Origin: Lysobacter capsici
GTDB taxonomy: Bacteria; Pseudomonadota; Gammaproteobacteria; Xanthomonadales; Xanthomonadaceae
NCBI RefSeq assembly: GCF_014779555.2
Contig: NZ_CP094357.1
Span: 2,728,001-2,792,000, forward strand
DNA: 64,000 bases
Direction of reading: 5' to 3'
Position 1 is the first letter of the stretch. Every line of letters begins with the position of its first letter. Under the pieces are notes generated by a model. It saw only the letters and a program-made list of their open reading frames with translations, was not told the origin of the DNA and ran no database searches. Both the position numbers and the translations under genes were made by a program. This document shows positions 1-64,000 of this stretch, one piece after another.

Positions 1-839
1 CTTATTCCTTGCTCGGTTACGCGGTGCGCAGCAAGAGCGATATCGCCGTGGTCGGCGATCTCAACGTGATCGGTAATGGCACCCTGGCCGGCCTGCGGCT
101 GATGCGCTCGTTCGCCGCGCGCGAAGGTTTCTTCCACTCGCTGAGCCTGGGCCTGGACTACAAGGACTTCAACGAGAACCTGGTGCAGGGCGCGGACCGC
201 GGTTCGGTGCCGATCGAATACCTGCCGATCAGCGTCAACTACAACGCCGACTGGGTGAAAGAACGCTCGGTCAGCGATCTGGCGCTGTCGGCGGTGTTCA
301 ACCTACGCGGGGTCGGCGACGGCCGAGCCGCGTTCGACGCCAAGCGTTATCAGGCGCAGCCGAATTTCTTCTACCTGCGCGCCTCGGGCTCGCACACCTG
401 GAAATACAGCAACGACGCGCAATTGATGCTGCGCCTGCAAAGCCAGTTCGCCGGCGAGCCCTTGATCAGCAACGAGCAATTCAGCATCGGCGGCCTCGAC
501 AGCGTGCGCGGCTATTACGAATCCGAATCGCTCGGCGATCTGGGCGCGGCGGCGACGCTGGAAGCACGCACGCCGTCGTTCTCCGATTCGCTCGGCGATG
601 CCTTCCAGGAATTGCGCCTGCGCGCGTTCGTCGATGCCGGTTATGCGCGCATCAACGATCCGCTGCCCGATCAACTGCGCAGCGAGACCCTGGTCAGCGC
701 CGGCTTCGGCGCATCGCTGAAAGCCTTCGGTCATTTCAACGGCTCGGTCGATGTCGCCAAGCCGCTGTCCAGCCCCAACGGCCGCGACCGCAAGCCCGAT
801 GGGGTCGAAGTCGGCGTGCGCCTGTGGGGCGAGTTCTGA
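1..839 (+). CDS. TpsB/ShlB/FhaC-family two-partner secretion transporter, C-terminal part (5' end outside window)
   Basis: This is the outer-membrane beta-barrel part of a two-partner secretion transporter that exports a large TpsA exoprotein. The reading frame is open to the left edge, so the POTRA domains and signal peptide lie outside the window. About 279 residues are visible. They contain alternating amphipathic strands, the barrel segment with an ISNEQFSIGG..SVRGY motif (the conserved ShlB/FhaC region around the plug-loop arginine), and a terminal phenylalanine (GEF) typical of outer-membrane barrel proteins. The gene lies upstream of exbB/exbD/tonB-like genes and about 6.8 kb upstream of a giant TpsA, which is its likely substrate. 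The family assignment is firm. The pairing with the TpsA rests on co-orientation and gene order. Confidence 0.9.
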   Translation, partial: YSLLGYAVRSKSDIAVVGDLNVIGNGTLAGLRLMRSFAAREGFFHSLSLGLDYKDFNENLVQGADRGSVPIEYLPISVNYNADWVKERSVSDLALSAVFNLRGVGDGRAAFDAKRYQAQPNFFYLRASGSHTWKYSNDAQLMLRLQSQFAGEPLISNEQFSIGGLDSVRGYYESESLGDLGAAATLEARTPSFSDSLGDAFQELRLRAFVDAGYARINDPLPDQLRSETLVSAGFGASLKAFGHFNGSVDVAKPLSSPNGRDRKPDGVEVGVRLWGEF

Positions 840-933
840 TCTTGCAACACCGGTGCGTCGCCCTCGCGGGCGTCGCGACCTGTCGTTTTGCCGGCCGCAT
901 GCAGGGCCGAACTACACTTACTGGGGATGTGTC

Positions 934-2766
934 GTGAACCGATTGCGCGTGATGCTGGCCACTGTGTTGTTGTTGCTCTCGCTGCCGGCGATGGCGGCCT
1001 CGTGGTGGGACGGTAAATGGAACTACCGGGCCAAGGTCGATCTCAACACCACCTCGGCCGGCGCCGGCGTGAGCGAGCCCGGCGGCCGCACCCAGGTGCT
1101 GGTGCGCCTGCATTCGGGCAACTTCAATTTCGCCGACGCCAAGGAAGACGGCAGCGACGTGCGCTTCATCGCCGCCGACGACCGCACGCCGCTGAAGTAC
1201 CACTTCGAGAAATACGACGGCCTGGTCGATCAGGTCGCGCTGGCCTGGGTCGATCTGCCGGACCTGCAGGCCAACGCGGCGGCGTCGATCTTTGTTTACT
1301 TCGGCAACCCCGAAGCGACCCCGGGCGGCGACGCCAAGGGCAGCTACGACGCCGACAGCGTCGCGGTGTATCACTTCGCCGATCAAGGCACCGCCGGTAA
1401 CGATCAGACCGCCTACGCCAACAACGCGCAGCCGCCGTTGACCCTGGCGCAGGCGGCGTTGATCGGTTCGGGCCTGCAGATGAACGGCCAGGCGCCGTTG
1501 AACGTGCCGGCCTCGTCGTCGTTGAACATCACCGCCGCGCAGGCGCTGACCGTGTCGGCGTGGATTAAACCGGCCGCGGCGAATGCGAGCGGTGTGATCG
1601 TGTCGTTGCCTGGCGCGCTGAGCTTGCTGCTCGATGCGGGCGTGCTGTACGCCGAAGTGCCGAGCGCCGCTGGCGTGCTGCGCAGTTCGGCCGGAGCACC
1701 GCTGAAGGGTGATGGCTGGGCGCACGTCGCGGTACGCGCCGGCGACAACAAGGTGACCGTGTACCTCAACGGCGCGCCGGTCGGCGAAGTCGCCGCGGCC
1801 TTGCCGGCGGCGAATGCGGGCCTGACGATCGGCGGCGAGAAAGCCGCCGACGGCGGCGCCGCGCGCGCCAATTTCATCGGCCTGATCGATGAAGTGCAGG
1901 TGTCGAAAGTCGCCCGTCCAGTCGGCCTGATCCAGGCCGCCGCGCACAGCCAGGGCCTCGACGCGCGCCTGCTTACGTTCCAGCCGGTCGAACAACGCTC
2001 CGGCGACGGCGGCCACAACTACTTCGGCATCCTGTTCAGCGCGCTCACCGTCGACGCCTGGATCGTGATCGTGATCCTCGGCTTCATGGCGGTGATCTCG
2101 TGGTGGGTGATGATCGGCAAGGGCGTGTTCGTCAACACCACCGCCAAGGCCAACGAACGTTTCCTGCAGGCGTTCCGCAAATACGCCGGCGAGTACCCGC
2201 TGCACGACATCGCCTGGGTCAAGGGCGCGCAGGATCACGGCCCGCTCAACGGCGAGAAATCCAATCTCGCGCGCTTGCTCGAGGTCGGTCTGGAGGAACT
2301 GCGCAACCGCGTCGCCGCCGGCGGCGGACGGTCGGTGGTGCGCACCCAGTCGATCGCCGCGATCCGTTCCGCGCTCGACGCCGCCGCGGTGCGCGAAGGC
2401 CAGCGCTTGAACAAGATGATGGTGCTGCTGACCATCGCGATTTCCGGCGGCCCCTTCCTCGGCCTGCTCGGCACCGTGGTCGGCGTGATGATCACCTTCG
2501 CCGCGGTCGCCGCGGCCGGCGACGTCAACATCAACGCGATCGCGCCCGGCATCGCCGCGGCGCTGCTGGCGACCGTCGCCGGCCTGGCCGTCGCGATCCC
2601 GGCCTTGTTCGGCTACAACTACCTGCTCAGCCGCACCGAAGCGATCGGCGCGGACATGCAGGTGTTCGTCGACGAACTGGAAAAACGCATCGCCGAAGAC
2701 TATGCCGGCGACGCGCCGCTGCCGTCGCAGCTGACCCGCAGCGTGTCGACGGAGACGCTGCCGTGA
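934..2766 (+). CDS. exbB: ExbB/MotA/TolQ proton-channel protein fused to an N-terminal DUF2341 and LamG-like region
   Basis: Predicted cytoplasmic-membrane proton channel that would power a TonB system. I chose the GTG at 934 because a signal peptide follows directly (hydrophobic run ending AMAA, then WWDGKW). Residues about 20-130 look like DUF2341 and about 150-350 like a concanavalin/LamG fold, so a large region should be periplasmic. A first membrane helix lies near 371-393 and two more near 500-565, with the MotA/TolQ/ExbB signature GPFLGLLGTVVGVM. Ordinary ExbB is roughly 240 residues; this protein is 610. Its stop overlaps the exbD start (GTGA). The ExbB half is clear; the DUF2341/LamG assignment rests on pattern recognition. 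A sugar- or surface-sensing role for the periplasmic half is conjecture. Confidence 0.88.
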   Translation: MNRLRVMLATVLLLLSLPAMAASWWDGKWNYRAKVDLNTTSAGAGVSEPGGRTQVLVRLHSGNFNFADAKEDGSDVRFIAADDRTPLKYHFEKYDGLVDQVALAWVDLPDLQANAAASIFVYFGNPEATPGGDAKGSYDADSVAVYHFADQGTAGNDQTAYANNAQPPLTLAQAALIGSGLQMNGQAPLNVPASSSLNITAAQALTVSAWIKPAAANASGVIVSLPGALSLLLDAGVLYAEVPSAAGVLRSSAGAPLKGDGWAHVAVRAGDNKVTVYLNGAPVGEVAAALPAANAGLTIGGEKAADGGAARANFIGLIDEVQVSKVARPVGLIQAAAHSQGLDARLLTFQPVEQRSGDGGHNYFGILFSALTVDAWIVIVILGFMAVISWWVMIGKGVFVNTTAKANERFLQAFRKYAGEYPLHDIAWVKGAQDHGPLNGEKSNLARLLEVGLEELRNRVAAGGGRSVVRTQSIAAIRSALDAAAVREGQRLNKMMVLLTIAISGGPFLGLLGTVVGVMITFAAVAAAGDVNINAIAPGIAAALLATVAGLAVAIPALFGYNYLLSRTEAIGADMQVFVDELEKRIAEDYAGDAPLPSQLTRSVSTETLP

Positions 2767-3167
2767 AGGTCCAGGGCAAGAAACCCTACGACGACATCAA
2801 CATCACGCCGATGCTGGATCTGGCATACGTGCTGCTGGTGATCTTCATCATCATGACCACCGCGGCGGTGCAGGGGATCAAGGTCGACCTGCCCAAGGCC
2901 AGCGCGAGCCAGCCGCTGTCGGTGCCCAAGACCAAGGTGATCGCGATCGACAACGCCGGCCAGCTCAGCATCGACGCGGTGCCGGTCAGCATGAGCGAGC
3001 TCGAACAGCAACTGCGCAACGCGCTGGCCAACGACGCCGAACTGCCGGTGATCCTGCGCGGCGATCGCGCGGTGCAGTACGACAAGGTCATGGCGGTGCT
3101 GGACCTGTGCAGCAAGCTCGGTATTTCCTCGATCGGTCTGGCGTCGCAGCGCCAGGCCGCCGGTTGA
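2763..3167 (+). CDS. exbD: ExbD/TolR-family proton-channel subunit
   Basis: ExbD partners ExbB in the inner-membrane motor that uses proton motive force to energise TonB. The 134-residue protein has a short cytoplasmic N-terminus with the motif DINITPMLDLAYVLLV, a single membrane helix (about residues 16-35) that carries the conserved channel aspartate (Asp19), and a periplasmic C-terminal domain. The GTG start at 2763 overlaps the exbB stop by four bases, which implies translational coupling. It ends 13 bases before the TonB-like gene, so exbB-exbD-tonB form one unit. The length and motif match the family well. Confidence 0.93.
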   Translation: MKVQGKKPYDDINITPMLDLAYVLLVIFIIMTTAAVQGIKVDLPKASASQPLSVPKTKVIAIDNAGQLSIDAVPVSMSELEQQLRNALANDAELPVILRGDRAVQYDKVMAVLDLCSKLGISSIGLASQRQAAG

Positions 3168-3180
3168 GCGGGCGGGGATC

Positions 3181-3849
3181 GTGAGCCGTTCCTACGGACA
3201 ACCTTCGCGCTGGTCGCGCGCGCTCACCGTGGTCGGCGCGCTCGGCGTGTTCGCGGTGCTCGCGTGGCTGGTGTGGTCGCTGATGCAGGACGCCGGTCCG
3301 ACCCAGAAGCGCATGCCGCCGCGCATTACTCAAGTGATCCTGCCGCCGCCTCCACCGCCGCCGCCTCCGCCGCAACCCGACAAGGTGCCGGAGGAAGAAA
3401 AACTGGTCGAGAACACGCCGTTCGAATCGATCGATCCGCCCAAGGACGACTCGGCCGATCCGCCCGGTGATCCGCTTACCGCCGACGCCGGACCGGGTTC
3501 GAACGAATTCGGCCTGACCCCGGGCAGCGGTGGCGGCGGCACCCGCATCGGCGGCAAGGGCGGTGGCGGCAATCCGTATGCCGGTTATGCCGCGATGGTC
3601 CAGCGCAACGTCCAGCAATACCTGCAGCGCGACGAGAAAACCCGCAAGGGTCGTTATTCGGCGACGGTCGCGATGTGGCTCAACGCCGACGGCACGATCC
3701 AGCGTTCGCAGGTGCTCACCTCCACCGGCAAGCCCGAACTCGATCGCGCCATCGTCGCCGCCTTGCAGGGCCGCGCGCTGCCGCGGCCGCCGCCGGACCA
3801 GATGCCGCAACCGATCAACCTGCGCATCGGCGCGATTTCACCGGGCTAG
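3181..3849 (+). CDS. TonB-family energy transducer
   Basis: TonB spans the periplasm and passes energy from ExbB/ExbD to outer-membrane partners. The 222-residue protein has an N-terminal membrane helix (about residues 14-38), a run of ten prolines followed by acidic spacer sequence, a glycine-rich stretch (GSGGGGTRIGGKGGGG), and a C-terminal TonB fold (about 130-222) with the pattern RYSATVAMWLNADGTIQ..VLTSTG.PELDRAI. It begins with GTG 13 bases after exbD. There is no TonB-dependent receptor gene in view, so the candidate outer-membrane clients are the neighbouring TpsB or the porin. That is an unusual situation; the client is an inference. Confidence 0.9.
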   Translation: MSRSYGQPSRWSRALTVVGALGVFAVLAWLVWSLMQDAGPTQKRMPPRITQVILPPPPPPPPPPQPDKVPEEEKLVENTPFESIDPPKDDSADPPGDPLTADAGPGSNEFGLTPGSGGGGTRIGGKGGGGNPYAGYAAMVQRNVQQYLQRDEKTRKGRYSATVAMWLNADGTIQRSQVLTSTGKPELDRAIVAALQGRALPRPPPDQMPQPINLRIGAISPG

Positions 3850-3897
3850 CGCTGTGAGCGCGCCCGAATGTTTGTCTTCGTCTCATCGGGAACCACC

Positions 3898-5616
3898 ATG
3901 ACCGTACTGTCCAATCCGCATCGCCGCTTCACGCTGAGCGCATTGACGCTGGCGCTGGCCGCGCTGTGCATGACGCCCGCCCTGGCCGCGCCGCCGGTCG
4001 ACGCGTCCAAGATCAGCCCCGAAGTCACCCTCAAGCTCATCGACTTGCTGGTCGCCAAGGGCGTGATGACGCGCGAGCAGGCCGACGATCTGATCGCCGA
4101 GGCGAGCGCCAGCGCCGCGTCCAAGCCGGCGACGGCGGTCGCCGCGCAGCCCGCGTACCAGACCGCGCCCGGCGCGGTGGTCGTGCCGTATATCCCCGAA
4201 GTCGTGCGCCAGCAGATCAAGGACGAACTGCGCGCCGAAGTCACCCAGCAGGCCAAGAGCGAAGGCTGGGCGGCGCCGAACGCCTTGCCCGAATGGACCC
4301 AGCGCATCAGCGTCTACGGCGACCTGCGCGCGCGCGCCGAGGACGTGCTCAACGACGGCGAGAACTACAACGACTTCCCGAATTTCGGCCTGCTCAACGC
4401 CGGCAGCGGTTACGACGTCAACGATCCGCTGTCCAACCCGCTGCCGACCGTCAACACCACCAAGAACCGCGGCCGCATGCGCATGCGCGCGCGCCTGGGC
4501 GTGCATGCGCAGATCGCCGACTGGGTCGAGGCCGATCTGCGCATGGCCACCGGCAGCGACCGCAGCCCGGTGTCGACCAACCAGACCCTCGGCGCCGGCG
4601 GCAATCTGTCCAAGTACTCGCTGTGGCTCGATCGCGCCTACCTGCGGCTCAAGCCGACCGATTGGCTGAGCGCCGACATCGGCCGCGCTCCCAATCCGTT
4701 CTGGACCAGCGAGCTGTTGTTCGACACCGACCTGGGCTTCGACGGCGTGGCGGTCAAGACCGAGTTCGATCTGGGCCCGGATTTCCATCCCTACGTCAAC
4801 GTCGGCGCGTTCCCGATCTTCAATACCGATTTCGATTTCGGTTCGACCCAGCGCGCCGACAAGGCCAGCAGCCGCGACAAATGGCTATACGGCGTGCAGG
4901 CCGGCGCGGACTGGAAATTCAGTGATGAGGTGAAGTTGAAATTCGGCCTGGGTTATTTCCTGTTCGATCACATCAACGGCGAGCGCTCGTCGCCGTGCAT
5001 CGCGCCGACCTCCAAGGACGTGTGCGACACCGATCTGTCGCGGCCGCAGTTCCAGCAGTTCGGCAACACCATGTTCGCGATCCGCGACATCGTGCCGGCC
5101 TCGGGCGCGCCCGACGGCCCGCAGTTGCAGTATTTCGGTTATGCCAGCGAATTCGGCGTGGCCAACCTGCACGCGGCGCTGGAAATCGCCAGCTTCGATC
5201 CGGTCAAGATCGTGATCGAGGCTGATGTGGTCAAGAACCTCAAGTACGACGCCAAACGCATCCAGGCGCTGGGTCCGCTCAACAACTTCAAGCCCAACAT
5301 CGAACCGTTGCAGCACGACGGCGGCGACAGCGGCTACTACGTCAACCTGCTGGTCGGTCAGCCCAAGATCGCCAAGGCCTGGGACTGGAACGCGAGCATC
5401 GGCTACAAGCGTCTGGAATCGGACGCGGTGCCCGATGCCTTCACCGATTCGGATTTCCACCTGGGCGGCACCAACGCGCGCGGCTTCATCGTCGGCGGTT
5501 CCCTGGGCCTGGCTCGCAACACCTGGCTGGGACTGCGCTGGCTCAGCGCGAACGAGGTGACCGGTGCGCCGTATTCGGTGGACGTGGTCCAGCTCGATCT
5601 GAGCACTGAATTCTGA
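3898..5616 (+). CDS. Putative outer-membrane porin (Porin_5-like) of the TPS/TonB locus
   Basis: Predicted outer-membrane channel. The start at 3898 gives a clean signal peptide (MTVLSNPHRRFTLSALTLAL...ALAAPP); an upstream ATG at 3868 is possible but would precede the signal. After the signal comes a short helical segment with SPEVTLKLIDLLVAKGVMTREQADDLI, which looks like an SLH-like or coiled oligomerisation motif. A long barrel of alternating strands follows and ends in LDLSTEF, with the terminal Phe expected for BAM recognition. The 572-residue length fits the putative-porin family. It may move phosphate or another small solute, as in phosphate-regulated TPS loci, but no specificity can be read from the sequence. 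Confidence 0.8.
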   Translation: MTVLSNPHRRFTLSALTLALAALCMTPALAAPPVDASKISPEVTLKLIDLLVAKGVMTREQADDLIAEASASAASKPATAVAAQPAYQTAPGAVVVPYIPEVVRQQIKDELRAEVTQQAKSEGWAAPNALPEWTQRISVYGDLRARAEDVLNDGENYNDFPNFGLLNAGSGYDVNDPLSNPLPTVNTTKNRGRMRMRARLGVHAQIADWVEADLRMATGSDRSPVSTNQTLGAGGNLSKYSLWLDRAYLRLKPTDWLSADIGRAPNPFWTSELLFDTDLGFDGVAVKTEFDLGPDFHPYVNVGAFPIFNTDFDFGSTQRADKASSRDKWLYGVQAGADWKFSDEVKLKFGLGYFLFDHINGERSSPCIAPTSKDVCDTDLSRPQFQQFGNTMFAIRDIVPASGAPDGPQLQYFGYASEFGVANLHAALEIASFDPVKIVIEADVVKNLKYDAKRIQALGPLNNFKPNIEPLQHDGGDSGYYVNLLVGQPKIAKAWDWNASIGYKRLESDAVPDAFTDSDFHLGGTNARGFIVGGSLGLARNTWLGLRWLSANEVTGAPYSVDVVQLDLSTEF

Positions 5617-5627
5617 GCACGGGAGCG

Positions 5628-6530
5628 ATGAAGATGCGTCTGCGTCCTGAGCGTTTGTGTGGGTCTGGTTCGATCGGGTTCGATGCGGTCGTGTCGACGG
5701 CTGCCGGCACGGCGGCAATTGTTCATGCTGCGGCCGGTCCGACCGCGGGCATGGCGCGCATGCCTGTCGCGGGCCGATTGCTTCGCCGCGCGATCGCGCA
5801 CGGTCTGTCGTTGACGCTGCTGCTGTGTTTAGCCGTCCCGGGAGCCCAGGCGCAGACCGCCAACGAAACGCGCCTGCGCGATGCGCTGCGCGACACCGGC
5901 GCGCGCCTGCGCACCGCCGAGGCGGCCCTGGCTGCGCAGCAGGCGGCGACCGCCTCGGCCGAGCGCGAGCGCGATGCGCTCAAGGCCCAGGCCGCGAAGC
6001 CCGCGGCGCGCGACGACGGCGCACGGCTGGCGGCGTTGCAGCGGCAGATCGAGCAGAACGCGGCCGCGTCCGAACAAGCGCGCGCGAGCGCCGGCAAATG
6101 GCAGGCGGCGCAGCAGCAGGCCGCGCAGCTGGTGCAACACAAGGAGGCCGAGCGCATTGCGCTGGCCAAGCAACTCGACGCCGCGCTGGCGCAGTCGGCG
6201 CGTTGCGCGACCGGCACCCAGGCGCTGTACGACACCGGGCGCGAACTGGCGGGGCTGTATCGCGATCCGGCCTTCATCGCGTTCGTGCGTTCGCGCGGTT
6301 TTGGCCCGCTCGGGTTCAATCGCGTCGAGAAAGAGAATCAGGTGCGCGCGCTCGAGGACAAGCTCGATCGTCAGCGCGATGAGCTGGCGCAGTGCGCGGG
6401 CGATGCGGGTGCGCGCGGGGCTGGTACGAACGCCAATGCGTCCGTGGGTGTGGACGCCGGTGCGGCGGTGGAGCGCGACGGCATGGCTGGCGACAGGATC
6501 AGCGATACGGGCAAGTCGGGCGGCGGATGA
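5628..6530 (+). CDS. Exported coiled-coil protein of unknown function in the TPS locus
   Basis: I do not recognise a family. The ORF encodes up to 300 residues. A typical signal peptide (GRLLRRAIAHGLSLTLLLCLAVPGAQAQ) begins near an internal ATG at 5751, so the true start may be 5628, 5634 (better spaced from GGGAG at 5621) or 5751. The exported part is rich in Ala, Gln, Arg and Glu with heptad-like spacing, which predicts a coiled coil over about 150 residues, followed by a short segment with CATGTQALYDTGRELAGLY and a second helix. The last bases overlap the next gene by four (ATGA). A periplasmic chaperone or spacer role in exoprotein export is a guess from context. Confidence 0.6.
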   Translation: MKMRLRPERLCGSGSIGFDAVVSTAAGTAAIVHAAAGPTAGMARMPVAGRLLRRAIAHGLSLTLLLCLAVPGAQAQTANETRLRDALRDTGARLRTAEAALAAQQAATASAERERDALKAQAAKPAARDDGARLAALQRQIEQNAAASEQARASAGKWQAAQQQAAQLVQHKEAERIALAKQLDAALAQSARCATGTQALYDTGRELAGLYRDPAFIAFVRSRGFGPLGFNRVEKENQVRALEDKLDRQRDELAQCAGDAGARGAGTNANASVGVDAGAAVERDGMAGDRISDTGKSGGG

Positions 6531-6883
6531 GCTTTCGACGCGCCCTCGTCGCAGTCGTGATGCTGGCCGCCGGGTCGGCCGGCGCGCAGCAGCGCCTGCT
6601 GCCGGCCTCCAAGCCGGCCACCGCGCCGTGCGTGCAGGTGCGTATCGGCAACGACGAAGCGGGGCGCTGGTCGTGTCTGAATCAGGCGCTCAAGGCCGAG
6701 GTCGACAAGGTCGCGCCGGTGATCGCCGACGAGCCGCCCGGCGACCGCATCGCTCCGATTGGCCTGGGTCTGGCGACACCGGCCGCGACCCGACAGCGGC
6801 TCGGCGACCAGTACGGCCGCTCGGTGCTACCGCAGCGTCCCGCGCGCCACTTCGCGCCGCCCGCGTTGAAGCCGGTGCGTTGA
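6527..6883 (+). CDS. Small exported protein of unknown function in the TPS locus
   Basis: This encodes a 118-residue protein with a clear signal peptide (MSFRRALVAVVMLAAGSAGAQQ). Two cysteines in the mature part (C-x14-C region, PCVQVRI..GRWSCLNQAL) could form a disulfide, and the C-terminus is basic and proline-rich. The start ATG overlaps the stop of the preceding coiled-coil gene, so the two are probably co-translated. No domain is recognisable. The overlap, the signal peptide and the position right before the exoprotein gene argue that it is real rather than a chance frame. Confidence 0.6.
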   Translation: MSFRRALVAVVMLAAGSAGAQQRLLPASKPATAPCVQVRIGNDEAGRWSCLNQALKAEVDKVAPVIADEPPGDRIAPIGLGLATPAATRQRLGDQYGRSVLPQRPARHFAPPALKPVR

Positions 6884-6904
6884 TCGTCATGACCACGTCC
6901 ACCT

Positions 6905-7083
6905 CACCCGCCAGCGATCCACTTTTCCCCCCTTTGCAAAAGGGGGGCTGGGGGGGATTCGCTTTTGCTTTGAGCGGCGGGGCGGAAGGTTCGCAACAAC
7001 AAGAGCAACAGCAAAAGCAAAAGCAAAAGCAAATCCCCCGCGTCCGCTGCGCGGCCGCCGCCCCCTTTTTCAAAGGGGGCAAC
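6905..7083 (+). repeat. Composite inverted-repeat element, copy A, with an AAAGCA-type microsatellite
   Basis: Two arms pair with each other. The left arm has CCCCCCTTTGCAAAAGGGG followed by a G-run and ATTCGCTTTTGCTTT. The right arm has a purine microsatellite of GCAAAA units, then AATCCCCCGCGTCCG and CCCCCTTTTTCAAAGGGGG. The unit is repeated in the same orientation at about 7155-7346. The copies differ mainly in the number of GCAAAA units and in scattered substitutions. Confidence 0.75.
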
Positions 7084-7154
7084 AGCGAGTTACCGCAGGT
7101 ACAACAGCCGCCGCAGCTGCACATGATGACTGCGTCAGCTGCACATGATGGCTG

Positions 7155-7346
7155 CGCTCACATCACCTGCCAGCGATCTGCTTTTCCCCCCTTTGCAAAA
7201 GGGGGGCTGGGGGGGATTCGCTTTTGCTTTGAACGGCAGGACGAAAGGTCCGTAACAACAAAAGCAAAAGCAAAAGCAAAAGCAAAAGCAAAAGCGAATC
7301 CCCCGCGTCCGCTGCGCGGCCGCCGCCCCCTTTTTCAAAGGGGGCA
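7155..7346 (+). repeat. Composite inverted-repeat element, copy B, with an expanded microsatellite
   Basis: This is a near copy of the element at 6905-7083. The left arm again has CCCCCCTTTGCAAAAGGGG and CGCTTTTGCTTT. The AAAGCA microsatellite is longer here (roughly six units against three or four), followed by GCGAATCCCCCGCGTCCG and the CCCCCTTTTTCAAAGGGGG hairpin. It ends about 270 bases before the exoprotein start codon. Confidence 0.75.
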
Positions 7347-7437
7347 AAAGCTGCGCGCGCCGGGCTTGGGATGGCGGCCGCTCATGAGCAAGCGTAACGA
7401 CCACTCGGGTTGCTCTTTCGCCCAAGTTGAAATGCGC

Positions 7438-7519
7438 TCGCAGCAGCAGCAGCAGCAGCCGCAGCCGCAGCCGCAGCCGCAGCCGCAGCCGCAACTGCAA
7501 CTGCAACTGCAACTGCAAC
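7438..7519 (+). repeat. CAG/CCGCAG/CTGCAA simple-repeat tract upstream of the exoprotein gene
   Basis: A run of CAG triplets is followed by GCAGCC hexamers and then CAACTG hexamers, all in phase at three or six bases. The tract lies about 100 bases before the TpsA start. An open frame runs through it but has no independent support as a gene. The stretch 6884-7619 holds this tract and the two composite elements and no convincing gene. Confidence 0.7.
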
Positions 7520-7619
7520 CGTCATCACCGTCTTCAGCCACACCACAAACCCCACCACCCGATCCCCACCGCCGCGAAACCTCCGCCGCGCCGTCACGCC
7601 GTATGCAAAGGAAGCCGTC

Positions 7620-10600
7620 ATGACCCGCAAGCCCGTTCGTGGTTTCCGTACCAGTCCGCTGCGCGTGCTCGCGCTAAGCGCGGCGATCTCGATGGCCTTG
7701 ATCGGCGGCACGGCGCAGGCCGATCCCAATCCGTTCGCGCGGCGCGGGCTGGATCCGTCGGCGCAGGCGGCGCGCGCGGCGCAGCAGCAAGGGCTGCAAT
7801 CGGTGCGCGCGCAGCAGGCGGCGCAGAAATCGCTGGCCGCGTTCGGCCGCGCCGCGCAGGTGCGCAGCGCGCTCGACGCGGCGCAGGTCGCCGCGCGCGC
7901 CGCGGCGGCGGCTTCGCAGATCGGCAACAACGTGCCCAACGGGCTGGGCGAGGGCGGCCTGAAGATCGCCGCGGGCGTGCGCATCGAACCCGGCGCGATC
8001 CTCGCCAACGACCCGCGCCTGGGCGGATCCAAGCTCTGGCTCGGCGCGAAGACTCCGACTCAACGCGTCGACGGCGCCGACACCACGGTCACCATCGAAC
8101 AGACCCAGAAGAAAGCCATCCTGAGCTGGGAAAGCTTCAACGTCGGCAAGCAGACCACGGTCTATTTCGATCAGCGCGGCGGCAACCAGAGCGGCGGCAA
8201 CGACTGGATCGCGCTCAATCGCGTCGACGATCCCAGCGGCCGACCCAGCCAGATCCTCGGCCGGATCAAGGCCGAGGGCAGCGTGTACCTGCTCAATCGC
8301 AACGGCGTGGTGTTCGGCGGCGGCAGCCAGGTCAATACGCGCTCGCTGGTGGCCTCGTCCTTGAACCTGTTCGACAACGACGTCGCCAAAAGCAACCGCA
8401 TCTTCATCAACGAAGGCATCCAGCGCGCCAGGCAGGACACCCAGGACGCGTTCGTGCTGACCTCCGAACGCGTCGACTACAGCGGCAGCGGCGCGTTGCC
8501 GGGCCAGCCGGGCGACATCAGGATCGAAGCCGGCGCGCAGATCAAGACCGCGGCCGGCGGCTATGCGCTGATCGCCGCGCCGAACATCAGCAACGCCGGC
8601 AGCGTGCAGGGCGAGGACGGGCAGGTGCAGATGGCCGCGGTGATCGGCGCGCGCGCCGGTCAGCCCAGCGGCGGCAACGACCTGCGCCTGCGCTACGGCG
8701 ACATCGGCACGGTCGCCGGCACCGACCCGGCCGCGCTGGGTTACGGCCGCTTCGACAACACCGGCATCATCGCGAGCAAGCGCGGCGAGGTGACCCTGAC
8801 CGGTCACGATATCCGCCAGGACGGCTATGTCGGCACCACCACCGGCGTCAGCCGGCCCGGCAAGATTTCGATCGTCGCGGCCAACCACACCCGCGCCAGC
8901 GACGCCAACACCGCCGCCGAACTCGCCGACCGCATCGGCGGTTCGCTGAGTTTCGGCCGCGATTCGGCGACCGTGATCCTGCCCGAACGCGACGGCGAAA
9001 ACACCACCTCCGCGCCGAGCGCCGACAAGGCGTTCCAGCCGCCGAGCGCGACCTTGGCCGGCGCGCAGATCCGCTTCCAGGAAAATTCGTTGGTGCTGAT
9101 GCCCGGCGCCAAGCTCGATCTGGTCGGCATGGACGTGCTGCGTCAAGCCGGAGTCAAGCCGCCGCCGGGACGCATCCTGCTCGAACACGGCGCGACCCTC
9201 AACGTCGCCGGCCTGACCGATGTGCAGCGGCCGATGTCGGACAACTACGTCACCATCGAACGCATCGGCGAAAACGAACTCGCCGATTCGCCGCTGCTGC
9301 GCGGCGGCGGCCTGTTCCGGCAGAAAGTGCAGCTCGACATTCGCGAACACGGCGTCACCGACGACGGCCGCGCCTGGGTCGGCAGCCCCTTGCTCAACGC
9401 CGCCGGTTACGCCGATCAGGTGCCGCGCAAGATCGACCAGATGCTGGTCGACGGCGGCTCGATCAACGTCATCGGCCGCGAGTTCGTCGCGCGCTCGGGC
9501 TCGACCATGGAGCTCGGCGCCGGTTACGTGCATTACCTCGGCGGGATGGTCGAATCGCGCCGTCTGCTCGGCGCCGACGGCCGCCGCTACAGTCTCGCCG
9601 ATGCCGATCCCAGCCAGAATTATCTTGGTTTCGCCGACGCCTACACCCTGGACCATCAGCGTTGGGACGTGCAGGAAGTGTTCGGCTCGCCGCTGGGCGG
9701 ACGCGAACGCCGCTACGAGTCGGATTATCTGGAAGGCGGCGATGCCGGCAGCTTGAGCATCCGCTTGAAGCAGGATGCCAGCGGCGGCGCCAACGGCGTC
9801 GAAAGCGGGCTGCTGCTCGCCGGCGACATCCATGCCGAGGCCGAATCCGGCCGTCATCAGATCGAGCGCGGCGAACTCGCGCGCGGCGGCGTGTTCAAGC
9901 TGTCGGTCGACAACGGCCCGTTCACCGATTGGCGCCTGCAATCGGCGCGCAGCGAGGACGCGCCGGCCGGGTTCGGCATGAACACGGCGTTGCCGCAGAC
10001 CTTCGCCAGCGACGGTTCGCGCGTCACCACCTTGTCGACGCAGCTGCTCAACGCGGCCGGCTTCGGCACGGTCGAACTCAACGATCCGCGCGCCCACATC
10101 GACGTCGCCGCCGACGCGCAGTTGCAGGTGCAGGCCGGCGGACGCATCGCCCTGAGCGGTTCGCGCATCAACGTCGACGGCGGCCTGCAGGCCGAATCGG
10201 GCGATATCGTGCTGTCGGCCGCGGCCGAATTCGACAACCAGCTCAAGGCCGGCGAACGCCGCGGCATCACCGTGGGTTCGGGCGCGCGCCTGTCCACGCG
10301 CGGGCAATGGGTCAACGACGGCGACCGCATCGCCGAACAACGCAGCGGCGGCGCCAACATCGACGGCGGCAGCATCCGCCTGAGCACGACCTCGCGTTTG
10401 CAGAACAGCGGCGGCGAATTGCGCGACGCCAGCGGCGCGATCGTGCTCGAACGCGGCGCGGAGCTCGACGTGTCCGGCGGCGGCCGCATCCTGCCCGACG
10501 GCAGCCTGGCGCAGAAGGACGGCGTGCCGCTCGGCCGCGGCGGCGACATCGCGCTGCTGACTTACCAGCCGGCCGCGGGCGACGAGAATTCGCTCAACGG

Positions 10601-13600
10601 CAATCTGCCGGCGTCGTTCCATGCCGCCGACGGCGAAGCGGGGCAGTTGCGCTTCCAGGACGCGACCGTGCGTGCCGGTGGCCTCGCCGGAGGCGGGCGT
10701 TTGAGCCTGCAGGCGCGCGATGTCCAGATCGGCGGCGCGGCGGCCGACGATGCGCGCACCCTGCAGCTCGACGCAGGCTTCTTCGAACAAGGCGATTTCG
10801 GCAGCTACGACCTGATCGCCCAGCACGATGCGACCATCGCCGCGGACACCACCGTGCGGGTCTCGCAACGCAACTTCGTGCCTGACCGCGAAGCGCTGCG
10901 CTTGTTGCCGACCGGCGGCGATCTGTATGCGGGCCTCAACCTCGACGGCCGCGGCGCCAACGGCGCCTTCGGCCTGATCGACACCTACCATCGCCCCGCC
11001 GCGGATTTCGCCCTGGAAGCCGGCGCCGCGACCGGCCGCACTTTGCCCAACCACCCGCAACTGGGACAGCTGCGCGACACCTTGCTGCTCGACGAAGGCG
11101 CGCAGCTGCAGCTCGACGCCGGCGGCGATGCGCGCCTGGGCTCGCGCGGCCAGCTCACTGTGCTGGGCGGCGTAACCGCGCACGGCGGCAGCATCGCCTT
11201 GTCCGGCGACACCTCGGTGCAGGGCTTGTCGCCGTCGCACAGCCCGGCGCCGATCGATTACTGGCGCGGCTCCAAGTCGGTGTGGGTCGGCCAGAACGCG
11301 GTGCTGGACGTGTCCGGCGTGGCCTTGCTCGATCCGTTCAAGACGCCGTTGCCGCAGGGAGGCGCGGTGCCGCGCGACGGCAGGCTGCTCGACGGCGGTC
11401 GCATCACATTGAGCAGCGACAGCGGTTACGTGGTGGTCGAGCAGGGCGCGCAACTGGATTTGTCCGGCGCGCGCGCGGTGTTCGATCTGCCGGCCAATAG
11501 CAATGGACTCGGTGATGCGCCGTTGGCGCCACGTACGGTATGGAGCGATGGCGGCGATCTGGTGCTGTCGTCCGCGGCGGGTCTGTATTTCGATGGCGAT
11601 ATCCATGCCGCCGGCGGCGATGCGCAGGCGCGCGGCGGCAGCGTGCAGTTGCTGGCCGCGCAGAGCACGCGTCCGCTCGACAACAGCGGCGGCCGCGCGC
11701 CGCTGGCGACCAGCGCGATCGTGTTCCATCAGGACGGCAGCCGCTTGAACACGGCGGCCAAGCCCGGCGAAGCGATCGAACCGGGCGCGGCCACGCCGTC
11801 GGGCAAGATGTATTTCGCCGCCGATCGTCTCGATGGTTCCGGCGTCGACACCTTGCGGGTCGGCATCGGCGAGGACGGCTTGCCGCAAGGCCCGTTGGTG
11901 GCCCCGGTGGTGTTCGACGGCGCGGTCGACCTGTCGTTGTCGCGCGCCTTGATGATGAACGCACGCGCGTTCGTCGCCGGCGACGCCAGCGGCGAAGCGA
12001 AGTTGTCGGCGGCGTACGTGTCGCTGCAAGGCCTGTTGCCCGGCAGCGAGCGCAGTCGCGCGCTGGCCGAACCGGGCCATCCGGGCGATGCGCGCCTGTC
12101 GGTCGAGGCCGGTTTCATCGATATCGGCGGCCGCGTGACCTTGCAGAACTTCGGCGAAGCGCGATTCGCCAGCCGCGGCGATCTGCGCCTGCACACGCCG
12201 ACCGAATACCAGAGCGTCGCGGTGGCCGGCGAAACCCGCCAAGTTCCCGGCGAACTGCTGACCTCGGGCGATCTGACCTTGTCCGCCGCGCAGGTATATC
12301 CGGCCAGCGGCGAGACCTTCATCGTGCGCGCGCTTGGCGCGCGCAACGGCGCCGGCGCCACTGCGCCGCGCGACGAAACCACGATTCGCATCGTAGGCAA
12401 CGGTAATGCCGCGGCGCTGCCGCTGTCGGCCGGCGGACGGCTGTTGTTCGACGCCAGCCATATCGAACAGGCCGGCGTGGTGCGCGCACCGGGCGGACGC
12501 ATCGTGCTCGGCGCAGGCGCGGCCACCGATCCGGACACGCTCGCCTTGTTCGGCGGTCTCGCGTTGACGCCGACCCAGAGCGTGAAACTCGGCGCCGGCA
12601 GTCTCACCTCGGTGTCGCTCGACGGCCGCGTGCTGCCTTATGGCAAGACCGTCGACGGCCTGCAATGGAACGCCAGCGATATCGAAGTCAACCTCAACGC
12701 GCCGTCGGCGCGGCAGGTGCGCATCGACGGCGCCGATCTGGCCCTGGACGAGGGCGCGCGCGTTGATCTGTCCGGCGGCGGCGATCTGCAGGCGTTCGAA
12801 TGGATCGCCGGCACCGGCGGCAGCCGCGATGTGCTGTCGGCGGTCGGCACCAGTTACGCCGACGGCGGCAGCGGCAGCGCGACCTATCTGTATCCCGATC
12901 AGCGCGGCGTGTATGCGGTCGTGCCCGGCGTGCAGTCGCCGCTGGCGGCGAGCGATCCGCTGCTGAGCCAGGGCCAGGTCGGCGGCGAAGTCGGCAAGTC
13001 GGTTTATCTCAGCGGCGTGCAGGGTCTCGCCGACGGCGTCTACACCTTGCTGCCGGGCCGTTACGCGACCTTGCCCGGCGCGTTCCGCGTGGTTCAGCGC
13101 AGCGGCGGTCAGGACAGTTTGAGCAGCCGCAACCTGACCGCGCCCGACGGCACCCAGGTGGTCGCCGGTTATTACGTCGATTCGCTCAGCGGCGCGCGCG
13201 ATGCGCGCAGCAACCGTTTCGAAGTGCAGTCGCGCGAGGTCTGGGGCCGCTATTCGCAGTACCAGCTCAGCAGCGCGAACACGTTCTTCGCCGCGCGCGC
13301 GGCCAAGGCCGGGTCGATCGCGCCGAACCTGCCGCGCGATGGCGGCCAGCTGGTGCTCAGTGCGCAGCGCGCGCTGGAACTCGGCGCGCGCCTCGACGTG
13401 GCCGCGGCGGCTGGCGGCGCGGCGGCGCAGGTCGACATCGTCGCCGACGCGATCCAGATTCGTGGCGATGCGCAGGCCGCACGCGACGGTTATGTGCAGC
13501 TCGACGCCAATCAACTCAGCGCGCTCGGCGCCGGCAGCCTGTTGATCGGCGGCGTGCGCAGCCAGACCGGCGAGGGCACGCGCCTCGACGCGCGCACCCG

Positions 13601-16600
13601 TGATCTGATCGTGTCCAACGATGCCTCCGCGCCGCTGCAAGGCGCCGAGATCGTGCTGGTCGCGCGCGCCAGCGACGGTACGCAGGGCGTGCAGATCGAA
13701 GACGGCAGCGTGATCCAGGCGCGCGGCCAGCTGGCCGGCGCCAGCGATCGCCCGCTGCTGATCGGCGCGGTCGCCGACAGCGCCAGCAACACCGCCGCGG
13801 TCAGCGGCGACGGCGCATTGCTGCGCGTGTCCAACGCCGGCGCGGTCGACGTGCAACGCCGCAACGTGCCGGCGTTCGAACAGTCGCGCGGCCTGCTGCG
13901 GGTCGGCGAACGCGCGAAGCTCGACGGCGGCGCGTCGCTGACCCTCGACAGCACCGGCCAGGCCGTGGTCGACGCCAGCGCCTCGCTCGGCGGCCGCGAC
14001 ATCCAGGCCAACAGCGGCCGCATCGCCTTCACCCAGAACGACGGCGACTACGACGGTTTCGTGATCGGCCGCAACACCTTGAACCAATTCGCCGCGGCCG
14101 AGCGGGTGAGCCTGCGCAGCTACGGCGACATGGCGTTCTTCGGCGACATCTCGGTCGATACCGATCGTCAGCTCAGTCTCAGCGCCGGCCGCTTCGTCGG
14201 CGACGGCGGCACGGTGACCCTGCGCGCGGACCGCCTGAGCCTGAGCAATGATCTGGGCGCGGCCAGCACCGCCAATGCCGACGCATCCGGCAGCGGCGTG
14301 TTGCAACTGCGCGGCGGCGAGGTGGTGTTCGGCGGCGGCGACAAACGCTTGCTCGGCTTCGGCGCGGTCAGCGTCGATGCGAACCGTTCGATCGCGGTCC
14401 AGCAACGCGGCAGCTTCGATTTCGGCGCGGCCTCGTTGGGCCTGCGCTCGCCGCTGATCCAGGCCGATGCGGGCGCCGACAACACCCTGCGAACGACCGG
14501 CGCGATCGCGCTCGCGCGCAGCGCCGGCGATGCCGGCAGCGCGCGTCCGCAGGGCGGCGCGATCGGGCTCGACGGCGCCAGCATCAGCGGCAATGCCTTG
14601 ATCCGCGCGAATTCCGGCAAGGTCGGCCTGCATGCGCGCACGGGCGATCTGCGCCTGGACGACGGCACGGCGATCGACACCTCGGCGGTGCCGAAGGCGA
14701 TCTTCGACCAGACCGTGTACTCGCCAGGCGGCCGCATCGAACTGCAGGCCGATCATGGCGCGATCCATTTGGCGAGCAACGCCAGCCTCGACGTATCGGC
14801 CGACGCCGGCGGCGGCGATGCCGGCGAACTGCGCATCGTCGCGCCCGAACGCGAGGCCGAACTGCTCGGCGCGCTCAAAGGTTCCGCGCCGAAGGGCCGC
14901 GGCGGCCGCATCGACATCGATGTGGGCGCCGCGCTCGACCTGGACGGCCTGTCGCAGCGCTTGAACGACGGCGGCATCAATCAGCGCGTCGCGGTGCGCA
15001 CCCGCAGCGGCGATCTGGCGCTGTCGGCCGGGCATACGCTGAAGGCGCGCGAGATCAGCCTGACCGCCGACGGCGGCGCGGATGCGACGACGCGCGATGC
15101 GGACAACGGAAACGTCCGCATCGCCGGCACGCTGGATGCCTCGGGCACGTCCGGCGGCAAGATCGAACTGTGGGGCCGCCACGGCGTCGAAATCGACGGC
15201 CGCTTGCTGGCCAACGGCAGCGCCGCCAACAAGCGCGGCGGCGAGGTCAAGATCGGCACCGGCGGCGTCAGCGACGGCACGCTCAACGCCGATTACGGTT
15301 ATCAGAACGTGCGCGGCGAAGACGCCGGCATCATCCGGATCGGCCGCGACGCGCTGATCGATGTGCGCGGCGGCAGCGCCGGCGGTCTGTCCGGCGGCCG
15401 CGTCGATCTGCGCGCGCCGCTGCTGCAGGGCGGCGATGTCAACGTGGTGATCGAAGACGGGCAGGGCATCGTCGGCGCGCGCGAAGTCGGGCTGGAAGCG
15501 TATGCGGTCTGGAGCACCACCGACGCCCACGACGACAGCACCGCCGGCAAGCATTTCGACGGCATCGTCGATCCGGCCGGCTGGTACGACGCGCAGGGGC
15601 AACTGCTGCCGGGCACCTGGACCGACGCCAGCGGCGCCGTGCTGGCGCCGCCGACCACGCCCGAACAACTCAAGCAGTACCTCAACCGCCACTTCTTCGC
15701 GCCCGATCAGGCCAACCGCGCGCATCAGACCTTCTACGGTTACGTCGATGGCGACACCGAGGCGCATCAGTCCGGCACCTTGATGGGCTTCGTGCGCAAT
15801 CCGGGCTTCGCCTTCGGCGATCGTTTCGCCGGCGTCGCCAACTTCCGCGCGCGGCCGGGCGTGGAACTGCGCAATCCCGATCCGGCCATCAACGGCGGCG
15901 CGATCCGGGTATTGACAAACTGGAACCTCAACTCCGGCGAACTGGGCAACCTCGACTTCCGCTACAACGGCGCCGCGCCGGTGCTGACCTTGCGCGCGGA
16001 CGGCGATGTCGAAGTCGCCGCGACTATTTCCGACGGCTTCTACAACTACAACGCTAGCGGCGGCGGCGCGGTCGGTTCGTATCCGGTCTCGCATCAGCGT
16101 TACACCGACGCGCTCAGCGTGATCGATCCGATCGCCTACGACTACCTGCCCGAACCGGTGCAGTACGACGGCGATTCCGAAGAAATCGGCCAGTACTACG
16201 GCCAATACGACGAACTGCTGAAAATGCTGACCGATCCGGTGCCGGAACTCGACGACGTGTTCGGCCCGGGCACCAGCTTTCTCAAGGCGATCGAACAGTT
16301 CCTGCTCAGCGGCCCGGTCGATCCCGATCCGCCGATCCTGGGCCCGGCGCCGCCGACTTCGCCGTCGGGTTACGGCGATTACGTCAGCGGTTATCGCGAT
16401 TACCTGTTGCGTCTGACCCAGCAGGTGTTCGACCCGGGCATCATTCCGACCGTCAACGAACGCCCGGTGTTGCCGGTGCTCGGACCGGTGCCGGCCGCGG
16501 CCGACCGCACCCCGAGCCTGCAGGCCTCGGCGCTCAAGCCGATGCCGTTCGCCGACAAGATCCTCGCCGGCGGCGACAGCAGCAGCTACCGCTTCATCGC

Positions 16601-19600
16601 CGGCGCGGATTTCTCCAGCGTCGCGCCCGGCGTAGTGCGCGGCGACCAGAACGCCGACCTGAAGTTCGACGGCCACACCACCTTGCTGCAGAACGGCAAG
16701 CGCGAACTGCTGATGCCGAACATGGTCCGCACCGGCACCGGCGCGATCGATCTGGCCGCGTCGCGCGACATCCGTTTCGCCGATCGCGACGCGCCGGCCA
16801 GCGTCTACACCGCTGGCCGACCGGGCGAGGGCACCAGCGCCGATCGTTCGCGGCCGACCGTGGACTCCAACCAGTCCGCCTCCAACACCGCGCTCGACGT
16901 GATCGTCACCGGCCCGGTCAATCCCGAAGCGGCCGGCGATATCGGCCTGCGCGCGGGCCGCGACATCGTCGGCAACCGGCAGATCTACGACGACGCGGCC
17001 GGCAGCCGCAGCGGCAACGCCGGCAGTTATCTGGGCCAGTACTGGTGGCCGTGGATGCAGACCGGCAACGTGCTCGCCGACGATCAGCGCACGCTGCTGT
17101 CGACCTCGATCAACTTCGGCGGCTTCGCCCAGGGCTTGCTCAGCGTCGGCGGCGACATCGACATCAGCGCCGGCCGCGACATTCGCGAAGTGTCGGCTTC
17201 GGCGCCGACCACGTGGATCAAGGACGGCAACGCGCTGCGTGTGTTCGGCGGCGGCGACATCCGCGTCGACGCCGGCCGCGATCTGCTCGGCGGCGATTTC
17301 TTCGTCGCCAAGGGCGAGGGCGAAATCTACGCCGGCGGCCGCATCGGTTCGGCCTTCGATCTGGACGCGCTGGTGTTCATCGACAACATCTCCGCCGTTG
17401 CCAGCCGCATGCGCAGCGCGGTCGCGCCGATTCTGGCGATGCAGGACGCGAATTGGCGGGTCACCGGCGCGCAGGACGTGGAAATCGGCCGGGTGCTCAA
17501 TCCGTCGTATGCGCGCCTGCCCGAGAACATCGCCGATTCGCAGTCCTATGGCAGCGACACCCAGCTCAGCGTGACCTCGGTGGCCGGCGATCTGTCGTTC
17601 GATACGCTCAGCCTCGGCGATGTGCTGTTCGCTTACGGTAACCGCAGCACCTCGCGCGCGCAGGCGCCGTACGAGATCCACGACAACCCGATCTTCGCCC
17701 AGGTGCTGCCGTCACGGCTGTCGCTGAGCGCGGCCGCGGGTAACCTGAGCCTGCACAACGGCGGCCAGCTGTTCCCGTCGGCGAACAGCCAGCTCAGCTT
17801 GCTGGCCGGCGGCGACCTGCATCTGCTATCGGATCAGTTCCCGCTGGTCGACACCTTGCGCATGCTCGATATCGATCCGGACTGGATGCCGTCGCCGTTC
17901 CGGCAATTGGCCAGCCTGCCGGGCGAGACCGCGTTCGATTACGCCTTGATCGATCGTTTCGAACCCGATCGCAACCAACGCGCCAACCTGCATCAGGGCG
18001 ACGCCGAGTTGGTGAGGATCTACGCGCTCGGCGACATCCTCGGTGGTATCCAGAGCGAACGCTCCAGCCTCAACACGCTGCGCATCGATCTGCCCAAGCC
18101 GGCCACGGTGCGCGCCGGCCGCGATATCGTCGACCTGGATTTCCGCGGCCAGAACTACCGCGCGTCCGACGCCACCCGCATCCTCGCCGGCCGCGATCTG
18201 TATTACCGGCCGCTGGCGCGCGGCAATGGCGCGTTCAAGACCTCGCAGTCGTGGTTGCAGATCGGCGGGCCGGGTACCTTCGAAGTGCAGACCGGTCGCG
18301 ACCTGGGGCCGTTGACTTCGGCCAACGAGGCCTACGCCAACAACCAGCTCAAGCCCGACGGCGGCGGCATCCGCAGCATCGGCAACCGCGACAACGCCGG
18401 CTTGCCGTTCCAGGGGGCGGACCTGGTGGTGCGCTTCGGCGTCGCGCCGGGCGTGAAAACGCGCGCGTTCGCGCAGCGTTATCTCGATCCGTCCAGCGCC
18501 GATGCTGCGTCGTACTCGGCGTTGTTGATCGCTTACATGCAGCAACTTCGCCAAGACGAACTAGCCCGCAACGGCGCGGCCGGCGACGCGCCCGCGCTCA
18601 ACGCCGATCAGGCCTGGCAGGCGTTCGCGCAGCAACCCGAGGCGGTGCAGCAGCGCCTGGTCGACAAGGTCTTCCTCGACGTGCTCAAGCGCGCCGGCCG
18701 CGACAACAAGGACCCGGCCAGCGCCGAGTTCGGCAAGTACGCCGCCGGTTATCGCGCGATCAACACCTTGTTCCCGGCGGCGTTGGGCTACACCGCCAAC
18801 CAGCTCGAAGGCGGGCAGAACGGCGCCGAGAAACCGGTCTCGACCGGCCAGCTCGACATGCGCGGTTCGACCTTGCAGACCCAGCAGGGCGGCGACATCC
18901 GCATCCTCGGCCCGGGCGGCGACATCCAGATCGGCAGCGTGGCCGCGCCGCCGATGGTGGTGAACAACCAGGGCGCGGTGGTGATCGGTCCGAACCAGCA
19001 GGGGATCCTGACCCTGGACATCGGCGATATCGGCCTGTTCGCCGATCGCAGCGTGTTGCTCGCGCAGAGCCGCATCTTCACCCAACGCGGCGGCGACCTG
19101 CTGATCTGGAGTTCCAACGGCGACATCAACGCCGGCAAGGGCGCCAAGACTTCCTCGGACAAACCCCCGGTGCGTTACGTGTGCGACATCGACCACAACT
19201 GCCGGATCGACGCCAAGGGCCTGGTCAGCGGCGCCGGCATCGCGACCTTGCAGACCGTGCCCGGCGCCAAGGCCGGCGACGCGGTGCTGGTCGCGCCGCG
19301 CGGCACCATCGACGCGGGCGACGCCGGCATCCGCATCAGCGGCAACCTGATCGTCGCCGCGCAGACCGTGGCCAATGCCGACAACATCCAGGTCGACGGC
19401 GATTCGATCGGCATCCCGGTCGCGCGCGGCGTCGACACCGGCGCCTTGTCGGCCGCGTCGTCGGCGAGCTCCGGCGTCAACGCGGTCGCCCAGGACATGG
19501 CGGGTCAGCGACCGGCGCTGGCGACCCGCGACATCCCGGCGTTGATTTCGGTGCAGGTGATCGGCTTCGGCACCTGCGGGGCGGACGATCCGCGCTGCGC

Positions 19601-19613
19601 GAATTCGCCGTAG
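7620..19613 (+). CDS. Giant filamentous-haemagglutinin-family TpsA exoprotein (3997 aa)
   Basis: Predicted secreted beta-helical adhesin-type protein exported by TpsB. It has a signal peptide (residues about 1-35, ending AQADPNP), then an Ala/Gln-rich stretch, and a TPS/haemagglutination-activity domain at about 85-300 with NRNGVVFG at 226-233, a variant of the family NPNG motif. Thousands of residues of repetitive beta-helix follow (patterns such as GG.I.L.A...L.V.G and AGRDI), broken near 2830-2990 by a Pro/Tyr-rich insert. The C-terminal third resembles the DUF3739 type. Only four cysteines occur, in two pairs near the end (3855/3861 and 3986/3993). The C-terminal pair recalls the disulfide anchor of Haemophilus HMW1. 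One uninterrupted frame supports the gene. Confidence 0.93.
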   Translation: MTRKPVRGFRTSPLRVLALSAAISMALIGGTAQADPNPFARRGLDPSAQAARAAQQQGLQSVRAQQAAQKSLAAFGRAAQVRSALDAAQVAARAAAAASQIGNNVPNGLGEGGLKIAAGVRIEPGAILANDPRLGGSKLWLGAKTPTQRVDGADTTVTIEQTQKKAILSWESFNVGKQTTVYFDQRGGNQSGGNDWIALNRVDDPSGRPSQILGRIKAEGSVYLLNRNGVVFGGGSQVNTRSLVASSLNLFDNDVAKSNRIFINEGIQRARQDTQDAFVLTSERVDYSGSGALPGQPGDIRIEAGAQIKTAAGGYALIAAPNISNAGSVQGEDGQVQMAAVIGARAGQPSGGNDLRLRYGDIGTVAGTDPAALGYGRFDNTGIIASKRGEVTLTGHDIRQDGYVGTTTGVSRPGKISIVAANHTRASDANTAAELADRIGGSLSFGRDSATVILPERDGENTTSAPSADKAFQPPSATLAGAQIRFQENSLVLMPGAKLDLVGMDVLRQAGVKPPPGRILLEHGATLNVAGLTDVQRPMSDNYVTIERIGENELADSPLLRGGGLFRQKVQLDIREHGVTDDGRAWVGSPLLNAAGYADQVPRKIDQMLVDGGSINVIGREFVARSGSTMELGAGYVHYLGGMVESRRLLGADGRRYSLADADPSQNYLGFADAYTLDHQRWDVQEVFGSPLGGRERRYESDYLEGGDAGSLSIRLKQDASGGANGVESGLLLAGDIHAEAESGRHQIERGELARGGVFKLSVDNGPFTDWRLQSARSEDAPAGFGMNTALPQTFASDGSRVTTLSTQLLNAAGFGTVELNDPRAHIDVAADAQLQVQAGGRIALSGSRINVDGGLQAESGDIVLSAAAEFDNQLKAGERRGITVGSGARLSTRGQWVNDGDRIAEQRSGGANIDGGSIRLSTTSRLQNSGGELRDASGAIVLERGAELDVSGGGRILPDGSLAQKDGVPLGRGGDIALLTYQPAAGDENSLNGNLPASFHAADGEAGQLRFQDATVRAGGLAGGGRLSLQARDVQIGGAAADDARTLQLDAGFFEQGDFGSYDLIAQHDATIAADTTVRVSQRNFVPDREALRLLPTGGDLYAGLNLDGRGANGAFGLIDTYHRPAADFALEAGAATGRTLPNHPQLGQLRDTLLLDEGAQLQLDAGGDARLGSRGQLTVLGGVTAHGGSIALSGDTSVQGLSPSHSPAPIDYWRGSKSVWVGQNAVLDVSGVALLDPFKTPLPQGGAVPRDGRLLDGGRITLSSDSGYVVVEQGAQLDLSGARAVFDLPANSNGLGDAPLAPRTVWSDGGDLVLSSAAGLYFDGDIHAAGGDAQARGGSVQLLAAQSTRPLDNSGGRAPLATSAIVFHQDGSRLNTAAKPGEAIEPGAATPSGKMYFAADRLDGSGVDTLRVGIGEDGLPQGPLVAPVVFDGAVDLSLSRALMMNARAFVAGDASGEAKLSAAYVSLQGLLPGSERSRALAEPGHPGDARLSVEAGFIDIGGRVTLQNFGEARFASRGDLRLHTPTEYQSVAVAGETRQVPGELLTSGDLTLSAAQVYPASGETFIVRALGARNGAGATAPRDETTIRIVGNGNAAALPLSAGGRLLFDASHIEQAGVVRAPGGRIVLGAGAATDPDTLALFGGLALTPTQSVKLGAGSLTSVSLDGRVLPYGKTVDGLQWNASDIEVNLNAPSARQVRIDGADLALDEGARVDLSGGGDLQAFEWIAGTGGSRDVLSAVGTSYADGGSGSATYLYPDQRGVYAVVPGVQSPLAASDPLLSQGQVGGEVGKSVYLSGVQGLADGVYTLLPGRYATLPGAFRVVQRSGGQDSLSSRNLTAPDGTQVVAGYYVDSLSGARDARSNRFEVQSREVWGRYSQYQLSSANTFFAARAAKAGSIAPNLPRDGGQLVLSAQRALELGARLDVAAAAGGAAAQVDIVADAIQIRGDAQAARDGYVQLDANQLSALGAGSLLIGGVRSQTGEGTRLDARTRDLIVSNDASAPLQGAEIVLVARASDGTQGVQIEDGSVIQARGQLAGASDRPLLIGAVADSASNTAAVSGDGALLRVSNAGAVDVQRRNVPAFEQSRGLLRVGERAKLDGGASLTLDSTGQAVVDASASLGGRDIQANSGRIAFTQNDGDYDGFVIGRNTLNQFAAAERVSLRSYGDMAFFGDISVDTDRQLSLSAGRFVGDGGTVTLRADRLSLSNDLGAASTANADASGSGVLQLRGGEVVFGGGDKRLLGFGAVSVDANRSIAVQQRGSFDFGAASLGLRSPLIQADAGADNTLRTTGAIALARSAGDAGSARPQGGAIGLDGASISGNALIRANSGKVGLHARTGDLRLDDGTAIDTSAVPKAIFDQTVYSPGGRIELQADHGAIHLASNASLDVSADAGGGDAGELRIVAPEREAELLGALKGSAPKGRGGRIDIDVGAALDLDGLSQRLNDGGINQRVAVRTRSGDLALSAGHTLKAREISLTADGGADATTRDADNGNVRIAGTLDASGTSGGKIELWGRHGVEIDGRLLANGSAANKRGGEVKIGTGGVSDGTLNADYGYQNVRGEDAGIIRIGRDALIDVRGGSAGGLSGGRVDLRAPLLQGGDVNVVIEDGQGIVGAREVGLEAYAVWSTTDAHDDSTAGKHFDGIVDPAGWYDAQGQLLPGTWTDASGAVLAPPTTPEQLKQYLNRHFFAPDQANRAHQTFYGYVDGDTEAHQSGTLMGFVRNPGFAFGDRFAGVANFRARPGVELRNPDPAINGGAIRVLTNWNLNSGELGNLDFRYNGAAPVLTLRADGDVEVAATISDGFYNYNASGGGAVGSYPVSHQRYTDALSVIDPIAYDYLPEPVQYDGDSEEIGQYYGQYDELLKMLTDPVPELDDVFGPGTSFLKAIEQFLLSGPVDPDPPILGPAPPTSPSGYGDYVSGYRDYLLRLTQQVFDPGIIPTVNERPVLPVLGPVPAAADRTPSLQASALKPMPFADKILAGGDSSSYRFIAGADFSSVAPGVVRGDQNADLKFDGHTTLLQNGKRELLMPNMVRTGTGAIDLAASRDIRFADRDAPASVYTAGRPGEGTSADRSRPTVDSNQSASNTALDVIVTGPVNPEAAGDIGLRAGRDIVGNRQIYDDAAGSRSGNAGSYLGQYWWPWMQTGNVLADDQRTLLSTSINFGGFAQGLLSVGGDIDISAGRDIREVSASAPTTWIKDGNALRVFGGGDIRVDAGRDLLGGDFFVAKGEGEIYAGGRIGSAFDLDALVFIDNISAVASRMRSAVAPILAMQDANWRVTGAQDVEIGRVLNPSYARLPENIADSQSYGSDTQLSVTSVAGDLSFDTLSLGDVLFAYGNRSTSRAQAPYEIHDNPIFAQVLPSRLSLSAAAGNLSLHNGGQLFPSANSQLSLLAGGDLHLLSDQFPLVDTLRMLDIDPDWMPSPFRQLASLPGETAFDYALIDRFEPDRNQRANLHQGDAELVRIYALGDILGGIQSERSSLNTLRIDLPKPATVRAGRDIVDLDFRGQNYRASDATRILAGRDLYYRPLARGNGAFKTSQSWLQIGGPGTFEVQTGRDLGPLTSANEAYANNQLKPDGGGIRSIGNRDNAGLPFQGADLVVRFGVAPGVKTRAFAQRYLDPSSADAASYSALLIAYMQQLRQDELARNGAAGDAPALNADQAWQAFAQQPEAVQQRLVDKVFLDVLKRAGRDNKDPASAEFGKYAAGYRAINTLFPAALGYTANQLEGGQNGAEKPVSTGQLDMRGSTLQTQQGGDIRILGPGGDIQIGSVAAPPMVVNNQGAVVIGPNQQGILTLDIGDIGLFADRSVLLAQSRIFTQRGGDLLIWSSNGDINAGKGAKTSSDKPPVRYVCDIDHNCRIDAKGLVSGAGIATLQTVPGAKAGDAVLVAPRGTIDAGDAGIRISGNLIVAAQTVANADNIQVDGDSIGIPVARGVDTGALSAASSASSGVNAVAQDMAGQRPALATRDIPALISVQVIGFGTCGADDPRCANSP

Positions 19614-19670
19614 CTATCCGGGTTACGCGGCCGCGGGCGGCTCGCTTGCGGTGAAGCGGTCGAATGATCG

Positions 19671-19702
19671 AAAGGGGCGGCCATAGGGCCGCCCCTTTTA
19701 TT
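19671..19702 (+). terminator. Rho-independent terminator after the TpsA gene
   Basis: A perfect 12-base stem, AAAGGGGCGGCC with GGCCGCCCCTTT around the loop ATAG, is followed by TATTTA. It sits 58 bases after the exoprotein stop and would separate that transcript from the phosphate-binding-protein gene. Confidence 0.85.
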
Positions 19703-19741
19703 TACGCGAACGACAAACAACGCGAAAGCCGCGATGCCTGC

Positions 19742-19841
19742 CTGTAGGAGCGGCGCGAGCCGCGACCGCGGGATCACATCTGCACCGGAGATATCGCCGC
19801 AGTTGCGTTGCCGCGGTCGCGGCTCGCGCCGCTCCTACAGG
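19742..19841. repeat. REP dyad (GTAGGAGCGGC family)
   Basis: TGTAGGAGCGGCGCGAGCCG and its reverse complement face each other about 40 bases apart, forming a large potential hairpin. The same element recurs across the window, always between genes. Confidence 0.85.
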
Positions 19842-20015
19842 GGGATTGCATGCGCGGTCTTCGCGAAGATTTTATATTCATCGATAAGCGACGTTAGCCA
19901 TGACGGCGATAACGAAGTTGTGGCACTACAACTGCTACGAAATTCTCATTGCAAACGTGATGCGGGATGGAAACGCACGCCGTCGCGAAACATAAAGAAA
20001 GCTTCGAAGTGTCCG

Positions 20016-20114
20016 TGTAGGAGCGGCGTAAGCCGCGACCGCGAAATCGCGCATATGACGAAAATAACGCCATAGTTGCGTTGTCGCGGTCGCGGCTTAC
20101 GCCGCTCCTACAGG
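20016..20114. repeat. REP dyad (GTAGGAGCGGC family)
   Basis: Second dyad in the spacer 19614-20635. The arms are TGTAGGAGCGGCGTAAGCCG and its complement. Apart from the terminator and two dyads, this 1-kb spacer is AT-richer than its surroundings and shows no convincing gene. Possible PhoB half-sites (for example ATGACAG at 20320) are too weak to annotate. Confidence 0.85.
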
Positions 20115-20635
20115 GATGCATTGCGACGTCCGTATCGGTCTGGCCGCAATGCACGCATCGATTGCGCCGGCGCCAATTGATAAAAAAAGCTCGCTCAACG
20201 TTGCATCCGCGCATCATCGCGCCCCTGAATAAAACCAAAAACCAAGACGCAAACACTGCTGCCCAATGCCGATGACATCGAATGCAATCGCGCACGCCGT
20301 CATCTCAACGAATCAAGACATGACAGTCGCATCCAACGCAGCGATACGCGCGATCGCAATGTGATGCGTTGCGCATCGCGCTTGTCATCTGGGCAAGCAA
20401 CGACATTCGCATCGACACAAATGCTTAGCACTTGCGAATCCGAAACGAATTCGCGCGGCTAACTCCGCGTCGCGCATGCCTTTTGGCGATGTCACAAATT
20501 CTTACTTGCGCGGTCGTCGCCATGGCACACGCCGCGCGCATCGTGTGCCTGCGTCAAACAGCTCGTGATCGACGCACCGCATCGATTGGATTGATTCGCG
20601 GGCCCATGCCCGTAAACCCAACAAGGAGAAGTCTC

Positions 20636-21964
20636 GTGCATCGCAACAAGCTTCATATCAGCCTGCTGGCTGTCAGCGTTCTCATGGCCGCCGCCGGTTC
20701 GGCGACCGCGGCCGACCTGTATGCCGGTGGCGCCACCTTCCCGGCGCCGGCGTATGTCGGCGACCTGTACAACTCGCTGAGCCCGAAGGCGCGCCTGTCG
20801 CGCGACGCCGCGATCACCGCGCCGGCCGTCGGCTTCAGCGTTGCCGGTCTGGGCAACTCGACCGGCAGCAAAGTTCCGGTGTTCGCCAAGTACCGCACGC
20901 TGTTTCCCAGCGACGCGGTCTCCTACTGCCAGACCGGCAGCGGCACCGGCAAGAAGGTGTTGAACAACGACACCGTGTTCGCCAACGGCAACTGCGGCGA
21001 CGCCTCCAGCGCCGCGGCCACCGGCTTCACCGCGCTGAGCACCACCCCGGACTTCATCGGCACCGACTCGCCGATCAGCACCGCGGACTACAACACCTTC
21101 AACACCAACATGGCCTCGACCCGCACCGCGATCGTGCAGATCCCGACCATCGCCGGCGCCATCGCCCTGCCGTTCAAGGACAACGCCGCCACCGGTCTGA
21201 CCTCGGTCGCGCTGACCACCCAGCAGGTCTGCCAGATCTATTCGGCGCAGATCACCGATTGGGCCGACTCGCGCCTGGGCCTGACCCTGAGCGGTTCGCC
21301 GCACCCGATCACGATCGTCTACCGCAGCGAAGGCAGCGGCACCTCGTTCGCGTTCACCAGCTACCTGGCCGCTCAGTGCAACGGCAAGTTCGGCGTCGCC
21401 GCCGGTTACTTCAAGCCCGACCAGAGCTTCGCCGCCGCCGTCACCCAGGCCGGCAGCCTGCCGGCCTATGCCGCCGTCTCGCCGCAGAGCGGCAACAGCG
21501 GCGTGGTGTCGAAGGTCAAGACCACCACCGACGCGCTCGGCTACGCCGACATCGCCGAAGTGCTGTCGCAGGGCGTGATGTACGCCAGCGTCAACGGCTT
21601 CGACCCGGCCGCGCTGCCGGCCTCGATCAGCATCACCCCGGCCAACCTGCTGTCGGGTCAGGTGCTCAACGGCGCCACCACCGCCGCCGTTCCGGGCTCG
21701 GCTCCGGCCGCCGCCAAGAACTGCCTGCGTCTGGTCAGCCCGGCCGCGCCGATCTCCAGCGCCTACCCGATCGTCGCGATCACCTACGTCGCCGGTTACT
21801 ACGCGGGCAACCCGGCCGCCAACGTCACCCCGATCAAGAACCTGTTCAAGCTGTTCTACGACACCACCAACCGTCCGGCCCTGCCGACCGGTTATGCCTA
21901 CGTCGACGGCAACGCGCTGTTCCGCAGCTCGGTCGTTTCCTCGGTCAACAGCTGCATCAACTGA
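20636..21964 (+). CDS. PstS/DING-like phosphate-type periplasmic substrate-binding protein
   Basis: Predicted periplasmic binding protein of the PstS superfamily (442 aa). AAGGAG at 20623 is well spaced from the GTG at 20636, and a signal peptide follows (HISLLAVSVLMAAAGSATAADL). Family features are YAGGATFPAPAYVGDLY at the mature N-terminus (compare GAGATFPAP in PstS), IGTDSPIS, IALPFKD, and VYRSEGSGTSFAFTSYL, the phosphate-contacting region. There are at least six cysteines, more than in E. coli PstS and suggestive of disulfides. No pstCAB genes are adjacent, so it may be a stand-alone scavenger or surface protein. Phosphate as the ligand is inferred from the family. Confidence 0.85.
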   Translation: MHRNKLHISLLAVSVLMAAAGSATAADLYAGGATFPAPAYVGDLYNSLSPKARLSRDAAITAPAVGFSVAGLGNSTGSKVPVFAKYRTLFPSDAVSYCQTGSGTGKKVLNNDTVFANGNCGDASSAAATGFTALSTTPDFIGTDSPISTADYNTFNTNMASTRTAIVQIPTIAGAIALPFKDNAATGLTSVALTTQQVCQIYSAQITDWADSRLGLTLSGSPHPITIVYRSEGSGTSFAFTSYLAAQCNGKFGVAAGYFKPDQSFAAAVTQAGSLPAYAAVSPQSGNSGVVSKVKTTTDALGYADIAEVLSQGVMYASVNGFDPAALPASISITPANLLSGQVLNGATTAAVPGSAPAAAKNCLRLVSPAAPISSAYPIVAITYVAGYYAGNPAANVTPIKNLFKLFYDTTNRPALPTGYAYVDGNALFRSSVVSSVNSCIN

Positions 21965-22018
21965 TCGCGGGCGCGGCGGCGGAAGGATCCGCCGCCGCGC
22001 ATGGGCGGTCAGGCAATA

Positions 22019-22055
22019 AAAAAAGCTCCCCGGTCGCATCGGGGAGCTTTTTCTT
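22019..22055. terminator. Bidirectional terminator between convergent genes
   Basis: The stem AAAAGCTCCCCG / CGGGGAGCTTTT with a seven-base loop is flanked by A-runs and T-runs on both sides. It can stop both the phosphate-binding-protein transcript and the convergent small gene. A GC-rich hairpin (GGCGGCGGA..TCCGCCGCC) precedes it at 21975-21998. Confidence 0.9.
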
Positions 22056-22110
22056 TGTTCGGACGTTGGCTTGCCGCGTGCTTCGGTGTTGCGTTGAAGC
22101 GATCAGCGCA

Positions 22111-22608
22111 TCAGGTACCGCAGAAGCAGGTCGCGCTGGCGCCCGCGCGGGTGCCGGCCGGGGTGTCGATGAACAGCGAGCACTGCGAGGTATCGCTGCT
22201 GCCCTGGGTCGGCGTGCTCTGCGCGCTGGCGTTGCAGGTGCTGACGGTGCCCTTGCGGCCGCTGCTCACGGTCGCGGTCTGGCAGTTGGCCGAAATCTCG
22301 TCGCCGGTGCTCAGCAGCGCGCTGTTGTCGACCGCGACCACCGACTCGGGCGAGGACGCTAGGCCGGCGCCGAACACTTCGACCTTGCGCGAGCTCTTGG
22401 GGCAGGCGAACGAGGTGGTGCAGAACTTCGATTCCGACACGCCGGCATTGGCGTTGACGCTGCCGTACACCTGCACGACGCCGGGGAAGAAGCTGACCGT
22501 GTTGCAGCTGGCTTCGGCGCGGGCCTGCGGCGCGGCGAACACGCTCGCCGCGAGCATCGCGGCGGTCAACAGCAGTTTCGCGCCGATCGCGCGGTTGAGG
22601 TAATCCAT
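22111..22608 (-). CDS. Small secreted Cys-rich protein of unknown function
   Basis: This gene encodes 165 residues. I chose the ATG at 22608 because GGAGAG precedes it at a good distance and a signal peptide follows (AKLLLTAAMLAASVFAAPQARA). The mature part has eight cysteines, ending with the pattern ATCFCGT, which suggests several disulfides and an extracellular or periplasmic location. I do not recognise a family. It converges on the phosphate-binding-protein gene and shares its terminator. The spacer upstream (22609-22943) holds its likely promoter and nothing else I can name. Confidence 0.65.
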   Translation of the reverse strand: MDYLNRAIGAKLLLTAAMLAASVFAAPQARAEASCNTVSFFPGVVQVYGSVNANAGVSESKFCTTSFACPKSSRKVEVFGAGLASSPESVVAVDNSALLSTGDEISANCQTATVSSGRKGTVSTCNASAQSTPTQGSSDTSQCSLFIDTPAGTRAGASATCFCGT

Positions 22609-22943
22609 TTGAGTCTCTCCATGAAAGCGTGAAAGGTGGGATGAATCCGGCACGGATGTGCGACATCCGCGGGGCGGGGAGACGCCGTGTACAGCCGGGC
22701 GCGAATGCGGCGGCTGGAGATCGAATGCAGATGGACGGCCAAGGCGCGCGTCGTGCCGGACGGCAGCCAGCAATGCTGAAAGTGTCGCGGGCGTTCCTTT
22801 CCCCAGCGATAGGAGAACAGCTTCACGTGTCGATGCTGTTGCATGCGCGTGAACCCGGTGCCGGCGCAAGGATTTATTTGCGGGTTTCGGGGTAGGGCGG
22901 CCCGGATCGTTAAGCCCCCTCGCCACGAAACCGCGCCATACCC

Positions 22944-23541
22944 CTGTAGGAGCGGCGTGAGCCGCGACCGCGGGATTTCGGCTACGTCGCGGGTTTCGTC
23001 GCAGCTACGGCGCCGCGGTCGCGGCTCACGCCGCTCCTACAAGGCGAGCACGAACCCACGCAATCTCCCTGTAGGAGCGGCGCAAGCCGCGACCGCGGGA
23101 TTTCGGCAACGTCGAAGGTTTCGTCGCAGTTGCGGCGTCGCGGTCGCGGCTCGCGCCGCTCCTACAGGGCGAGCACGAACCCACGTAATCTCCCTGTAGG
23201 AGCGGCGCAAGCCGCGACCGCGGGATTTCGGTGACGTCGAAGGTTTCGTCGTAGTTGCGGCGTCGCAGTCGCGGCTCACGCCGGTCCTACAGTGCGAGCA
23301 CGAAGCCGCGCAATCCCCTGTAGGAGCGGCGTGAGCCGCGACCGCGGGATTTCGGTAACGTCGAAGGTTTCGTCGCAGTTGCGGTGTCGCGGTCGCGGCT
23401 CGCGTCGCTCCTACAGGGCAAGCACGAAGCCGCGCAATCCACCTGTAGGAGCGGCGCAAGCCGCGACCGCGGGATTTCGGTGACGTCGAAGGTTTCGTCG
23501 CAGTTGCGGTGTCGCGGTCGCGGCTTACGCCGCTCCTACAG
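22944..23541. repeat. Tandem array of five REP dyads, period about 125 bp
   Basis: Five units start at 22944, 23069, 23194, 23318 and 23443. Each has CTGTAGGAGCGGCG..AGCC, the spacer GGGATTTCGG..ACGTCG.. and the facing complement, then a linker like GCGAGCACGAA. The arms alternate between GTGAGC, GCAAGC and CTCACG/CTCGCG variants. Each unit is itself a long hairpin. The array separates the Cys-rich gene from the end of the polyamine operon. Confidence 0.9.
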
Positions 23542-23562
23542 GGCCAGCCCGAGGCTAGCCGT

Positions 23563-24378
23563 TCAATCGCGCAACCGCGCCAAACTCCGCTCGCGCCGAT
23601 GCATCAGCACGCCGGCCAGGCTGACGCCGATCGCCACCAGCACCACGATGATCGTGGTCAGCGCGTTGATCTCCGGGGTCACGCCGATCTTGACCTTCGA
23701 ATACACCAGCATCGGCAGGGTGGTCGAACCCGGGCCGGAGGTGAAGCTGGCGATCACCAGGTCGTCCAGCGACAAGGTGAAGGCGAGCAGCCAACCGGCC
23801 AGCAAGGCCGGCGCGATCAACGGCAGGGTGATCACGAAGAACACCCGCCACGGCTTCGCGCCCAGGTCCATCGCCGCCTCTTCCAGGCTGGCGTCCATCG
23901 AGGTCATGCGCGAACGCACCACCACGGTGACGTAGCACGCGGTCAAGGTGATGTGGGCGAGGGTGATCGTGGTCATGCCGCGCTCGGGCCAGCCGAAGAT
24001 CTGCTGCAGGCCGACGAACAGCAGCAGCGAAGACAGGCCGAGCATCACGTCCGGCATCACCATCGGCGCCGAATTCATCAGGCTCAGCAATCCGCGCCCG
24101 GGAAACCGGCCGAACCGCGACAAGGCCAGACCGCTCGCGGTGCCCAGCGCGACCGCGGCGGTGGCCGAGATCGCGGCGATCGTGAGGCTGCGCTGCGCGG
24201 CTTCGAGAATCTGCTCGTTGCGCAGCAGCGCGCCGTACCACTGCAGCGAGAACCCGCCCCAGGTGGTGGCGCGGTCCGAGCCGCTGAACGAGTACACGAT
24301 CACCGACACGATCGGCAGGTACAAGAACGCGTAGCCCAGCACCATCAGCGTGTACAGCGCGAACGGCCGCCGGCTCAC
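23563..24378 (-). CDS. potI: Polyamine (putrescine-type) ABC transporter permease PotI
   Basis: Inner-membrane permease of a spermidine/putrescine importer, 271 residues. Six membrane helices are apparent (first FALYTLMVLGYAFLYLPIVSVIVYSFS), with the EAA loop EEAAMDLGAKPWRVFFVITLPLIAP that docks on the ATPase. The GTG start at 24378 overlaps the potH stop (GTGA). It is the last gene of a four-gene set in the order potF-potG-potH-potI on the minus strand, as in E. coli potFGHI. Confidence 0.93.
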   Translation of the reverse strand: MSRRPFALYTLMVLGYAFLYLPIVSVIVYSFSGSDRATTWGGFSLQWYGALLRNEQILEAAQRSLTIAAISATAAVALGTASGLALSRFGRFPGRGLLSLMNSAPMVMPDVMLGLSSLLLFVGLQQIFGWPERGMTTITLAHITLTACYVTVVVRSRMTSMDASLEEAAMDLGAKPWRVFFVITLPLIAPALLAGWLLAFTLSLDDLVIASFTSGPGSTTLPMLVYSKVKIGVTPEINALTTIIVVLVAIGVSLAGVLMHRRERSLARLRD

Positions 24379-25373
24379 GACTGCGCCTCGCGCGCGACGC
24401 GCCGGTTCTCGACGTACTCGAACAACAAGGTCGGCAGCACGATCAACAGCAGCATCGCAACCGCGATCGCCGCGGTCAGCGGCCAGTCGCGGTTGGTGAA
24501 GAACTCGGTCCACAGCACTCGGCCGATGGTCAGCGCGTCGGGGCCGCCGAGCACATCGGGAATCACGAATTCGCCGACCGCCGGGATGAACACCAGCAAG
24601 GTGCCGGCGAGAATGCCCGGAAACGACAGCGGCAAGGTCACCCGCACGAACGCCTGCCAGGGTTTCGCGCCGAGGTCGGCGGCGGCTTCGAGCAAGGTGA
24701 AATCCAGGCGGATCAGGGTCGCCGCGAGCGGCAGGATCATGAAGGGCATGTAGTTGTAGGCGATGCCGATGTACACCGCCAAGTCCGTATGCAGTACCGC
24801 CTGGCCCGGCTCGATGATGCCGACCGCGGCCAGCGCCTGACTGATCACACCGTTGGCGCGCAGCAGGCCGATCAGCGCGTAGGTGCGCAGCAGCGAACTG
24901 GTCCAGAACGGCAGGATCACCAGCACCAGCAACAACAGACGCAGGCTGCGCGGCGCGCGCGCGATGCCGTAGGCGATCGGATAACCCAGCAACAGACAGC
25001 ACAGGGTCGAAACCGAAGCGAACAACAGCGACTTCAGATAGGCCGCGATGTACAGCGGATCGGCCAGCAGCGCAGCGTAGTTGGACGCGTGCAGGCGCAG
25101 CGAGGTCGCGCCGTCGGCGCTGGTTTCCAATAGCGGCGTATACGGCGGCACCTGCCCGAACACCGCCTGGGCGAAGCTGATCTTCAGCACGATCAGGAAC
25201 GGCACGCAGAAGAACAGCGCCAGCCACAGCATCGGGATCGCGGTGACGACGAAGCGCCCGCGCCGGGTGCGGAACTCGTCGCCTACGGCGCGGAACCACC
25301 CGAAAAGGTTGTAAACGACATCCGCCCAGAACCCCCAGGCCCCCGAGTCGCGCTTCTGCTCGCGCCCGCTCAC
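24375..25373 (-). CDS. potH: Polyamine ABC transporter permease PotH
   Basis: Second permease of the importer (332 aa). An N-terminal cytoplasmic extension precedes the first helix (FVVTAIPMLWLALFFCVPFLIVLKISFA). The EAA motif is EAAADLGAKPWQAFVRVTLPLSFPG. The GTG at 25373 overlaps the potG stop by four bases, and the gene overlaps potI in the same way, so the operon is tightly coupled. The longer open frame upstream belongs to a shadow of potG. Confidence 0.93.
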   Translation of the reverse strand: MSGREQKRDSGAWGFWADVVYNLFGWFRAVGDEFRTRRGRFVVTAIPMLWLALFFCVPFLIVLKISFAQAVFGQVPPYTPLLETSADGATSLRLHASNYAALLADPLYIAAYLKSLLFASVSTLCCLLLGYPIAYGIARAPRSLRLLLLVLVILPFWTSSLLRTYALIGLLRANGVISQALAAVGIIEPGQAVLHTDLAVYIGIAYNYMPFMILPLAATLIRLDFTLLEAAADLGAKPWQAFVRVTLPLSFPGILAGTLLVFIPAVGEFVIPDVLGGPDALTIGRVLWTEFFTNRDWPLTAAIAVAMLLLIVLPTLLFEYVENRRVAREAQS

Positions 25374-26536
25374 GATGTCAGCACCACCGCGCTGGCCGCA
25401 TCCCACGACAGCCACAAGGTATCGTCCCAATCGTAATGCGGCTGCGAGCTGCGCGCGACATGGGTTTCCTGCACCCGCACGATCGCGCCGGCTTGCGTCT
25501 GCACGTGGTAGATCGACACATCGCCCAGGTAGGCGATATCGCGGACCTTGCCGACCACCACGTTGTCCATGCCCTCGGGCCGGGTCTCGTGGACGTCGAT
25601 TTTTTCCGGCCGCACCGCGATGCCGACCGCGGTGCCTTCCGGCAGCGGATCGGGATGGCGCGCGAGCAGTTCGCCGCCGACCTCGTCGCACTGGATGCGC
25701 AGGTTGTTTTCGTCGTGACCCAGCACGCGGCCGTCGAGCAGATTGATGCCGCCGATGAACTCGGCGACGAACCGCGTCGACGGGTATTCGTACAGCACCG
25801 CCGGGGTCGAGACCTGGACGATGCGGCCGGCGTCCATGACCGCGATGCGCGAGGACATGGTCATCGCTTCTTCCTGGTCGTGGGTGACCATGATGAAGGT
25901 GGTGCCGACGCGTTCCTGGATGCTGACCAGTTCGAACTGGGTGTGCTCGCGCAGCTTTTTATCCAATGCGCCCAGCGGCTCATCGAGCAGCAGCAACTTG
26001 GGTTGCTTGGCCAGCGCGCGCGCCAAGGCCACGCGCTGACGCTGCCCGCCCGACAACTGATCGGGCCGGCGATTGCCGAGCTGCGGCATGCGCACCAGTT
26101 CCAGCATCGCCTGCACCCGATCGCGGATCTCGCCCGCGCCGAGCCGATCCGCGCCGCTGGAATGCTTGAGCCCGAAGGCGATGTTCTGAGCCACGCTCAT
26201 GTGCGGGAACAGCGCATAGCTTTGGAACATCATATTGACCGGTCGCTGGTACGGCGGCAGGTCGGTCACGTCGACGCCGTCGATCAGCACCCGCCCGCGA
26301 TCGGGCGATTCGAACCCGGCCAGCACCCGCAGCAGCGTGCTCTTGCCCGAGCCCGAACCGCCGAGCAGGGCGAAGAACTCGCCGCGGTAAACGTCCAGGG
26401 AAATATCGTCGCAGGCGTAGACCTTGCCGAAGGTCTTGGTCACGCCCTCGATGCGCACGAACGGCTGCGCGGCCGGGTCGCGCCAGGGTTCGATCGCGGC
26501 GGGCGTCGCGGCGGAGCGGGGCGTGGGGACGCTCAC
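25370..26536 (-). CDS. potG: Polyamine ABC transporter ATP-binding protein PotG/PotA
   Basis: ATPase that powers polyamine uptake (388 aa). Walker A is GGSGSGKST (residues 59-67), the signature LSGGQRQRVALARALA, Walker B LLLLDEPLGALD, and a C-terminal TOBE-like regulatory region with VRPEKIDV. The GTG start lies a few bases after the potF stop. The order with potF, potH and potI fits PotG of the putrescine importer; the protein family alone does not separate PotG from PotA. Confidence 0.93.
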   Translation of the reverse strand: MSVPTPRSAATPAAIEPWRDPAAQPFVRIEGVTKTFGKVYACDDISLDVYRGEFFALLGGSGSGKSTLLRVLAGFESPDRGRVLIDGVDVTDLPPYQRPVNMMFQSYALFPHMSVAQNIAFGLKHSSGADRLGAGEIRDRVQAMLELVRMPQLGNRRPDQLSGGQRQRVALARALAKQPKLLLLDEPLGALDKKLREHTQFELVSIQERVGTTFIMVTHDQEEAMTMSSRIAVMDAGRIVQVSTPAVLYEYPSTRFVAEFIGGINLLDGRVLGHDENNLRIQCDEVGGELLARHPDPLPEGTAVGIAVRPEKIDVHETRPEGMDNVVVGKVRDIAYLGDVSIYHVQTQAGAIVRVQETHVARSSQPHYDWDDTLWLSWDAASAVVLTS

Positions 26537-26540
26537 GCGC

Positions 26541-27689
26541 TCAGTGCCCGCTCTTGATGCTGGTCCAGGCGCGCACGCGCTGGCGTTGCACGTCTTCGGG
26601 CAGGCTCTTGGGATCGATCAGCTTGGCGCGCACGTTTTCCGGCGGATACACGCCGACGTCCTGGGCGATCGCCGGATCGACCAGCGCGGTCGCGTCCTTG
26701 TTGGCGCTGGCATAGGCGACATGGTTGCTGATCGCCGCGGCGACCTTGGGGTCGAGCAAGTAGTCGATGAAGGCGTGAGCGTTGCCGAGGTGCTTGCTGT
26801 CCTTCGGGATCGCGATCACATCGACCCAGCGGATCGCGCCTTCCTTCGGAATCACGAAGCGCAGGTTCGGCGCCGGCTGTCCGGCTTTCTTGGCCGCATC
26901 GAAGGCATCGGTGCTGGCCTGGGCGATGTCGCCCGAGTAGCCCATCACCAGGCAGGCGTCGCCGTTGGCGAAGGCGTCCTTGTACTCGGCGTTGTTGAAG
27001 GTGCGCACGTACGGGCGGATCGCGCCGTAGACCTTGCGCACCGCGTCGATCTCGTCGGCGGCGCCGGCATTGGGATCGCGGCCGAGCCAGATCAGCGCCG
27101 CGCCGAAGGTTTCCTGATCGTCGTCGAGCACGGTGATGCCGCACTTGTGCAACTTGGCGGCATTGGCCGGATCGAACAGCAGCGACCACGAATCCAGCGG
27201 CGCATCGGCGCCGAGCGCGGCCTTGATCTTGTCGATGTTGATGCCCAGCCCGGTGGTGCCCCACATGTACGGCACCAGGTGGGCGTTGCCCGGATCGATC
27301 GCGGCGAGGTTGAGCAGCAGTTGCGGGTCCAGGTGATTCCAGTTCTTGAGCTTGCTCTTGTCCAGCGCGGCGTACATCCCGGCCTTGACCTGGCGCTGCG
27401 CGAACGGCCGCGCCGACGGGAACACCACGTCGTAGCCTGATGCACCGGCGCTGAGCTTGCTTTCAAGGGTTTCGTTGGCGTCGTAGACGTCGTAGTTGAC
27501 CTTGATGCCGTTGGCCGTCTCGAAATTCTTGACCGTGTCGTCGGCGACGTAATCCGACCAGTTGTAGACGTTGAGCACCTTCTCCTCCGCGCCGGCCGGC
27601 GTGGCGGCCGTCGGGGCATCGGACGGCTTGCCGCCGCCGCAGGCGGTCAGCAGCAGGGCGCAGGCGAGCGGGGCGAGGCGCAGGATCAC
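26541..27689 (-). CDS. potF: Polyamine ABC transporter substrate-binding lipoprotein PotF/PotD-like
   Basis: Extracytoplasmic polyamine-binding protein, 382 residues from the GTG at 27689 (GGAG six bases upstream). It begins with a lipoprotein signal (LACALLLTACGGG; lipobox LTAC), so it is membrane-tethered rather than free as in E. coli. Family motifs include LNVYNWSDYVADDTVKNFE near the mature start, GYDVVFPSARPFAQRQ, VPYMWGTTGLGINIDKI and DYLLDPKVAAAISNHVAYA. It is the first gene of the pot operon. Confidence 0.93.
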   Translation of the reverse strand: MILRLAPLACALLLTACGGGKPSDAPTAATPAGAEEKVLNVYNWSDYVADDTVKNFETANGIKVNYDVYDANETLESKLSAGASGYDVVFPSARPFAQRQVKAGMYAALDKSKLKNWNHLDPQLLLNLAAIDPGNAHLVPYMWGTTGLGINIDKIKAALGADAPLDSWSLLFDPANAAKLHKCGITVLDDDQETFGAALIWLGRDPNAGAADEIDAVRKVYGAIRPYVRTFNNAEYKDAFANGDACLVMGYSGDIAQASTDAFDAAKKAGQPAPNLRFVIPKEGAIRWVDVIAIPKDSKHLGNAHAFIDYLLDPKVAAAISNHVAYASANKDATALVDPAIAQDVGVYPPENVRAKLIDPKSLPEDVQRQRVRAWTSIKSGH

Positions 27690-27793
27690 GGCGAACTCCG
27701 GAGAAACGAGGCGTTGCGGGGATGTTCGGAGCGGGGGCGCACGGTGTCAATGCGGGTATTGCTAGCTGTTTGCGACGACGCCCGGATTTGAAG

Positions 27794-27833
27794 CCCCTCT
27801 CCCGCCTGCGGGAGAGGGGTTGGGGTGAGGGTG
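27794..27833. repeat. Dispersed hairpin repeat (CCCCTCTCCCG family)
   Basis: CCCCTCTCCCG and CGGGAGAGGGG form a hairpin, followed by TTGGGGTGAGGGTG. The same element recurs at 34141-34180, inside a gene, and at 49077-49113. Here it lies in the divergent spacer between potF and the porin gene. Confidence 0.85.
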
Positions 27834-27960
27834 TCGCGCCGCCGCGAAACGCCGCGCCCCCCCACACCCCGACCGCGCACCACCATGCACGCCGGCGCCT
27901 GCGTTATCGTCTGCCTCGACACCTGTCCAAGCCCACCACCACCGTTCGGGGAGAACTGTG

Positions 27961-28749
27961 ATGCCGATTCGCCCACCCAACCGTTCCCCGCTCGCCACCG
28001 CGGCGCGGGCCGTCGCGCTCGCCTCGCTGCTGCTGCCGTTGCCGGCATTGGCCCAGGACGATCCGCCCGCCGCTCCCGCGAGCGCCGACGCCCCATGGTC
28101 GGTGCGCGGCAGCGTCAGCGCGATGAGCGACTACGTCTGGCGCGGCGTATCCCAGACCCAGGAAGATCCCGCCGTGCAGGCCGAGATCAACCTCGAGCAC
28201 AGCAGCGGCTTCTATGTCGGCCTGTGGGCGTCGAGCATCGACTTCACCGGCGCGGGCGAAGAGGACGACGGCATCGATTACGAACTCGACGGCTACCTCG
28301 GCTGGGCCGGCGAACTGCGTCCCGGCCTGGAACTCGACCTCGTGCTGACCCGCGCCGCGTATCCGGGCGCGCGCAAAGGTTTCGACTACGACTACACCGA
28401 GCTGGAAGGCACCTTGAGTTTCGCCGAGTACTACCACGTGGGCCTGGCCTATTCGCCGGACATCTTCGGCCTGGGCGGCAAGGGCTATTACTGGAACGCG
28501 GGCGGCGAGTGGCCGCTGGGCGACAGCGGTTTCGGATTGAAGGCGCAGTTCGGCCACTACGATCTGCAGGATGCGGCCGGGGACAGTTACAACGACTATC
28601 TGCTGGGCGTGACGCGCGAGTTCGGGCCGGTCAAGGCGGAGCTTCAGTACACCGATACGTCCAGCTATGGGCCGAAATTATCGGAGGCGTTGGACGATGC
28701 GACGTTGGCCGATGGCAAGGTGACGTTGTTGGTTGGTTGGGAGTTTTAA
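27961..28749 (+). CDS. TorF-family putative outer-membrane porin
   Basis: Predicted small outer-membrane beta-barrel (262 aa) of the TorF family. A signal peptide is clear (ARAVALASLLLPLPALAQ). The conserved start of the barrel, VRGSVSAMSDYVWRGVSQTQ.DPAVQAEI, is diagnostic, as is the strand pattern ending in LLVGWEF with a terminal Phe. GGGGAG at 27948 suits the ATG at 27961; a GTG lies just before it. It is divergent from the pot operon, so an accessory outer-membrane route for polyamines is conceivable but unproven. Confidence 0.88.
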   Translation: MPIRPPNRSPLATAARAVALASLLLPLPALAQDDPPAAPASADAPWSVRGSVSAMSDYVWRGVSQTQEDPAVQAEINLEHSSGFYVGLWASSIDFTGAGEEDDGIDYELDGYLGWAGELRPGLELDLVLTRAAYPGARKGFDYDYTELEGTLSFAEYYHVGLAYSPDIFGLGGKGYYWNAGGEWPLGDSGFGLKAQFGHYDLQDAAGDSYNDYLLGVTREFGPVKAELQYTDTSSYGPKLSEALDDATLADGKVTLLVGWEF

Positions 28750-28832
28750 GGGGGGATGGTGTGCCGACGTCGTGGTCTTCCGCTTTGTGTTGCTTTGCGG
28801 CTATGACGTAGGTTGCGAGATCGCTGTGATGA

Positions 28833-29109
28833 CGCGGTCGCGGCTTGCGCCGCTCCTACAGGTAGGCCATGTGGCTTTTGCTTGGGCTTGAAGTCGCGCA
28901 GTTCATCCAGCGCTGCGAGGTCACTGGCTTGCGAGAACAAGAGGACACCCGTAGGGCGGCGCACATGGATGTGCGCCGTGCGCCACCGAGACAGGATGTC
29001 TCGTGTGGCGCATGCCCGCGAATGCTCCGCGCTTGCGGGCCCTTGATTCAAAGAAAAGCATTTTTCTTTGGTTACCTTTCTTTTGTTGCTTTAGACAAAA
29101 GAAAGTGAC
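28833..29109. repeat. Left arm of a 277-bp inverted repeat
   Basis: The arm starts with a REP half (GCGGTCGCGGCTTGCGCCGCTCCTACA), then contains GGCTTTTGCTTGGGCTTGAAG, ATCCAGCGCTGCGAGG, CACCGAGACAGGATGTCTCG and a TTTCTTTGGTTACCTTTC segment. The complement recurs at 29232-29510. Each arm holds a 79-codon open frame in the same relative place (28869-29108 here), with related products. Confidence 0.85.
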
Positions 29110-29231
29110 CCGCCGCTTTAGCGGCGGAACGCTTTTGATCCTGTTTGCAGCTTTAAAGGCTTCAAAGCTTTGAAGCTCTACAGCTTTTAAAGCTAAAGGC
29201 AAGATCAACAGCTTTCGTCCGCAAGCGGCCG

Positions 29232-29510
29232 AGTTACTTTCTTTTGTCAAAAGCGACAAAAGAAAGGTAACCAAAGAAAAACGCTTTTTTGTGAATCAAG
29301 GGCCCGCGCGTGAGGTGCCGACGCGGGCATGCGCCACACGAGACATCCTGTCTCGGTGGCGCACGGCGCACATCCCTGTGCGCCGCCCTACGGGTGTACC
29401 CTTGTTCTCGCAAGTCAGTGGCCTCGCAGCGCTGGATGAACTGCGCGGCTTCAAGCCCAAGCAAAAGCCGCATGGCCTACCTGTAGGAGCGGCGCGAGCC
29501 GCGACCGCGC
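29232..29510. repeat. Right arm of a 277-bp inverted repeat
   Basis: Reverse complement of 28833-29109 with scattered substitutions. Its matching 79-codon frame is 29234-29473 on the minus strand. The spacer between the arms contains CCGCCGCTTTAGCGGCGG and short AGCTTTAAAG-type palindromes. A further REP dyad follows at 29480-29569. The region 28750-29701 holds no other gene I can support. Confidence 0.85.
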
Positions 29511-29701
29511 CATTACGGCTACGACGAACGTTTCGCCGTTGCCGTAATGGCGCGGTCGCGGCTTGTAACCGACGGAAATCCAGTAGGACGCCGCTCCTGC
29601 CGGGGCCGGCGAAGCTCGCTATGCCTACGCGCTGAATGCAATTTATGGTGTTCAATGCAATGAACCGCAATCCAAACACGCGGCGCGAAAAGAACCACCC
29701 A

Positions 29702-30628
29702 TCACCCAAACAACCCCCGCTCACACACCCCGCCCACCACCTCCCGCAACCACCGATTGGCCGGATCGAACTCGCTGTTCGCATGCCAATATAGATGCAG
29801 TTGCGCCGCCGGCAACGCGAACGGCACCGCCACCCGCAACAAACGCGAACGGCCGATGATCCGTCCCGCCAACCCCGCGGGCATCGTCAACAAGGCATCG
29901 GACTGCGCCACCACCTCGCAGGCCGAGTGATAGTTCTGGCAACGCAGCGCGATCGGTCGCTGCAGCCCGAGATTGAGCAGCGCGATGTCCTCGATCACCT
30001 GACCGCTCGCGCGCGTGGACACCGCGACATGCCGCGCCTGCAGGTACTGCTTCAAGCTCAGCCGCTTGGCCAACGCATGGCCGGCGCGCATCACCACGCA
30101 GAAGCCATCCTGAAACAAGGGCTGATGCCGCACCGGTTCGCTGATCGGCAAGGCCACGTCGATGGCCAGGTCGACCTGGCCGGCGGCGAGTTCGCGGCCC
30201 AGTTCGCGCCGCGCCACCGCCACGCTGGCCAGGGTCGCGCCCGGCGCCTGCGCGTGCAGTGCTTGCGCCAGGGCCGGCAGCAGGGCGGTCTCGGTCGCGT
30301 CAGGCATGCCGATGCGGAAGCCCTGGCGGGCCTGGGCGGGATCGAAACGATCCCATTGCTGCAGCAGTTCGCGCAGGCGGCTGAGCGCGTCGGTCAGCAG
30401 CGGCGCGATGCGCTGGCAGGCCGGGGTCGGGCTCATGCGCCGGCCGTCGCGCACGAACAGCGGATCGCCGAATTGTTGGCGCAGGCGCGCCAGGGCATGG
30501 CTCACCGCCGACGGCGTGAGGTACAGCGACTGCGCCGCGCGGCTGAGGTTCTGCTCGCGGTACACGGCCTCGAACACCTTGAGCAGGTTGAGGTCGAGCT
30601 GGTCGGTCCGGTTATGAATCTGGTTCAT
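29702..30628 (-). CDS. LysR-family transcriptional regulator
   Basis: Predicted regulator of the divergent acyl-CoA dehydrogenase operon (308 aa, normal for the family). The winged helix-turn-helix is at residues about 10-70 (LDLNLLKVFEAVYREQNLSRAAQSLYLTPSAVSHALARLR), followed by an effector-binding domain with GFRIGMPDATETALLP. It reads away from the dehydrogenase across a 91-base spacer that holds a GAAGT-N11-ACTTC dyad. The effector cannot be read from sequence; a hydroxyacid or its CoA ester is a reasonable guess from context. Confidence 0.92.
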   Translation of the reverse strand: MNQIHNRTDQLDLNLLKVFEAVYREQNLSRAAQSLYLTPSAVSHALARLRQQFGDPLFVRDGRRMSPTPACQRIAPLLTDALSRLRELLQQWDRFDPAQARQGFRIGMPDATETALLPALAQALHAQAPGATLASVAVARRELGRELAAGQVDLAIDVALPISEPVRHQPLFQDGFCVVMRAGHALAKRLSLKQYLQARHVAVSTRASGQVIEDIALLNLGLQRPIALRCQNYHSACEVVAQSDALLTMPAGLAGRIIGRSRLLRVAVPFALPAAQLHLYWHANSEFDPANRWLREVVGGVCERGLFG

Positions 30629-30633
30629 GATGC

Positions 30634-30654
30634 GAAGTTAGCAAAGATCACTTC
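30634..30654. promoter_or_regulatory. Candidate LysR operator, GAAGT-N11-ACTTC
   Basis: GAAGT at 30634-30638 and ACTTC at 30650-30654 form a perfect dyad spaced by 11 bases, matching the T-N11-A form of LysR sites. It is flanked by ATGA and TCAT. It sits in the divergent spacer, a few bases upstream of the LysR start and about 65 bases before the dehydrogenase start. Confidence 0.65.
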
Positions 30655-30719
30655 ATTCATGCCGGCCGGGCGCCTAGGATGCAGACGGGCCGGGCTTTCG
30701 CCGGCATCGGGAATTCGTG

Positions 30720-31982
30720 ATGGACTTCGCACCCAGCGCGCGCAGCGCCGAGTATTTGCAACGCCTGCAAGGCTTCATCGCCGAACACATCGCGCCGTTC
30801 GAGGACACCTATCGGCGCGAGAACGCGCAGACCAACGCCGGCGCCGACTGGCGCCAGTGGCGGCTGCATCCGCGTATCGGCGAACTCAAGCGAAAGGCGC
30901 GCGAGGCTGGGCTGTGGAATCTGTTCCTGCCCGATGCGCAGCTCGGCGCGGGCCTGTCGGTGCTCGATTACGCGCCGCTGGCCGAGGCCATGGGCCATTA
31001 CGAATTCGCCGCGGAAATCTTCAACTGCAACGCGCCCGACACCGGCAACATGGAAGTGCTGCATCACTTCGGCAGCGATGCGCAGAAACAGCAGTGGCTG
31101 CGGCCGCTGCTGGACGGCGAGATCCGCTCGGTGTTCTGCATGACCGAGCCCGATGTGGCTTCGTCGGATGCGACCAATATGCAGGCGACCGTGCGCGTGG
31201 ACGGCGATCACTTGGTGTTGGACGGCCGCAAGTGGTGGTCGACCGGCATCGGCCATCCCGAGGCGAAACTCGCGATCTTCATGGGCCTGTCCGACCCGGA
31301 CGCCGAACCGCACAAGCGTCACAGCATGGTGCTGGTGCCGCTGGATGCGCCGGGCGTGCGGATCGAACGCATGCTGCCGACCTTCGGCGAGTTCGATCCG
31401 CCGTACGGCCACGGCGAGGTCGTGTTCGACAACGTGCGCGTGCACAAGGACCAGTTGATCCTCGGCCTGGGTCAGGGTTTCGCGATCGCGCAAGGACGGC
31501 TCGGCCCGGGCCGCATCCACCATTGCATGCGCGCGATCGGCGCGGCCGAGCGCGCGCTGGAACTGACCATCCGCCGCGGCGCCTCGCGCCAGGCGTTCGG
31601 CCAGCCGATCCTGCGCCTGGGCGGCAATCTCGAACGCATCGCGCAGGCGCGCATGGCGATCGATCAGGCGCGTCTGCTGACCTTGTACGCGGCCTGGAAA
31701 ATCGAGAGCTTCGGGGTCAAGGCGGCGATGACCGAAATCTCGGCGATCAAGGTGGTCGCGCCGAACATGCTGCAGGACATCGTCGACCAGGCGATCCAGA
31801 TGCACGGCGGCGCCGGGGTGTCGAACGATCTGCCGTTGACCGGATTGTTCATGATCGCGCGCGCCTTGCGCATTGCCGACGGCCCCGACGAAGTGCATCG
31901 TGCGATGGTCGCGCGCATGGAACTGGCCAAGTATGGTCTGTCTTCCAATCGCAGCCGCGGCGCCAACAAGGAATCCGCATGA
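30720..31982 (+). CDS. Acyl-CoA dehydrogenase family protein (ACAD11/LvaC-like context)
   Basis: Flavin-dependent acyl-CoA dehydrogenase of the larger (about 420 aa) subgroup; this one is 420 residues from the ATG at 30720. Family segments include VFCMTEPDVASSDATNMQ, GRKWWSTGIGHP, LGPGRIHHCMRAIGAAERALE and a C-terminal QIHGGAG-type motif (QMHGGAGVSNDLPL). It is the first gene of five co-oriented genes and overlaps the next one (ATGA). With a phosphotransferase-like kinase downstream, it resembles the ACAD and kinase pairing of ACAD10/11 and LvaC/LvaA, which remove a 4-hydroxyl group via phosphorylation. That specific role is inferred. Confidence 0.9.
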   Translation: MDFAPSARSAEYLQRLQGFIAEHIAPFEDTYRRENAQTNAGADWRQWRLHPRIGELKRKAREAGLWNLFLPDAQLGAGLSVLDYAPLAEAMGHYEFAAEIFNCNAPDTGNMEVLHHFGSDAQKQQWLRPLLDGEIRSVFCMTEPDVASSDATNMQATVRVDGDHLVLDGRKWWSTGIGHPEAKLAIFMGLSDPDAEPHKRHSMVLVPLDAPGVRIERMLPTFGEFDPPYGHGEVVFDNVRVHKDQLILGLGQGFAIAQGRLGPGRIHHCMRAIGAAERALELTIRRGASRQAFGQPILRLGGNLERIAQARMAIDQARLLTLYAAWKIESFGVKAAMTEISAIKVVAPNMLQDIVDQAIQMHGGAGVSNDLPLTGLFMIARALRIADGPDEVHRAMVARMELAKYGLSSNRSRGANKESA

Positions 31983-32815
31983 CCAGCGCAACCCGCGTCT
32001 TCATCACCGGCGGCGCATCCGGGCTCGGCCGCGCCCTTGCCGAAGGCTACGCCCGCGACGGCGCGCGCGTGTGCATCGGCGATGTAAACGCGGCGCGCGG
32101 CGAAGAAACCCTCGCGGCGTTGCGCGCGTCGGGGGCGACCGCGCATTACCTGCACTGCGATGTGACCCGCGAAGAAGACTTGCAGGCCGCGGCCGACTGG
32201 CTGCTGGCGCAATGGGGCGGGGTCGACCTGGTGTTCAACAATGCCGGCGTCGCCGACATGGGGCCGGTCGAGGCCATGCCGATCGCCGACTGGCAGTGGA
32301 TGATCGACATCAACCTGCTCGGCGTGGTGCGCGGCTGCAAGGTGTTCGCGCCGTTGCTGCGCAAGCAGGGCAGCGGCCGGCTGGTCAACATCGCCTCGAT
32401 GGCCGGTTTGATCCATCCGCCGTTCGCGGGCGCGTACAACGCGACCAAGGCCGCGGTGGTGGCGCTGTCGGAAACGCTCAAGGCCGAACTCGGATCGGCC
32501 GGCATCGAAGTCAGCGTGGTGTGTCCGGCGTTCTTTCGCACCAACCTCAGCGAAAGCCTGCGCAGCACCGACCCGCGCTATGCGCGCTGGATGCGCAAGC
32601 TGGTCGACGAATCCACCATCGGCGCCGACGAGATCGCGACGATGATCCGCGCCGGCGTGGCGCGCGGCGAGTTCCGCATCCTCACCCATGCCTCGGCGCG
32701 GCGGTTCTGGATGCTCAAGCGGTTCTTGCCTTACAGCTGGTACGAAGCGGCGATGCGTCGCGCCGGCCAGGGTGGGGCGAAGAAGAAGCCGGCGCCGGTC
32801 GGCAGCAAGGCATGA
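31979..32815 (+). CDS. Short-chain dehydrogenase/reductase (SDR)
   Basis: NAD(P)-dependent oxidoreductase with a Rossmann fold (278 aa). Cofactor motif TGGASGLG is at residues 10-17, NNAG near 85-90, and the catalytic YNATK at 153-157 with an upstream IASMAG serine. A basic C-terminal tail (GGAKKKPAPVG) is unusual. Its start overlaps the dehydrogenase stop and its stop overlaps the kinase start, so the three are coupled. In the Lva-like reading it would oxidise or reduce a hydroxyacyl intermediate; the substrate is unknown. Confidence 0.9.
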   Translation: MTSATRVFITGGASGLGRALAEGYARDGARVCIGDVNAARGEETLAALRASGATAHYLHCDVTREEDLQAAADWLLAQWGGVDLVFNNAGVADMGPVEAMPIADWQWMIDINLLGVVRGCKVFAPLLRKQGSGRLVNIASMAGLIHPPFAGAYNATKAAVVALSETLKAELGSAGIEVSVVCPAFFRTNLSESLRSTDPRYARWMRKLVDESTIGADEIATMIRAGVARGEFRILTHASARRFWMLKRFLPYSWYEAAMRRAGQGGAKKKPAPVGSKA

Positions 32816-33897
32816 GCGTGGCGGGCGAACGCAGCAGCGACGGCTCGCGCGCGGTGCGCGCGGGCGAGGAACTCGACGCGGCCGCGGTCGACGCCTGGCT
32901 CAAGCCGCGCCTGCCGCATCTGCAGGGTACGCCGCAGGTCACCCAGTACGCTGGCGGCGCGTCGAACTGGACCTATCGTCTGCACTACGACAACGACGAC
33001 CTGATCCTGCGCCGCCCGCCGGCTGGCAAGAAGGCCAAGTCGGCGCACGATATGGGCCGCGAATTCCGCATCCAGCAGGCGCTGAGGCCGGTGTTTCCGT
33101 TCGTACCCGCGATGTACGCGCATTGCGAAGACCTTGAGGTGATCGGCGCGGAGTTCTACGTGATGCAGCGGCTCGATGGGCTGATCCTGCGCAAGAATCT
33201 GCCGCCCGGACTGGAACTGAGCCGCGACAAAGTGCGGACCCTGTGCATCCAGGTGCTGGACACCTTGATCGCATTGCATCAGGTCGATCATCGCGCCGCC
33301 GGCCTGGAGCACTTCGCGCCGGGCGCCGGTTACGGGCAGCGTCAAATCGACGGCTGGAGCAAGCGTTACACCGATGCGCGCACCTGGAACGTTCCCGGCG
33401 GCGGCAAGATCATGGCCTGGTTGCGGGCGAACCTGCCGCGGGACGAACGCATCTGCCTGACCCACAACGACTTCCGTTTCGATAATGTGGTGCTCGATGC
33501 GGACGATCCGACCCGGGTGATCGGCGTGCTGGACTGGGAGCTGGCGACGCTCGGCGATCCGTTGATGGATGTCGGCAATCTGCTCGCCTATTGGGTCGAG
33601 GCCGGCGACGACTTCATCGCCCGCGATACGCGGCGTCAACCGACTCATTTGCCCGGCATGTTCACTCGGCGCGAAGTCATGCAGTACTACAGCGAACGCA
33701 CCGGCATGCAGCCGCGCAGTTGGGCGTTCTATGAGGTCTACGGACTGTTTCGCCTGTCGGCGATCGCCCAGCAGATCTATTACCGCTATCACCATCGGCA
33801 GACCCGCAACCCGGCGTTCAAACGCTTCTGGCTGTCGGTGAATTACCTGCATTGGCGTTGCCGACGCGCGATCGCGCAAGACCGGCGAGGGCGCTGA
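32812..33897 (+). CDS. Phosphotransferase-family protein (aminoglycoside-phosphotransferase fold, ACAD10/11 N-terminal / LvaA-like)
   Basis: Kinase-like protein of 361 residues. The conserved catalytic loop HNDFRFDN (His218, Asp220) and the metal-binding segment VIGVLDWELATLGDP are clear, as is a nucleotide-loop region near YAGGASNWTYRL. In animals, a domain of this kind joins an acyl-CoA dehydrogenase in ACAD10/11. In Pseudomonas, LvaA phosphorylates 4-hydroxyacyl-CoA. Overlap with the SDR gene and the nearby dehydrogenase support the same chemistry here. Antibiotic resistance is unlikely given this context. Confidence 0.88.
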   Translation: MSVAGERSSDGSRAVRAGEELDAAAVDAWLKPRLPHLQGTPQVTQYAGGASNWTYRLHYDNDDLILRRPPAGKKAKSAHDMGREFRIQQALRPVFPFVPAMYAHCEDLEVIGAEFYVMQRLDGLILRKNLPPGLELSRDKVRTLCIQVLDTLIALHQVDHRAAGLEHFAPGAGYGQRQIDGWSKRYTDARTWNVPGGGKIMAWLRANLPRDERICLTHNDFRFDNVVLDADDPTRVIGVLDWELATLGDPLMDVGNLLAYWVEAGDDFIARDTRRQPTHLPGMFTRREVMQYYSERTGMQPRSWAFYEVYGLFRLSAIAQQIYYRYHHRQTRNPAFKRFWLSVNYLHWRCRRAIAQDRRGR

Positions 33898-33898
33898 C

Positions 33899-34663
33899 AT
33901 GGCCGCGACCATCCATCTGATCCGCCACGGCCAGGCCGCGTTCGGCGCGGCCGATTACGATCAACTCAGCGAGCGCGGACGCGAACAGTCGCGTCTGCTC
34001 GGCGCCGCATTGGCGCCGTTGGCGGGCGAGGGCGACATCGCGATCTGCGGCGGCATGCGCCGGCATCGACAGACCGCCGAAGAATGCCTGGCGGCGATGT
34101 ATCCAACACACGCACCCCAACACGACCACGCGGATGCAAGCCCCTCTCCCGTCCACGGGAGAGGGGTTGGGGTGAGGGCCCCCCCCCAAACCGACCCACG
34201 CTGGAACGAATTCGACCACCAGCAAATCATCGCCCGCCACAAACCCGAATACGGCGATCACGAACACTTGGTCGCCGAACTCGGCCGCGCCACCGACCCA
34301 CGCCGCGCCTTTCAGACGCTGTTCGCCGCGGCGATGACGCGCTGGTCGGGCGGTGAGTTCGATCACGAGTACAGCGAACCGTGGCCGGCGTTCGGCCAGC
34401 GTTGCCGCGATGCCCTGCAGGCCGCGGCCGACGCCGCGCCGTCGTCGGCTTCGAATATCTGGGTGTTCACCTCCGGCGGCCCGATCGCCGCGATCGTCCA
34501 GCACCTGCTGCAGGCGCCCGATGCGCAGGCGATGAAACTCAGCTGGACGCTGGTCAACGCCGGCGTCACCCAAGTGCATGTCGCTCGCGGCGGCCTGCGT
34601 CTGTCCACCTTCAACGGCCACGCCCATCTTTACGGGCGCGCCGACCTGATCACTTATCGCTGA
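33899..34663 (+). CDS. Histidine phosphatase family protein with an embedded repeat
   Basis: Phosphoglycerate-mutase-like phosphatase (254 aa). The RHG motif is at residues 9-11 (LIRHGQAAFG), a second GGMRRHRQTAEE arginine segment is near 52, and a C-terminal FTSGGPIAAI holds the later catalytic region. It begins one base after the kinase stop. Residues about 80-96 (SPSPVHGRGVGVRAPP) are encoded by a dispersed CCCCTCTCCCG hairpin repeat, read in frame, followed by a run of nine C residues. The repeat falls between conserved blocks, so activity may survive. The partner substrate could be a phosphorylated operon intermediate. Confidence 0.85.
   Translation: MAATIHLIRHGQAAFGAADYDQLSERGREQSRLLGAALAPLAGEGDIAICGGMRRHRQTAEECLAAMYPTHAPQHDHADASPSPVHGRGVGVRAPPQTDPRWNEFDHQQIIARHKPEYGDHEHLVAELGRATDPRRAFQTLFAAAMTRWSGGEFDHEYSEPWPAFGQRCRDALQAAADAAPSSASNIWVFTSGGPIAAIVQHLLQAPDAQAMKLSWTLVNAGVTQVHVARGGLRLSTFNGHAHLYGRADLITYR
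34141..34180. repeat. Dispersed hairpin repeat inside the phosphatase gene
   Basis: Same element as at 27794-27833 and 49077-49113: CCCCTCTCCCG, a short loop, CGGGAGAGGGG, TTGGGGTGAGGG. It runs into a nine-C homopolymer at 34179-34187. The reading frame stays open through it. Confidence 0.88.
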
Positions 34664-34698
34664 GGCTTCGCGCCTCAACCGGAACCGGAGTTCGCCGC

Positions 34699-35454
34699 AT
34701 GCGCAAACGTATCCTCATCACCGGCGCCAGTTCCGGACTCGGCCGCGGCATGGCGCGCGAGTTCGCCCGCGCCGGCAGCGACCTCGCCCTGTGCGCGCGG
34801 CGCCTCGATCGCCTGGAAGCGCTCAAGGCCGAACTGGAGGGCGCGCATCCGGGCATCCGCGTGAGCATCCACAGCCTGGACGTGACCGATCACCAGCAAG
34901 TGTTCGCGGTGTTCGCCGCCGCCCGCGACGCACTCGGCGGCCTGGATCGGGTGATCGTCAATGCCGGCATCGGCCAGGGCGCGCCGGTCGGCAAGGGCCA
35001 GTTCGCCTTGAACCGCAGCATCGTCGAAACCAATTTCCTGGCCGCGCTGGCGCAGTGCGAAGCGGCGGTGGAAATCTTTCGCGCCGCGGGCCAGGGGCAC
35101 CTCGTATTGATCTCCTCGATGAGCGCGATGCGCGGCATGCGCGGCGGCCTGACCGCCTACGCCGCGAGCAAGGCCGGCGTGGCCTCGCTGGCCGAAGGCA
35201 TCCGCACCGACATGCTGCGCAAGCCCTCGATCAAGATCAGCACGATTTACCCCGGCTACATCCGCACCGAAATGAACGACGGCGCGCCGGCCAAGCAGAC
35301 GCCTTTCATCATCGACGAGGCCACCGGTTGCCGGTTGCTGGTGCGGGCGATCGAGAAGGAGAAAGCCAAGGCCTACGTGCCGTGGTGGCCGTGGGCGCCG
35401 TTGGGGTGGTTGATGAAGCGGATGCCGTTGGCGTGGGTGGCGAAGCTCAATTGA
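34699..35454 (+). CDS. Short-chain dehydrogenase/reductase (SDR)
   Basis: Second SDR of the group (251 aa) with TGASSGLG at residues 8-15, NAGIGQG near 90, a catalytic ISSM serine and YAASK at 154-158. The C-terminus (AKAYVPWWPWAPLGWLMKRMPLAW) is hydrophobic and aromatic, so membrane association is possible. CGGAG precedes the ATG, and the gene starts 35 bases after the phosphatase. Substrate unknown; position suggests the same pathway. Confidence 0.88.
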   Translation: MRKRILITGASSGLGRGMAREFARAGSDLALCARRLDRLEALKAELEGAHPGIRVSIHSLDVTDHQQVFAVFAAARDALGGLDRVIVNAGIGQGAPVGKGQFALNRSIVETNFLAALAQCEAAVEIFRAAGQGHLVLISSMSAMRGMRGGLTAYAASKAGVASLAEGIRTDMLRKPSIKISTIYPGYIRTEMNDGAPAKQTPFIIDEATGCRLLVRAIEKEKAKAYVPWWPWAPLGWLMKRMPLAWVAKLN

Positions 35455-35490
35455 TCGTCCGCAGCCGTTCGTGTTGTTTCGGTAGCCCCC

Positions 35491-35725
35491 TGTAGGAGCG
35501 GCGCGAGCCGCGACCGCGAATTGCGGTCTGCGGCGAGGGTTTCGTCGTAGCCCGCTTGGTCGTCGTAGTCGTTGTGGCGCGGTCGTAGCTTGCGATGCGG
35601 GCTGCGACGCAGGCGTTGTGACGCGGTCGCGGCTTGCGCCGCTCCTACAGGGAGGCGCCGTAGCATCCGACGTGTATGTATATCCGTTATCTACCTGTAG
35701 GAGCGGCGTGAGCCGCGACCGCGCC
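35491..35725. repeat. Three REP halves of the GTAGGAGCGGC family
   Basis: Copies lie at 35491-35520, 35619-35651 (inverted) and 35694-35725. Together with the next repeat they fill the spacer 35455-35924, which has no gene I can support. Confidence 0.8.
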
Positions 35726-35754
35726 TCATCGGTCATGACGTAATTTTCCAGAAC

Positions 35755-35863
35755 GTCATTCCCGCGGAAGCGGGAATCCAGTGACTTCAAGCGTTCTCGC
35801 ACGAAAGTCCCTGGATGTTCGGCTTCGCCGAAGTAAAGCAGAGCCCGCCTTCGCGGGAATGAC
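35755..35863. repeat. CATTCCCGC/GCGGGAATG dispersed repeat
   Basis: It starts GTCATTCCCGCGGAAGCGGG, continues AATCCAGTGACTTCAAGCG and CTGGATGTTCGGCTTCGCCG, and ends TTCGCGGGAATGAC. The same modules recur at 56045-56338. The ends are inverted, so the unit could fold as a hairpin. Confidence 0.8.
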
Positions 35864-35924
35864 GGTCTGGAAGGGACGCGGTGTTGCGTGGGGCATTCCC
35901 GGATCAACGATCCGTCTTTACGGT

Positions 35925-36407
35925 TTATTGTCCGTCGGCGCGTAAGGCATCGTCCGAGCCCCCACAACACTCATCCTGAGCAAGATCCTCAAGAATCGGA
36001 CACTCCGGCCGATCGTCCCCGTGGCACCGCCGCGCCAGTTGCTCCAGTGTGTGCTGCATCGCCTGCATCTCGCGGATCTTCGCCGCCAGTTCAGCCGCGT
36101 GATCCAGCGCCAGCCGCTTGACCTCGCCGCTTTCGCGCGAGCGGTTGTCCCACAGCCCCAGCAAGGTCTCGATCTGCTTGATCGAAAACCCCAGCGAGCG
36201 CGAGCGCTTGATGAAGCGCAGCCGGTGCAGGTCGCTGTCGCGGTACAGACGATAGCCGGCGATGCTGCGGCCGGCGGTCGGAATCAGGTCGATGCTTTCG
36301 TAATGCCGGATCATCTTCGCGCTCACCCCGCTGAGCTGGGCGGCTTCGCCGATGTTGTGCAGGCCGTCGGCCTTGGCCTGGGCGAGTTCGGGCGCGTTGC
36401 GGGTCAT
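35925..36407 (-). CDS. cueR: Copper-responsive MerR-family regulator CueR
   Basis: Cu(I) sensor that activates copA (160 aa). The winged helix-turn-helix (HNIGEAAQLSGVSAKMIRHYESIDLI) is at residues about 17-42, a dimerisation helix follows, and the metal loop is CHGDDRPEC with Cys128 and Cys136, the CX7C spacing of CueR. Two further cysteines (147,148) sit near the C-terminus. The N-terminus carries about 16 extra residues compared with E. coli CueR. It follows copA by 41 bases on the same strand, so it is probably autoregulated through the copA promoter. Confidence 0.92.
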   Translation of the reverse strand: MTRNAPELAQAKADGLHNIGEAAQLSGVSAKMIRHYESIDLIPTAGRSIAGYRLYRDSDLHRLRFIKRSRSLGFSIKQIETLLGLWDNRSRESGEVKRLALDHAAELAAKIREMQAMQHTLEQLARRCHGDDRPECPILEDLAQDECCGGSDDALRADGQ

Positions 36408-36448
36408 GGCGCGGTTCCTGTTTCCGGTAACGAAGGGTACGTAAGCGT

Positions 36449-38926
36449 TCATGCCGGTTTCCAGCGGCGCAGCAGCAGAGTGTTGCCGATCACGCTGACG
36501 CTGGAGAAGGCCATCGCCGCGGCGGCGACCACCGGGTTCAACCAGCCCAAGGTCGCCAGGCCGATCCCTATCACGTTGTAGCCGAACGCCCAGAACAGGT
36601 TCTGGCGGATCTTGCGGCTGGTGCGGCGCGAGATTTCGATCGCGTCGGCGACCAGTCCCGGTTCGGCGCGCATCAGGGTGATGCCGGCGGCCTGCATCGC
36701 CACGTCGGTGCCGCTGCCCATGGCGATGCCGACGTCGGCCGCGGCCAGCGCGGGCGCGTCGTTGACGCCGTCGCCGACCATCGCCACGGTGCGGAATTGG
36801 CCGAGTTCGGCGACCGCGGCGGCCTTCTGTTCGGGCAATACGTCGGCGCGGATCTGGTCGATGCCCAGTTCGGCGGCGACCGCGCGCGCTGCGCCGATGT
36901 GATCGCCGGAAATCATCGCGGTGCTCACGCCCAGCGCGTGCAGGCGTTCGATCGCGGCCCGGGCGTTGGCGCGCGGGGTGTCGCGGAAGCCGAGCAAGCC
37001 CAGCAACTGCGCGCCGTCGGCGCCGTGGCGCGCGAGCCACGACACGCTGTGGCCGCTGTCGGCCAGGCGCTGCGCCGCTTCGCGCAGTGGTTGCAGATCG
37101 ACGCCGGCCTCTTCGAGCATGCGGGTGCTGCCGAGCAGCAGGTTGCGGCCTTCGACCTCGCCGCGCAGGCCGCGTCCGGCCAGCGCCTGCAATTGCGACA
37201 CCGGCGGCAGGCTCAGCGCGCGCGCCGCGTCGAGGGTGGCGCGCGCGAGCGGATGCTCGCTGCCCGATTGCAGCGCCGCGGCCAGGCGCAGCAGTGCGTC
37301 GCGATCGCCGTCGAGCGCGGTCCATTCGCTCAGCACCGGCTTGCCTTCGGTCAGGGTGCCGGTCTTGTCGAACGCGACCACGTCGATCCGATGCGCGATT
37401 TCCAGCGCTTCGGCGTCCTTGATCAGAATGCCCGCGCGCGCGGCCACGCCGGTGCCGGCCATGATCGCGGTCGGCGTGGCCAGGCCCAGCGCGCACGGAC
37501 AAGCGATCACCAGCACCGCGACCGCGTTGAGCACGGCCTGGCTCCAGTCGCCGGCATACAGACCCCAACCGATCAGGGTCAGCAGCGCGATCGCGATCAC
37601 CACCGGCACGAACACCGCGCTGACCCGGTCGACCAGATGCTGGATCGGCGCCTTCTTGGCCTGCGCGTCTTCGACCAGACGGATGATGCGGGCGAGCGCG
37701 CTCTCCGCGCCGACCGCCACGGTCTCGACCACGATGCGGCCTTCGCCGTTGATCGCGCCGCCGGTGACGCGGTCGCCGCTTTCGCGCGCCACCGGCAGGG
37801 ATTCGCCGGTGAGCAGGGATTCGTCGACGTGAGTCAGGCCCTCGACGATGCGGCCGTCGGCCGGCAGGCGTTCGCCCGGACGCACCACCACGAGGTCGCC
37901 GACTCGCAGTTGCGCCAGCGGCAGTTCGTGTTCGACGCCGTCGCGCAGCACCCGCGCGCTGCTCGGACGCAGCGCCTGCAGGGCGCGGATCGCCGCGGTG
38001 GTCTGGCGCTTGGCGCGCGCTTCCAGCCACTTGCCGAACAGGATCAGGGTGACGATCACCGCCGAGGTTTCGAAATACAGCTGCATCTGATCGCCGCGCA
38101 GCAGGTGATACAGGCTCAGGCCGTAACCGGCGCTGCTGCCGAGCGCGACCAGCAGGTCCATGTTGCCGCTGCGCGCGCGCAGCGCGCTCCAGCCGGCGCG
38201 GTAGAAGCGCGCGCCGAGCCAGAACTGCACCGGCGTGGCCAGGGCGAACTGCAGCCAGCCCGGCAGCATCCAGTGCTGGCCGAACAACAGGCCGAGCATC
38301 GGCGCGACCAAGGGCAGCGACAGCGCGGCGGCGATCAGCAGATGACGGGTTTCGCGCGTCAGCGTGGGCTTGGCGTTGCCGTGGGCGGCGGCGGTGGCCG
38401 TGCCGCTGTCGGTGCGCGGCGCGTGCGTGCTGTCGCCAGCGGATGCGCTGCTTGCGCCGCCGCCGGACGGGTTGTCCGGGTCGCTGTCGGGCAGGCTCGC
38501 TTCGTAACCGGCGCGCTTGACTGCGGCGATCAGCGCGGCCGTGTCGGTGCCTTTGAGCATGCGCAGCCTGGCGCGCTCGGTGGCCAGATTGACCGAGGCC
38601 TCGAGCACGCCCGGCACCGCGGTGAGCGCCTTCTCGATCCGGCCGACGCAGGAGCCGCAATTCATCCCGCGCAGGGCCAGCACGAGCTCCTCGCTGGGGA
38701 CGCTGTAACCGGCGGCGGCGATGGCGCGTTCGATCTGCGCGGCGGAGACGCTGGCGTCGTGGGCGACCTCGGCGATTTCGGTGGCCAGATTGACGCTGAC
38801 CTCGGCGACGCCGGGCAGGGCGGACACGGCCCGCTCGATGCGGCCGACGCAGGAGCTGCAGGTCATTCCGGCGACGCGCAGGCGCAGGCGTTGCGGGAGG
38901 GGGGCGACGTGGTGCGGGGCGTTCAT
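36449..38926 (-). CDS. copA: Copper-exporting P1B-type ATPase CopA
   Basis: Cytoplasmic-membrane Cu(I) exporter (825 aa). Two N-terminal heavy-metal-binding domains carry GMTCSSC (Cys23, Cys26) and GMNCGSC (Cys90, Cys93). A His/Gly-poor linker leads to eight helices with the transport motif CPC (476-478), the phosphorylation motif DKTGT (Asp520), and the hinge [11 protein letters not shown] chose the ATG at 38926 ([10 protein letters not shown]) rather than further upstream starts. It lies under a CueR-type operator at 38964-38983 and precedes cueR. Confidence 0.94.
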
Positions 38927-38955
38927 GGGGGTTCCCGGGAGACTCGATGCCGGGC

Positions 38956-38986
38956 AGGTTGGGGGTTCCCATGATGGTAAGGTCAA
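38956..38986 (-). promoter_or_regulatory. CueR-type promoter of copA
   Basis: On the minus strand, TTGACC (-35, 38981-38986) is followed after 19 bases by CAACCT (38956-38961). The interval holds the imperfect dyad ACCTTACC..GGGAACC. The long 19-base spacing and the ACCTT/GGAA half-sites are those of MerR/CueR activated promoters. Confidence 0.7.
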
Positions 38987-39090
38987 GCTTGGGGCCGGGG
39001 CGTGAGTGAAAGGCCGGTTCGACGCGGTGGATCGGGCGTCGGGCGTTGCGATTGCGATTGCGAGGCGTGAGTGGCGCCGTGGGCCGTTGG

Positions 39091-39177
39091 TTCGCGGTCG
39101 CGGCTCGCGCCGCTCCTACAGGAAGATACGAAGCCTCGGCCGCCCCCTGTAGGAGCGGCGCAAGCCGCGACCGCGCC
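39091..39177. repeat. Pair of REP elements upstream of lhr
   Basis: Inverted copies at 39091-39122 and 39147-39177 (GTAGGAGCGGCG family) form a large dyad. The rest of the spacer 38987-39383 shows no gene. Confidence 0.8.
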
Positions 39178-39383
39178 ACCGCAAACACGCCGCAAGCCCG
39201 AAGCCCCGCGCTCACCGCACATCGCCCCGTTCAGACATCTGCAATGCGCTTGCCCCCAAGCGGTGAACAATTCAGTCGCACCCACTGAGACACGTCGCCC
39301 ACACGCTAGCCAATGCCAAAATCGGCCCCATATTCAGCAACGATCCCCAGTCACCGCTCCCAATCGGCAGGCCGTCCCCGCTC

Positions 39384-43823
<4,440 letters not shown>

Positions 43824-44407
43824 CCCGATCGCCTGTCGTCGCATTGTCTCGCCGCATTGCGGGCAAGCACGCGGCGGTCGCGCATCTTCTCGCGCATTTA
43901 CTTGCGCGATTGCTTTATGACTCGGGTTGATCGCGCCGGTCCGACCAACGGCATGGGCCGCGTTCATCGCAAGCGCGCATTCGTCGGGCGCGCATATCGC
44001 TCGCGCCTCCGGTTAAGCCCGCGTGTTCGACGGATGAATCTCAGGTTAGACGGCCGCGTCGCAGCTTCGGTGTTGCGCCGGTGTGAGCGCGCCGTGTTGC
44101 GTCGATGCGCCGCCGCGGAATTGCGTCACAGTTAACGACTGAATGCTTCATCGGCTTCGCGTTACGACGCTCTGCGCCCCAGGCAGCTTGATGAACGAAA
44201 GCGCAATCGCGCGTAATCGCACTGACGCAGTCTTCGCATGCGCAAGTGGCAAGGTACGGCACACAGCGATTCACGCAGCGCGCCATCGATGTCGCCGATC
44301 CAGCGAACGCCGCGCGCTCCTCGCGATTCAATGCAGCCCGTCCATGCAGCTCGCTCCCGCAGCTCGTCATCGGTCGCCTGCGCCCCGTCCGTCAAGAGGA
44401 TTCGATC
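43824..44407. other. Intergenic stretch with no recognised feature
   Basis: About 580 bases between lhr and the stress group. It is rich in CGCGCAT-type words and contains several short frames in different phases, none with a good ribosome-binding site or coding pattern. AAGAGGA at 44394 belongs to the next gene. No repeat of the families seen elsewhere and no terminator I can support. Confidence 0.6.
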
Positions 44408-44827
44408 ATGCCCGTCGACAATTACCGAACCAGCGATTCCGAATCGTCCGCTTTGAACGTCACCGCGCAGGCTTCCGTCGACGCGTCGTGCCTGGCCGCA
44501 GGGTCCACCGGCTCGATGCTGGCGCACGATGTCGTCGACATGGATTCGGAGCTGCTGTATTGGCGCGGCCAGTATCGTGTCCTGGTCGATCGTCCCGGAT
44601 TGCGCTACAGCGACTACGAACCGGCGGTGAAACTCGGCCTGGACGCCTACATGCGTTCGCACGGCCGCGGTTTGCGCGAAATGGAGGAGGACCTGATCCG
44701 CTGCTACAAGCGGGTACGCGGCGTGTCGAAACTCGATTGGGACGAAGCCCGGCCGATGGTCGAAGCGGCCTGGCATCGCCTGGAACAACGCGATCGGCTG
44801 CGTCCGCGCCGCAGTCACCACGCATGA
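44408..44827 (+). CDS. Conserved-looking protein of unknown function in the Ku/LigD group
   Basis: 139 residues from the ATG at 44408 (AAGAGGA eight bases upstream). A low-complexity N-terminus is followed by a helical region with YWRGQYRVLVDRPGLRYSDYEPAVKLGLDAY and KLDWDEARPMVEAAWHRLE. There is no signal peptide and no membrane helix. I do not recognise a named family; the helical core resembles small stress-associated proteins. Its stop overlaps the next start (ATGA), so the two are co-translated. Confidence 0.7.
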   Translation: MPVDNYRTSDSESSALNVTAQASVDASCLAAGSTGSMLAHDVVDMDSELLYWRGQYRVLVDRPGLRYSDYEPAVKLGLDAYMRSHGRGLREMEEDLIRCYKRVRGVSKLDWDEARPMVEAAWHRLEQRDRLRPRRSHHA

Positions 44828-45336
44828 GCCTGCGCCACGCCTTCGAGCGCGGCGCGAAGGCCGCGGCGCGGTTCACCGGCCATCCGACCTGCTTCGGACT
44901 CGCGGTCGGCGTGGTGCTGGCGTGGGTGGTGTCCGGTCCGCTGTTCGGTTTCAGCGATACCTGGCAACTGGTGATCAATACCGGCACGACCATCATCACC
45001 TTCCTGATGGTGTTCCTGATCCAGAACTCGCAGAACCGCGACTCCGCCGCGGTGCAGATCAAGCTCGACGAACTGATCCGCGCGGTGCGCCGCGCCGACA
45101 ACACCTTGCTGGACATGGAGGAACTCGACGAGGCCACGCTGGAACAGTTCCGCAACCGTTACGAAGCGCTGGCGAAGAAAGCGCGCGACGGCGGGGCGAG
45201 GGCGGCCTGCGAGGATCCTTCGTTCGGCATGGACGACGACGGCGATCGCGACGCTCCGCCGCGGTCCGATCAACAAGGCGCCGACCCGCGCGATCGCGAC
45301 GGCGACCGCCGTTCCAACACCCAAGACGAGGTTTGA
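44824..45336 (+). CDS. Low-affinity iron permease family small membrane protein
   Basis: 170 residues with two membrane helices (about 24-44, FGLAVGVVLAWVVSGPLFGF, and 49-67, LVINTGTTIITFLMVFLIQ) and a conserved block QNSQNRDSAAVQIKLDELIRA typical of this family. The C-terminus is highly charged and probably disordered. The iron-transport label comes from distant fungal relatives; in bacteria a role in membrane stress is as likely. It overlaps the upstream gene and stops two bases before ku. Confidence 0.82.
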   Translation: MSLRHAFERGAKAAARFTGHPTCFGLAVGVVLAWVVSGPLFGFSDTWQLVINTGTTIITFLMVFLIQNSQNRDSAAVQIKLDELIRAVRRADNTLLDMEELDEATLEQFRNRYEALAKKARDGGARAACEDPSFGMDDDGDRDAPPRSDQQGADPRDRDGDRRSNTQDEV

Positions 45337-45338
45337 CC

Positions 45339-46250
45339 ATGGCCCGCCCGATCTGGACCGGTACCCTGTCGTTCGGCCTGCTCAATATCCCGGTCAAGCT
45401 GATGACCGGCGAGCGCCGCGTCGACCTGCATTTCCGCATGCTCGACAGCCGCAACAAGGCGCCGATCCGCTACGAGCGGGTCAACGAGGAAACCGGCGAA
45501 GAGGTGCCGTGGAAGGAAATCGTCAAGGCGTTCGAATACGACAAGGGCAGCTATGTGGTGATCGAGGAGGCCGATATCGCCGCGGCCTCGCCGGACAACA
45601 AGGAGAGCGTCGACATCGACACCTTCGTCGACGCCGACTCGATCGGCGCGCAGTTCTTTGAGAAGCCCTACATCCTCGAGCCGGGCAAGAAAGCCGAGAA
45701 AGGCTATGTGCTGCTGCGCGAAGTGCTCAAGCGCAGCGGCAAGGTCGGGATCGGCCGGGTGGTGATCCGCACCCGCGAATACCTGGCCGCGGTGATGCCG
45801 CACGGCGAAGCCTTGCTGTTGATGATCCTGCGCTACGCCCAGGAACTGGTCGATCCGGCCGACTACAAACTGCCCGAGGGCGGCTTGGCGAAGTGGAAGA
45901 TCTCGCCGCGCGAGATCGACATGGCCGAGCAGTTGATCAAGTCGATGAGCAGCCAGTGGCAGCCCGACAGCTACAAGGACGACTTCCGTCAGCGCCTGCA
46001 CAAGGTGATCGAGCAACGGGTCAAGTCGAAGAAGGTGGTGCGCGGCAAGGACACCGACGACGCCAAGCTGCCCGAGAACGCGGCGACCAACGTCATCGAC
46101 TTCGCCGAGCTGCTCAGGCGCAGCCTGAGCAAGAAGAGCGGTAGCGCTCAGGCCGCGCCGGCGCAGGCGGGCAAGAAAACCGCGAAGAAGGCGGCGAAGA
46201 AGACCGCGCGCAAGGCGCCGGCCAAGAAACGCGCACGCAAGTCGGCTTGA
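45339..46250 (+). CDS. ku: Non-homologous end-joining protein Ku
   Basis: Homodimeric DNA-end-binding protein of bacterial NHEJ (303 aa). It starts MARPIWTGTLSFGLLNIPVKL and has the typical LRPY-like core (EKPYILEPGKKAEKGYVLLREVL, AVMPHGEALLLMILRYAQEL). The lysine/alanine-rich C-terminal tail (about 275-303, KKTAKKAAKKTARKAPAKK) should bind DNA. It directly precedes ligD on the same strand. Confidence 0.95.
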   Translation: MARPIWTGTLSFGLLNIPVKLMTGERRVDLHFRMLDSRNKAPIRYERVNEETGEEVPWKEIVKAFEYDKGSYVVIEEADIAAASPDNKESVDIDTFVDADSIGAQFFEKPYILEPGKKAEKGYVLLREVLKRSGKVGIGRVVIRTREYLAAVMPHGEALLLMILRYAQELVDPADYKLPEGGLAKWKISPREIDMAEQLIKSMSSQWQPDSYKDDFRQRLHKVIEQRVKSKKVVRGKDTDDAKLPENAATNVIDFAELLRRSLSKKSGSAQAAPAQAGKKTAKKAAKKTARKAPAKKRARKSA

Positions 46251-46286
46251 GGCCGTGAGTAGCGTCCGCCGCGTGGACCGCCGTCG

Positions 46287-49004
46287 ATGAGCCTGCGCGA
46301 CTATGTGCGCAAACGCCGGCTCGACGCGACTCCTGAGCCCGGAGTCGAGCGGGCGAACACCAAGCCGGGCGCGAAATCGCGGCACAGCCGCGCGCAACCC
46401 ATTTTCGTAGTGCAGCTGCATCACGCCCGCGCCCGTCATTACGACTTCCGCCTGGAAGCCGACGGCGTGCTGAAGAGCTGGGCGGTGCCCAAGGGCCCGT
46501 CGCTGCGCGCCGGCGAACGCCGGCTAGCGGTCGAGGTCGAGGATCATCCGCTCGACTACGCCGGTTTCGAAGGCGATATCCCGCAGGGCCATTACGGCGC
46601 CGGCCATGTCGATATCTTCGATCGCGGCACCTGGCACAGCGACGGCGATGCGCTGGAACAGATCGCCGCGGGCAAGCTGGATTTCGAGCTCGACGGCGAG
46701 CGTTTGCGCGGCCGTTTCACTCTGGTCAGGACCAAGCCCTCGGGGCGGCAGCGGCAATGGCTGTTGATCAAGCGCAGCGACGAATATGTGCAGGACAGCG
46801 ATGCCGATGCGATGGTCGAGGCGATGGGGGCGGGTGTCGACGCGGCCACTGGTTCCGCGCGTTCGCGCGGCGGGGCTCGGGCGACGACGAAGACAAGCAA
46901 GCGGGCCGCGAAAAAGTCGGCGATGAAAGCCGCCGCGAAGCCCGTCGATAAATCCTTGCAGACGGCAAGGGCGGCCAAGGCCAAGCCTGCCTCGAAGAGT
47001 TCTGTCGCGAAGGCTTCGGCCGCAAGCACCGACTGGCGCAAGCAAGCGCTGGCCTTGCCGGGCGCGGAGGTCGCGGCGATGCCGAAACAAATCGAACTGC
47101 AACTGGCGACGTTGCGCGAGCATCCGCCGGTCGGCGGCGACTGGCTGCACGAGATCAAATGGGACGGCTACCGCCTGATCGGGTATCGCCAACGCGCCAC
47201 GCGCCTGGAATCGCGCAATCGCCTGGACTGGACCGGACGCTTCCCGGCCTTGGCCGAGGCGGTGGACGCGCTGCCGCTGCGCAGCGCCATCCTGGACGGC
47301 GAATTGATCGCGCAAGACCGCGCCGGCCACAGCGATTTCGGCGAACTGCAGCGGCGGCTGGAAGCGGGGCAGGTCGATGCATTGCGCTACGTCGTGTTCG
47401 ATCTGCTGTACCTGGACGGGATCGATCTGCGCGGCGCCGCGCAGTCGGCGCGTCGCGATCTGTTGCGCGAGGTATTGGCGGCGGGCGAAGCCTCGCCGCT
47501 GGCCTTCAGCGAGCACGTGCAAGGTCCGGCCGATCAGGTGCTCGCGGCCAGCGCCAAGGCCGGGCTGGAAGGCATCATCAGCAAGCGCGCCGATGCGCCG
47601 TACCGCGGCGGCCGCAGCCAGGCCTGGATCAAGCTCAAGCACAAGGCCGACGAGGAATTCATCGTGGTCGGCTACACCCCGCCGAAGAACAGCCGGCAGG
47701 GCTTCGGTTCGTTGCTGCTCGCGCGTCCCGAGCAAGGCGGCCTGGTGTATGTCGGCCGGGTCGGCAGCGGCTTCAACGACGACACCTTGCGCAGCCTGAC
47801 CCGGCGCCTGCGTGGCCTGCATAGCGAGCACGCGTCGGTCGAATTGCCAGAACACGTACCGTTTTCGCGGCGCAGCGTGCATTGGGTCGAACCAAAACTC
47901 GTCATCGACGTGCATTCGCGCGGCCGCGGCAAGGAAGGCCTGATCCGTCAGGCCAGTTTCGCGCGCTTGCGCGAGGACAAGAGCGCCGCGGATCTGGGTG
48001 CTGCGTCTGCGGGCGAGGGCAAGGGTAGAGGCAGCGGGGGTCGGCCATCCGCCGCTACCGATGGCCGCGCCAAGCCGAGCGCAAAATCCGCCGCGAAATT
48101 GCCCGCGAAGTCACGAGCAAAGGCCGCCGTCGAGGAGCAGGGCATGTCCGAACAACGCATCACCCATCCCGAACGCATCGTGTTTCCGGATGCGAAGATC
48201 AGCAAGGGCGAGGTCGCCGACTACTATCGCGCGGTCGAACGCTGGCTGTTGCCGGAACTGATCGACCGGCCGGTCTCGCTGCTGCGCTGTCCCGACGGCA
48301 TCGGCTCGCAGTGCTTCTTTCACAAGCACCACAGCGACGGCTTCGGTCCCGATGTGCATCCGGTGAGCTTGCGCGAATCCGCAGGCCAGGCCGACTACGT
48401 CTATGTCGACGACATCCAGGGCGTGTTGGCGCTGGTGCAGATGAATACCCTGGAGTTCCATCCCTGGGGCGCGCGGCGCGACAAGCCGGACCGGCCCGAT
48501 CGTCTGATCTTCGATCTCGATCCCGCCGAAGGCATCGCCTGGAGCGAACTCAAGCGCGCCGCGCGCGAAGTGCGCGACCGGCTGGCCGAGATCGGCCTGG
48601 ACAGCTGGGTGCGCCTGTCCGGCGGCAAGGGCGCGCATGTATGCGTGCCGATCCAGCGCGGGCCGGACTGGCCGCAGGTCAAAGCCTTCTGCGAAGCCTT
48701 CGCCGATGCGATGGTGGAGAACTCGCCCTTGCGTTACGTCGCCACCGCATCCAAGGCGGTGCGCAAGGACCGCATCTTCATCGACTGGCTGCGCAATGCG
48801 CGCGGCGCGACCAGCGTCACCGGCTGGTCGCTGCGCGCGCGCGAGGGCGCGCCGGTGGCGATGCCGCTGCGCTGGGACGAATTCGCGCGCAGCCGCGCCT
48901 CCACCGATTTCGATCTGGGCAAGGCCCTGCGCCGCGCGAAGCGGCTGCGCAGCGATCCGTGGGAAGGCTACGCCTCGAGCCGGCAGCGATTGCCCAAGCT
49001 CTAG
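46287..49004 (+). CDS. ligD: ATP-dependent DNA ligase D with PE, ligase and polymerase domains
   Basis: Three-domain NHEJ enzyme (905 aa). The 3'-phosphoesterase domain comes first (about 35-185, FVVQLHHARARHYDFRLE), then a Lys/Ala-rich linker, then the ligase (Lys291 in EIKWDGYR is the adenylated residue; OB fold after), a second linker, and the primase-polymerase domain from about 620 (CFFHKHHSDGF, LIFDLDP with the catalytic aspartates). The PE-LIG-POL order matches Pseudomonas rather than Mycobacterium. It starts 36 bases after ku. Confidence 0.95.
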   Translation: MSLRDYVRKRRLDATPEPGVERANTKPGAKSRHSRAQPIFVVQLHHARARHYDFRLEADGVLKSWAVPKGPSLRAGERRLAVEVEDHPLDYAGFEGDIPQGHYGAGHVDIFDRGTWHSDGDALEQIAAGKLDFELDGERLRGRFTLVRTKPSGRQRQWLLIKRSDEYVQDSDADAMVEAMGAGVDAATGSARSRGGARATTKTSKRAAKKSAMKAAAKPVDKSLQTARAAKAKPASKSSVAKASAASTDWRKQALALPGAEVAAMPKQIELQLATLREHPPVGGDWLHEIKWDGYRLIGYRQRATRLESRNRLDWTGRFPALAEAVDALPLRSAILDGELIAQDRAGHSDFGELQRRLEAGQVDALRYVVFDLLYLDGIDLRGAAQSARRDLLREVLAAGEASPLAFSEHVQGPADQVLAASAKAGLEGIISKRADAPYRGGRSQAWIKLKHKADEEFIVVGYTPPKNSRQGFGSLLLARPEQGGLVYVGRVGSGFNDDTLRSLTRRLRGLHSEHASVELPEHVPFSRRSVHWVEPKLVIDVHSRGRGKEGLIRQASFARLREDKSAADLGAASAGEGKGRGSGGRPSAATDGRAKPSAKSAAKLPAKSRAKAAVEEQGMSEQRITHPERIVFPDAKISKGEVADYYRAVERWLLPELIDRPVSLLRCPDGIGSQCFFHKHHSDGFGPDVHPVSLRESAGQADYVYVDDIQGVLALVQMNTLEFHPWGARRDKPDRPDRLIFDLDPAEGIAWSELKRAAREVRDRLAEIGLDSWVRLSGGKGAHVCVPIQRGPDWPQVKAFCEAFADAMVENSPLRYVATASKAVRKDRIFIDWLRNARGATSVTGWSLRAREGAPVAMPLRWDEFARSRASTDFDLGKALRRAKRLRSDPWEGYASSRQRLPKL

Positions 49005-49076
49005 CGGCCACGCCCTGGCGCGAAACCGGCGGCCTCACACCATTCCAGGCCACCCCATCTCCGGCTCCGCTTAGCT

Positions 49077-49113
49077 CCCTCTCCCGCTTGCGGGAGAGGG
49101 CCGGGGTGAGGGC
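49077..49113. repeat. Dispersed hairpin repeat (CCCTCTCCCG family)
   Basis: CCCTCTCCCGCTTGCGGGAG forms a hairpin, followed by CCGGGGTGAGGGC. It lies between ligD and the convergent MgtC-type gene and may double as a transcription barrier. Confidence 0.85.
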
Positions 49114-49180
49114 CCGCGCCCAACCGCAAGCATCCAATCGCCCCGAACAAAGCGCCTTACTCCCCGCGTCGCCCCCGAGC

Positions 49181-49684
49181 CTAGCCACGTGATGCATCAC
49201 CTTCGCCATCGCCCTGCGCTTGCGTCACACCCCTCATCCCGAACCGCCGTTCGCTCCAGTTCAACACCGTAAGCACCAATAAAGTCAGCACCGCCGCGGC
49301 CACGGCGAGCACGTGATAACGCAGGCCGGTGCAGGCGCCGATCACCGCGACCATCAGCAGCGAGGCCGCGGTGGTGATGCCGGCCACATTGCGGCCGCCG
49401 CGCGAGGCGAAGATCGTGCCCGCGCCGATGAACGACACGCCGCCGATCACCGCCTCGACCAGGCGCATCGGGTCCATGGTGATCATGAAGGGCATGCGGA
49501 AACGCGGATCCATCATCGCCAACTGGCCCATGCCGATCAGCAGCGACGAGGCGCCGGCCACCAGCATGTGCGTGCGAAATCCGGCCGGCCGGTTCTTGAG
49601 TTCGCGTTCGAATCCGATCGCGCCGCCTAACGCCATCGCGTACGCGGCGCCGCCGACCACCCACAACTGATCCATGAGTTGCAT
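49181..49684 (-). CDS. MgtC/SapB-family membrane protein
   Basis: 167-residue inner-membrane protein of the MgtC/SapB family. GGAG is well placed before the ATG at 49684; a longer form from 49717 is possible. The signature GGAIGFERELKNRPAGFRTHMLV and GGVSFIGAGTIF are clear and five helices are predicted. It lacks the soluble C-terminal domain of Salmonella MgtC, ending soon after the last helix in a polar tail. Family members link to acid or Mg2+ stress; the true function here is open. Confidence 0.9.
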   Translation of the reverse strand: MQLMDQLWVVGGAAYAMALGGAIGFERELKNRPAGFRTHMLVAGASSLLIGMGQLAMMDPRFRMPFMITMDPMRLVEAVIGGVSFIGAGTIFASRGGRNVAGITTAASLLMVAVIGACTGLRYHVLAVAAAVLTLLVLTVLNWSERRFGMRGVTQAQGDGEGDASRG

Positions 49685-49904
49685 GAATGCGCTCCGCTGC
49701 GCCGATAGCAGATTCATGGATAACGACGCCGCCGTTATTCGAATGTGACTGGCGCTTGCTCGCGCTGAAGCTTGTTCGCTGAAGGATTCATCGTGACGCG
49801 ACGACGATGAACCGCACACCTCGCGCTAACACCGCACTGGCCTGCTCTTAACTTGTGCGCGCGTAGTTTCGGTGGCGTACCCACAGGCTCCAGGGAGAGC
49901 GACC

Positions 49905-50087
49905 ATGCCACGCGGCGACAAATCCTCGTATACCGACAAGCAGAAGCGTCAAGCCGAGCACATCGAAGCCGGCTACCGCGAACAAGGCGTGTCCAAGCAG
50001 GAAGCCGAGGAGCGGGCTTGGCGCACCGTCAATAAAAAAGATCACGGCGGCAAGAAGTCGGGATCCGGACGCAAGGACCATCACTGA
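49905..50087 (+). CDS. Small basic stress-associated protein (plasmid-stabilisation-type annotation)
   Basis: 60 residues, MPRGDKSSYTDKQKRQAEHI then a helical acidic-basic stretch and a GGKKSGSGRKDHH tail. AGGGAG precedes the ATG. Proteins of this sequence type are widespread in proteobacteria and are often labelled plasmid stabilisation, a label without strong support. It lies in a group with Ku/LigD, MgtC and a BON protein, which suggests a stress role. Too short for safe functional claims. Confidence 0.78.
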   Translation: MPRGDKSSYTDKQKRQAEHIEAGYREQGVSKQEAEERAWRTVNKKDHGGKKSGSGRKDHH

Positions 50088-50191
50088 GCGTACCCGGCGC
50101 GTCGCGCCTTCGGTGCAAGCAGCAGCAAGCGACCGCTTTCAACACGCGACACCTTCGAGACCACGCGTCTCAGCCAATGAGGAATACCCCG

Positions 50192-50566
50192 ATGAACAGC
50201 ACTCACACCCATTCCATCCGAATCGCCACCGCCGTGCTCGCCCTGGTCCTCTCGGGCGGCGCGTTCGCGCAGAGCGCGGGCACCCCCAACGGCAACGATC
50301 CGGCCACGGCCGCGGCGAAGAACGACTCGGCGCAGCCGGTCAGCGACACCTGGATAACCACCAAGGTCAAGACCGAATTGCTGGCGTCCAGCGAGGTATC
50401 GGGCACCGACATCAAGGTCGAGACCGTCAACGGCGTGGTCAAGCTGTCGGGCACCGCGAACAAGGCGCAGGTCGAGAAGGCCAAGTCGATTGCGCAGAAC
50501 ATCGATGGCGTCAAGAGTGTGGATACCAGTGGGTTGATGGCGGGTAGCAAGAGCGCCAAGAAGTAA
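50192..50566 (+). CDS. Periplasmic BON-domain protein
   Basis: 124 residues. GAGGAA at 50179 suits the ATG at 50192 better than the ATG at 50177. A signal peptide (IRIATAVLALVLSGGAFAQ) is followed by one BON domain (about 55-115) with DTWITTKVKTELLASSEVSGTDIKVETVNGVVKLSG. BON domains bind membranes or other proteins; OsmY is the model relative. It fits the osmotic/envelope stress theme of the neighbours. The next 208 bases hold no gene. Confidence 0.9.
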   Translation: MNSTHTHSIRIATAVLALVLSGGAFAQSAGTPNGNDPATAAAKNDSAQPVSDTWITTKVKTELLASSEVSGTDIKVETVNGVVKLSGTANKAQVEKAKSIAQNIDGVKSVDTSGLMAGSKSAKK

Positions 50567-50774
50567 ATAGTGTGAGAAGTGAGGAACGAGAGTTAAAGCA
50601 AAGAGCTAAAGCCAAGCGAAAGAAGTAGGCCTGCGAACACGGCTAATTGGCGCCGGCGCGTGAACCGCTCATGCGCGCCGGCGTCCTCGGCCGACGTGGG
50701 TCCGGCGATATTCGCTACATCGGCGGCACGGTCAGGCCGGAATTGTCCGGCCTGACCGCCGCGGAGAACCCGTG

Positions 50775-51095
50775 ATGACCCAGACAGCCGATCGCGTCTA
50801 TACCGATCCCGCCGATATCGATCGGTTGCGTCAGTTGATCGGGCGTCTGCCGGACGCGGGCCTGGTCGATATCGTATTGATCGACGGAAGCCGCCAGTCC
50901 GCGGTCGTCACCGTGCGTCCGAGCCTGCAGACCTTTCTCGACGGCGAGGGCAACGAAGGCATCAACGCGGTCGTGCGGCTGGACGATCCCGAGGTCGCCA
51001 ACGGCAGTCGCTATCTGTGGATCGACGAGATCCTCGATATCCATCCCATCCATTCCGATGAACGCGTGTTCGCGCAGCCGCCGCGGCGGCCGTGA
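50775..51095 (+). CDS. DUF3247-family protein
   Basis: 106 residues. The start is the ATG at 50775, next to a GTG at 50772, with GGAG upstream. The sequence (TDPADIDRLRQLIGRLPDAG, LVDIVLIDGSRQSAVVTVRPSLQTFLD) matches my recollection of DUF3247, a family largely limited to the Xanthomonadaceae with a small beta-barrel fold. The function is unknown; an Sm-like or regulatory role has been suggested by fold only. No signal or membrane segment. Confidence 0.75.
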   Translation: MTQTADRVYTDPADIDRLRQLIGRLPDAGLVDIVLIDGSRQSAVVTVRPSLQTFLDGEGNEGINAVVRLDDPEVANGSRYLWIDEILDIHPIHSDERVFAQPPRRP

Positions 51096-51147
51096 CGGCG
51101 CGGCGGCGGACTCGGCCGTTGAGACGCCGATGCGGGAGCATGCCGGC

Positions 51148-51771
51148 ATGTCCTTCCTGCGCACCCGCGATCCAGACACCGGCCCCGGCTGCAGCGAAGG
51201 CGTTTGCCATGTCTACGTGCTGCCATGCGCCTACGAGGATCTGCTCAAGCTGGGGTTCTCGCGCAATCCCTTGTCGCGCGCGCAGGCGCTGCAGGCGCGC
51301 TATTTCGAATTCTTCGATCTGGACCGCGCCTTCCTGATCCAGACCGAGACCGTGCGCGATGCGCGCGACCTGGAGCTGCGTCTTCGCCACGTGCTCATCG
51401 AGCACAACGCGCCGGCGCCGTTGACGGTTCGCCGCGAAGCCGGCGGTCATAGCGAGTGGTATCGCGGCGCGTACACGGCCTTGGCCGGGCAGGCCGACGC
51501 GCTCGAGGCGCGGGGATACACAGTGTATCGGCCGTCGCGCGCCTGGTTCGCGCGCGAACTGGCGGCCCAGGGCGATCAGTTGTTCGAACGCGCATCGATG
51601 CTGCTGGCGCAACTGCAGGGCGATCTGGATTGGTTGCGGCGCCCGGATCTCGGCCCGTTGCGGCGCAACCTGATCGACGCGCTCGATGCGCATGCCGCGC
51701 TGGAGATCGACCTGGAACCGCGCCTGCCGCAGGCGCTGCTCGACTGGTACCGCGACGACCGGCCGGCATAA
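51148..51771 (+). CDS. GIY-YIG-like nuclease family protein
   Basis: About 207 residues from the ATG at 51148; starts at 51130 or further upstream are possible. The N-terminal part (CHVYVLPCAYEDLLKLGFSRNP, later RDLELRLRHVLIEHN) has the spacing of a GIY-YIG/T5orf172-type domain, with LKLGFSRNP matching the second strand and the glutamate in DLELRLRHVL a candidate metal ligand. The C-terminal half is helical and unrecognised. Function unknown; nuclease activity is inferred and not certain, as the GIY tyrosines are only partly kept. Confidence 0.65.
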   Translation: MSFLRTRDPDTGPGCSEGVCHVYVLPCAYEDLLKLGFSRNPLSRAQALQARYFEFFDLDRAFLIQTETVRDARDLELRLRHVLIEHNAPAPLTVRREAGGHSEWYRGAYTALAGQADALEARGYTVYRPSRAWFARELAAQGDQLFERASMLLAQLQGDLDWLRRPDLGPLRRNLIDALDAHAALEIDLEPRLPQALLDWYRDDRPA

Positions 51772-51813
51772 GGCGCCGGACCGAGGTCGCCTCACTCATT
51801 GGAGCCTACGACC

Positions 51814-52005
51814 ATGACCCCGCTCGACAGACCCTTGCGACGCGAAGTGGAGATCGATGGCAAACCCTACACGCTGATCCTCGATCCCGAAGGCCTCAAG
51901 CTCAACGCCAAGGGACACCGAAAGGGGCTGGCGCTGAGCTGGACCGATCTGGTGTCCGGCGATGCGGCGCTGGCGGCGGCCTTGCAGGCCTCGACGGCGG
52001 ATTGA
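51814..52005 (+). CDS. Small protein of unknown function
   Basis: 63 residues from the ATG at 51814, preceded by TTGGAG at a slightly long distance. It reads MTPLDRPLRREVEIDGKPYT and then LILDPEGLKLNAKGHRKGLALSWTDLVSG, a compact beta-rich pattern with no signal. The codon pattern matches real genes here and the product looks folded. No family recognised. Confidence 0.65.
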   Translation: MTPLDRPLRREVEIDGKPYTLILDPEGLKLNAKGHRKGLALSWTDLVSGDAALAAALQASTAD

Positions 52006-52033
52006 TCGCCGCCGCTTCGTCGCTGGCGGTGGC

Positions 52034-52612
52034 TCAGAACCTTCGCACCCTAAACGCCAGACTGATGCGCGGATCGAGCACGCCCGGCGCTTTGGGAATG
52101 CCGTGATCGTAGTGGTACTGCGAGGCGTGGCTCATCACCACCAGGCTGCCGGCCTCCAGTGGCATATGCCAGCACTCGCGCGGCTCGCGCTTGGCGCGGA
52201 TGGTCATGCGCCGGGTCGCGCCGAGCGACAGCACCGCGATCGGTTGGCCGGGCGCGAGGTCATGCACCTTGTCGTTATGCGGCGCGACGCTGTCGTGGCC
52301 GTCGCGATACAGGTTCAGGCCGACGCTGTTGAACGGCGCGTCCAGCACCTGCGCGACGCGTTGCGCGGTTTCGGCCAGCAGCGGCGGCAACGCGTCGTGG
52401 TCGAGACGGTAGCTGGCCATGCGCCGCGGCACCTCGACCAGGCGCTCGTACATCATGCGTTGCTGCGAGGTCCATGCGGCGTGGGTCAGCAGGATCTCGA
52501 ACAGGCGCTCGCACCACGGCGGATCGAACACCCCGGGCAGATAGCGCAGGCCGCCCTCGGCGTCGAGCACCGGTTGCTGCGGTTCGCTGTCGAAGAAGGA
52601 AGCCTGATGCAT
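52034..52612 (-). CDS. alkB: AlkB-family alpha-ketoglutarate-dependent dioxygenase
   Basis: Fe(II)/2-oxoglutarate oxygenase (192 aa) that removes alkyl groups from nucleic acid bases in family members. The metal ligands are His112 and Asp114 (PHNDKVHD) and His170 (DHGIPK); Arg182 and Arg188 in PRISLAFR should bind 2-oxoglutarate. The substrate lid has NLYRDGHDSVAPH. It belongs to the short AlkB group common in Xanthomonas and Pseudomonas and overlaps no neighbour. The repair role is inferred from the family. Confidence 0.9.
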   Translation of the reverse strand: MHQASFFDSEPQQPVLDAEGGLRYLPGVFDPPWCERLFEILLTHAAWTSQQRMMYERLVEVPRRMASYRLDHDALPPLLAETAQRVAQVLDAPFNSVGLNLYRDGHDSVAPHNDKVHDLAPGQPIAVLSLGATRRMTIRAKREPRECWHMPLEAGSLVVMSHASQYHYDHGIPKAPGVLDPRISLAFRVRRF

Positions 52613-52702
52613 GCGCCATCGTGCCCGGCGGTAATCCCGGTATCTGAGATTCGAGGTATGGGCATGTGCGCGGCTTGCAAGTCGCGCGTTAGATCGCCGC
52701 AT

Positions 52703-53983
52703 TCAGGCCGGATGCTTCTCCAGCTTCGGCAGGAACCACGCCATCAGCCCGATCGCCGGCAGATAGGCGCACAGGCCGTAGACCGCTTCGATGCCGATAT
52801 GGTCGGCCAGCTGGCCCAACGCCGCCGCGCCCAGGCCGCCCATGCCGAAGGCGAAACCGAAGAACAGGCCGGCGATCATGCCGGTGCGGCCGGGGATCAG
52901 CTCCTGCGCGTACACCAGGATCGCCGCGAACGCCGACGACAGCACCAGGCCGATCACCACCGTCAGCACCGTGGTCCACAGCAGATTGGCGTGCGGCAGC
53001 ATCAGGGTGAACGGCAATACGCCGAGGATCGAAAACCAGATCACGTAGCGACGGCCGATGCGGTCGCCGATCGGGCCGCCGAGCAAGGTGCCGGCGGCGA
53101 CCGCGCCGAGGAATACGAACAGGTGCAGCTGCGCATCGCGCGCGGCCAGATGGAATTTCTCCATCAGGTAAAAGGTGTAGTAGCTCGACAGGCTGGCCAT
53201 GTAGAAATACTTGGAAAAGATCAGCACGCCGAGCACCGCAAGAGTCATGGCGATGGTCTTGCGCGGCAGCGTCGGCCGCGCGACCGCATGCGCGCGCGCC
53301 TTGCGGTGGGCCGGGATCTGTTCGCGATACCACAGGCCGATGCGGCTGAGGATCACGATCGCGGCGAGCGCGGCGAACGCGAACCAGGCGACGCTGCCCT
53401 GGCCGCGCGGCATCACGATGTAAGCCGCGAGCAAGGGCCCGAGCGCCGAACCGACGTTGCCGCCGACCTGAAACAGCGATTGGGCCAGGCCGTGGCGGCC
53501 GCCGGAGGCCATGCGCGCCACCCGCGAGGATTCGGGATGGAACACCGACGAGCCCGAACCGACCAGGGCCGCGGCCAACAGCAGCATCGGGAAAGTCGTC
53601 GCGCGCGACAGCAACAGCAGGCCGGTCAGGGTGAAACCCATGCCGATCGCCAGCGAGTAGGGCATCGGGCGCTTGTCGGTGTAGATGCCGACCAGCGGCT
53701 GCAGCAGCGAGGCGGTGACCTGGAAGGTCAGGGTGATCAGGCCGATCTGGCCGAAATCCAGCCGGAACGATTGCTTGAGCAAGGGGTACAGCGCCGGCAG
53801 CAGCGACTGGATCATGTCGTTGAGCAGGTGGCAGACGCTGAGCATCGCCAGGATCGGCAAAGCGATCTTGTTGGCGGTTTCGGCGGCCGGCGCGGGCGCG
53901 GCTTCGAACGGCGGAACGTGGGCGACCGTCGGCGCGTCGACAAGGTCGGCCGTTGCCGCGGCGGGGGCATCCAGGGTGGTCAT
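52703..53983 (-). CDS. MFS transporter, fosmidomycin-resistance (Fsr)-like
   Basis: 426-residue major-facilitator exporter. A soluble Ala/Pro-rich N-terminus of about 40 residues precedes twelve helices. The Fsr-type features are SVCHLLNDMIQSLLPALYPLLK, GLITLTFQVTASLLQPLVGIYTDKRP and SGSSVFHPESSRVARMASGGRHGLAQS. It is divergent from an AraC regulator that very likely controls it. Substrate unknown; Fsr relatives export fosmidomycin or other small molecules. Confidence 0.88.
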   Translation of the reverse strand: MTTLDAPAAATADLVDAPTVAHVPPFEAAPAPAAETANKIALPILAMLSVCHLLNDMIQSLLPALYPLLKQSFRLDFGQIGLITLTFQVTASLLQPLVGIYTDKRPMPYSLAIGMGFTLTGLLLLSRATTFPMLLLAAALVGSGSSVFHPESSRVARMASGGRHGLAQSLFQVGGNVGSALGPLLAAYIVMPRGQGSVAWFAFAALAAIVILSRIGLWYREQIPAHRKARAHAVARPTLPRKTIAMTLAVLGVLIFSKYFYMASLSSYYTFYLMEKFHLAARDAQLHLFVFLGAVAAGTLLGGPIGDRIGRRYVIWFSILGVLPFTLMLPHANLLWTTVLTVVIGLVLSSAFAAILVYAQELIPGRTGMIAGLFFGFAFGMGGLGAAALGQLADHIGIEAVYGLCAYLPAIGLMAWFLPKLEKHPA

Positions 53984-54143
53984 GGGCGGGGGCCAGGAGA
54001 GAACGGGACTGCGCTGGACGACCGCGGAGGCGAGGGCGTTGAGGTTGCCGTTGCTGTCGAGGTGCCTGCTGCGCCAACCAGTAGACGCCGTCGCGACACT
54101 GCCCGCACTATCATTCAGGTCAACAATCTGCGAGATCGGGCCA

Positions 54144-54977
54144 ATGCGCAACGTCCAGGCGACCCTTGCCGACCAATTGCCGGGCCGTATCGTCGCGACG
54201 TCGAACGAATACCCCAGCCACCATCGCATCGCCCGCCACAAGCATCGGCGCTCGCAATTGCTGTACGCCGCGCACGGGATCATGGTGGTCGGCACCGAGA
54301 CGGGGCGCTGGATCGTGCCGCCCGAGCGCGCGGCCTGGGTTCCATCCGGCATGGCCCACGATGTGCACGTGCTGGCGCAGATCAGCACGCGCAGCATCTA
54401 CATCGAGCCCGAGGTCAGCGCCGCGTTGCCGCGCGATTGCCGGGTGATCGGGGTGTCGCCGCTGATGCGGCAGTTGCTGCTGGAAACGCTGGACCTGCCG
54501 CTGCAGAGCGAGTCCGGCAGCGGCTCGCGTCCGGACCTGATTTATTCGTTGATCGTGCATGAGATCGAACGCGCGCCGGTGCTGCCGCTGGACATTCCGT
54601 TTCCGGCCGATCCGCGCCTGGCCAAGCGGTGCCGCGCCTATCTGGCGCATCCGTCGCCGCACGACAGCATCGACGATTGGTGCGCCGATCTGGCGATGAG
54701 CCGGCGCACCTTCACCCGGCGTTTTCGCGCCGAAACCGGAACCAGTTTCGCCCAGTGGTGCCGGCAGGCGGCGATCTTCGCGGCCTTGCCGCGGCTGGCC
54801 GCGGGCGAGGCGATCACCGCCTTGGCGCTGGATCTGGGATACGAGAGCGCGTCGGCGTTCACCACCATGTTCAAACGGCTGATCGGCATGCCGCCGAGCC
54901 GGTATCTGGCGGTGTCGAATCCGATGCGGGAGGTGGCGGGGCCGATGCGGGCGACGATGCGGGGGTTGGATGGGTGA
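54144..54977 (+). CDS. AraC-family transcriptional regulator
   Basis: 277 residues: an N-terminal cupin-like sensor (HHRIARHKHRRSQLLYAAHGIMVV) and a C-terminal pair of helix-turn-helix units (about 180-270, SIDDWCADLAMSRRTFTRRFRAETG and YESASAFTTMFKRLIGMPPSRYL). The sensor type and the divergent MFS gene match the NimR/NimT arrangement of E. coli, where the regulator controls an exporter. The effector is unknown. Confidence 0.9.
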   Translation: MRNVQATLADQLPGRIVATSNEYPSHHRIARHKHRRSQLLYAAHGIMVVGTETGRWIVPPERAAWVPSGMAHDVHVLAQISTRSIYIEPEVSAALPRDCRVIGVSPLMRQLLLETLDLPLQSESGSGSRPDLIYSLIVHEIERAPVLPLDIPFPADPRLAKRCRAYLAHPSPHDSIDDWCADLAMSRRTFTRRFRAETGTSFAQWCRQAAIFAALPRLAAGEAITALALDLGYESASAFTTMFKRLIGMPPSRYLAVSNPMREVAGPMRATMRGLDG

Positions 54978-55063
54978 GGCGGGTTTGATTTGATCGCGGT
55001 CTGAGGCGAAGGCGTCGCGGTGCGTGTTGGCCCGCGACATCGGGTTTGCGTGGACGTTGCGGG

Positions 55064-55147
55064 TTCGCGGTCGCGGCTTGCGCCGCTCCTACAGGTGGAT
55101 ACGTGACTTGCGATTCATCCTGTAGGAGCGGCGCGAGCCGCGACCAC
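55064..55147. repeat. Pair of REP elements
   Basis: Inverted copies at 55064-55095 and 55119-55147 (GTAGGAGCGGC family), in the spacer between the AraC gene and the convergent hydrolase. Confidence 0.8.
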
Positions 55148-55203
55148 GAACCTTCGGCTGCGACGCCGGCCGCATTGCCTCCGCATCGCAAAGACCAAAG
55201 ACC

Positions 55204-55899
55204 TCAGCCAGCCGTCGCCTTTGCCGCTTCCTCGATCAACGCGAACACCTCGCGCGGATGCGAGGCCAACGAGGCATGGCTGGCCACCAGGGTGATCGTC
55301 TTCTTCGCGCCGATATGCGCGGCCATTTCGGCCTGCGTGGCCGGCGGAATCATGTGGTCCTGGCTCGACACCTGATACCAGCTGGGCTTGGTCTTCCACG
55401 CCGGCGCACCGGCCGTATCGGCGAAGCAGCGCCCGGCGATCGGCTTTTGCGCGACCGCCATCACCAGCGCTTCGCCCTCGTCGAGATCGGCGCTGAAATT
55501 GGCGTGGAAACCGTCCTGGGTCAGCCACAGAAAACCGTCCTGATCGGGGCGGATGATCGCCGCGCCCGCGGGCGCTTCGCGACGTCCGAAGATGCCGCCG
55601 AGGCTGTCGCCTTCGTCGGGCGCGAATGCGGCGATATAGACCAGCGCGACCACGTTGGCGGCATGACCGGCGCCGCTGATCACCGCGCCGCCGTAGGAAT
55701 GCCCGACCAGGATCGTCGGCCCTTCCTGCGCTTCGGTCAGACGCCGGGTGCGGTCGACGTCATCGGCCAGCGAAGTCAGCGGGTTCTGCACGGCCTTGAC
55801 CGGGTAACCGGCCTGATGCAGCAGCGGAATCACATGACGCCAATGCGAGCCGTCGCCCCAGGCGCCGTGGACGAGGACGATGGTGGGTTTGCTGGACAT
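55204..55899 (-). CDS. Alpha/beta-hydrolase family protein
   Basis: 231-residue soluble hydrolase. The oxyanion HGAWGDGSHW segment is at residues 11-20 and the nucleophile elbow GHSYGG at 66-71 (Ser68). Later HMIPPATQ supplies the acid/base region, and the C-terminal helix ends EEAAKATAG. I chose the ATG at 55899, which has GGAG upstream; longer frames exist. The sequence resembles small salicylate-esterase/haloalkane-type hydrolases that are secreted or cytosolic; no signal is seen here. Substrate unknown. Confidence 0.87.
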   Translation of the reverse strand: MSSKPTIVLVHGAWGDGSHWRHVIPLLHQAGYPVKAVQNPLTSLADDVDRTRRLTEAQEGPTILVGHSYGGAVISGAGHAANVVALVYIAAFAPDEGDSLGGIFGRREAPAGAAIIRPDQDGFLWLTQDGFHANFSADLDEGEALVMAVAQKPIAGRCFADTAGAPAWKTKPSWYQVSSQDHMIPPATQAEMAAHIGAKKTITLVASHASLASHPREVFALIEEAAKATAG

Positions 55900-56044
55900 G
55901 GTGGCTTGCTCCTGGGGCGCGGCGGGCGGGGCGCTCAACGTAGCGCTGGGGGTGTCATGGTGGTGTTACAGGGTGGTGGGTGAGTTAGTTCGGTTCTGCT
56001 CGCCCGAAGCCGCGGATATGGACGCGCGGCGTTCCTATCAGACG

Positions 56045-56338
56045 GCATTCCCGCGCAGGCAGGCTCTGCTTTATTTCAGCGTAGCCGAACATCCAGAGGC
56101 TTCAGCGCCATGTCAGCAAAACGTCATTCCTGCGAAGTCGGGAATTCAGAGGCTTCAGCGCCATATTTCCAAAACGTCATTCCCGCGAAGGCGGGAATCC
56201 AGAGGCTTTAGCGCAAATCCGCCAGTCCGTGATTCCCGCGAACGCGGGCTCTGTTTTACTTCGGCGTAGCCGAACATCCAGTGACTTCAAACGTTCTCGC
56301 ACGAAAGGCCCTGGATTCCCGCGTTCGCGGGAATGACG
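56045..56338. repeat. Cluster of CATTCCCGC dispersed repeats
   Basis: At least four successive modules of the form GTCATTCCCGCGAAGGCGGG / AATCCAGAGGCTT, with TTTACTTCGGCGTAGCCGAA segments between them, related to the unit at 35755-35863. They occupy most of the spacer 55939-56507. Confidence 0.82.
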
Positions 56339-56390
56339 AATTGAGGTGTCGCGCTGAAGCTCTGGACGATTCCCCGTTCTAGGTTTCCGA

Positions 56391-56488
56391 CTCTCAGCTC
56401 TCAGCTCTCAGCTCGCAGCTCTCAATTTCCAATTTCCAATTTCCAATTCCCGAGTCCCGAGTCCCGAGTCCCGAGTCCCGAATCCCGA
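56391..56488 (+). repeat. Array of 14 heptamers downstream of the isoamylase gene
   Basis: Fourteen consecutive 7-mers stay in phase: CTCTCAG (3), CTCGCAG, CTCTCAA, TTTCCAA (3), TTCCCGA, GTCCCGA (4), ATCCCGA. Three sub-motifs grade into one another at single positions. It ends about 20 bases before the isoamylase stop codon on the minus strand. Confidence 0.9.
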
Positions 56489-56507
56489 ATCAAAATCCCC
56501 AACCACC

Positions 56508-58844
56508 TCACTTGGCAACCAACACCAACACCGACCTCCCCTGCATCGCATACGTCGTATTCTCCCCGCCGATCAGCGTCTCGCTGCCCGGCAAGGCCAC
56601 CGTATTCGGCCCCTCGTTCCAGGTCGCCGTATCCGTCACCCGATACCACTGCTTGCCGGTGCCCGCCCACGGCAGGACGAAATTCACCGGAGCGGACCAG
56701 CCGTTGTAGGCGATATAGATCGCGCTGGCGCTGTCGCCGAACTCGCTGCCGTCGATGCGCCACGCCAGCGCATGGTTGTCGCTGCCGTTGAAGTACGCGC
56801 TGTCGGCCTGGGCGCCGTCGGGCTTGAACCAGCGCAACTGCTCCATGACGTTGCCGTTGTTGTCCACGCCGGAATAGAACCCGATCGGACGCAGCGCCGG
56901 ATGCGCCTTGCGGAACGCGATCATGCGCTTGGTGTAGGTCTCGTGGTCGGCCTCGATGCTGCTGCGTGTCCAGTACAGCCAGTTCGCCGCCGAATCCAGG
57001 TTGTAGGTGTTGTTGTTGCCGAACTGGGTGCGCAGCGCTTCGTCGCCGCCGGTCATCATCGGCACGCCGGCGCTGAGCAGCACGAAGGCAAGCCCGGTGC
57101 GCGCGGCCTTGCGCTGTTCGGCGACCACGCCGCCCTGGTTCCAGCTGAGGTTGTGGTCTTCGCCGCCGTCGGACGGGCCGTACGGCCAGGGCTGATTGTT
57201 CTGCTTGCTGTCGTAGGCATACAGATCGTTCAAGGTGAAGCCGTCGTGGGCGACCATGAAATTGATCGAATGCCAGGGCTTGCGGCCGTCGTCGCCGTAA
57301 AGATCGCTGGAGCCGGAAAAGCGCGAGGCCAGCGTGCCGGGCGTAACCACTTCGACCCCGAGCTTGTTCTGCTTCTTGCGCAGCGCGTCGCGGTACAGGC
57401 CGTTCCATTCCGCCCAGCCGGCCGGGAAATTACCGACCTGATACGAATTGCCGCCGATCGCCCACGGCTCGGCGATCAGGTCGATGCCGGCGCCGCCGCC
57501 GGCCGCGCGCGGCGGCAGTTCGGCGCTGATGCGATTGAGCGCATTGCCGCTGTCGGTCTTGTCGAAGTTGAAGCAGCCGTGCTGGCAACTGTTGCCCAGC
57601 ACCGAGGCCAGGTCGAAACGGAAGCCGTCCACGCCGAGCGCATCGCGCCAATAAGCCAGCGAGTCGACGATCAGATTCTGCGCGATCGGATGACGGGTGT
57701 TGTAGTTGCCGCCGACGCCGGTGTTGTCCCACGGGTATTGAAAGTCGCTGCTGAGCGAGTAGTAGGCCGGGTTGTCGAGGCCGCGGAACGACAGCAGGTT
57801 GTACACGGTCAGGCCGTCGGTTCCGCCCCAGGCGCCGCCTTCGCCGGTGTGGTTGTAGACCACGTCGATATAGACCTTGATGCCGGCGTCGTGGAACGCC
57901 TTGACCATCGCCTTCCATTCGCGGGTCGGGCCGCCGGCGCTCTTGTCGAAGGCGTAGCGACGATCGGGGGCGAAATAGTTCAGGGTCATGTAGCCCCAGT
58001 AGTTATCGTCCGTGGTCGAATTCGGATCGACATCGTTCTGGTCGTTTTGGGTTTCCTGCACCGGCAGGAATTCCACCGCGGTCACCCCGAGCGCGGCCAG
58101 CGCGGCGGCCTTGCGCGCGGCGCCGAGGTAGGTGCCGCGTTCGGCGGCGGGCACGCTGGCGTCATTGCGGGTCAGGCCGCGCACGTGCACTTCGTAGATC
58201 ACCTCGTCCTTGAGCGCGCGGGTGGGCTTGCTGCCGAACGACGTGGTGTCGGCGAGCAGCGCCACGCCCTTGCTCGCGCAGGCGCCGCTGTCCTTGTTGC
58301 GATGGGTCGCGCCGCTGGCGTAGATCGTGCCGTCGGTGCAGGCGGCGGTGTTCGGGTCCTGGCTGATCTCGCGCGCATACGGATCGAGCAGCAGCTTGTT
58401 CGGATTGAAGCGGTTGCCGGCGCTGTCGACATCGCTGACGAAGCCGGTGCCGCTGCCCTTGGTCCAGGCCGCGTTGTACGGCCAGTTCGGGCCCCAGGCG
58501 CGATAGCCGTAGTAGACCGTGCCGGTGATGCCGTAGCTGTTCTTGATCGTCGTCACGGCGACCGATTTCGACCACACCTGAGTGGTCGCATCCTTGGTCA
58601 GCACCAGCTTGGCGACTTCCTGCGCGCCCGACGGCGTCTTGTACAGCCACACTTCGATCCGGGTGGCGCGCGAGGAATACACGCGGAAGTTGAGATTGGC
58701 TTGAGTCGCGTCGTAGCGCGCGCCCAATTGCTGGCTGTCGATCGCGGCCTGCGCTGAAGCCGCGTGCAGCCCCAGCAGCGATGCGAGTAGCCATCCGGTG
58801 GCCGTGATCCCTGCTTGAATCCATGCTTGCTTGGCAGTGTGCAT
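56508..58844 (-). CDS. Secreted isoamylase / glycogen-debranching GH13 enzyme
   Basis: Extracellular alpha-1,6-glucan debranching enzyme (778 aa) close in length and form to Pseudomonas isoamylase. The signal peptide ends near residue 33 (LHAASAQAAID). An N-terminal CBM48-like domain (LGARYDATQANLNFRVYSS) precedes the GH13 barrel with region I DVVYNHT (near 325), region II GFRFDLAS (nucleophile Asp, near 411), region III EPWAIGG (acid Glu, near 456) and region IV VAHDG (near 530), then a C-terminal beta domain. It differs from cytoplasmic GlgX by its export signal. Gene stands alone with a 167-base upstream spacer. Confidence 0.9.
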   Translation of the reverse strand: MHTAKQAWIQAGITATGWLLASLLGLHAASAQAAIDSQQLGARYDATQANLNFRVYSSRATRIEVWLYKTPSGAQEVAKLVLTKDATTQVWSKSVAVTTIKNSYGITGTVYYGYRAWGPNWPYNAAWTKGSGTGFVSDVDSAGNRFNPNKLLLDPYAREISQDPNTAACTDGTIYASGATHRNKDSGACASKGVALLADTTSFGSKPTRALKDEVIYEVHVRGLTRNDASVPAAERGTYLGAARKAAALAALGVTAVEFLPVQETQNDQNDVDPNSTTDDNYWGYMTLNYFAPDRRYAFDKSAGGPTREWKAMVKAFHDAGIKVYIDVVYNHTGEGGAWGGTDGLTVYNLLSFRGLDNPAYYSLSSDFQYPWDNTGVGGNYNTRHPIAQNLIVDSLAYWRDALGVDGFRFDLASVLGNSCQHGCFNFDKTDSGNALNRISAELPPRAAGGGAGIDLIAEPWAIGGNSYQVGNFPAGWAEWNGLYRDALRKKQNKLGVEVVTPGTLASRFSGSSDLYGDDGRKPWHSINFMVAHDGFTLNDLYAYDSKQNNQPWPYGPSDGGEDHNLSWNQGGVVAEQRKAARTGLAFVLLSAGVPMMTGGDEALRTQFGNNNTYNLDSAANWLYWTRSSIEADHETYTKRMIAFRKAHPALRPIGFYSGVDNNGNVMEQLRWFKPDGAQADSAYFNGSDNHALAWRIDGSEFGDSASAIYIAYNGWSAPVNFVLPWAGTGKQWYRVTDTATWNEGPNTVALPGSETLIGGENTTYAMQGRSVLVLVAK

Positions 58845-59011
58845 CGCGCTGAGTTCCGCTACGCGCCCGGCATGGCGCGCGGTCGACTCTACGGCGTAGC
58901 CGCAGCGCACCATGCACGGCTGCAATCGTATTCAATGGCCGATTACGTGATCGCTGCCAGCGTTGGGCGATGCGATGCCGCGTCGGTCGCGGTGACGAAC
59001 CGCCACGGCGG

Positions 59012-59680
59012 TCAGCGCGGCGGCGGCCGATCCCAGCCGATCTGTTCGATCCGCCCATCGAAGCCCTGCCGCACCGGCATGGGGAAGAATGCCGCGAGCC
59101 GTTCGATATCGCCGGCGTCGTGGCGCAGCGCCGGCAGCTGCGCGCGCCGCGCCGGCACGATCACCGACAGGTTGTAGCCGTAGGTCTTGAGCCGCGCGTC
59201 GCGGCAGTCGATGCCGGCGACGATCAGGTTGTACAGCAGCAGTCCGGCGTTCCACAGGGTCAGGTGCCCGCCGACGATGCGCGGCCGCGCCGGCGGCACG
59301 GTGATCGCGAGCAGTCCCTCGGGTTTGGCGAAGTGCAACAGCCGTTGCAGGAAGCGGCCGACGTTGGGCTGGTGCTCCAGCGCGTGCGAGCACCAGACCA
59401 CATCGAAACGCTGCTCGCTGGCGTAATCGTCGAAGTCGCCGACGAAATCCGGGGCGAAGCCGCCGTAGGCTTCGAACGAGATCGTGGTGACCTGTTTGCC
59501 GTGGGCGCGCAGGTGCTGGGCCTGACGGCCGTTGCCGCAGCCGACGTCGAGCACGCTGTCGAAGGCGTAGTCGCGCAGCAGCAACGACAGTGCCTGATCG
59601 CCCAGCCACGGCGGCGCCGGCGATTTCGGAGCGACGCGCGCCAATCTTCTGGCGCGTGTAGGGCGGGCCAGCGATTTCAT
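59012..59680 (-). CDS. Class I SAM-dependent methyltransferase
   Basis: 222-residue soluble methyltransferase. SAM motif I is DVGCGNG (residues 45-51), followed by VTTISFEAYGGFAPDFVGDF and a motif IV/post-region VVWCSHALEHQPNVGRFLQRLL typical of Methyltransf_11-type enzymes. Its start overlaps the stop of the polysaccharide-type gene (ATGA), so the two are co-translated and probably act on the same surface glycan or a nucleotide-sugar product. Confidence 0.85.
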   Translation of the reverse strand: MKSLARPTRARRLARVAPKSPAPPWLGDQALSLLLRDYAFDSVLDVGCGNGRQAQHLRAHGKQVTTISFEAYGGFAPDFVGDFDDYASEQRFDVVWCSHALEHQPNVGRFLQRLLHFAKPEGLLAITVPPARPRIVGGHLTLWNAGLLLYNLIVAGIDCRDARLKTYGYNLSVIVPARRAQLPALRHDAGDIERLAAFFPMPVRQGFDGRIEQIGWDRPPPR

Positions 59681-62397
59681 GCGACCGCCCGTTGTTTGTC
59701 TTCGGCCTGGCGCTCGGCCAGTTCGACGGCCAGACGCAGGTTCGCGTCCAGCCAGGCACGCATGCCGAACTCGGGGCATTGCGGCGGCATCTGTTGGCGA
59801 CGTTGCCGCCAGGCATCGCGTTGTCCGACGACTTCGTCGATCGCCTGCGCCATCGCGGCTATATCGTCGACCAGCCGGCCGCGTTCGCCGTCGCCGAGCC
59901 ACTGCGGTGTCCAACCGACGCGCGGCGCGATTACCGGAACGCCGGCCCGCAACGCGTCGAACAGCGGCCACGGGCTGCAATCGGTGCGGCCGTTGACGAC
60001 CACCGCGTCCAGGCGCGCGATCCATTCCGCGCAGCGCGCCAGGGGATGCCGCGACACCGGCCACAGCGCGCAGTCGATGCCGGCGCGCTTGAGTTCGCGC
60101 GCGGCCGTATCGAGGCGTTCGCCGATCAGCACCACCCGCAGCGGTCGGCGCGCGAGTTTCACCGCGGCGACGAATTCGCTCAGGCCGCTGGGGTCGCTGT
60201 CCGATGCCGCATCGGGCGACCACTTGCCGGGCCGTCCGACCCAGCCGACGTTGGCCACCGCGTCGCGATTGGCGGACAGCGGGGCGCCATCGCCCCAGCC
60301 GACCGGCTGCATGCGCCAGCGTCGCCGCGACAGGTCGATGCCGGCTTCGGCGAGCACGCGCTGTTGATCGGGATGCGCCAGCATCAGGCCACCGCAGCGC
60401 GCCACATCGGCGCGCACGCCGCCGGAGCGGTACAACTCCGCGCCGCCCAGATCGTGCAACTGCGCCAGGCTGCGCATCGGATCGGGCGCGCGTCCGGCTT
60501 CGCTGGCGCGCAGGAAGATCCAGGCATCGGCCTGGACCAGCGGCCGTTCGCTCGCCGCGATCCGATACCCCGGCAGCGGCGTCGCCGCGAGCGCCTGTTT
60601 CCAATGTTCGAACAGCCAGCCTTTGTGTTCGGCCACCACATTGATCACCGGCGGCGCGGGCGGCTGCGGCTTGATCGCGCGGGTCGCGATCGCGCGCGGC
60701 GGCGGCCGCGCGATCACCGAGCCGGTGCGTGGCATCGGCCGTTCGCGCAGCGCCAGTTCCAGCAGGCCGGCGACACGCTGCGGATCTGCGGCTTCGGCCA
60801 GGCTGACCTGATGCGCGATCAGATGCTGCGCATAGGCGCGACGGCAGGCGCGCGCCTGCGGCTCGTCGACGCTGGCCTGCAACCGCGACCAATCGCGCGG
60901 CGCGTCGGTCAGGAACGGCGGATTTTCGCCCCGGCTCGGCCAGACGTTGCGGCCCAGCACGATCGCGGGCACGTCCCACAGCAAGCCATCGTGGGCGACA
61001 TTGCTGTTGAGGGTGAGAATGCCGCGGCAGGCGCCGCTGCGCAGCATTTCGTGGATATTGCCGCGGGTCTGCGGCCACAGCAGATCCTGTTTACGGCGCA
61101 ATTGCAGACGCAGGTGGCGATTGCCGGTGCGCGCATCGGCCGGATGCTGCTTGAAGATCACCGGCCAGGGCGGGTCCAGGCGCGAGGCGTGATCGATCAA
61201 GGCCTGCATCGTGCGCAGCCGCGCCGGCGCGTGGCGGACGATGTTGGTATCGGACTCGATCTGCAGCGGCACCAGCAGGAATTGCGCGGGCAGGTTGCTC
61301 GCGGCCGGCCCGCTGGCCTGCATGTACTGGTAGTAGCCGCTGAATTCGGTCGACTTGATCGCCTGCAGGCGATGTTCGAGTTGCGCATCGCGTTCGCCAT
61401 CGAGCGGCTGGCCGTCCCACGCGAACGGCGCGGCATGCGAGTCGGCATTGATGCCGCGCGGACTGATCTGGTAATCCCAGCGCGGCAGCCAGCCGTGTTC
61501 GCAGTACAGAGTCGGGCCGGCGGTGCCGTAGCCGCGGCCGTTCCAGACGATCGACAGCACGCGCGGATTGCGCGCGCTGGCGCGCGGATCGCGCACGACG
61601 GTGTGGCCCAGTTCGGCGACCGAGCGGGCGAGGGTGTCGAGCAGATCGCCGACCAGGCCGGCGGAGCGTTTTTCGATCGCGACTTTCATGCTGGGACTCC
61701 GGGCCTGCGCGATGCGGGCGGGTGCGGGGACGGGGAGCGCGACGGGTTCGGCCGACGCGCGAACCTGCGCCATTGTCGCCGCTGATGCGGCGTGTTCGTA
61801 CCAGGCGCCGTCGTCGATACGCCCGCGCGGCAACGCGGTAAGCCGGCTGATCGAACTGAGGTTGATCAACTCGACGCCGCTACGCCGCAATGCCCCGGCC
61901 AGGCGGCCGTACTGCGCATCGATTTCCTTGAGGCGGCCGGCCAGCGAATGCCGTCCGGTGATGGCGAAGAAATGATCGTCGGTGAAATCCACCCCGATCA
62001 GGCCGATCCGTCGCGCGCCCATCAACGCGGCCAGGCGCACCGCGACATACGGCGAGTTCTGACTGTAATGCAGCGCGCCGTCGGCTTCGGCGTCGACGCC
62101 GCCGTATTGGCCCAGGCGAAAGCGCACCACCGGCGGCCGCACCGCGCCGAGTTCGAGCTGGGTGAACAGGACCCGCGCATTGGAGCGCTCGACGAAGGCG
62201 TAGCGATCGCCCTTGAATTGCTGGCGCGGGTTGAGCACCACCAGATAGGTCGGATCGAACAGGCGGCCGACGTCGTTGACGCCGATGGTCAGCAGCTCGC
62301 GCGGACGCGGCAGCTCCAGCAGCGAGGGGCCGCAGCCGCAGACCACGATCGAGCTGCCGCTTGCCACCGACTTGAAGTCCGCGAGCGGCATGATCAT
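59677..62397 (-). CDS. Three-part glycosyltransferase/capsule-type protein
   Basis: 906 residues with three recognisable parts. Residues about 1-190 (VVCGCGPSLLELPR, LLTIGVNDVGRLF, LIGVDFTDDHFF) resemble MAF/DUF115-type glycosyltransferases. About 280-560 recall capsule-export/Kdo-transferase enzymes (VIFKQHPADARTG, LTLNSNVAHDGLLWDVPAIVLG). About 610-890 look like a GT4-type transferase (GWVGRPGKWSPDAASDSDP, SPWPLFDALRAGVPVIAPR). The ATGs at 62397 and 62391 are both possible. It starts a few bases after the immunity gene stop and overlaps the methyltransferase start. The domain mix suggests surface-glycan synthesis; each assignment is by motif only. Confidence 0.7.
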   Translation of the reverse strand: MIMPLADFKSVASGSSIVVCGCGPSLLELPRPRELLTIGVNDVGRLFDPTYLVVLNPRQQFKGDRYAFVERSNARVLFTQLELGAVRPPVVRFRLGQYGGVDAEADGALHYSQNSPYVAVRLAALMGARRIGLIGVDFTDDHFFAITGRHSLAGRLKEIDAQYGRLAGALRRSGVELINLSSISRLTALPRGRIDDGAWYEHAASAATMAQVRASAEPVALPVPAPARIAQARSPSMKVAIEKRSAGLVGDLLDTLARSVAELGHTVVRDPRASARNPRVLSIVWNGRGYGTAGPTLYCEHGWLPRWDYQISPRGINADSHAAPFAWDGQPLDGERDAQLEHRLQAIKSTEFSGYYQYMQASGPAASNLPAQFLLVPLQIESDTNIVRHAPARLRTMQALIDHASRLDPPWPVIFKQHPADARTGNRHLRLQLRRKQDLLWPQTRGNIHEMLRSGACRGILTLNSNVAHDGLLWDVPAIVLGRNVWPSRGENPPFLTDAPRDWSRLQASVDEPQARACRRAYAQHLIAHQVSLAEAADPQRVAGLLELALRERPMPRTGSVIARPPPRAIATRAIKPQPPAPPVINVVAEHKGWLFEHWKQALAATPLPGYRIAASERPLVQADAWIFLRASEAGRAPDPMRSLAQLHDLGGAELYRSGGVRADVARCGGLMLAHPDQQRVLAEAGIDLSRRRWRMQPVGWGDGAPLSANRDAVANVGWVGRPGKWSPDAASDSDPSGLSEFVAAVKLARRPLRVVLIGERLDTAARELKRAGIDCALWPVSRHPLARCAEWIARLDAVVVNGRTDCSPWPLFDALRAGVPVIAPRVGWTPQWLGDGERGRLVDDIAAMAQAIDEVVGQRDAWRQRRQQMPPQCPEFGMRAWLDANLRLAVELAERQAEDKQRAVA

Positions 62398-62403
62398 GGG
62401 CCT

Positions 62404-62952
62404 CTACAGTTGCGCCAGCAGCGCCAGGTGTTCGCGGACCTTGACCTTGCGCAGCGATTCGACGCTGCCGTCGCCGCCAAGGGCAATCGCGGGAAAGAAG
62501 CCGAAGCATTCGTCGTCGGCCAGCGGCCCCAGCCGCTTGCTCGCGGCGCGAAATGCGGGGCGCAACATGATGTTCTTGAGAAAACCCGGATCGCACAGCT
62601 GAGCGTCGAACACGTCGGTCACCTCGGGAAACAGTTCGATGCGCGTGTCCGACCAGACGTTGACGAGGTGGTTTTCTTCACCGTCGCGATGAATGAAGCT
62701 GCCGAACGCATCGACCAGGAAGATCGAGTCCGCCGCGCGTGGCTCGCCCCATGCTTCGGCGAGGGGCTTCGCCCAGGTTGGCGTTACCGTTCTGAACAGC
62801 CCGTTTTCGTACTGGCCGACACCGTGATCGCGGAAGAATTCGATCAACTCGTCGGGCAGATGCTTGGCCGCGGCGGTCAATTCGGCGGCGTCGGGCTTGC
62901 GCGCCGGGGAAGGTTCGCCGTAACGCTCGAGGAAAGTTTTAAAGAGGCTCAT
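62404..62952 (-). CDS. Tdi1-type immunity protein (GAD-like plus DUF1851)
   Basis: 182 residues from the ATG at 62952 (GGAG well spaced; another ATG at 62958 is possible). The N-terminal half (LFKTFLERYGEPSP, LPDELIEFFRDHGVGQYENGLFRTV) matches GAD-like domains and the C-terminal half (FLVDAFGSFIHR, FFPAIALGGDGSVESLRKVKVREHLALLAQL) DUF1851/Tdi1_C. Agrobacterium Tdi1 of this build neutralises the Tde1 DNase. It lies 33 bases downstream of the toxin gene, as expected for a cognate pair. Confidence 0.85.
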   Translation of the reverse strand: MSLFKTFLERYGEPSPARKPDAAELTAAAKHLPDELIEFFRDHGVGQYENGLFRTVTPTWAKPLAEAWGEPRAADSIFLVDAFGSFIHRDGEENHLVNVWSDTRIELFPEVTDVFDAQLCDPGFLKNIMLRPAFRAASKRLGPLADDECFGFFPAIALGGDGSVESLRKVKVREHLALLAQL

Positions 62953-62985
62953 TCGCATGCTCCATGAGATTTACTGACGACCGGC

Positions 62986-64000
62986 TCATATCACCGCTTT
63001 GGTGTTGACTGTCAAGCTGACATTGAGGGTGACGTCCGGCCTTGCATCGGCGGGAATTTTCTCGGCGCCTGCTTCGATCAAGCCGATGCGGTTCTTCGAG
63101 CGCCACTGAGCGCCTATCGAAAAATCAATTCGTGCGTCTCCCAGTTCTTCCTCGATCTCCTTGCCCGAGCCACCGGCGATCTGATCCAGCTTGTGGATGA
63201 CCGCCTTGCTTTCCGCCCAGGTACGAGCCTGGGCCAACGCCGTGGCCGCGTCCAGCGCGGGATTGTCTTTCTTGAGCTGCAGCGCTTTTTCCTGGATCTT
63301 CTTCTCGCGATGTATCGCCGCGAGCCTGTCGCCGGCGGGGTCGCGTCCCTGCGGGCTCTTTTTCTTCGCCTTCTTCTGTTCGGCGAGGCGGTTCTTGAAA
63401 TCGCTTCGCCGCTTGAGGAAGGTTTCGGCGTCGAGCGACTTCAACTCTCCCAGTTGGCCGCGGATCTGATCGCCGAACTCCTTTTCGTCCAGCCCGGTCT
63501 TGCATTTGAAATCAACGGTGACCAGGTCCATCTCGACCTTGGGCTTGGCCACGTCGACTTCGGTGCCGGGGTTGATCTTGGCGCTGATGTGAATGGTCTG
63601 GGTCTTGCCGCTGCCGGCCTTGACCGAGGAGGTCAGTTCCGTCATCCGGTATTTCTTCTTGATCACGCCGAGCTTCTTGTCGAGCTTCTTCGCCGCGATG
63701 GTCTTGTCCTTGGCCAGGGTGGTGGCCTCGGCGACGGCGCGCTTGAGGTCGGCCAGTTTCTCCGTGTCGGTACGCTTGTCGTCTTCCTTCTTCCCGGTCA
63801 ACTTGCCGAACAGCTTCTTGACGAAATCCGCGGCTTTCTTGAGCACCTTGTCGATCGCCTGATCGACCTTGGCCTGCACCTTGGTGATGAAGCCCTTGAT
63901 CTTGGCGCTGATCCCGCCCAGGCCGATCAGCGCGGCCAGGAAGCCGATCAGGATCGGCACCGCGTTGCCCAGCGCCTGTTCGACCTTGCTGATCGCGCCG
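62986..64000 (-). CDS. Polymorphic toxin C-terminus with Ntox15/Tde1-like DNase domain (5' end outside window)
   Basis: About 337 residues are visible; the frame is open to the right edge. The first part is a hydrophobic helix followed by a basic amphipathic segment (GFLAALIGLGGISAKIKGF, VDQAIDKVLKKAADFVKKLFGK) typical of the carrier region of eCIS/DUF4157 and related polymorphic toxins. A linker rich in Lys leads to the C-terminal domain with AVIHKLDQIAGG (HxxD at 63184-63195), GDARIDFSIGAQW and RIGLIEAG, the pattern of Ntox15 (Toxin_43) DNases such as Tde1. A Tdi1-type immunity gene follows directly. The carrier and release route need the missing N-terminus. Confidence 0.8.
   Translation of the reverse strand, partial: GAISKVEQALGNAVPILIGFLAALIGLGGISAKIKGFITKVQAKVDQAIDKVLKKAADFVKKLFGKLTGKKEDDKRTDTEKLADLKRAVAEATTLAKDKTIAAKKLDKKLGVIKKKYRMTELTSSVKAGSGKTQTIHISAKINPGTEVDVAKPKVEMDLVTVDFKCKTGLDEKEFGDQIRGQLGELKSLDAETFLKRRSDFKNRLAEQKKAKKKSPQGRDPAGDRLAAIHREKKIQEKALQLKKDNPALDAATALAQARTWAESKAVIHKLDQIAGGSGKEIEEELGDARIDFSIGAQWRSKNRIGLIEAGAEKIPADARPDVTLNVSLTVNTKAVI

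Follow-up and report, generated by a model that had tools for sequence, protein, structure and literature searches.

We found that the two-partner secretion (TPS) locus at the start of the window, by which we mean the whole analysed stretch of 64,000 nucleotides from Lysobacter capsici, is a further member of the type represented by the pdt locus of Pseudomonas aeruginosa. Its TpsB clade, DUF3739-type TpsA, DUF2341-LamG-ExbB, ExbD, TonB and Porin_5 behave as one near-obligate module; the pdt-type gene set was known, and the module behaviour is added here. Two-partner secretion is textbook outer-membrane transport without energy, and here one TPS clade was tied to a private proton motor and to one porin family wherever the genes were visible in the sample. 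A motor dedicated to the TPS locus is supported, and by analogy we tentatively propose, at somewhat less than even confidence, that it acts on surface display of the exoprotein and not on export.

A TPS locus with its own motor and porin

The genes lie on a single strand in the order tpsB, exbB, exbD, tonB, Porin_5, two genes for small exported proteins and tpsA. An earlier note on this DNA had given this gene list and order correctly; its statement that the genes follow one another without a break did not hold, because 736 bp with repeats (6884–7619; two 145-bp repeat copies and short tandem repeats) separate the last small gene from tpsA. Two points went beyond that note, namely that the window truncates tpsB and that DUF2341 and LamG domains stand in front of the ExbB motor domain. 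The 3' part of tpsB occupies positions 1–839 (+ strand, as are all genes below; ShlB E=8e-24, POTRA_2 E=3e-15), the ORF being L001:17142-18839 with its likely ATG ~750 bases upstream of the window start. The protein has the two POTRA domains and ShlB barrel of a type Vb transporter. An AF2 model of the relative from L041, which is 87% identical (pLDDT 90.5, residues 1–34 unstructured), gave a 16-strand Omp85-type TPS barrel without the H1 plug helix, with CdiB and FhaC (6wim, 4ql0) as best PDB matches.

The motor genes follow. ExbB (934–2766; Pfam MotA_ExbB E=8e-27) consists of a signal peptide, an extra periplasmic part of ~350 residues made up of DUF2341 and the lectin-like LamG, and then the MotA/TolQ/ExbB motor domain; the GTG start and the signal peptide were read by eye. 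Single-sequence search returned no solved structure for the DUF2341-LamG part, and a profile search returned LamG-type PDB matches, for example arabinanase. ExbD (ExbD/TolR, 2763–3167; ExbD E=2e-27) is followed by TonB (3181–3849; TonB_2 E=1e-11, tonB_Cterm above its cut-off), with one membrane helix, a Pro-rich and Gly-rich linker and a TonB C-terminal domain. The two ExbB pore threonines were present in 93/93 aligned rows and the membrane Asp of ExbD in 103/103, and we take these to be the proton-path residues; alignment A1 covered 12/14 ExbB. With these residues and the TonB C-terminal domain, the three proteins have the features of a Ton motor.

Downstream lie the Porin_5 porin (3898–5616; E=2e-192), an exported coiled-coil protein (ORF 5628–6530) and a small exported protein (ORF 6527–6883). 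Neither of the last two had a Pfam match, and the second had no NCBIfam family either. The exoprotein gene tpsA (7620–19613) encodes 3,997 aa with a signal peptide, a TPS domain at residues 147–344 (E=6e-22) and a DUF3739 domain at residues 3824–3934 (19089–19421; profile match, E=4e-36). The TPS match begins at residue 147 because an Ala/Gln-rich extension (7725–8057) intervenes between signal peptide and TPS domain; by eye it is similar in many relatives and absent in L027, L039, L056, L064 and L086. A rho-independent terminator was assigned by fold energy 3' of tpsA (19670–19699, +), the stretch 19660–19710 folding at −31.9 kcal/mol (z −6.1). Close by on the downstream side of the locus is a PstS-like gene. 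The promoter scan 5' of tpsB and tpsA found none, and such a scan is not informative for such DNA.

The earlier note had remarked that no TonB-dependent receptor is in view, and this was confirmed beyond the upstream edge. A plug-domain search of the genome found 59 plug domains, the nearest to tpsB starting at 2,668,536, ~58 kb before it, and no TonB-dependent receptor within 58 kb of the locus. We thus rejected, for this locus, the reading that the motor's true client is a receptor beyond the window.

The module recurs as a unit

In a survey of 398 Pseudomonadota genomes, Lysobacter capsici included, DUF2341-ExbB occurred in 13/398. DUF3739-type TpsA occurred in 14/398, which are these 13 plus G284, where a contig ends within exbB. 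Full-length Porin_5 was found in the same 14/398 genomes as DUF3739, and pdt-type TpsB (≥500 bits) in 13/398, all within that set, while TpsB-type transporters overall occurred in 177/398. Chance overlap would be ~2e-23 counted by genomes and ~2e-17 by genera, with relatedness not removed. Motor, porin and TpsB had equal copy numbers, one of each (1:1:1) in 12 genomes and two (2:2:2) in G155; TpsA copies ranged from 1 to 3 per genome and did not track them. In G268 the motor, at L025, had no adjacent tpsB, and tpsB, porin and tpsA lay on another contig (L034).

We then considered the best 80 of at least 168 confirmed loci, a sample that leans to near relatives for that reason. Among these best 80 of at least 168, a TPS gene was present in 77 and wanting in L084, L090 and L104 (a 4.2-kb contig); porin matches numbered 74, with L078 and L094 being contig-end fragments and the L090 porin lying on the opposite strand; and the porin was found in 69/69 loci with at least 3.5 kb beyond exbB. 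A homologue of the coiled-coil protein occurred in 64 of the best 80 of at least 168, some matches being weak. ECF and FecR genes were found together in 17 of the best 80 of at least 168, too few to define the group as a whole. A PpiC gene, the counterpart of PA0699, was found in 30 of the same best 80, and a phdA-like gene stood immediately 5' of tpsB in eleven Pseudomonas loci. The arrangement, recurring in the best 80 of at least 168 loci and in 13/398 genomes, exceeds chance. The co-occurrence of TpsB with a motor, which the earlier note had proposed to check, was strong for this one TpsB clade and did not extend to other TpsB proteins: none of 20 hand-picked other TpsB loci had motor genes, 3/20 stretches being short from contig ends.

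A plug profile built from 12 training sequences (leave-one-out recovery 12/12) gave two near-threshold matches among the relatives, L093 and L019, which Pfam identified as real receptors with an STN domain. The L093 receptor lies at the far end of the stretch, the lone such case in the best 80 of at least 168 loci with up to 10 kb per side. L019 departs from a receptor-free neighbourhood; its receptor, preceded by a FecR gene and located ~2.7 kb beyond the porin, therefore looks like an ordinary signalling receptor. A wider search of the best 80 of at least 168 loci found no further receptor, just short STN or TonB-type proteins.

A proposed role in exoprotein display

In addition to TpsB and the porin, which the earlier note had named as possible clients, the sequences point to the TpsA tail as a third candidate. 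It carries the strand motif ISVQVIGFG (19545–19571, +; pattern), which the Cys pair CGADDPRC follows. Pattern search found the motif in 40/42 tails (42/44 were counted, L018 and L020 being omitted as near copies of L019). It was found in 0/4 motor-less sister TpsA and in 0/6 other large ORFs, candidate tpsA genes, beside control tpsB genes, a comparison that leans towards the pattern because the pattern was written after the tails had been seen. Among the 40 motif tails, 12 had the Cys pair, 11 had a second strand motif and none had both, which hints weakly (p 0.017, related rows) that the two behave as alternative holding devices would. The tail strand may also serve TpsB or the DUF3739 fold, unconnected to TonB.

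We propose that TpsA would leave through TpsB unaided, N-terminus first; TPS export in vitro, in liposomes, needs no energy (PMC5422565). The protein would then stall, its C-terminal tail still inside TpsB or beneath it. Powered by ExbB-ExbD, TonB would reach across the periplasm and pair by strand addition with a partner beneath the outer membrane, which might be the TpsA tail strand or the porin linker strand described below. This contact would hold, load or release the filament as the proton-motive force changes, while sensing or docking of the assembly would fall to the lectin-like periplasmic region of ExbB. Such display control would equal that of SiiA-SiiB as described for the giant adhesin SiiE. 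A narrower form, in which the tail strand is a substrate-borne TonB box through which the motor retains, pulls or releases the filament via TpsB, with the porin as fixed partner, is a real possibility if a doubtful one. Several points weigh against the display proposal. The porin accompanies the motor as regularly as TpsA does, which holding alone would not explain; SiiAB serves a type I system without TonB. PdtA was reportedly described by Faure in 2014 as processed into a released and a retained part, and these parts can be explained by proteolysis alone.

Alternative clients of the motor

It is somewhat unlikely, in our estimate, that the motor instead energises Porin_5, with TonB binding the linker strand and opening the channel for a nutrient caught by the exoprotein, following the logic of HxuA-HxuB-HxuC. 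The presence of the porin in every sufficiently long locus among the best 80 of at least 168, its sharing of the same 14/398 genomes with DUF3739 and a copy number that tracks the motor and not TpsA are all consistent with this. The periplasmic linker of the porin contains a putative TonB-contact strand, VVVPYIPE (4177–4200, +), a candidate judged on conservation. Its Tyr68, numbered on the mature chain, was invariant in 57/57 rows; 13 columns are invariant in all, and only this one precedes the barrel. The motif averaged 2.96 bits, the barrel 2.30 and the linker ahead of the motif 1.52 (alignment A2: 57 porins, from 56/64 thinned loci and the window). Residues 61–70, which span Tyr68, are coil in the AF2 model (pLDDT 87.1), in which a periplasmic helical hairpin, a loose linker and a helix precede a 16-strand barrel. 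Induction of the P. aeruginosa operon by phosphate starvation (PMC4971064, PMC7035377) also fits a nutrient channel. However, the modelled barrel is an ordinary one without a plug, and the motif may do no more than close off a trimer stalk. The porin of G268 accompanies tpsB and tpsA with the motor on another contig, so the porin-motor pair is not singled out. Moreover, we know of no porin that needs TonB.

That the motor drives passage of the giant exoprotein through TpsB, as raised in the earlier note, appears unlikely. Motor-linked TpsB proteins fall on one side of a tree branch (100/99; alignment A3, 45/47 thinned TpsB), and 20 motor-linked TpsA stop-to-stop frames measured 3,295–5,122 aa versus 1,245–2,367 aa at four motor-less sister TPS loci, a weak hint that TpsA size is the reason for the motor. 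Yet the secretion of large FHA-type proteins involves no motor, and export proceeds in liposomes without energy. Furthermore, no TonB box was conserved in the stretch between signal peptide and POTRA of 66 motor-linked TpsB, which is short, variable and of low complexity (2–52 residues, median 19, by a rough heuristic; 41–73 in 10/20 control TpsB, with signal-peptide ends judged by eye). Of the two clients named earlier, TpsB lost ground, and the porin, with its conserved strand-like periplasmic motif, remains a candidate. We considered, and dropped, the idea that a lost H1 plug marks coupling to the motor, since the plug is also missing in the five nearest motor-less TpsB relatives, which are short as well; none of these five sister loci had motor genes beside tpsB, L154 and L155 being cut close to tpsB on one side.

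We regard as very unlikely a Tol-like envelope system in which motor and porin brace the outer membrane during secretion, with no direct action on TpsA. ExbB and ExbD scored better with TolQ/TolR than with ExbB/ExbD models, though all were below cut-offs; TolQ chains were the best PDB matches, and the nearest PDB fold of the porin was OmpM1 of Veillonella, an outer-membrane attachment porin. Against this, the third motor protein passes the TonB C-terminal model and fits Pfam TonB_2 better than TolA, the slightly better E-value of TolA in NCBIfam being below its cut-off, and TolB and Pal were absent from the ten neighbour proteins scanned. That the motor moves a surface filament, as GldLM or AglRS move gliding adhesins, is hardly credible: motor and giant surface protein do form one unit and DUF2341 appendages on generic ion-driven motors stand unexplained in print (PMC12505986), but we recognised no motility gene in the module, and many of the bacteria that have it are probably not known gliders.

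Relation to known systems

With these results, a passing remark on tonB4 of P. aeruginosa becomes a testable question: the parts are listed, there are two candidate contact strands, and the motor-less sister TPS systems serve as natural controls. The answer would bear on the retention and release of giant adhesins, and the locus supplies context for DUF2341, DUF3739 and Porin_5.

The parallel with pdt drawn in the earlier note was well founded. In P. aeruginosa the published order is pdtA and phdA-pdtB-exbB2-exbD2-tonB4-PA0696 onward, so the two loci share tpsB, exbB, exbD, tonB, a putative porin and an exported protein (PMC7035377, PMC4971064), the coiled-coil protein occupying the place of PA0697; the likeness rests on this published gene order, not on the P. 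aeruginosa sequence. The window has this order with a PA0696-type porin, a DUF2341-LamG ExbB and a DUF3739 exoprotein, and ExbB of Pseudomonas relatives (Pseudomonas loci, not P. aeruginosa itself) align over nearly the whole window ExbB. In print the pdt motor is called uncharacterised, and six further strains, from five species, are described as having homologues of TPS, exbBD and PA0696 together (PMC2729926). The window differs in having tpsA downstream on the same strand. It also differs in its surroundings, where single-sequence search found no ECF sigma, FecR, PpiC or phdA relatives in the window or the preceding 18 kb, nor VreAIR (CSS) regulators in L001 or the window. A Pho-box search of the window and the preceding 18 kb, using an E. 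coli consensus and allowing 3 mismatches, gave no match; the DNA here thus showed no sign of the phosphate link mentioned in the earlier note, although the PstS-like gene is a near neighbour.

To our knowledge the Haemophilus HxuA-HxuB-HxuC operon has no motor genes. It likewise combines a TPS exoprotein with a TonB-dependent outer-membrane partner (PMC5422565), HxuC differing from the window porin as a true TonB-dependent receptor. CdiB and FhaC share the two POTRA domains and 16-strand barrel of TpsB, and CdiB has the H1 plug helix (PMC7644211) that the window type lacks. Other long ExbB proteins also have an extra periplasmic N-terminal part (PMC9008036), DUF3450 and DUF2341 being named among such parts (PMC12505986); the window type differs in that its extra part is tied to TPS loci. 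The SYK-6 Ton genes (PMC8599685) were rejected as a parallel, as SYK-6 exbB2 is a TolQ of a different kind. In Salmonella, SiiA-SiiB is likewise a Mot/Exb/Tol-family motor dedicated to one giant surface adhesin, SiiE (PMC6272769, PMC12607715), although with a type I exporter and without TonB, porin or lectin domain. SiiE is still secreted when SiiAB is lost, and its retention tracks the proton-motive force (PMC12607715, PMC6272769); the likeness of the window locus to SiiAB is one of manner of working alone, with no membership claimed.

Gene content of the locus and its relatives

The genome around the locus is complete (6.24 Mb), and the window opens inside a two-partner secretion (TPS) locus that, judged by its genes, is of a kind already known, the pdt type of Pseudomonas aeruginosa. 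The transporter gene tpsB, which encodes POTRA_2 and ShlB domains and runs from ~750 bases before the window to 839, is followed by exbB (934-2766, GTG start), exbD (2763-3167, overlapping exbB by 4 bases), tonB (3181-3849) and a Porin_5 porin gene (3898-5616). Then come genes for two small exported proteins without a Pfam family, 736 bp with repeats, and the exoprotein gene tpsA (7620-19613), encoding a TPS domain and DUF3739, with a terminator at its 3′ side (folding energy −31.9 kcal/mol). The repeat is 145 bp long with inverted parts and lies in two copies (6889-7033 and 7148-7292) between the last small gene and tpsA; a closely similar core occurs three times ahead of tpsB (6112-6551 of stretch L030), so that the operon is flanked by repeats on both sides. 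Palindromic elements of the GTAGGAGCGGCGCGAGCCGCGACCGC type, possibly REP elements of this bacterial family, were found at 19740-19850 and 20010-20115. Directly past the tpsA terminator lies a gene for a PstS-like periplasmic phosphate-binding protein (20432-21964), a relative of which was present at only one of the best 80 of 168 related loci (L083).

These loci were collected by a profile scan of genome contigs with the ExbB alignment, which confirmed 168 relatives, and the best 80 were kept. The closest named relative among them was Lysobacter sp. yr284 (ExbB 83% and TpsB 87% identical); besides Pseudomonadota, the 80 included Verrucomicrobiota and one Myxococcota assembly, with metagenome bins accounting for many of these additional entries. 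Using local profiles, we found TpsB or a DUF3739-type TpsA at 77 of these best 80 (TpsB at 56, TpsA at 49, both at 28). Gene order varied, and exbB was directly preceded by tpsB or tpsA at 71. The porin was present at 74 of the 80, including all 69 with at least 3.5 kb beyond exbB, and the six stretches without it ended <1.1 kb past exbB; TonB was present at 77, the other three stretches ending within 0.7 kb of exbB. Within the same best 80, a PpiC isomerase was nearby at 30 loci and an ECF sigma factor with FecR at 17.

The ExbB of the locus, with a signal peptide, DUF2341 and LamG ahead of its motor domain, is by its domains not an ordinary ExbB. For ExbB and ExbD, the TolQ and TolR models outscored the ExbB and ExbD models, all below cut-off, and the third motor protein passed the TonB C-terminal model. 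Both pore threonines of ExbB (93/93 aligned rows) and the membrane aspartate of ExbD (103/103) were conserved, and the motor looks able to work. A tandem exbD pair, predicted to be a two-ExbD variant of the motor, was seen at nine of the best 80 loci (L064, L084, L089, L091, L096, L105, L112, L116 and L118) and at L029, mostly in tpsA-exbB order.

Co-occurrence of transporter, motor, porin and exoprotein

The same 398 Pseudomonadota genomes, the window's included, were searched four times with Pfam families. ShlB was found in 177 genomes, Porin_5 in 20 (14 full length, 6 weak or partial), DUF3739 in 14 and DUF2341 in 13. All 13 DUF2341 genomes fell within the 14 with DUF3739, and full-length Porin_5 occurred in those same 14. 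The fourteenth, G284, is no real exception because its 3.8-kb contig, with exbB, exbD, tonB and porin, begins inside exbB. An overlap of 13 in 14 by chance has a probability of ~2e-23 counted by genomes and ~2e-17 by genera, neither figure being corrected for relatedness. The earlier note had proposed looking for TpsB together with exbB, exbD and tonB, and this search picked out one TpsB clade: over the same genomes, a profile of motor-linked TpsB matched 14 times at 500-790 bits, with hits in each of the 13 DUF2341-ExbB genomes and in no others, and its next match scored 366 bits. High scores for the rows used to build the profile were expected, the gap to 366 bits less so.

Twelve of the 14 genomes had a single copy each of DUF2341-ExbB, full-length Porin_5 and pdt-type TpsB, and G155 had two of each; G284 has a truncated exbB and yielded no TpsB. 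TpsA copies ranged from one to three per genome, so that a single transporter-motor-porin unit can accompany several exoproteins, as noted earlier for other bacteria in a passage of PMC2729926. In genome G268, the motor genes (L025) and the tpsB-porin-tpsA genes (L034) lie on separate contigs; next to the motor genes is a reading frame of 578 residues that encodes a beta-helix domain.

As controls, 20 other ShlB loci of the same genomes were hand-picked among the matches listed; none had motor, porin or DUF3739 genes nearby, some being cut by contig ends. In the TpsB tree, 56 motor-linked TpsB lay on one side of a branch against the 20 controls (support 100/99). Branching departed from taxonomy, with Lysobacter beside sphingomonads and Caulobacter and Stenotrophomonas beside Burkholderiales, which suggests that the unit passed between lineages by transfer.

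Candidate clients of the motor

The earlier note's statement that no TonB-dependent receptor is in view holds for the window's locus. One was in view at one of the best 80 of 168 relatives, the Stenotrophomonas locus L093, where it sits at the distant end of the sequence covered; another was in view at a further relative, L019. Both carry an STN domain. At these Stenotrophomonas-type loci the receptor lies past the porin (L093 20830-21687; L019 94-3300, minus strand), with a FecR gene adjacent in L019. At L042 (4153-5004), and in similar short proteins at other loci, an STN domain is joined to a TonB C-terminal domain, so that, as in the barrel-less receptor VreA, a signalling protein ends in a TonB-like part.

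The earlier note had suggested looking for a TonB-box-like N-terminal motif in TpsB or the porin. In 66 TpsB sequences, the stretch from signal peptide to POTRA was of low complexity and 2-52 residues long (median 19, by a rough heuristic), and no conserved TonB box was found in it; the structure model had no H1 helix, unlike CdiB, for which one is described (PMC7644211). Five sister TpsB without motor genes also had a short stretch there, so the short N-terminus was dropped as a sign of coupling.

The porin was modelled as a 16-strand barrel together with a helix and a hairpin in the periplasm and a loosely structured linker. This linker carries VxVxY[VI]P, whose conservation averaged 2.96 bits versus 2.30 for the barrel. 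Tyr68 is identical in 57/57 rows; of the 13 columns that never vary, it alone lies ahead of the barrel. On the exoprotein side, a tail strand, VxVLGFG, past DUF3739 and a variable stretch, was found in 40 of 42 proteins with a pattern drawn up after the tails had been seen; in the other two (L068 and L103) it was visible by eye. The strand was not detected in four motor-less sister TpsA or in six large unverified ORFs beside other controls. Among the 40 tails, 12 had a Cys pair, 11 a second strand motif and none both. That the porin linker and TpsA tail strands resemble TonB boxes should be taken as no more than a lead. Classical TpsA proteins start with the TPS domain; many motor-linked exoproteins have ~100 Ala/Gln-rich residues ahead of it (7725-8057 in the window).

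Possible role of the motor

Phosphate starvation is described as switching on the P. aeruginosa operon (PMC4971064, PMC7035377). Among the open-licence papers searched, we found none that tested the motor's part in TPS secretion. One account of P. aeruginosa with an overproduced sigma factor (PMC2729926) describes mutants of the tonB homologue and of PA0696 as each matching the wild type in virulence towards zebrafish embryos. To the known pdt type we add concrete candidate contact strands and evidence that, as far as gene content tells, the lectin-fused motor and the porin make up one near-obligate unit with this clade of transporters and this class of exoproteins, also outside Pseudomonadota.

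The porin is as regular a partner as TpsA and suits a role in exoprotein retention less well, which counts in favour of an alternative, rather unlikely overall, in which the motor would energise the porin channel for uptake. Since TPS export is described as running in vitro without energy (PMC5422565), we place the motor after export, where it would control surface retention of the giant exoprotein. We favour such a retention role tentatively, at somewhat short of even chances; it fits with each transporter having a single motor, with the conserved tail of the giant exoprotein and with the lack of an import receptor at this locus. The comparison is with SiiA-SiiB of Salmonella, a motor of the same superfamily reported to govern retention of the giant adhesin SiiE, the secretion of which is described as independent of it (PMC6272769, PMC12607715). 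The pdt motor, as seen from its genes, likewise pairs with a giant surface protein.
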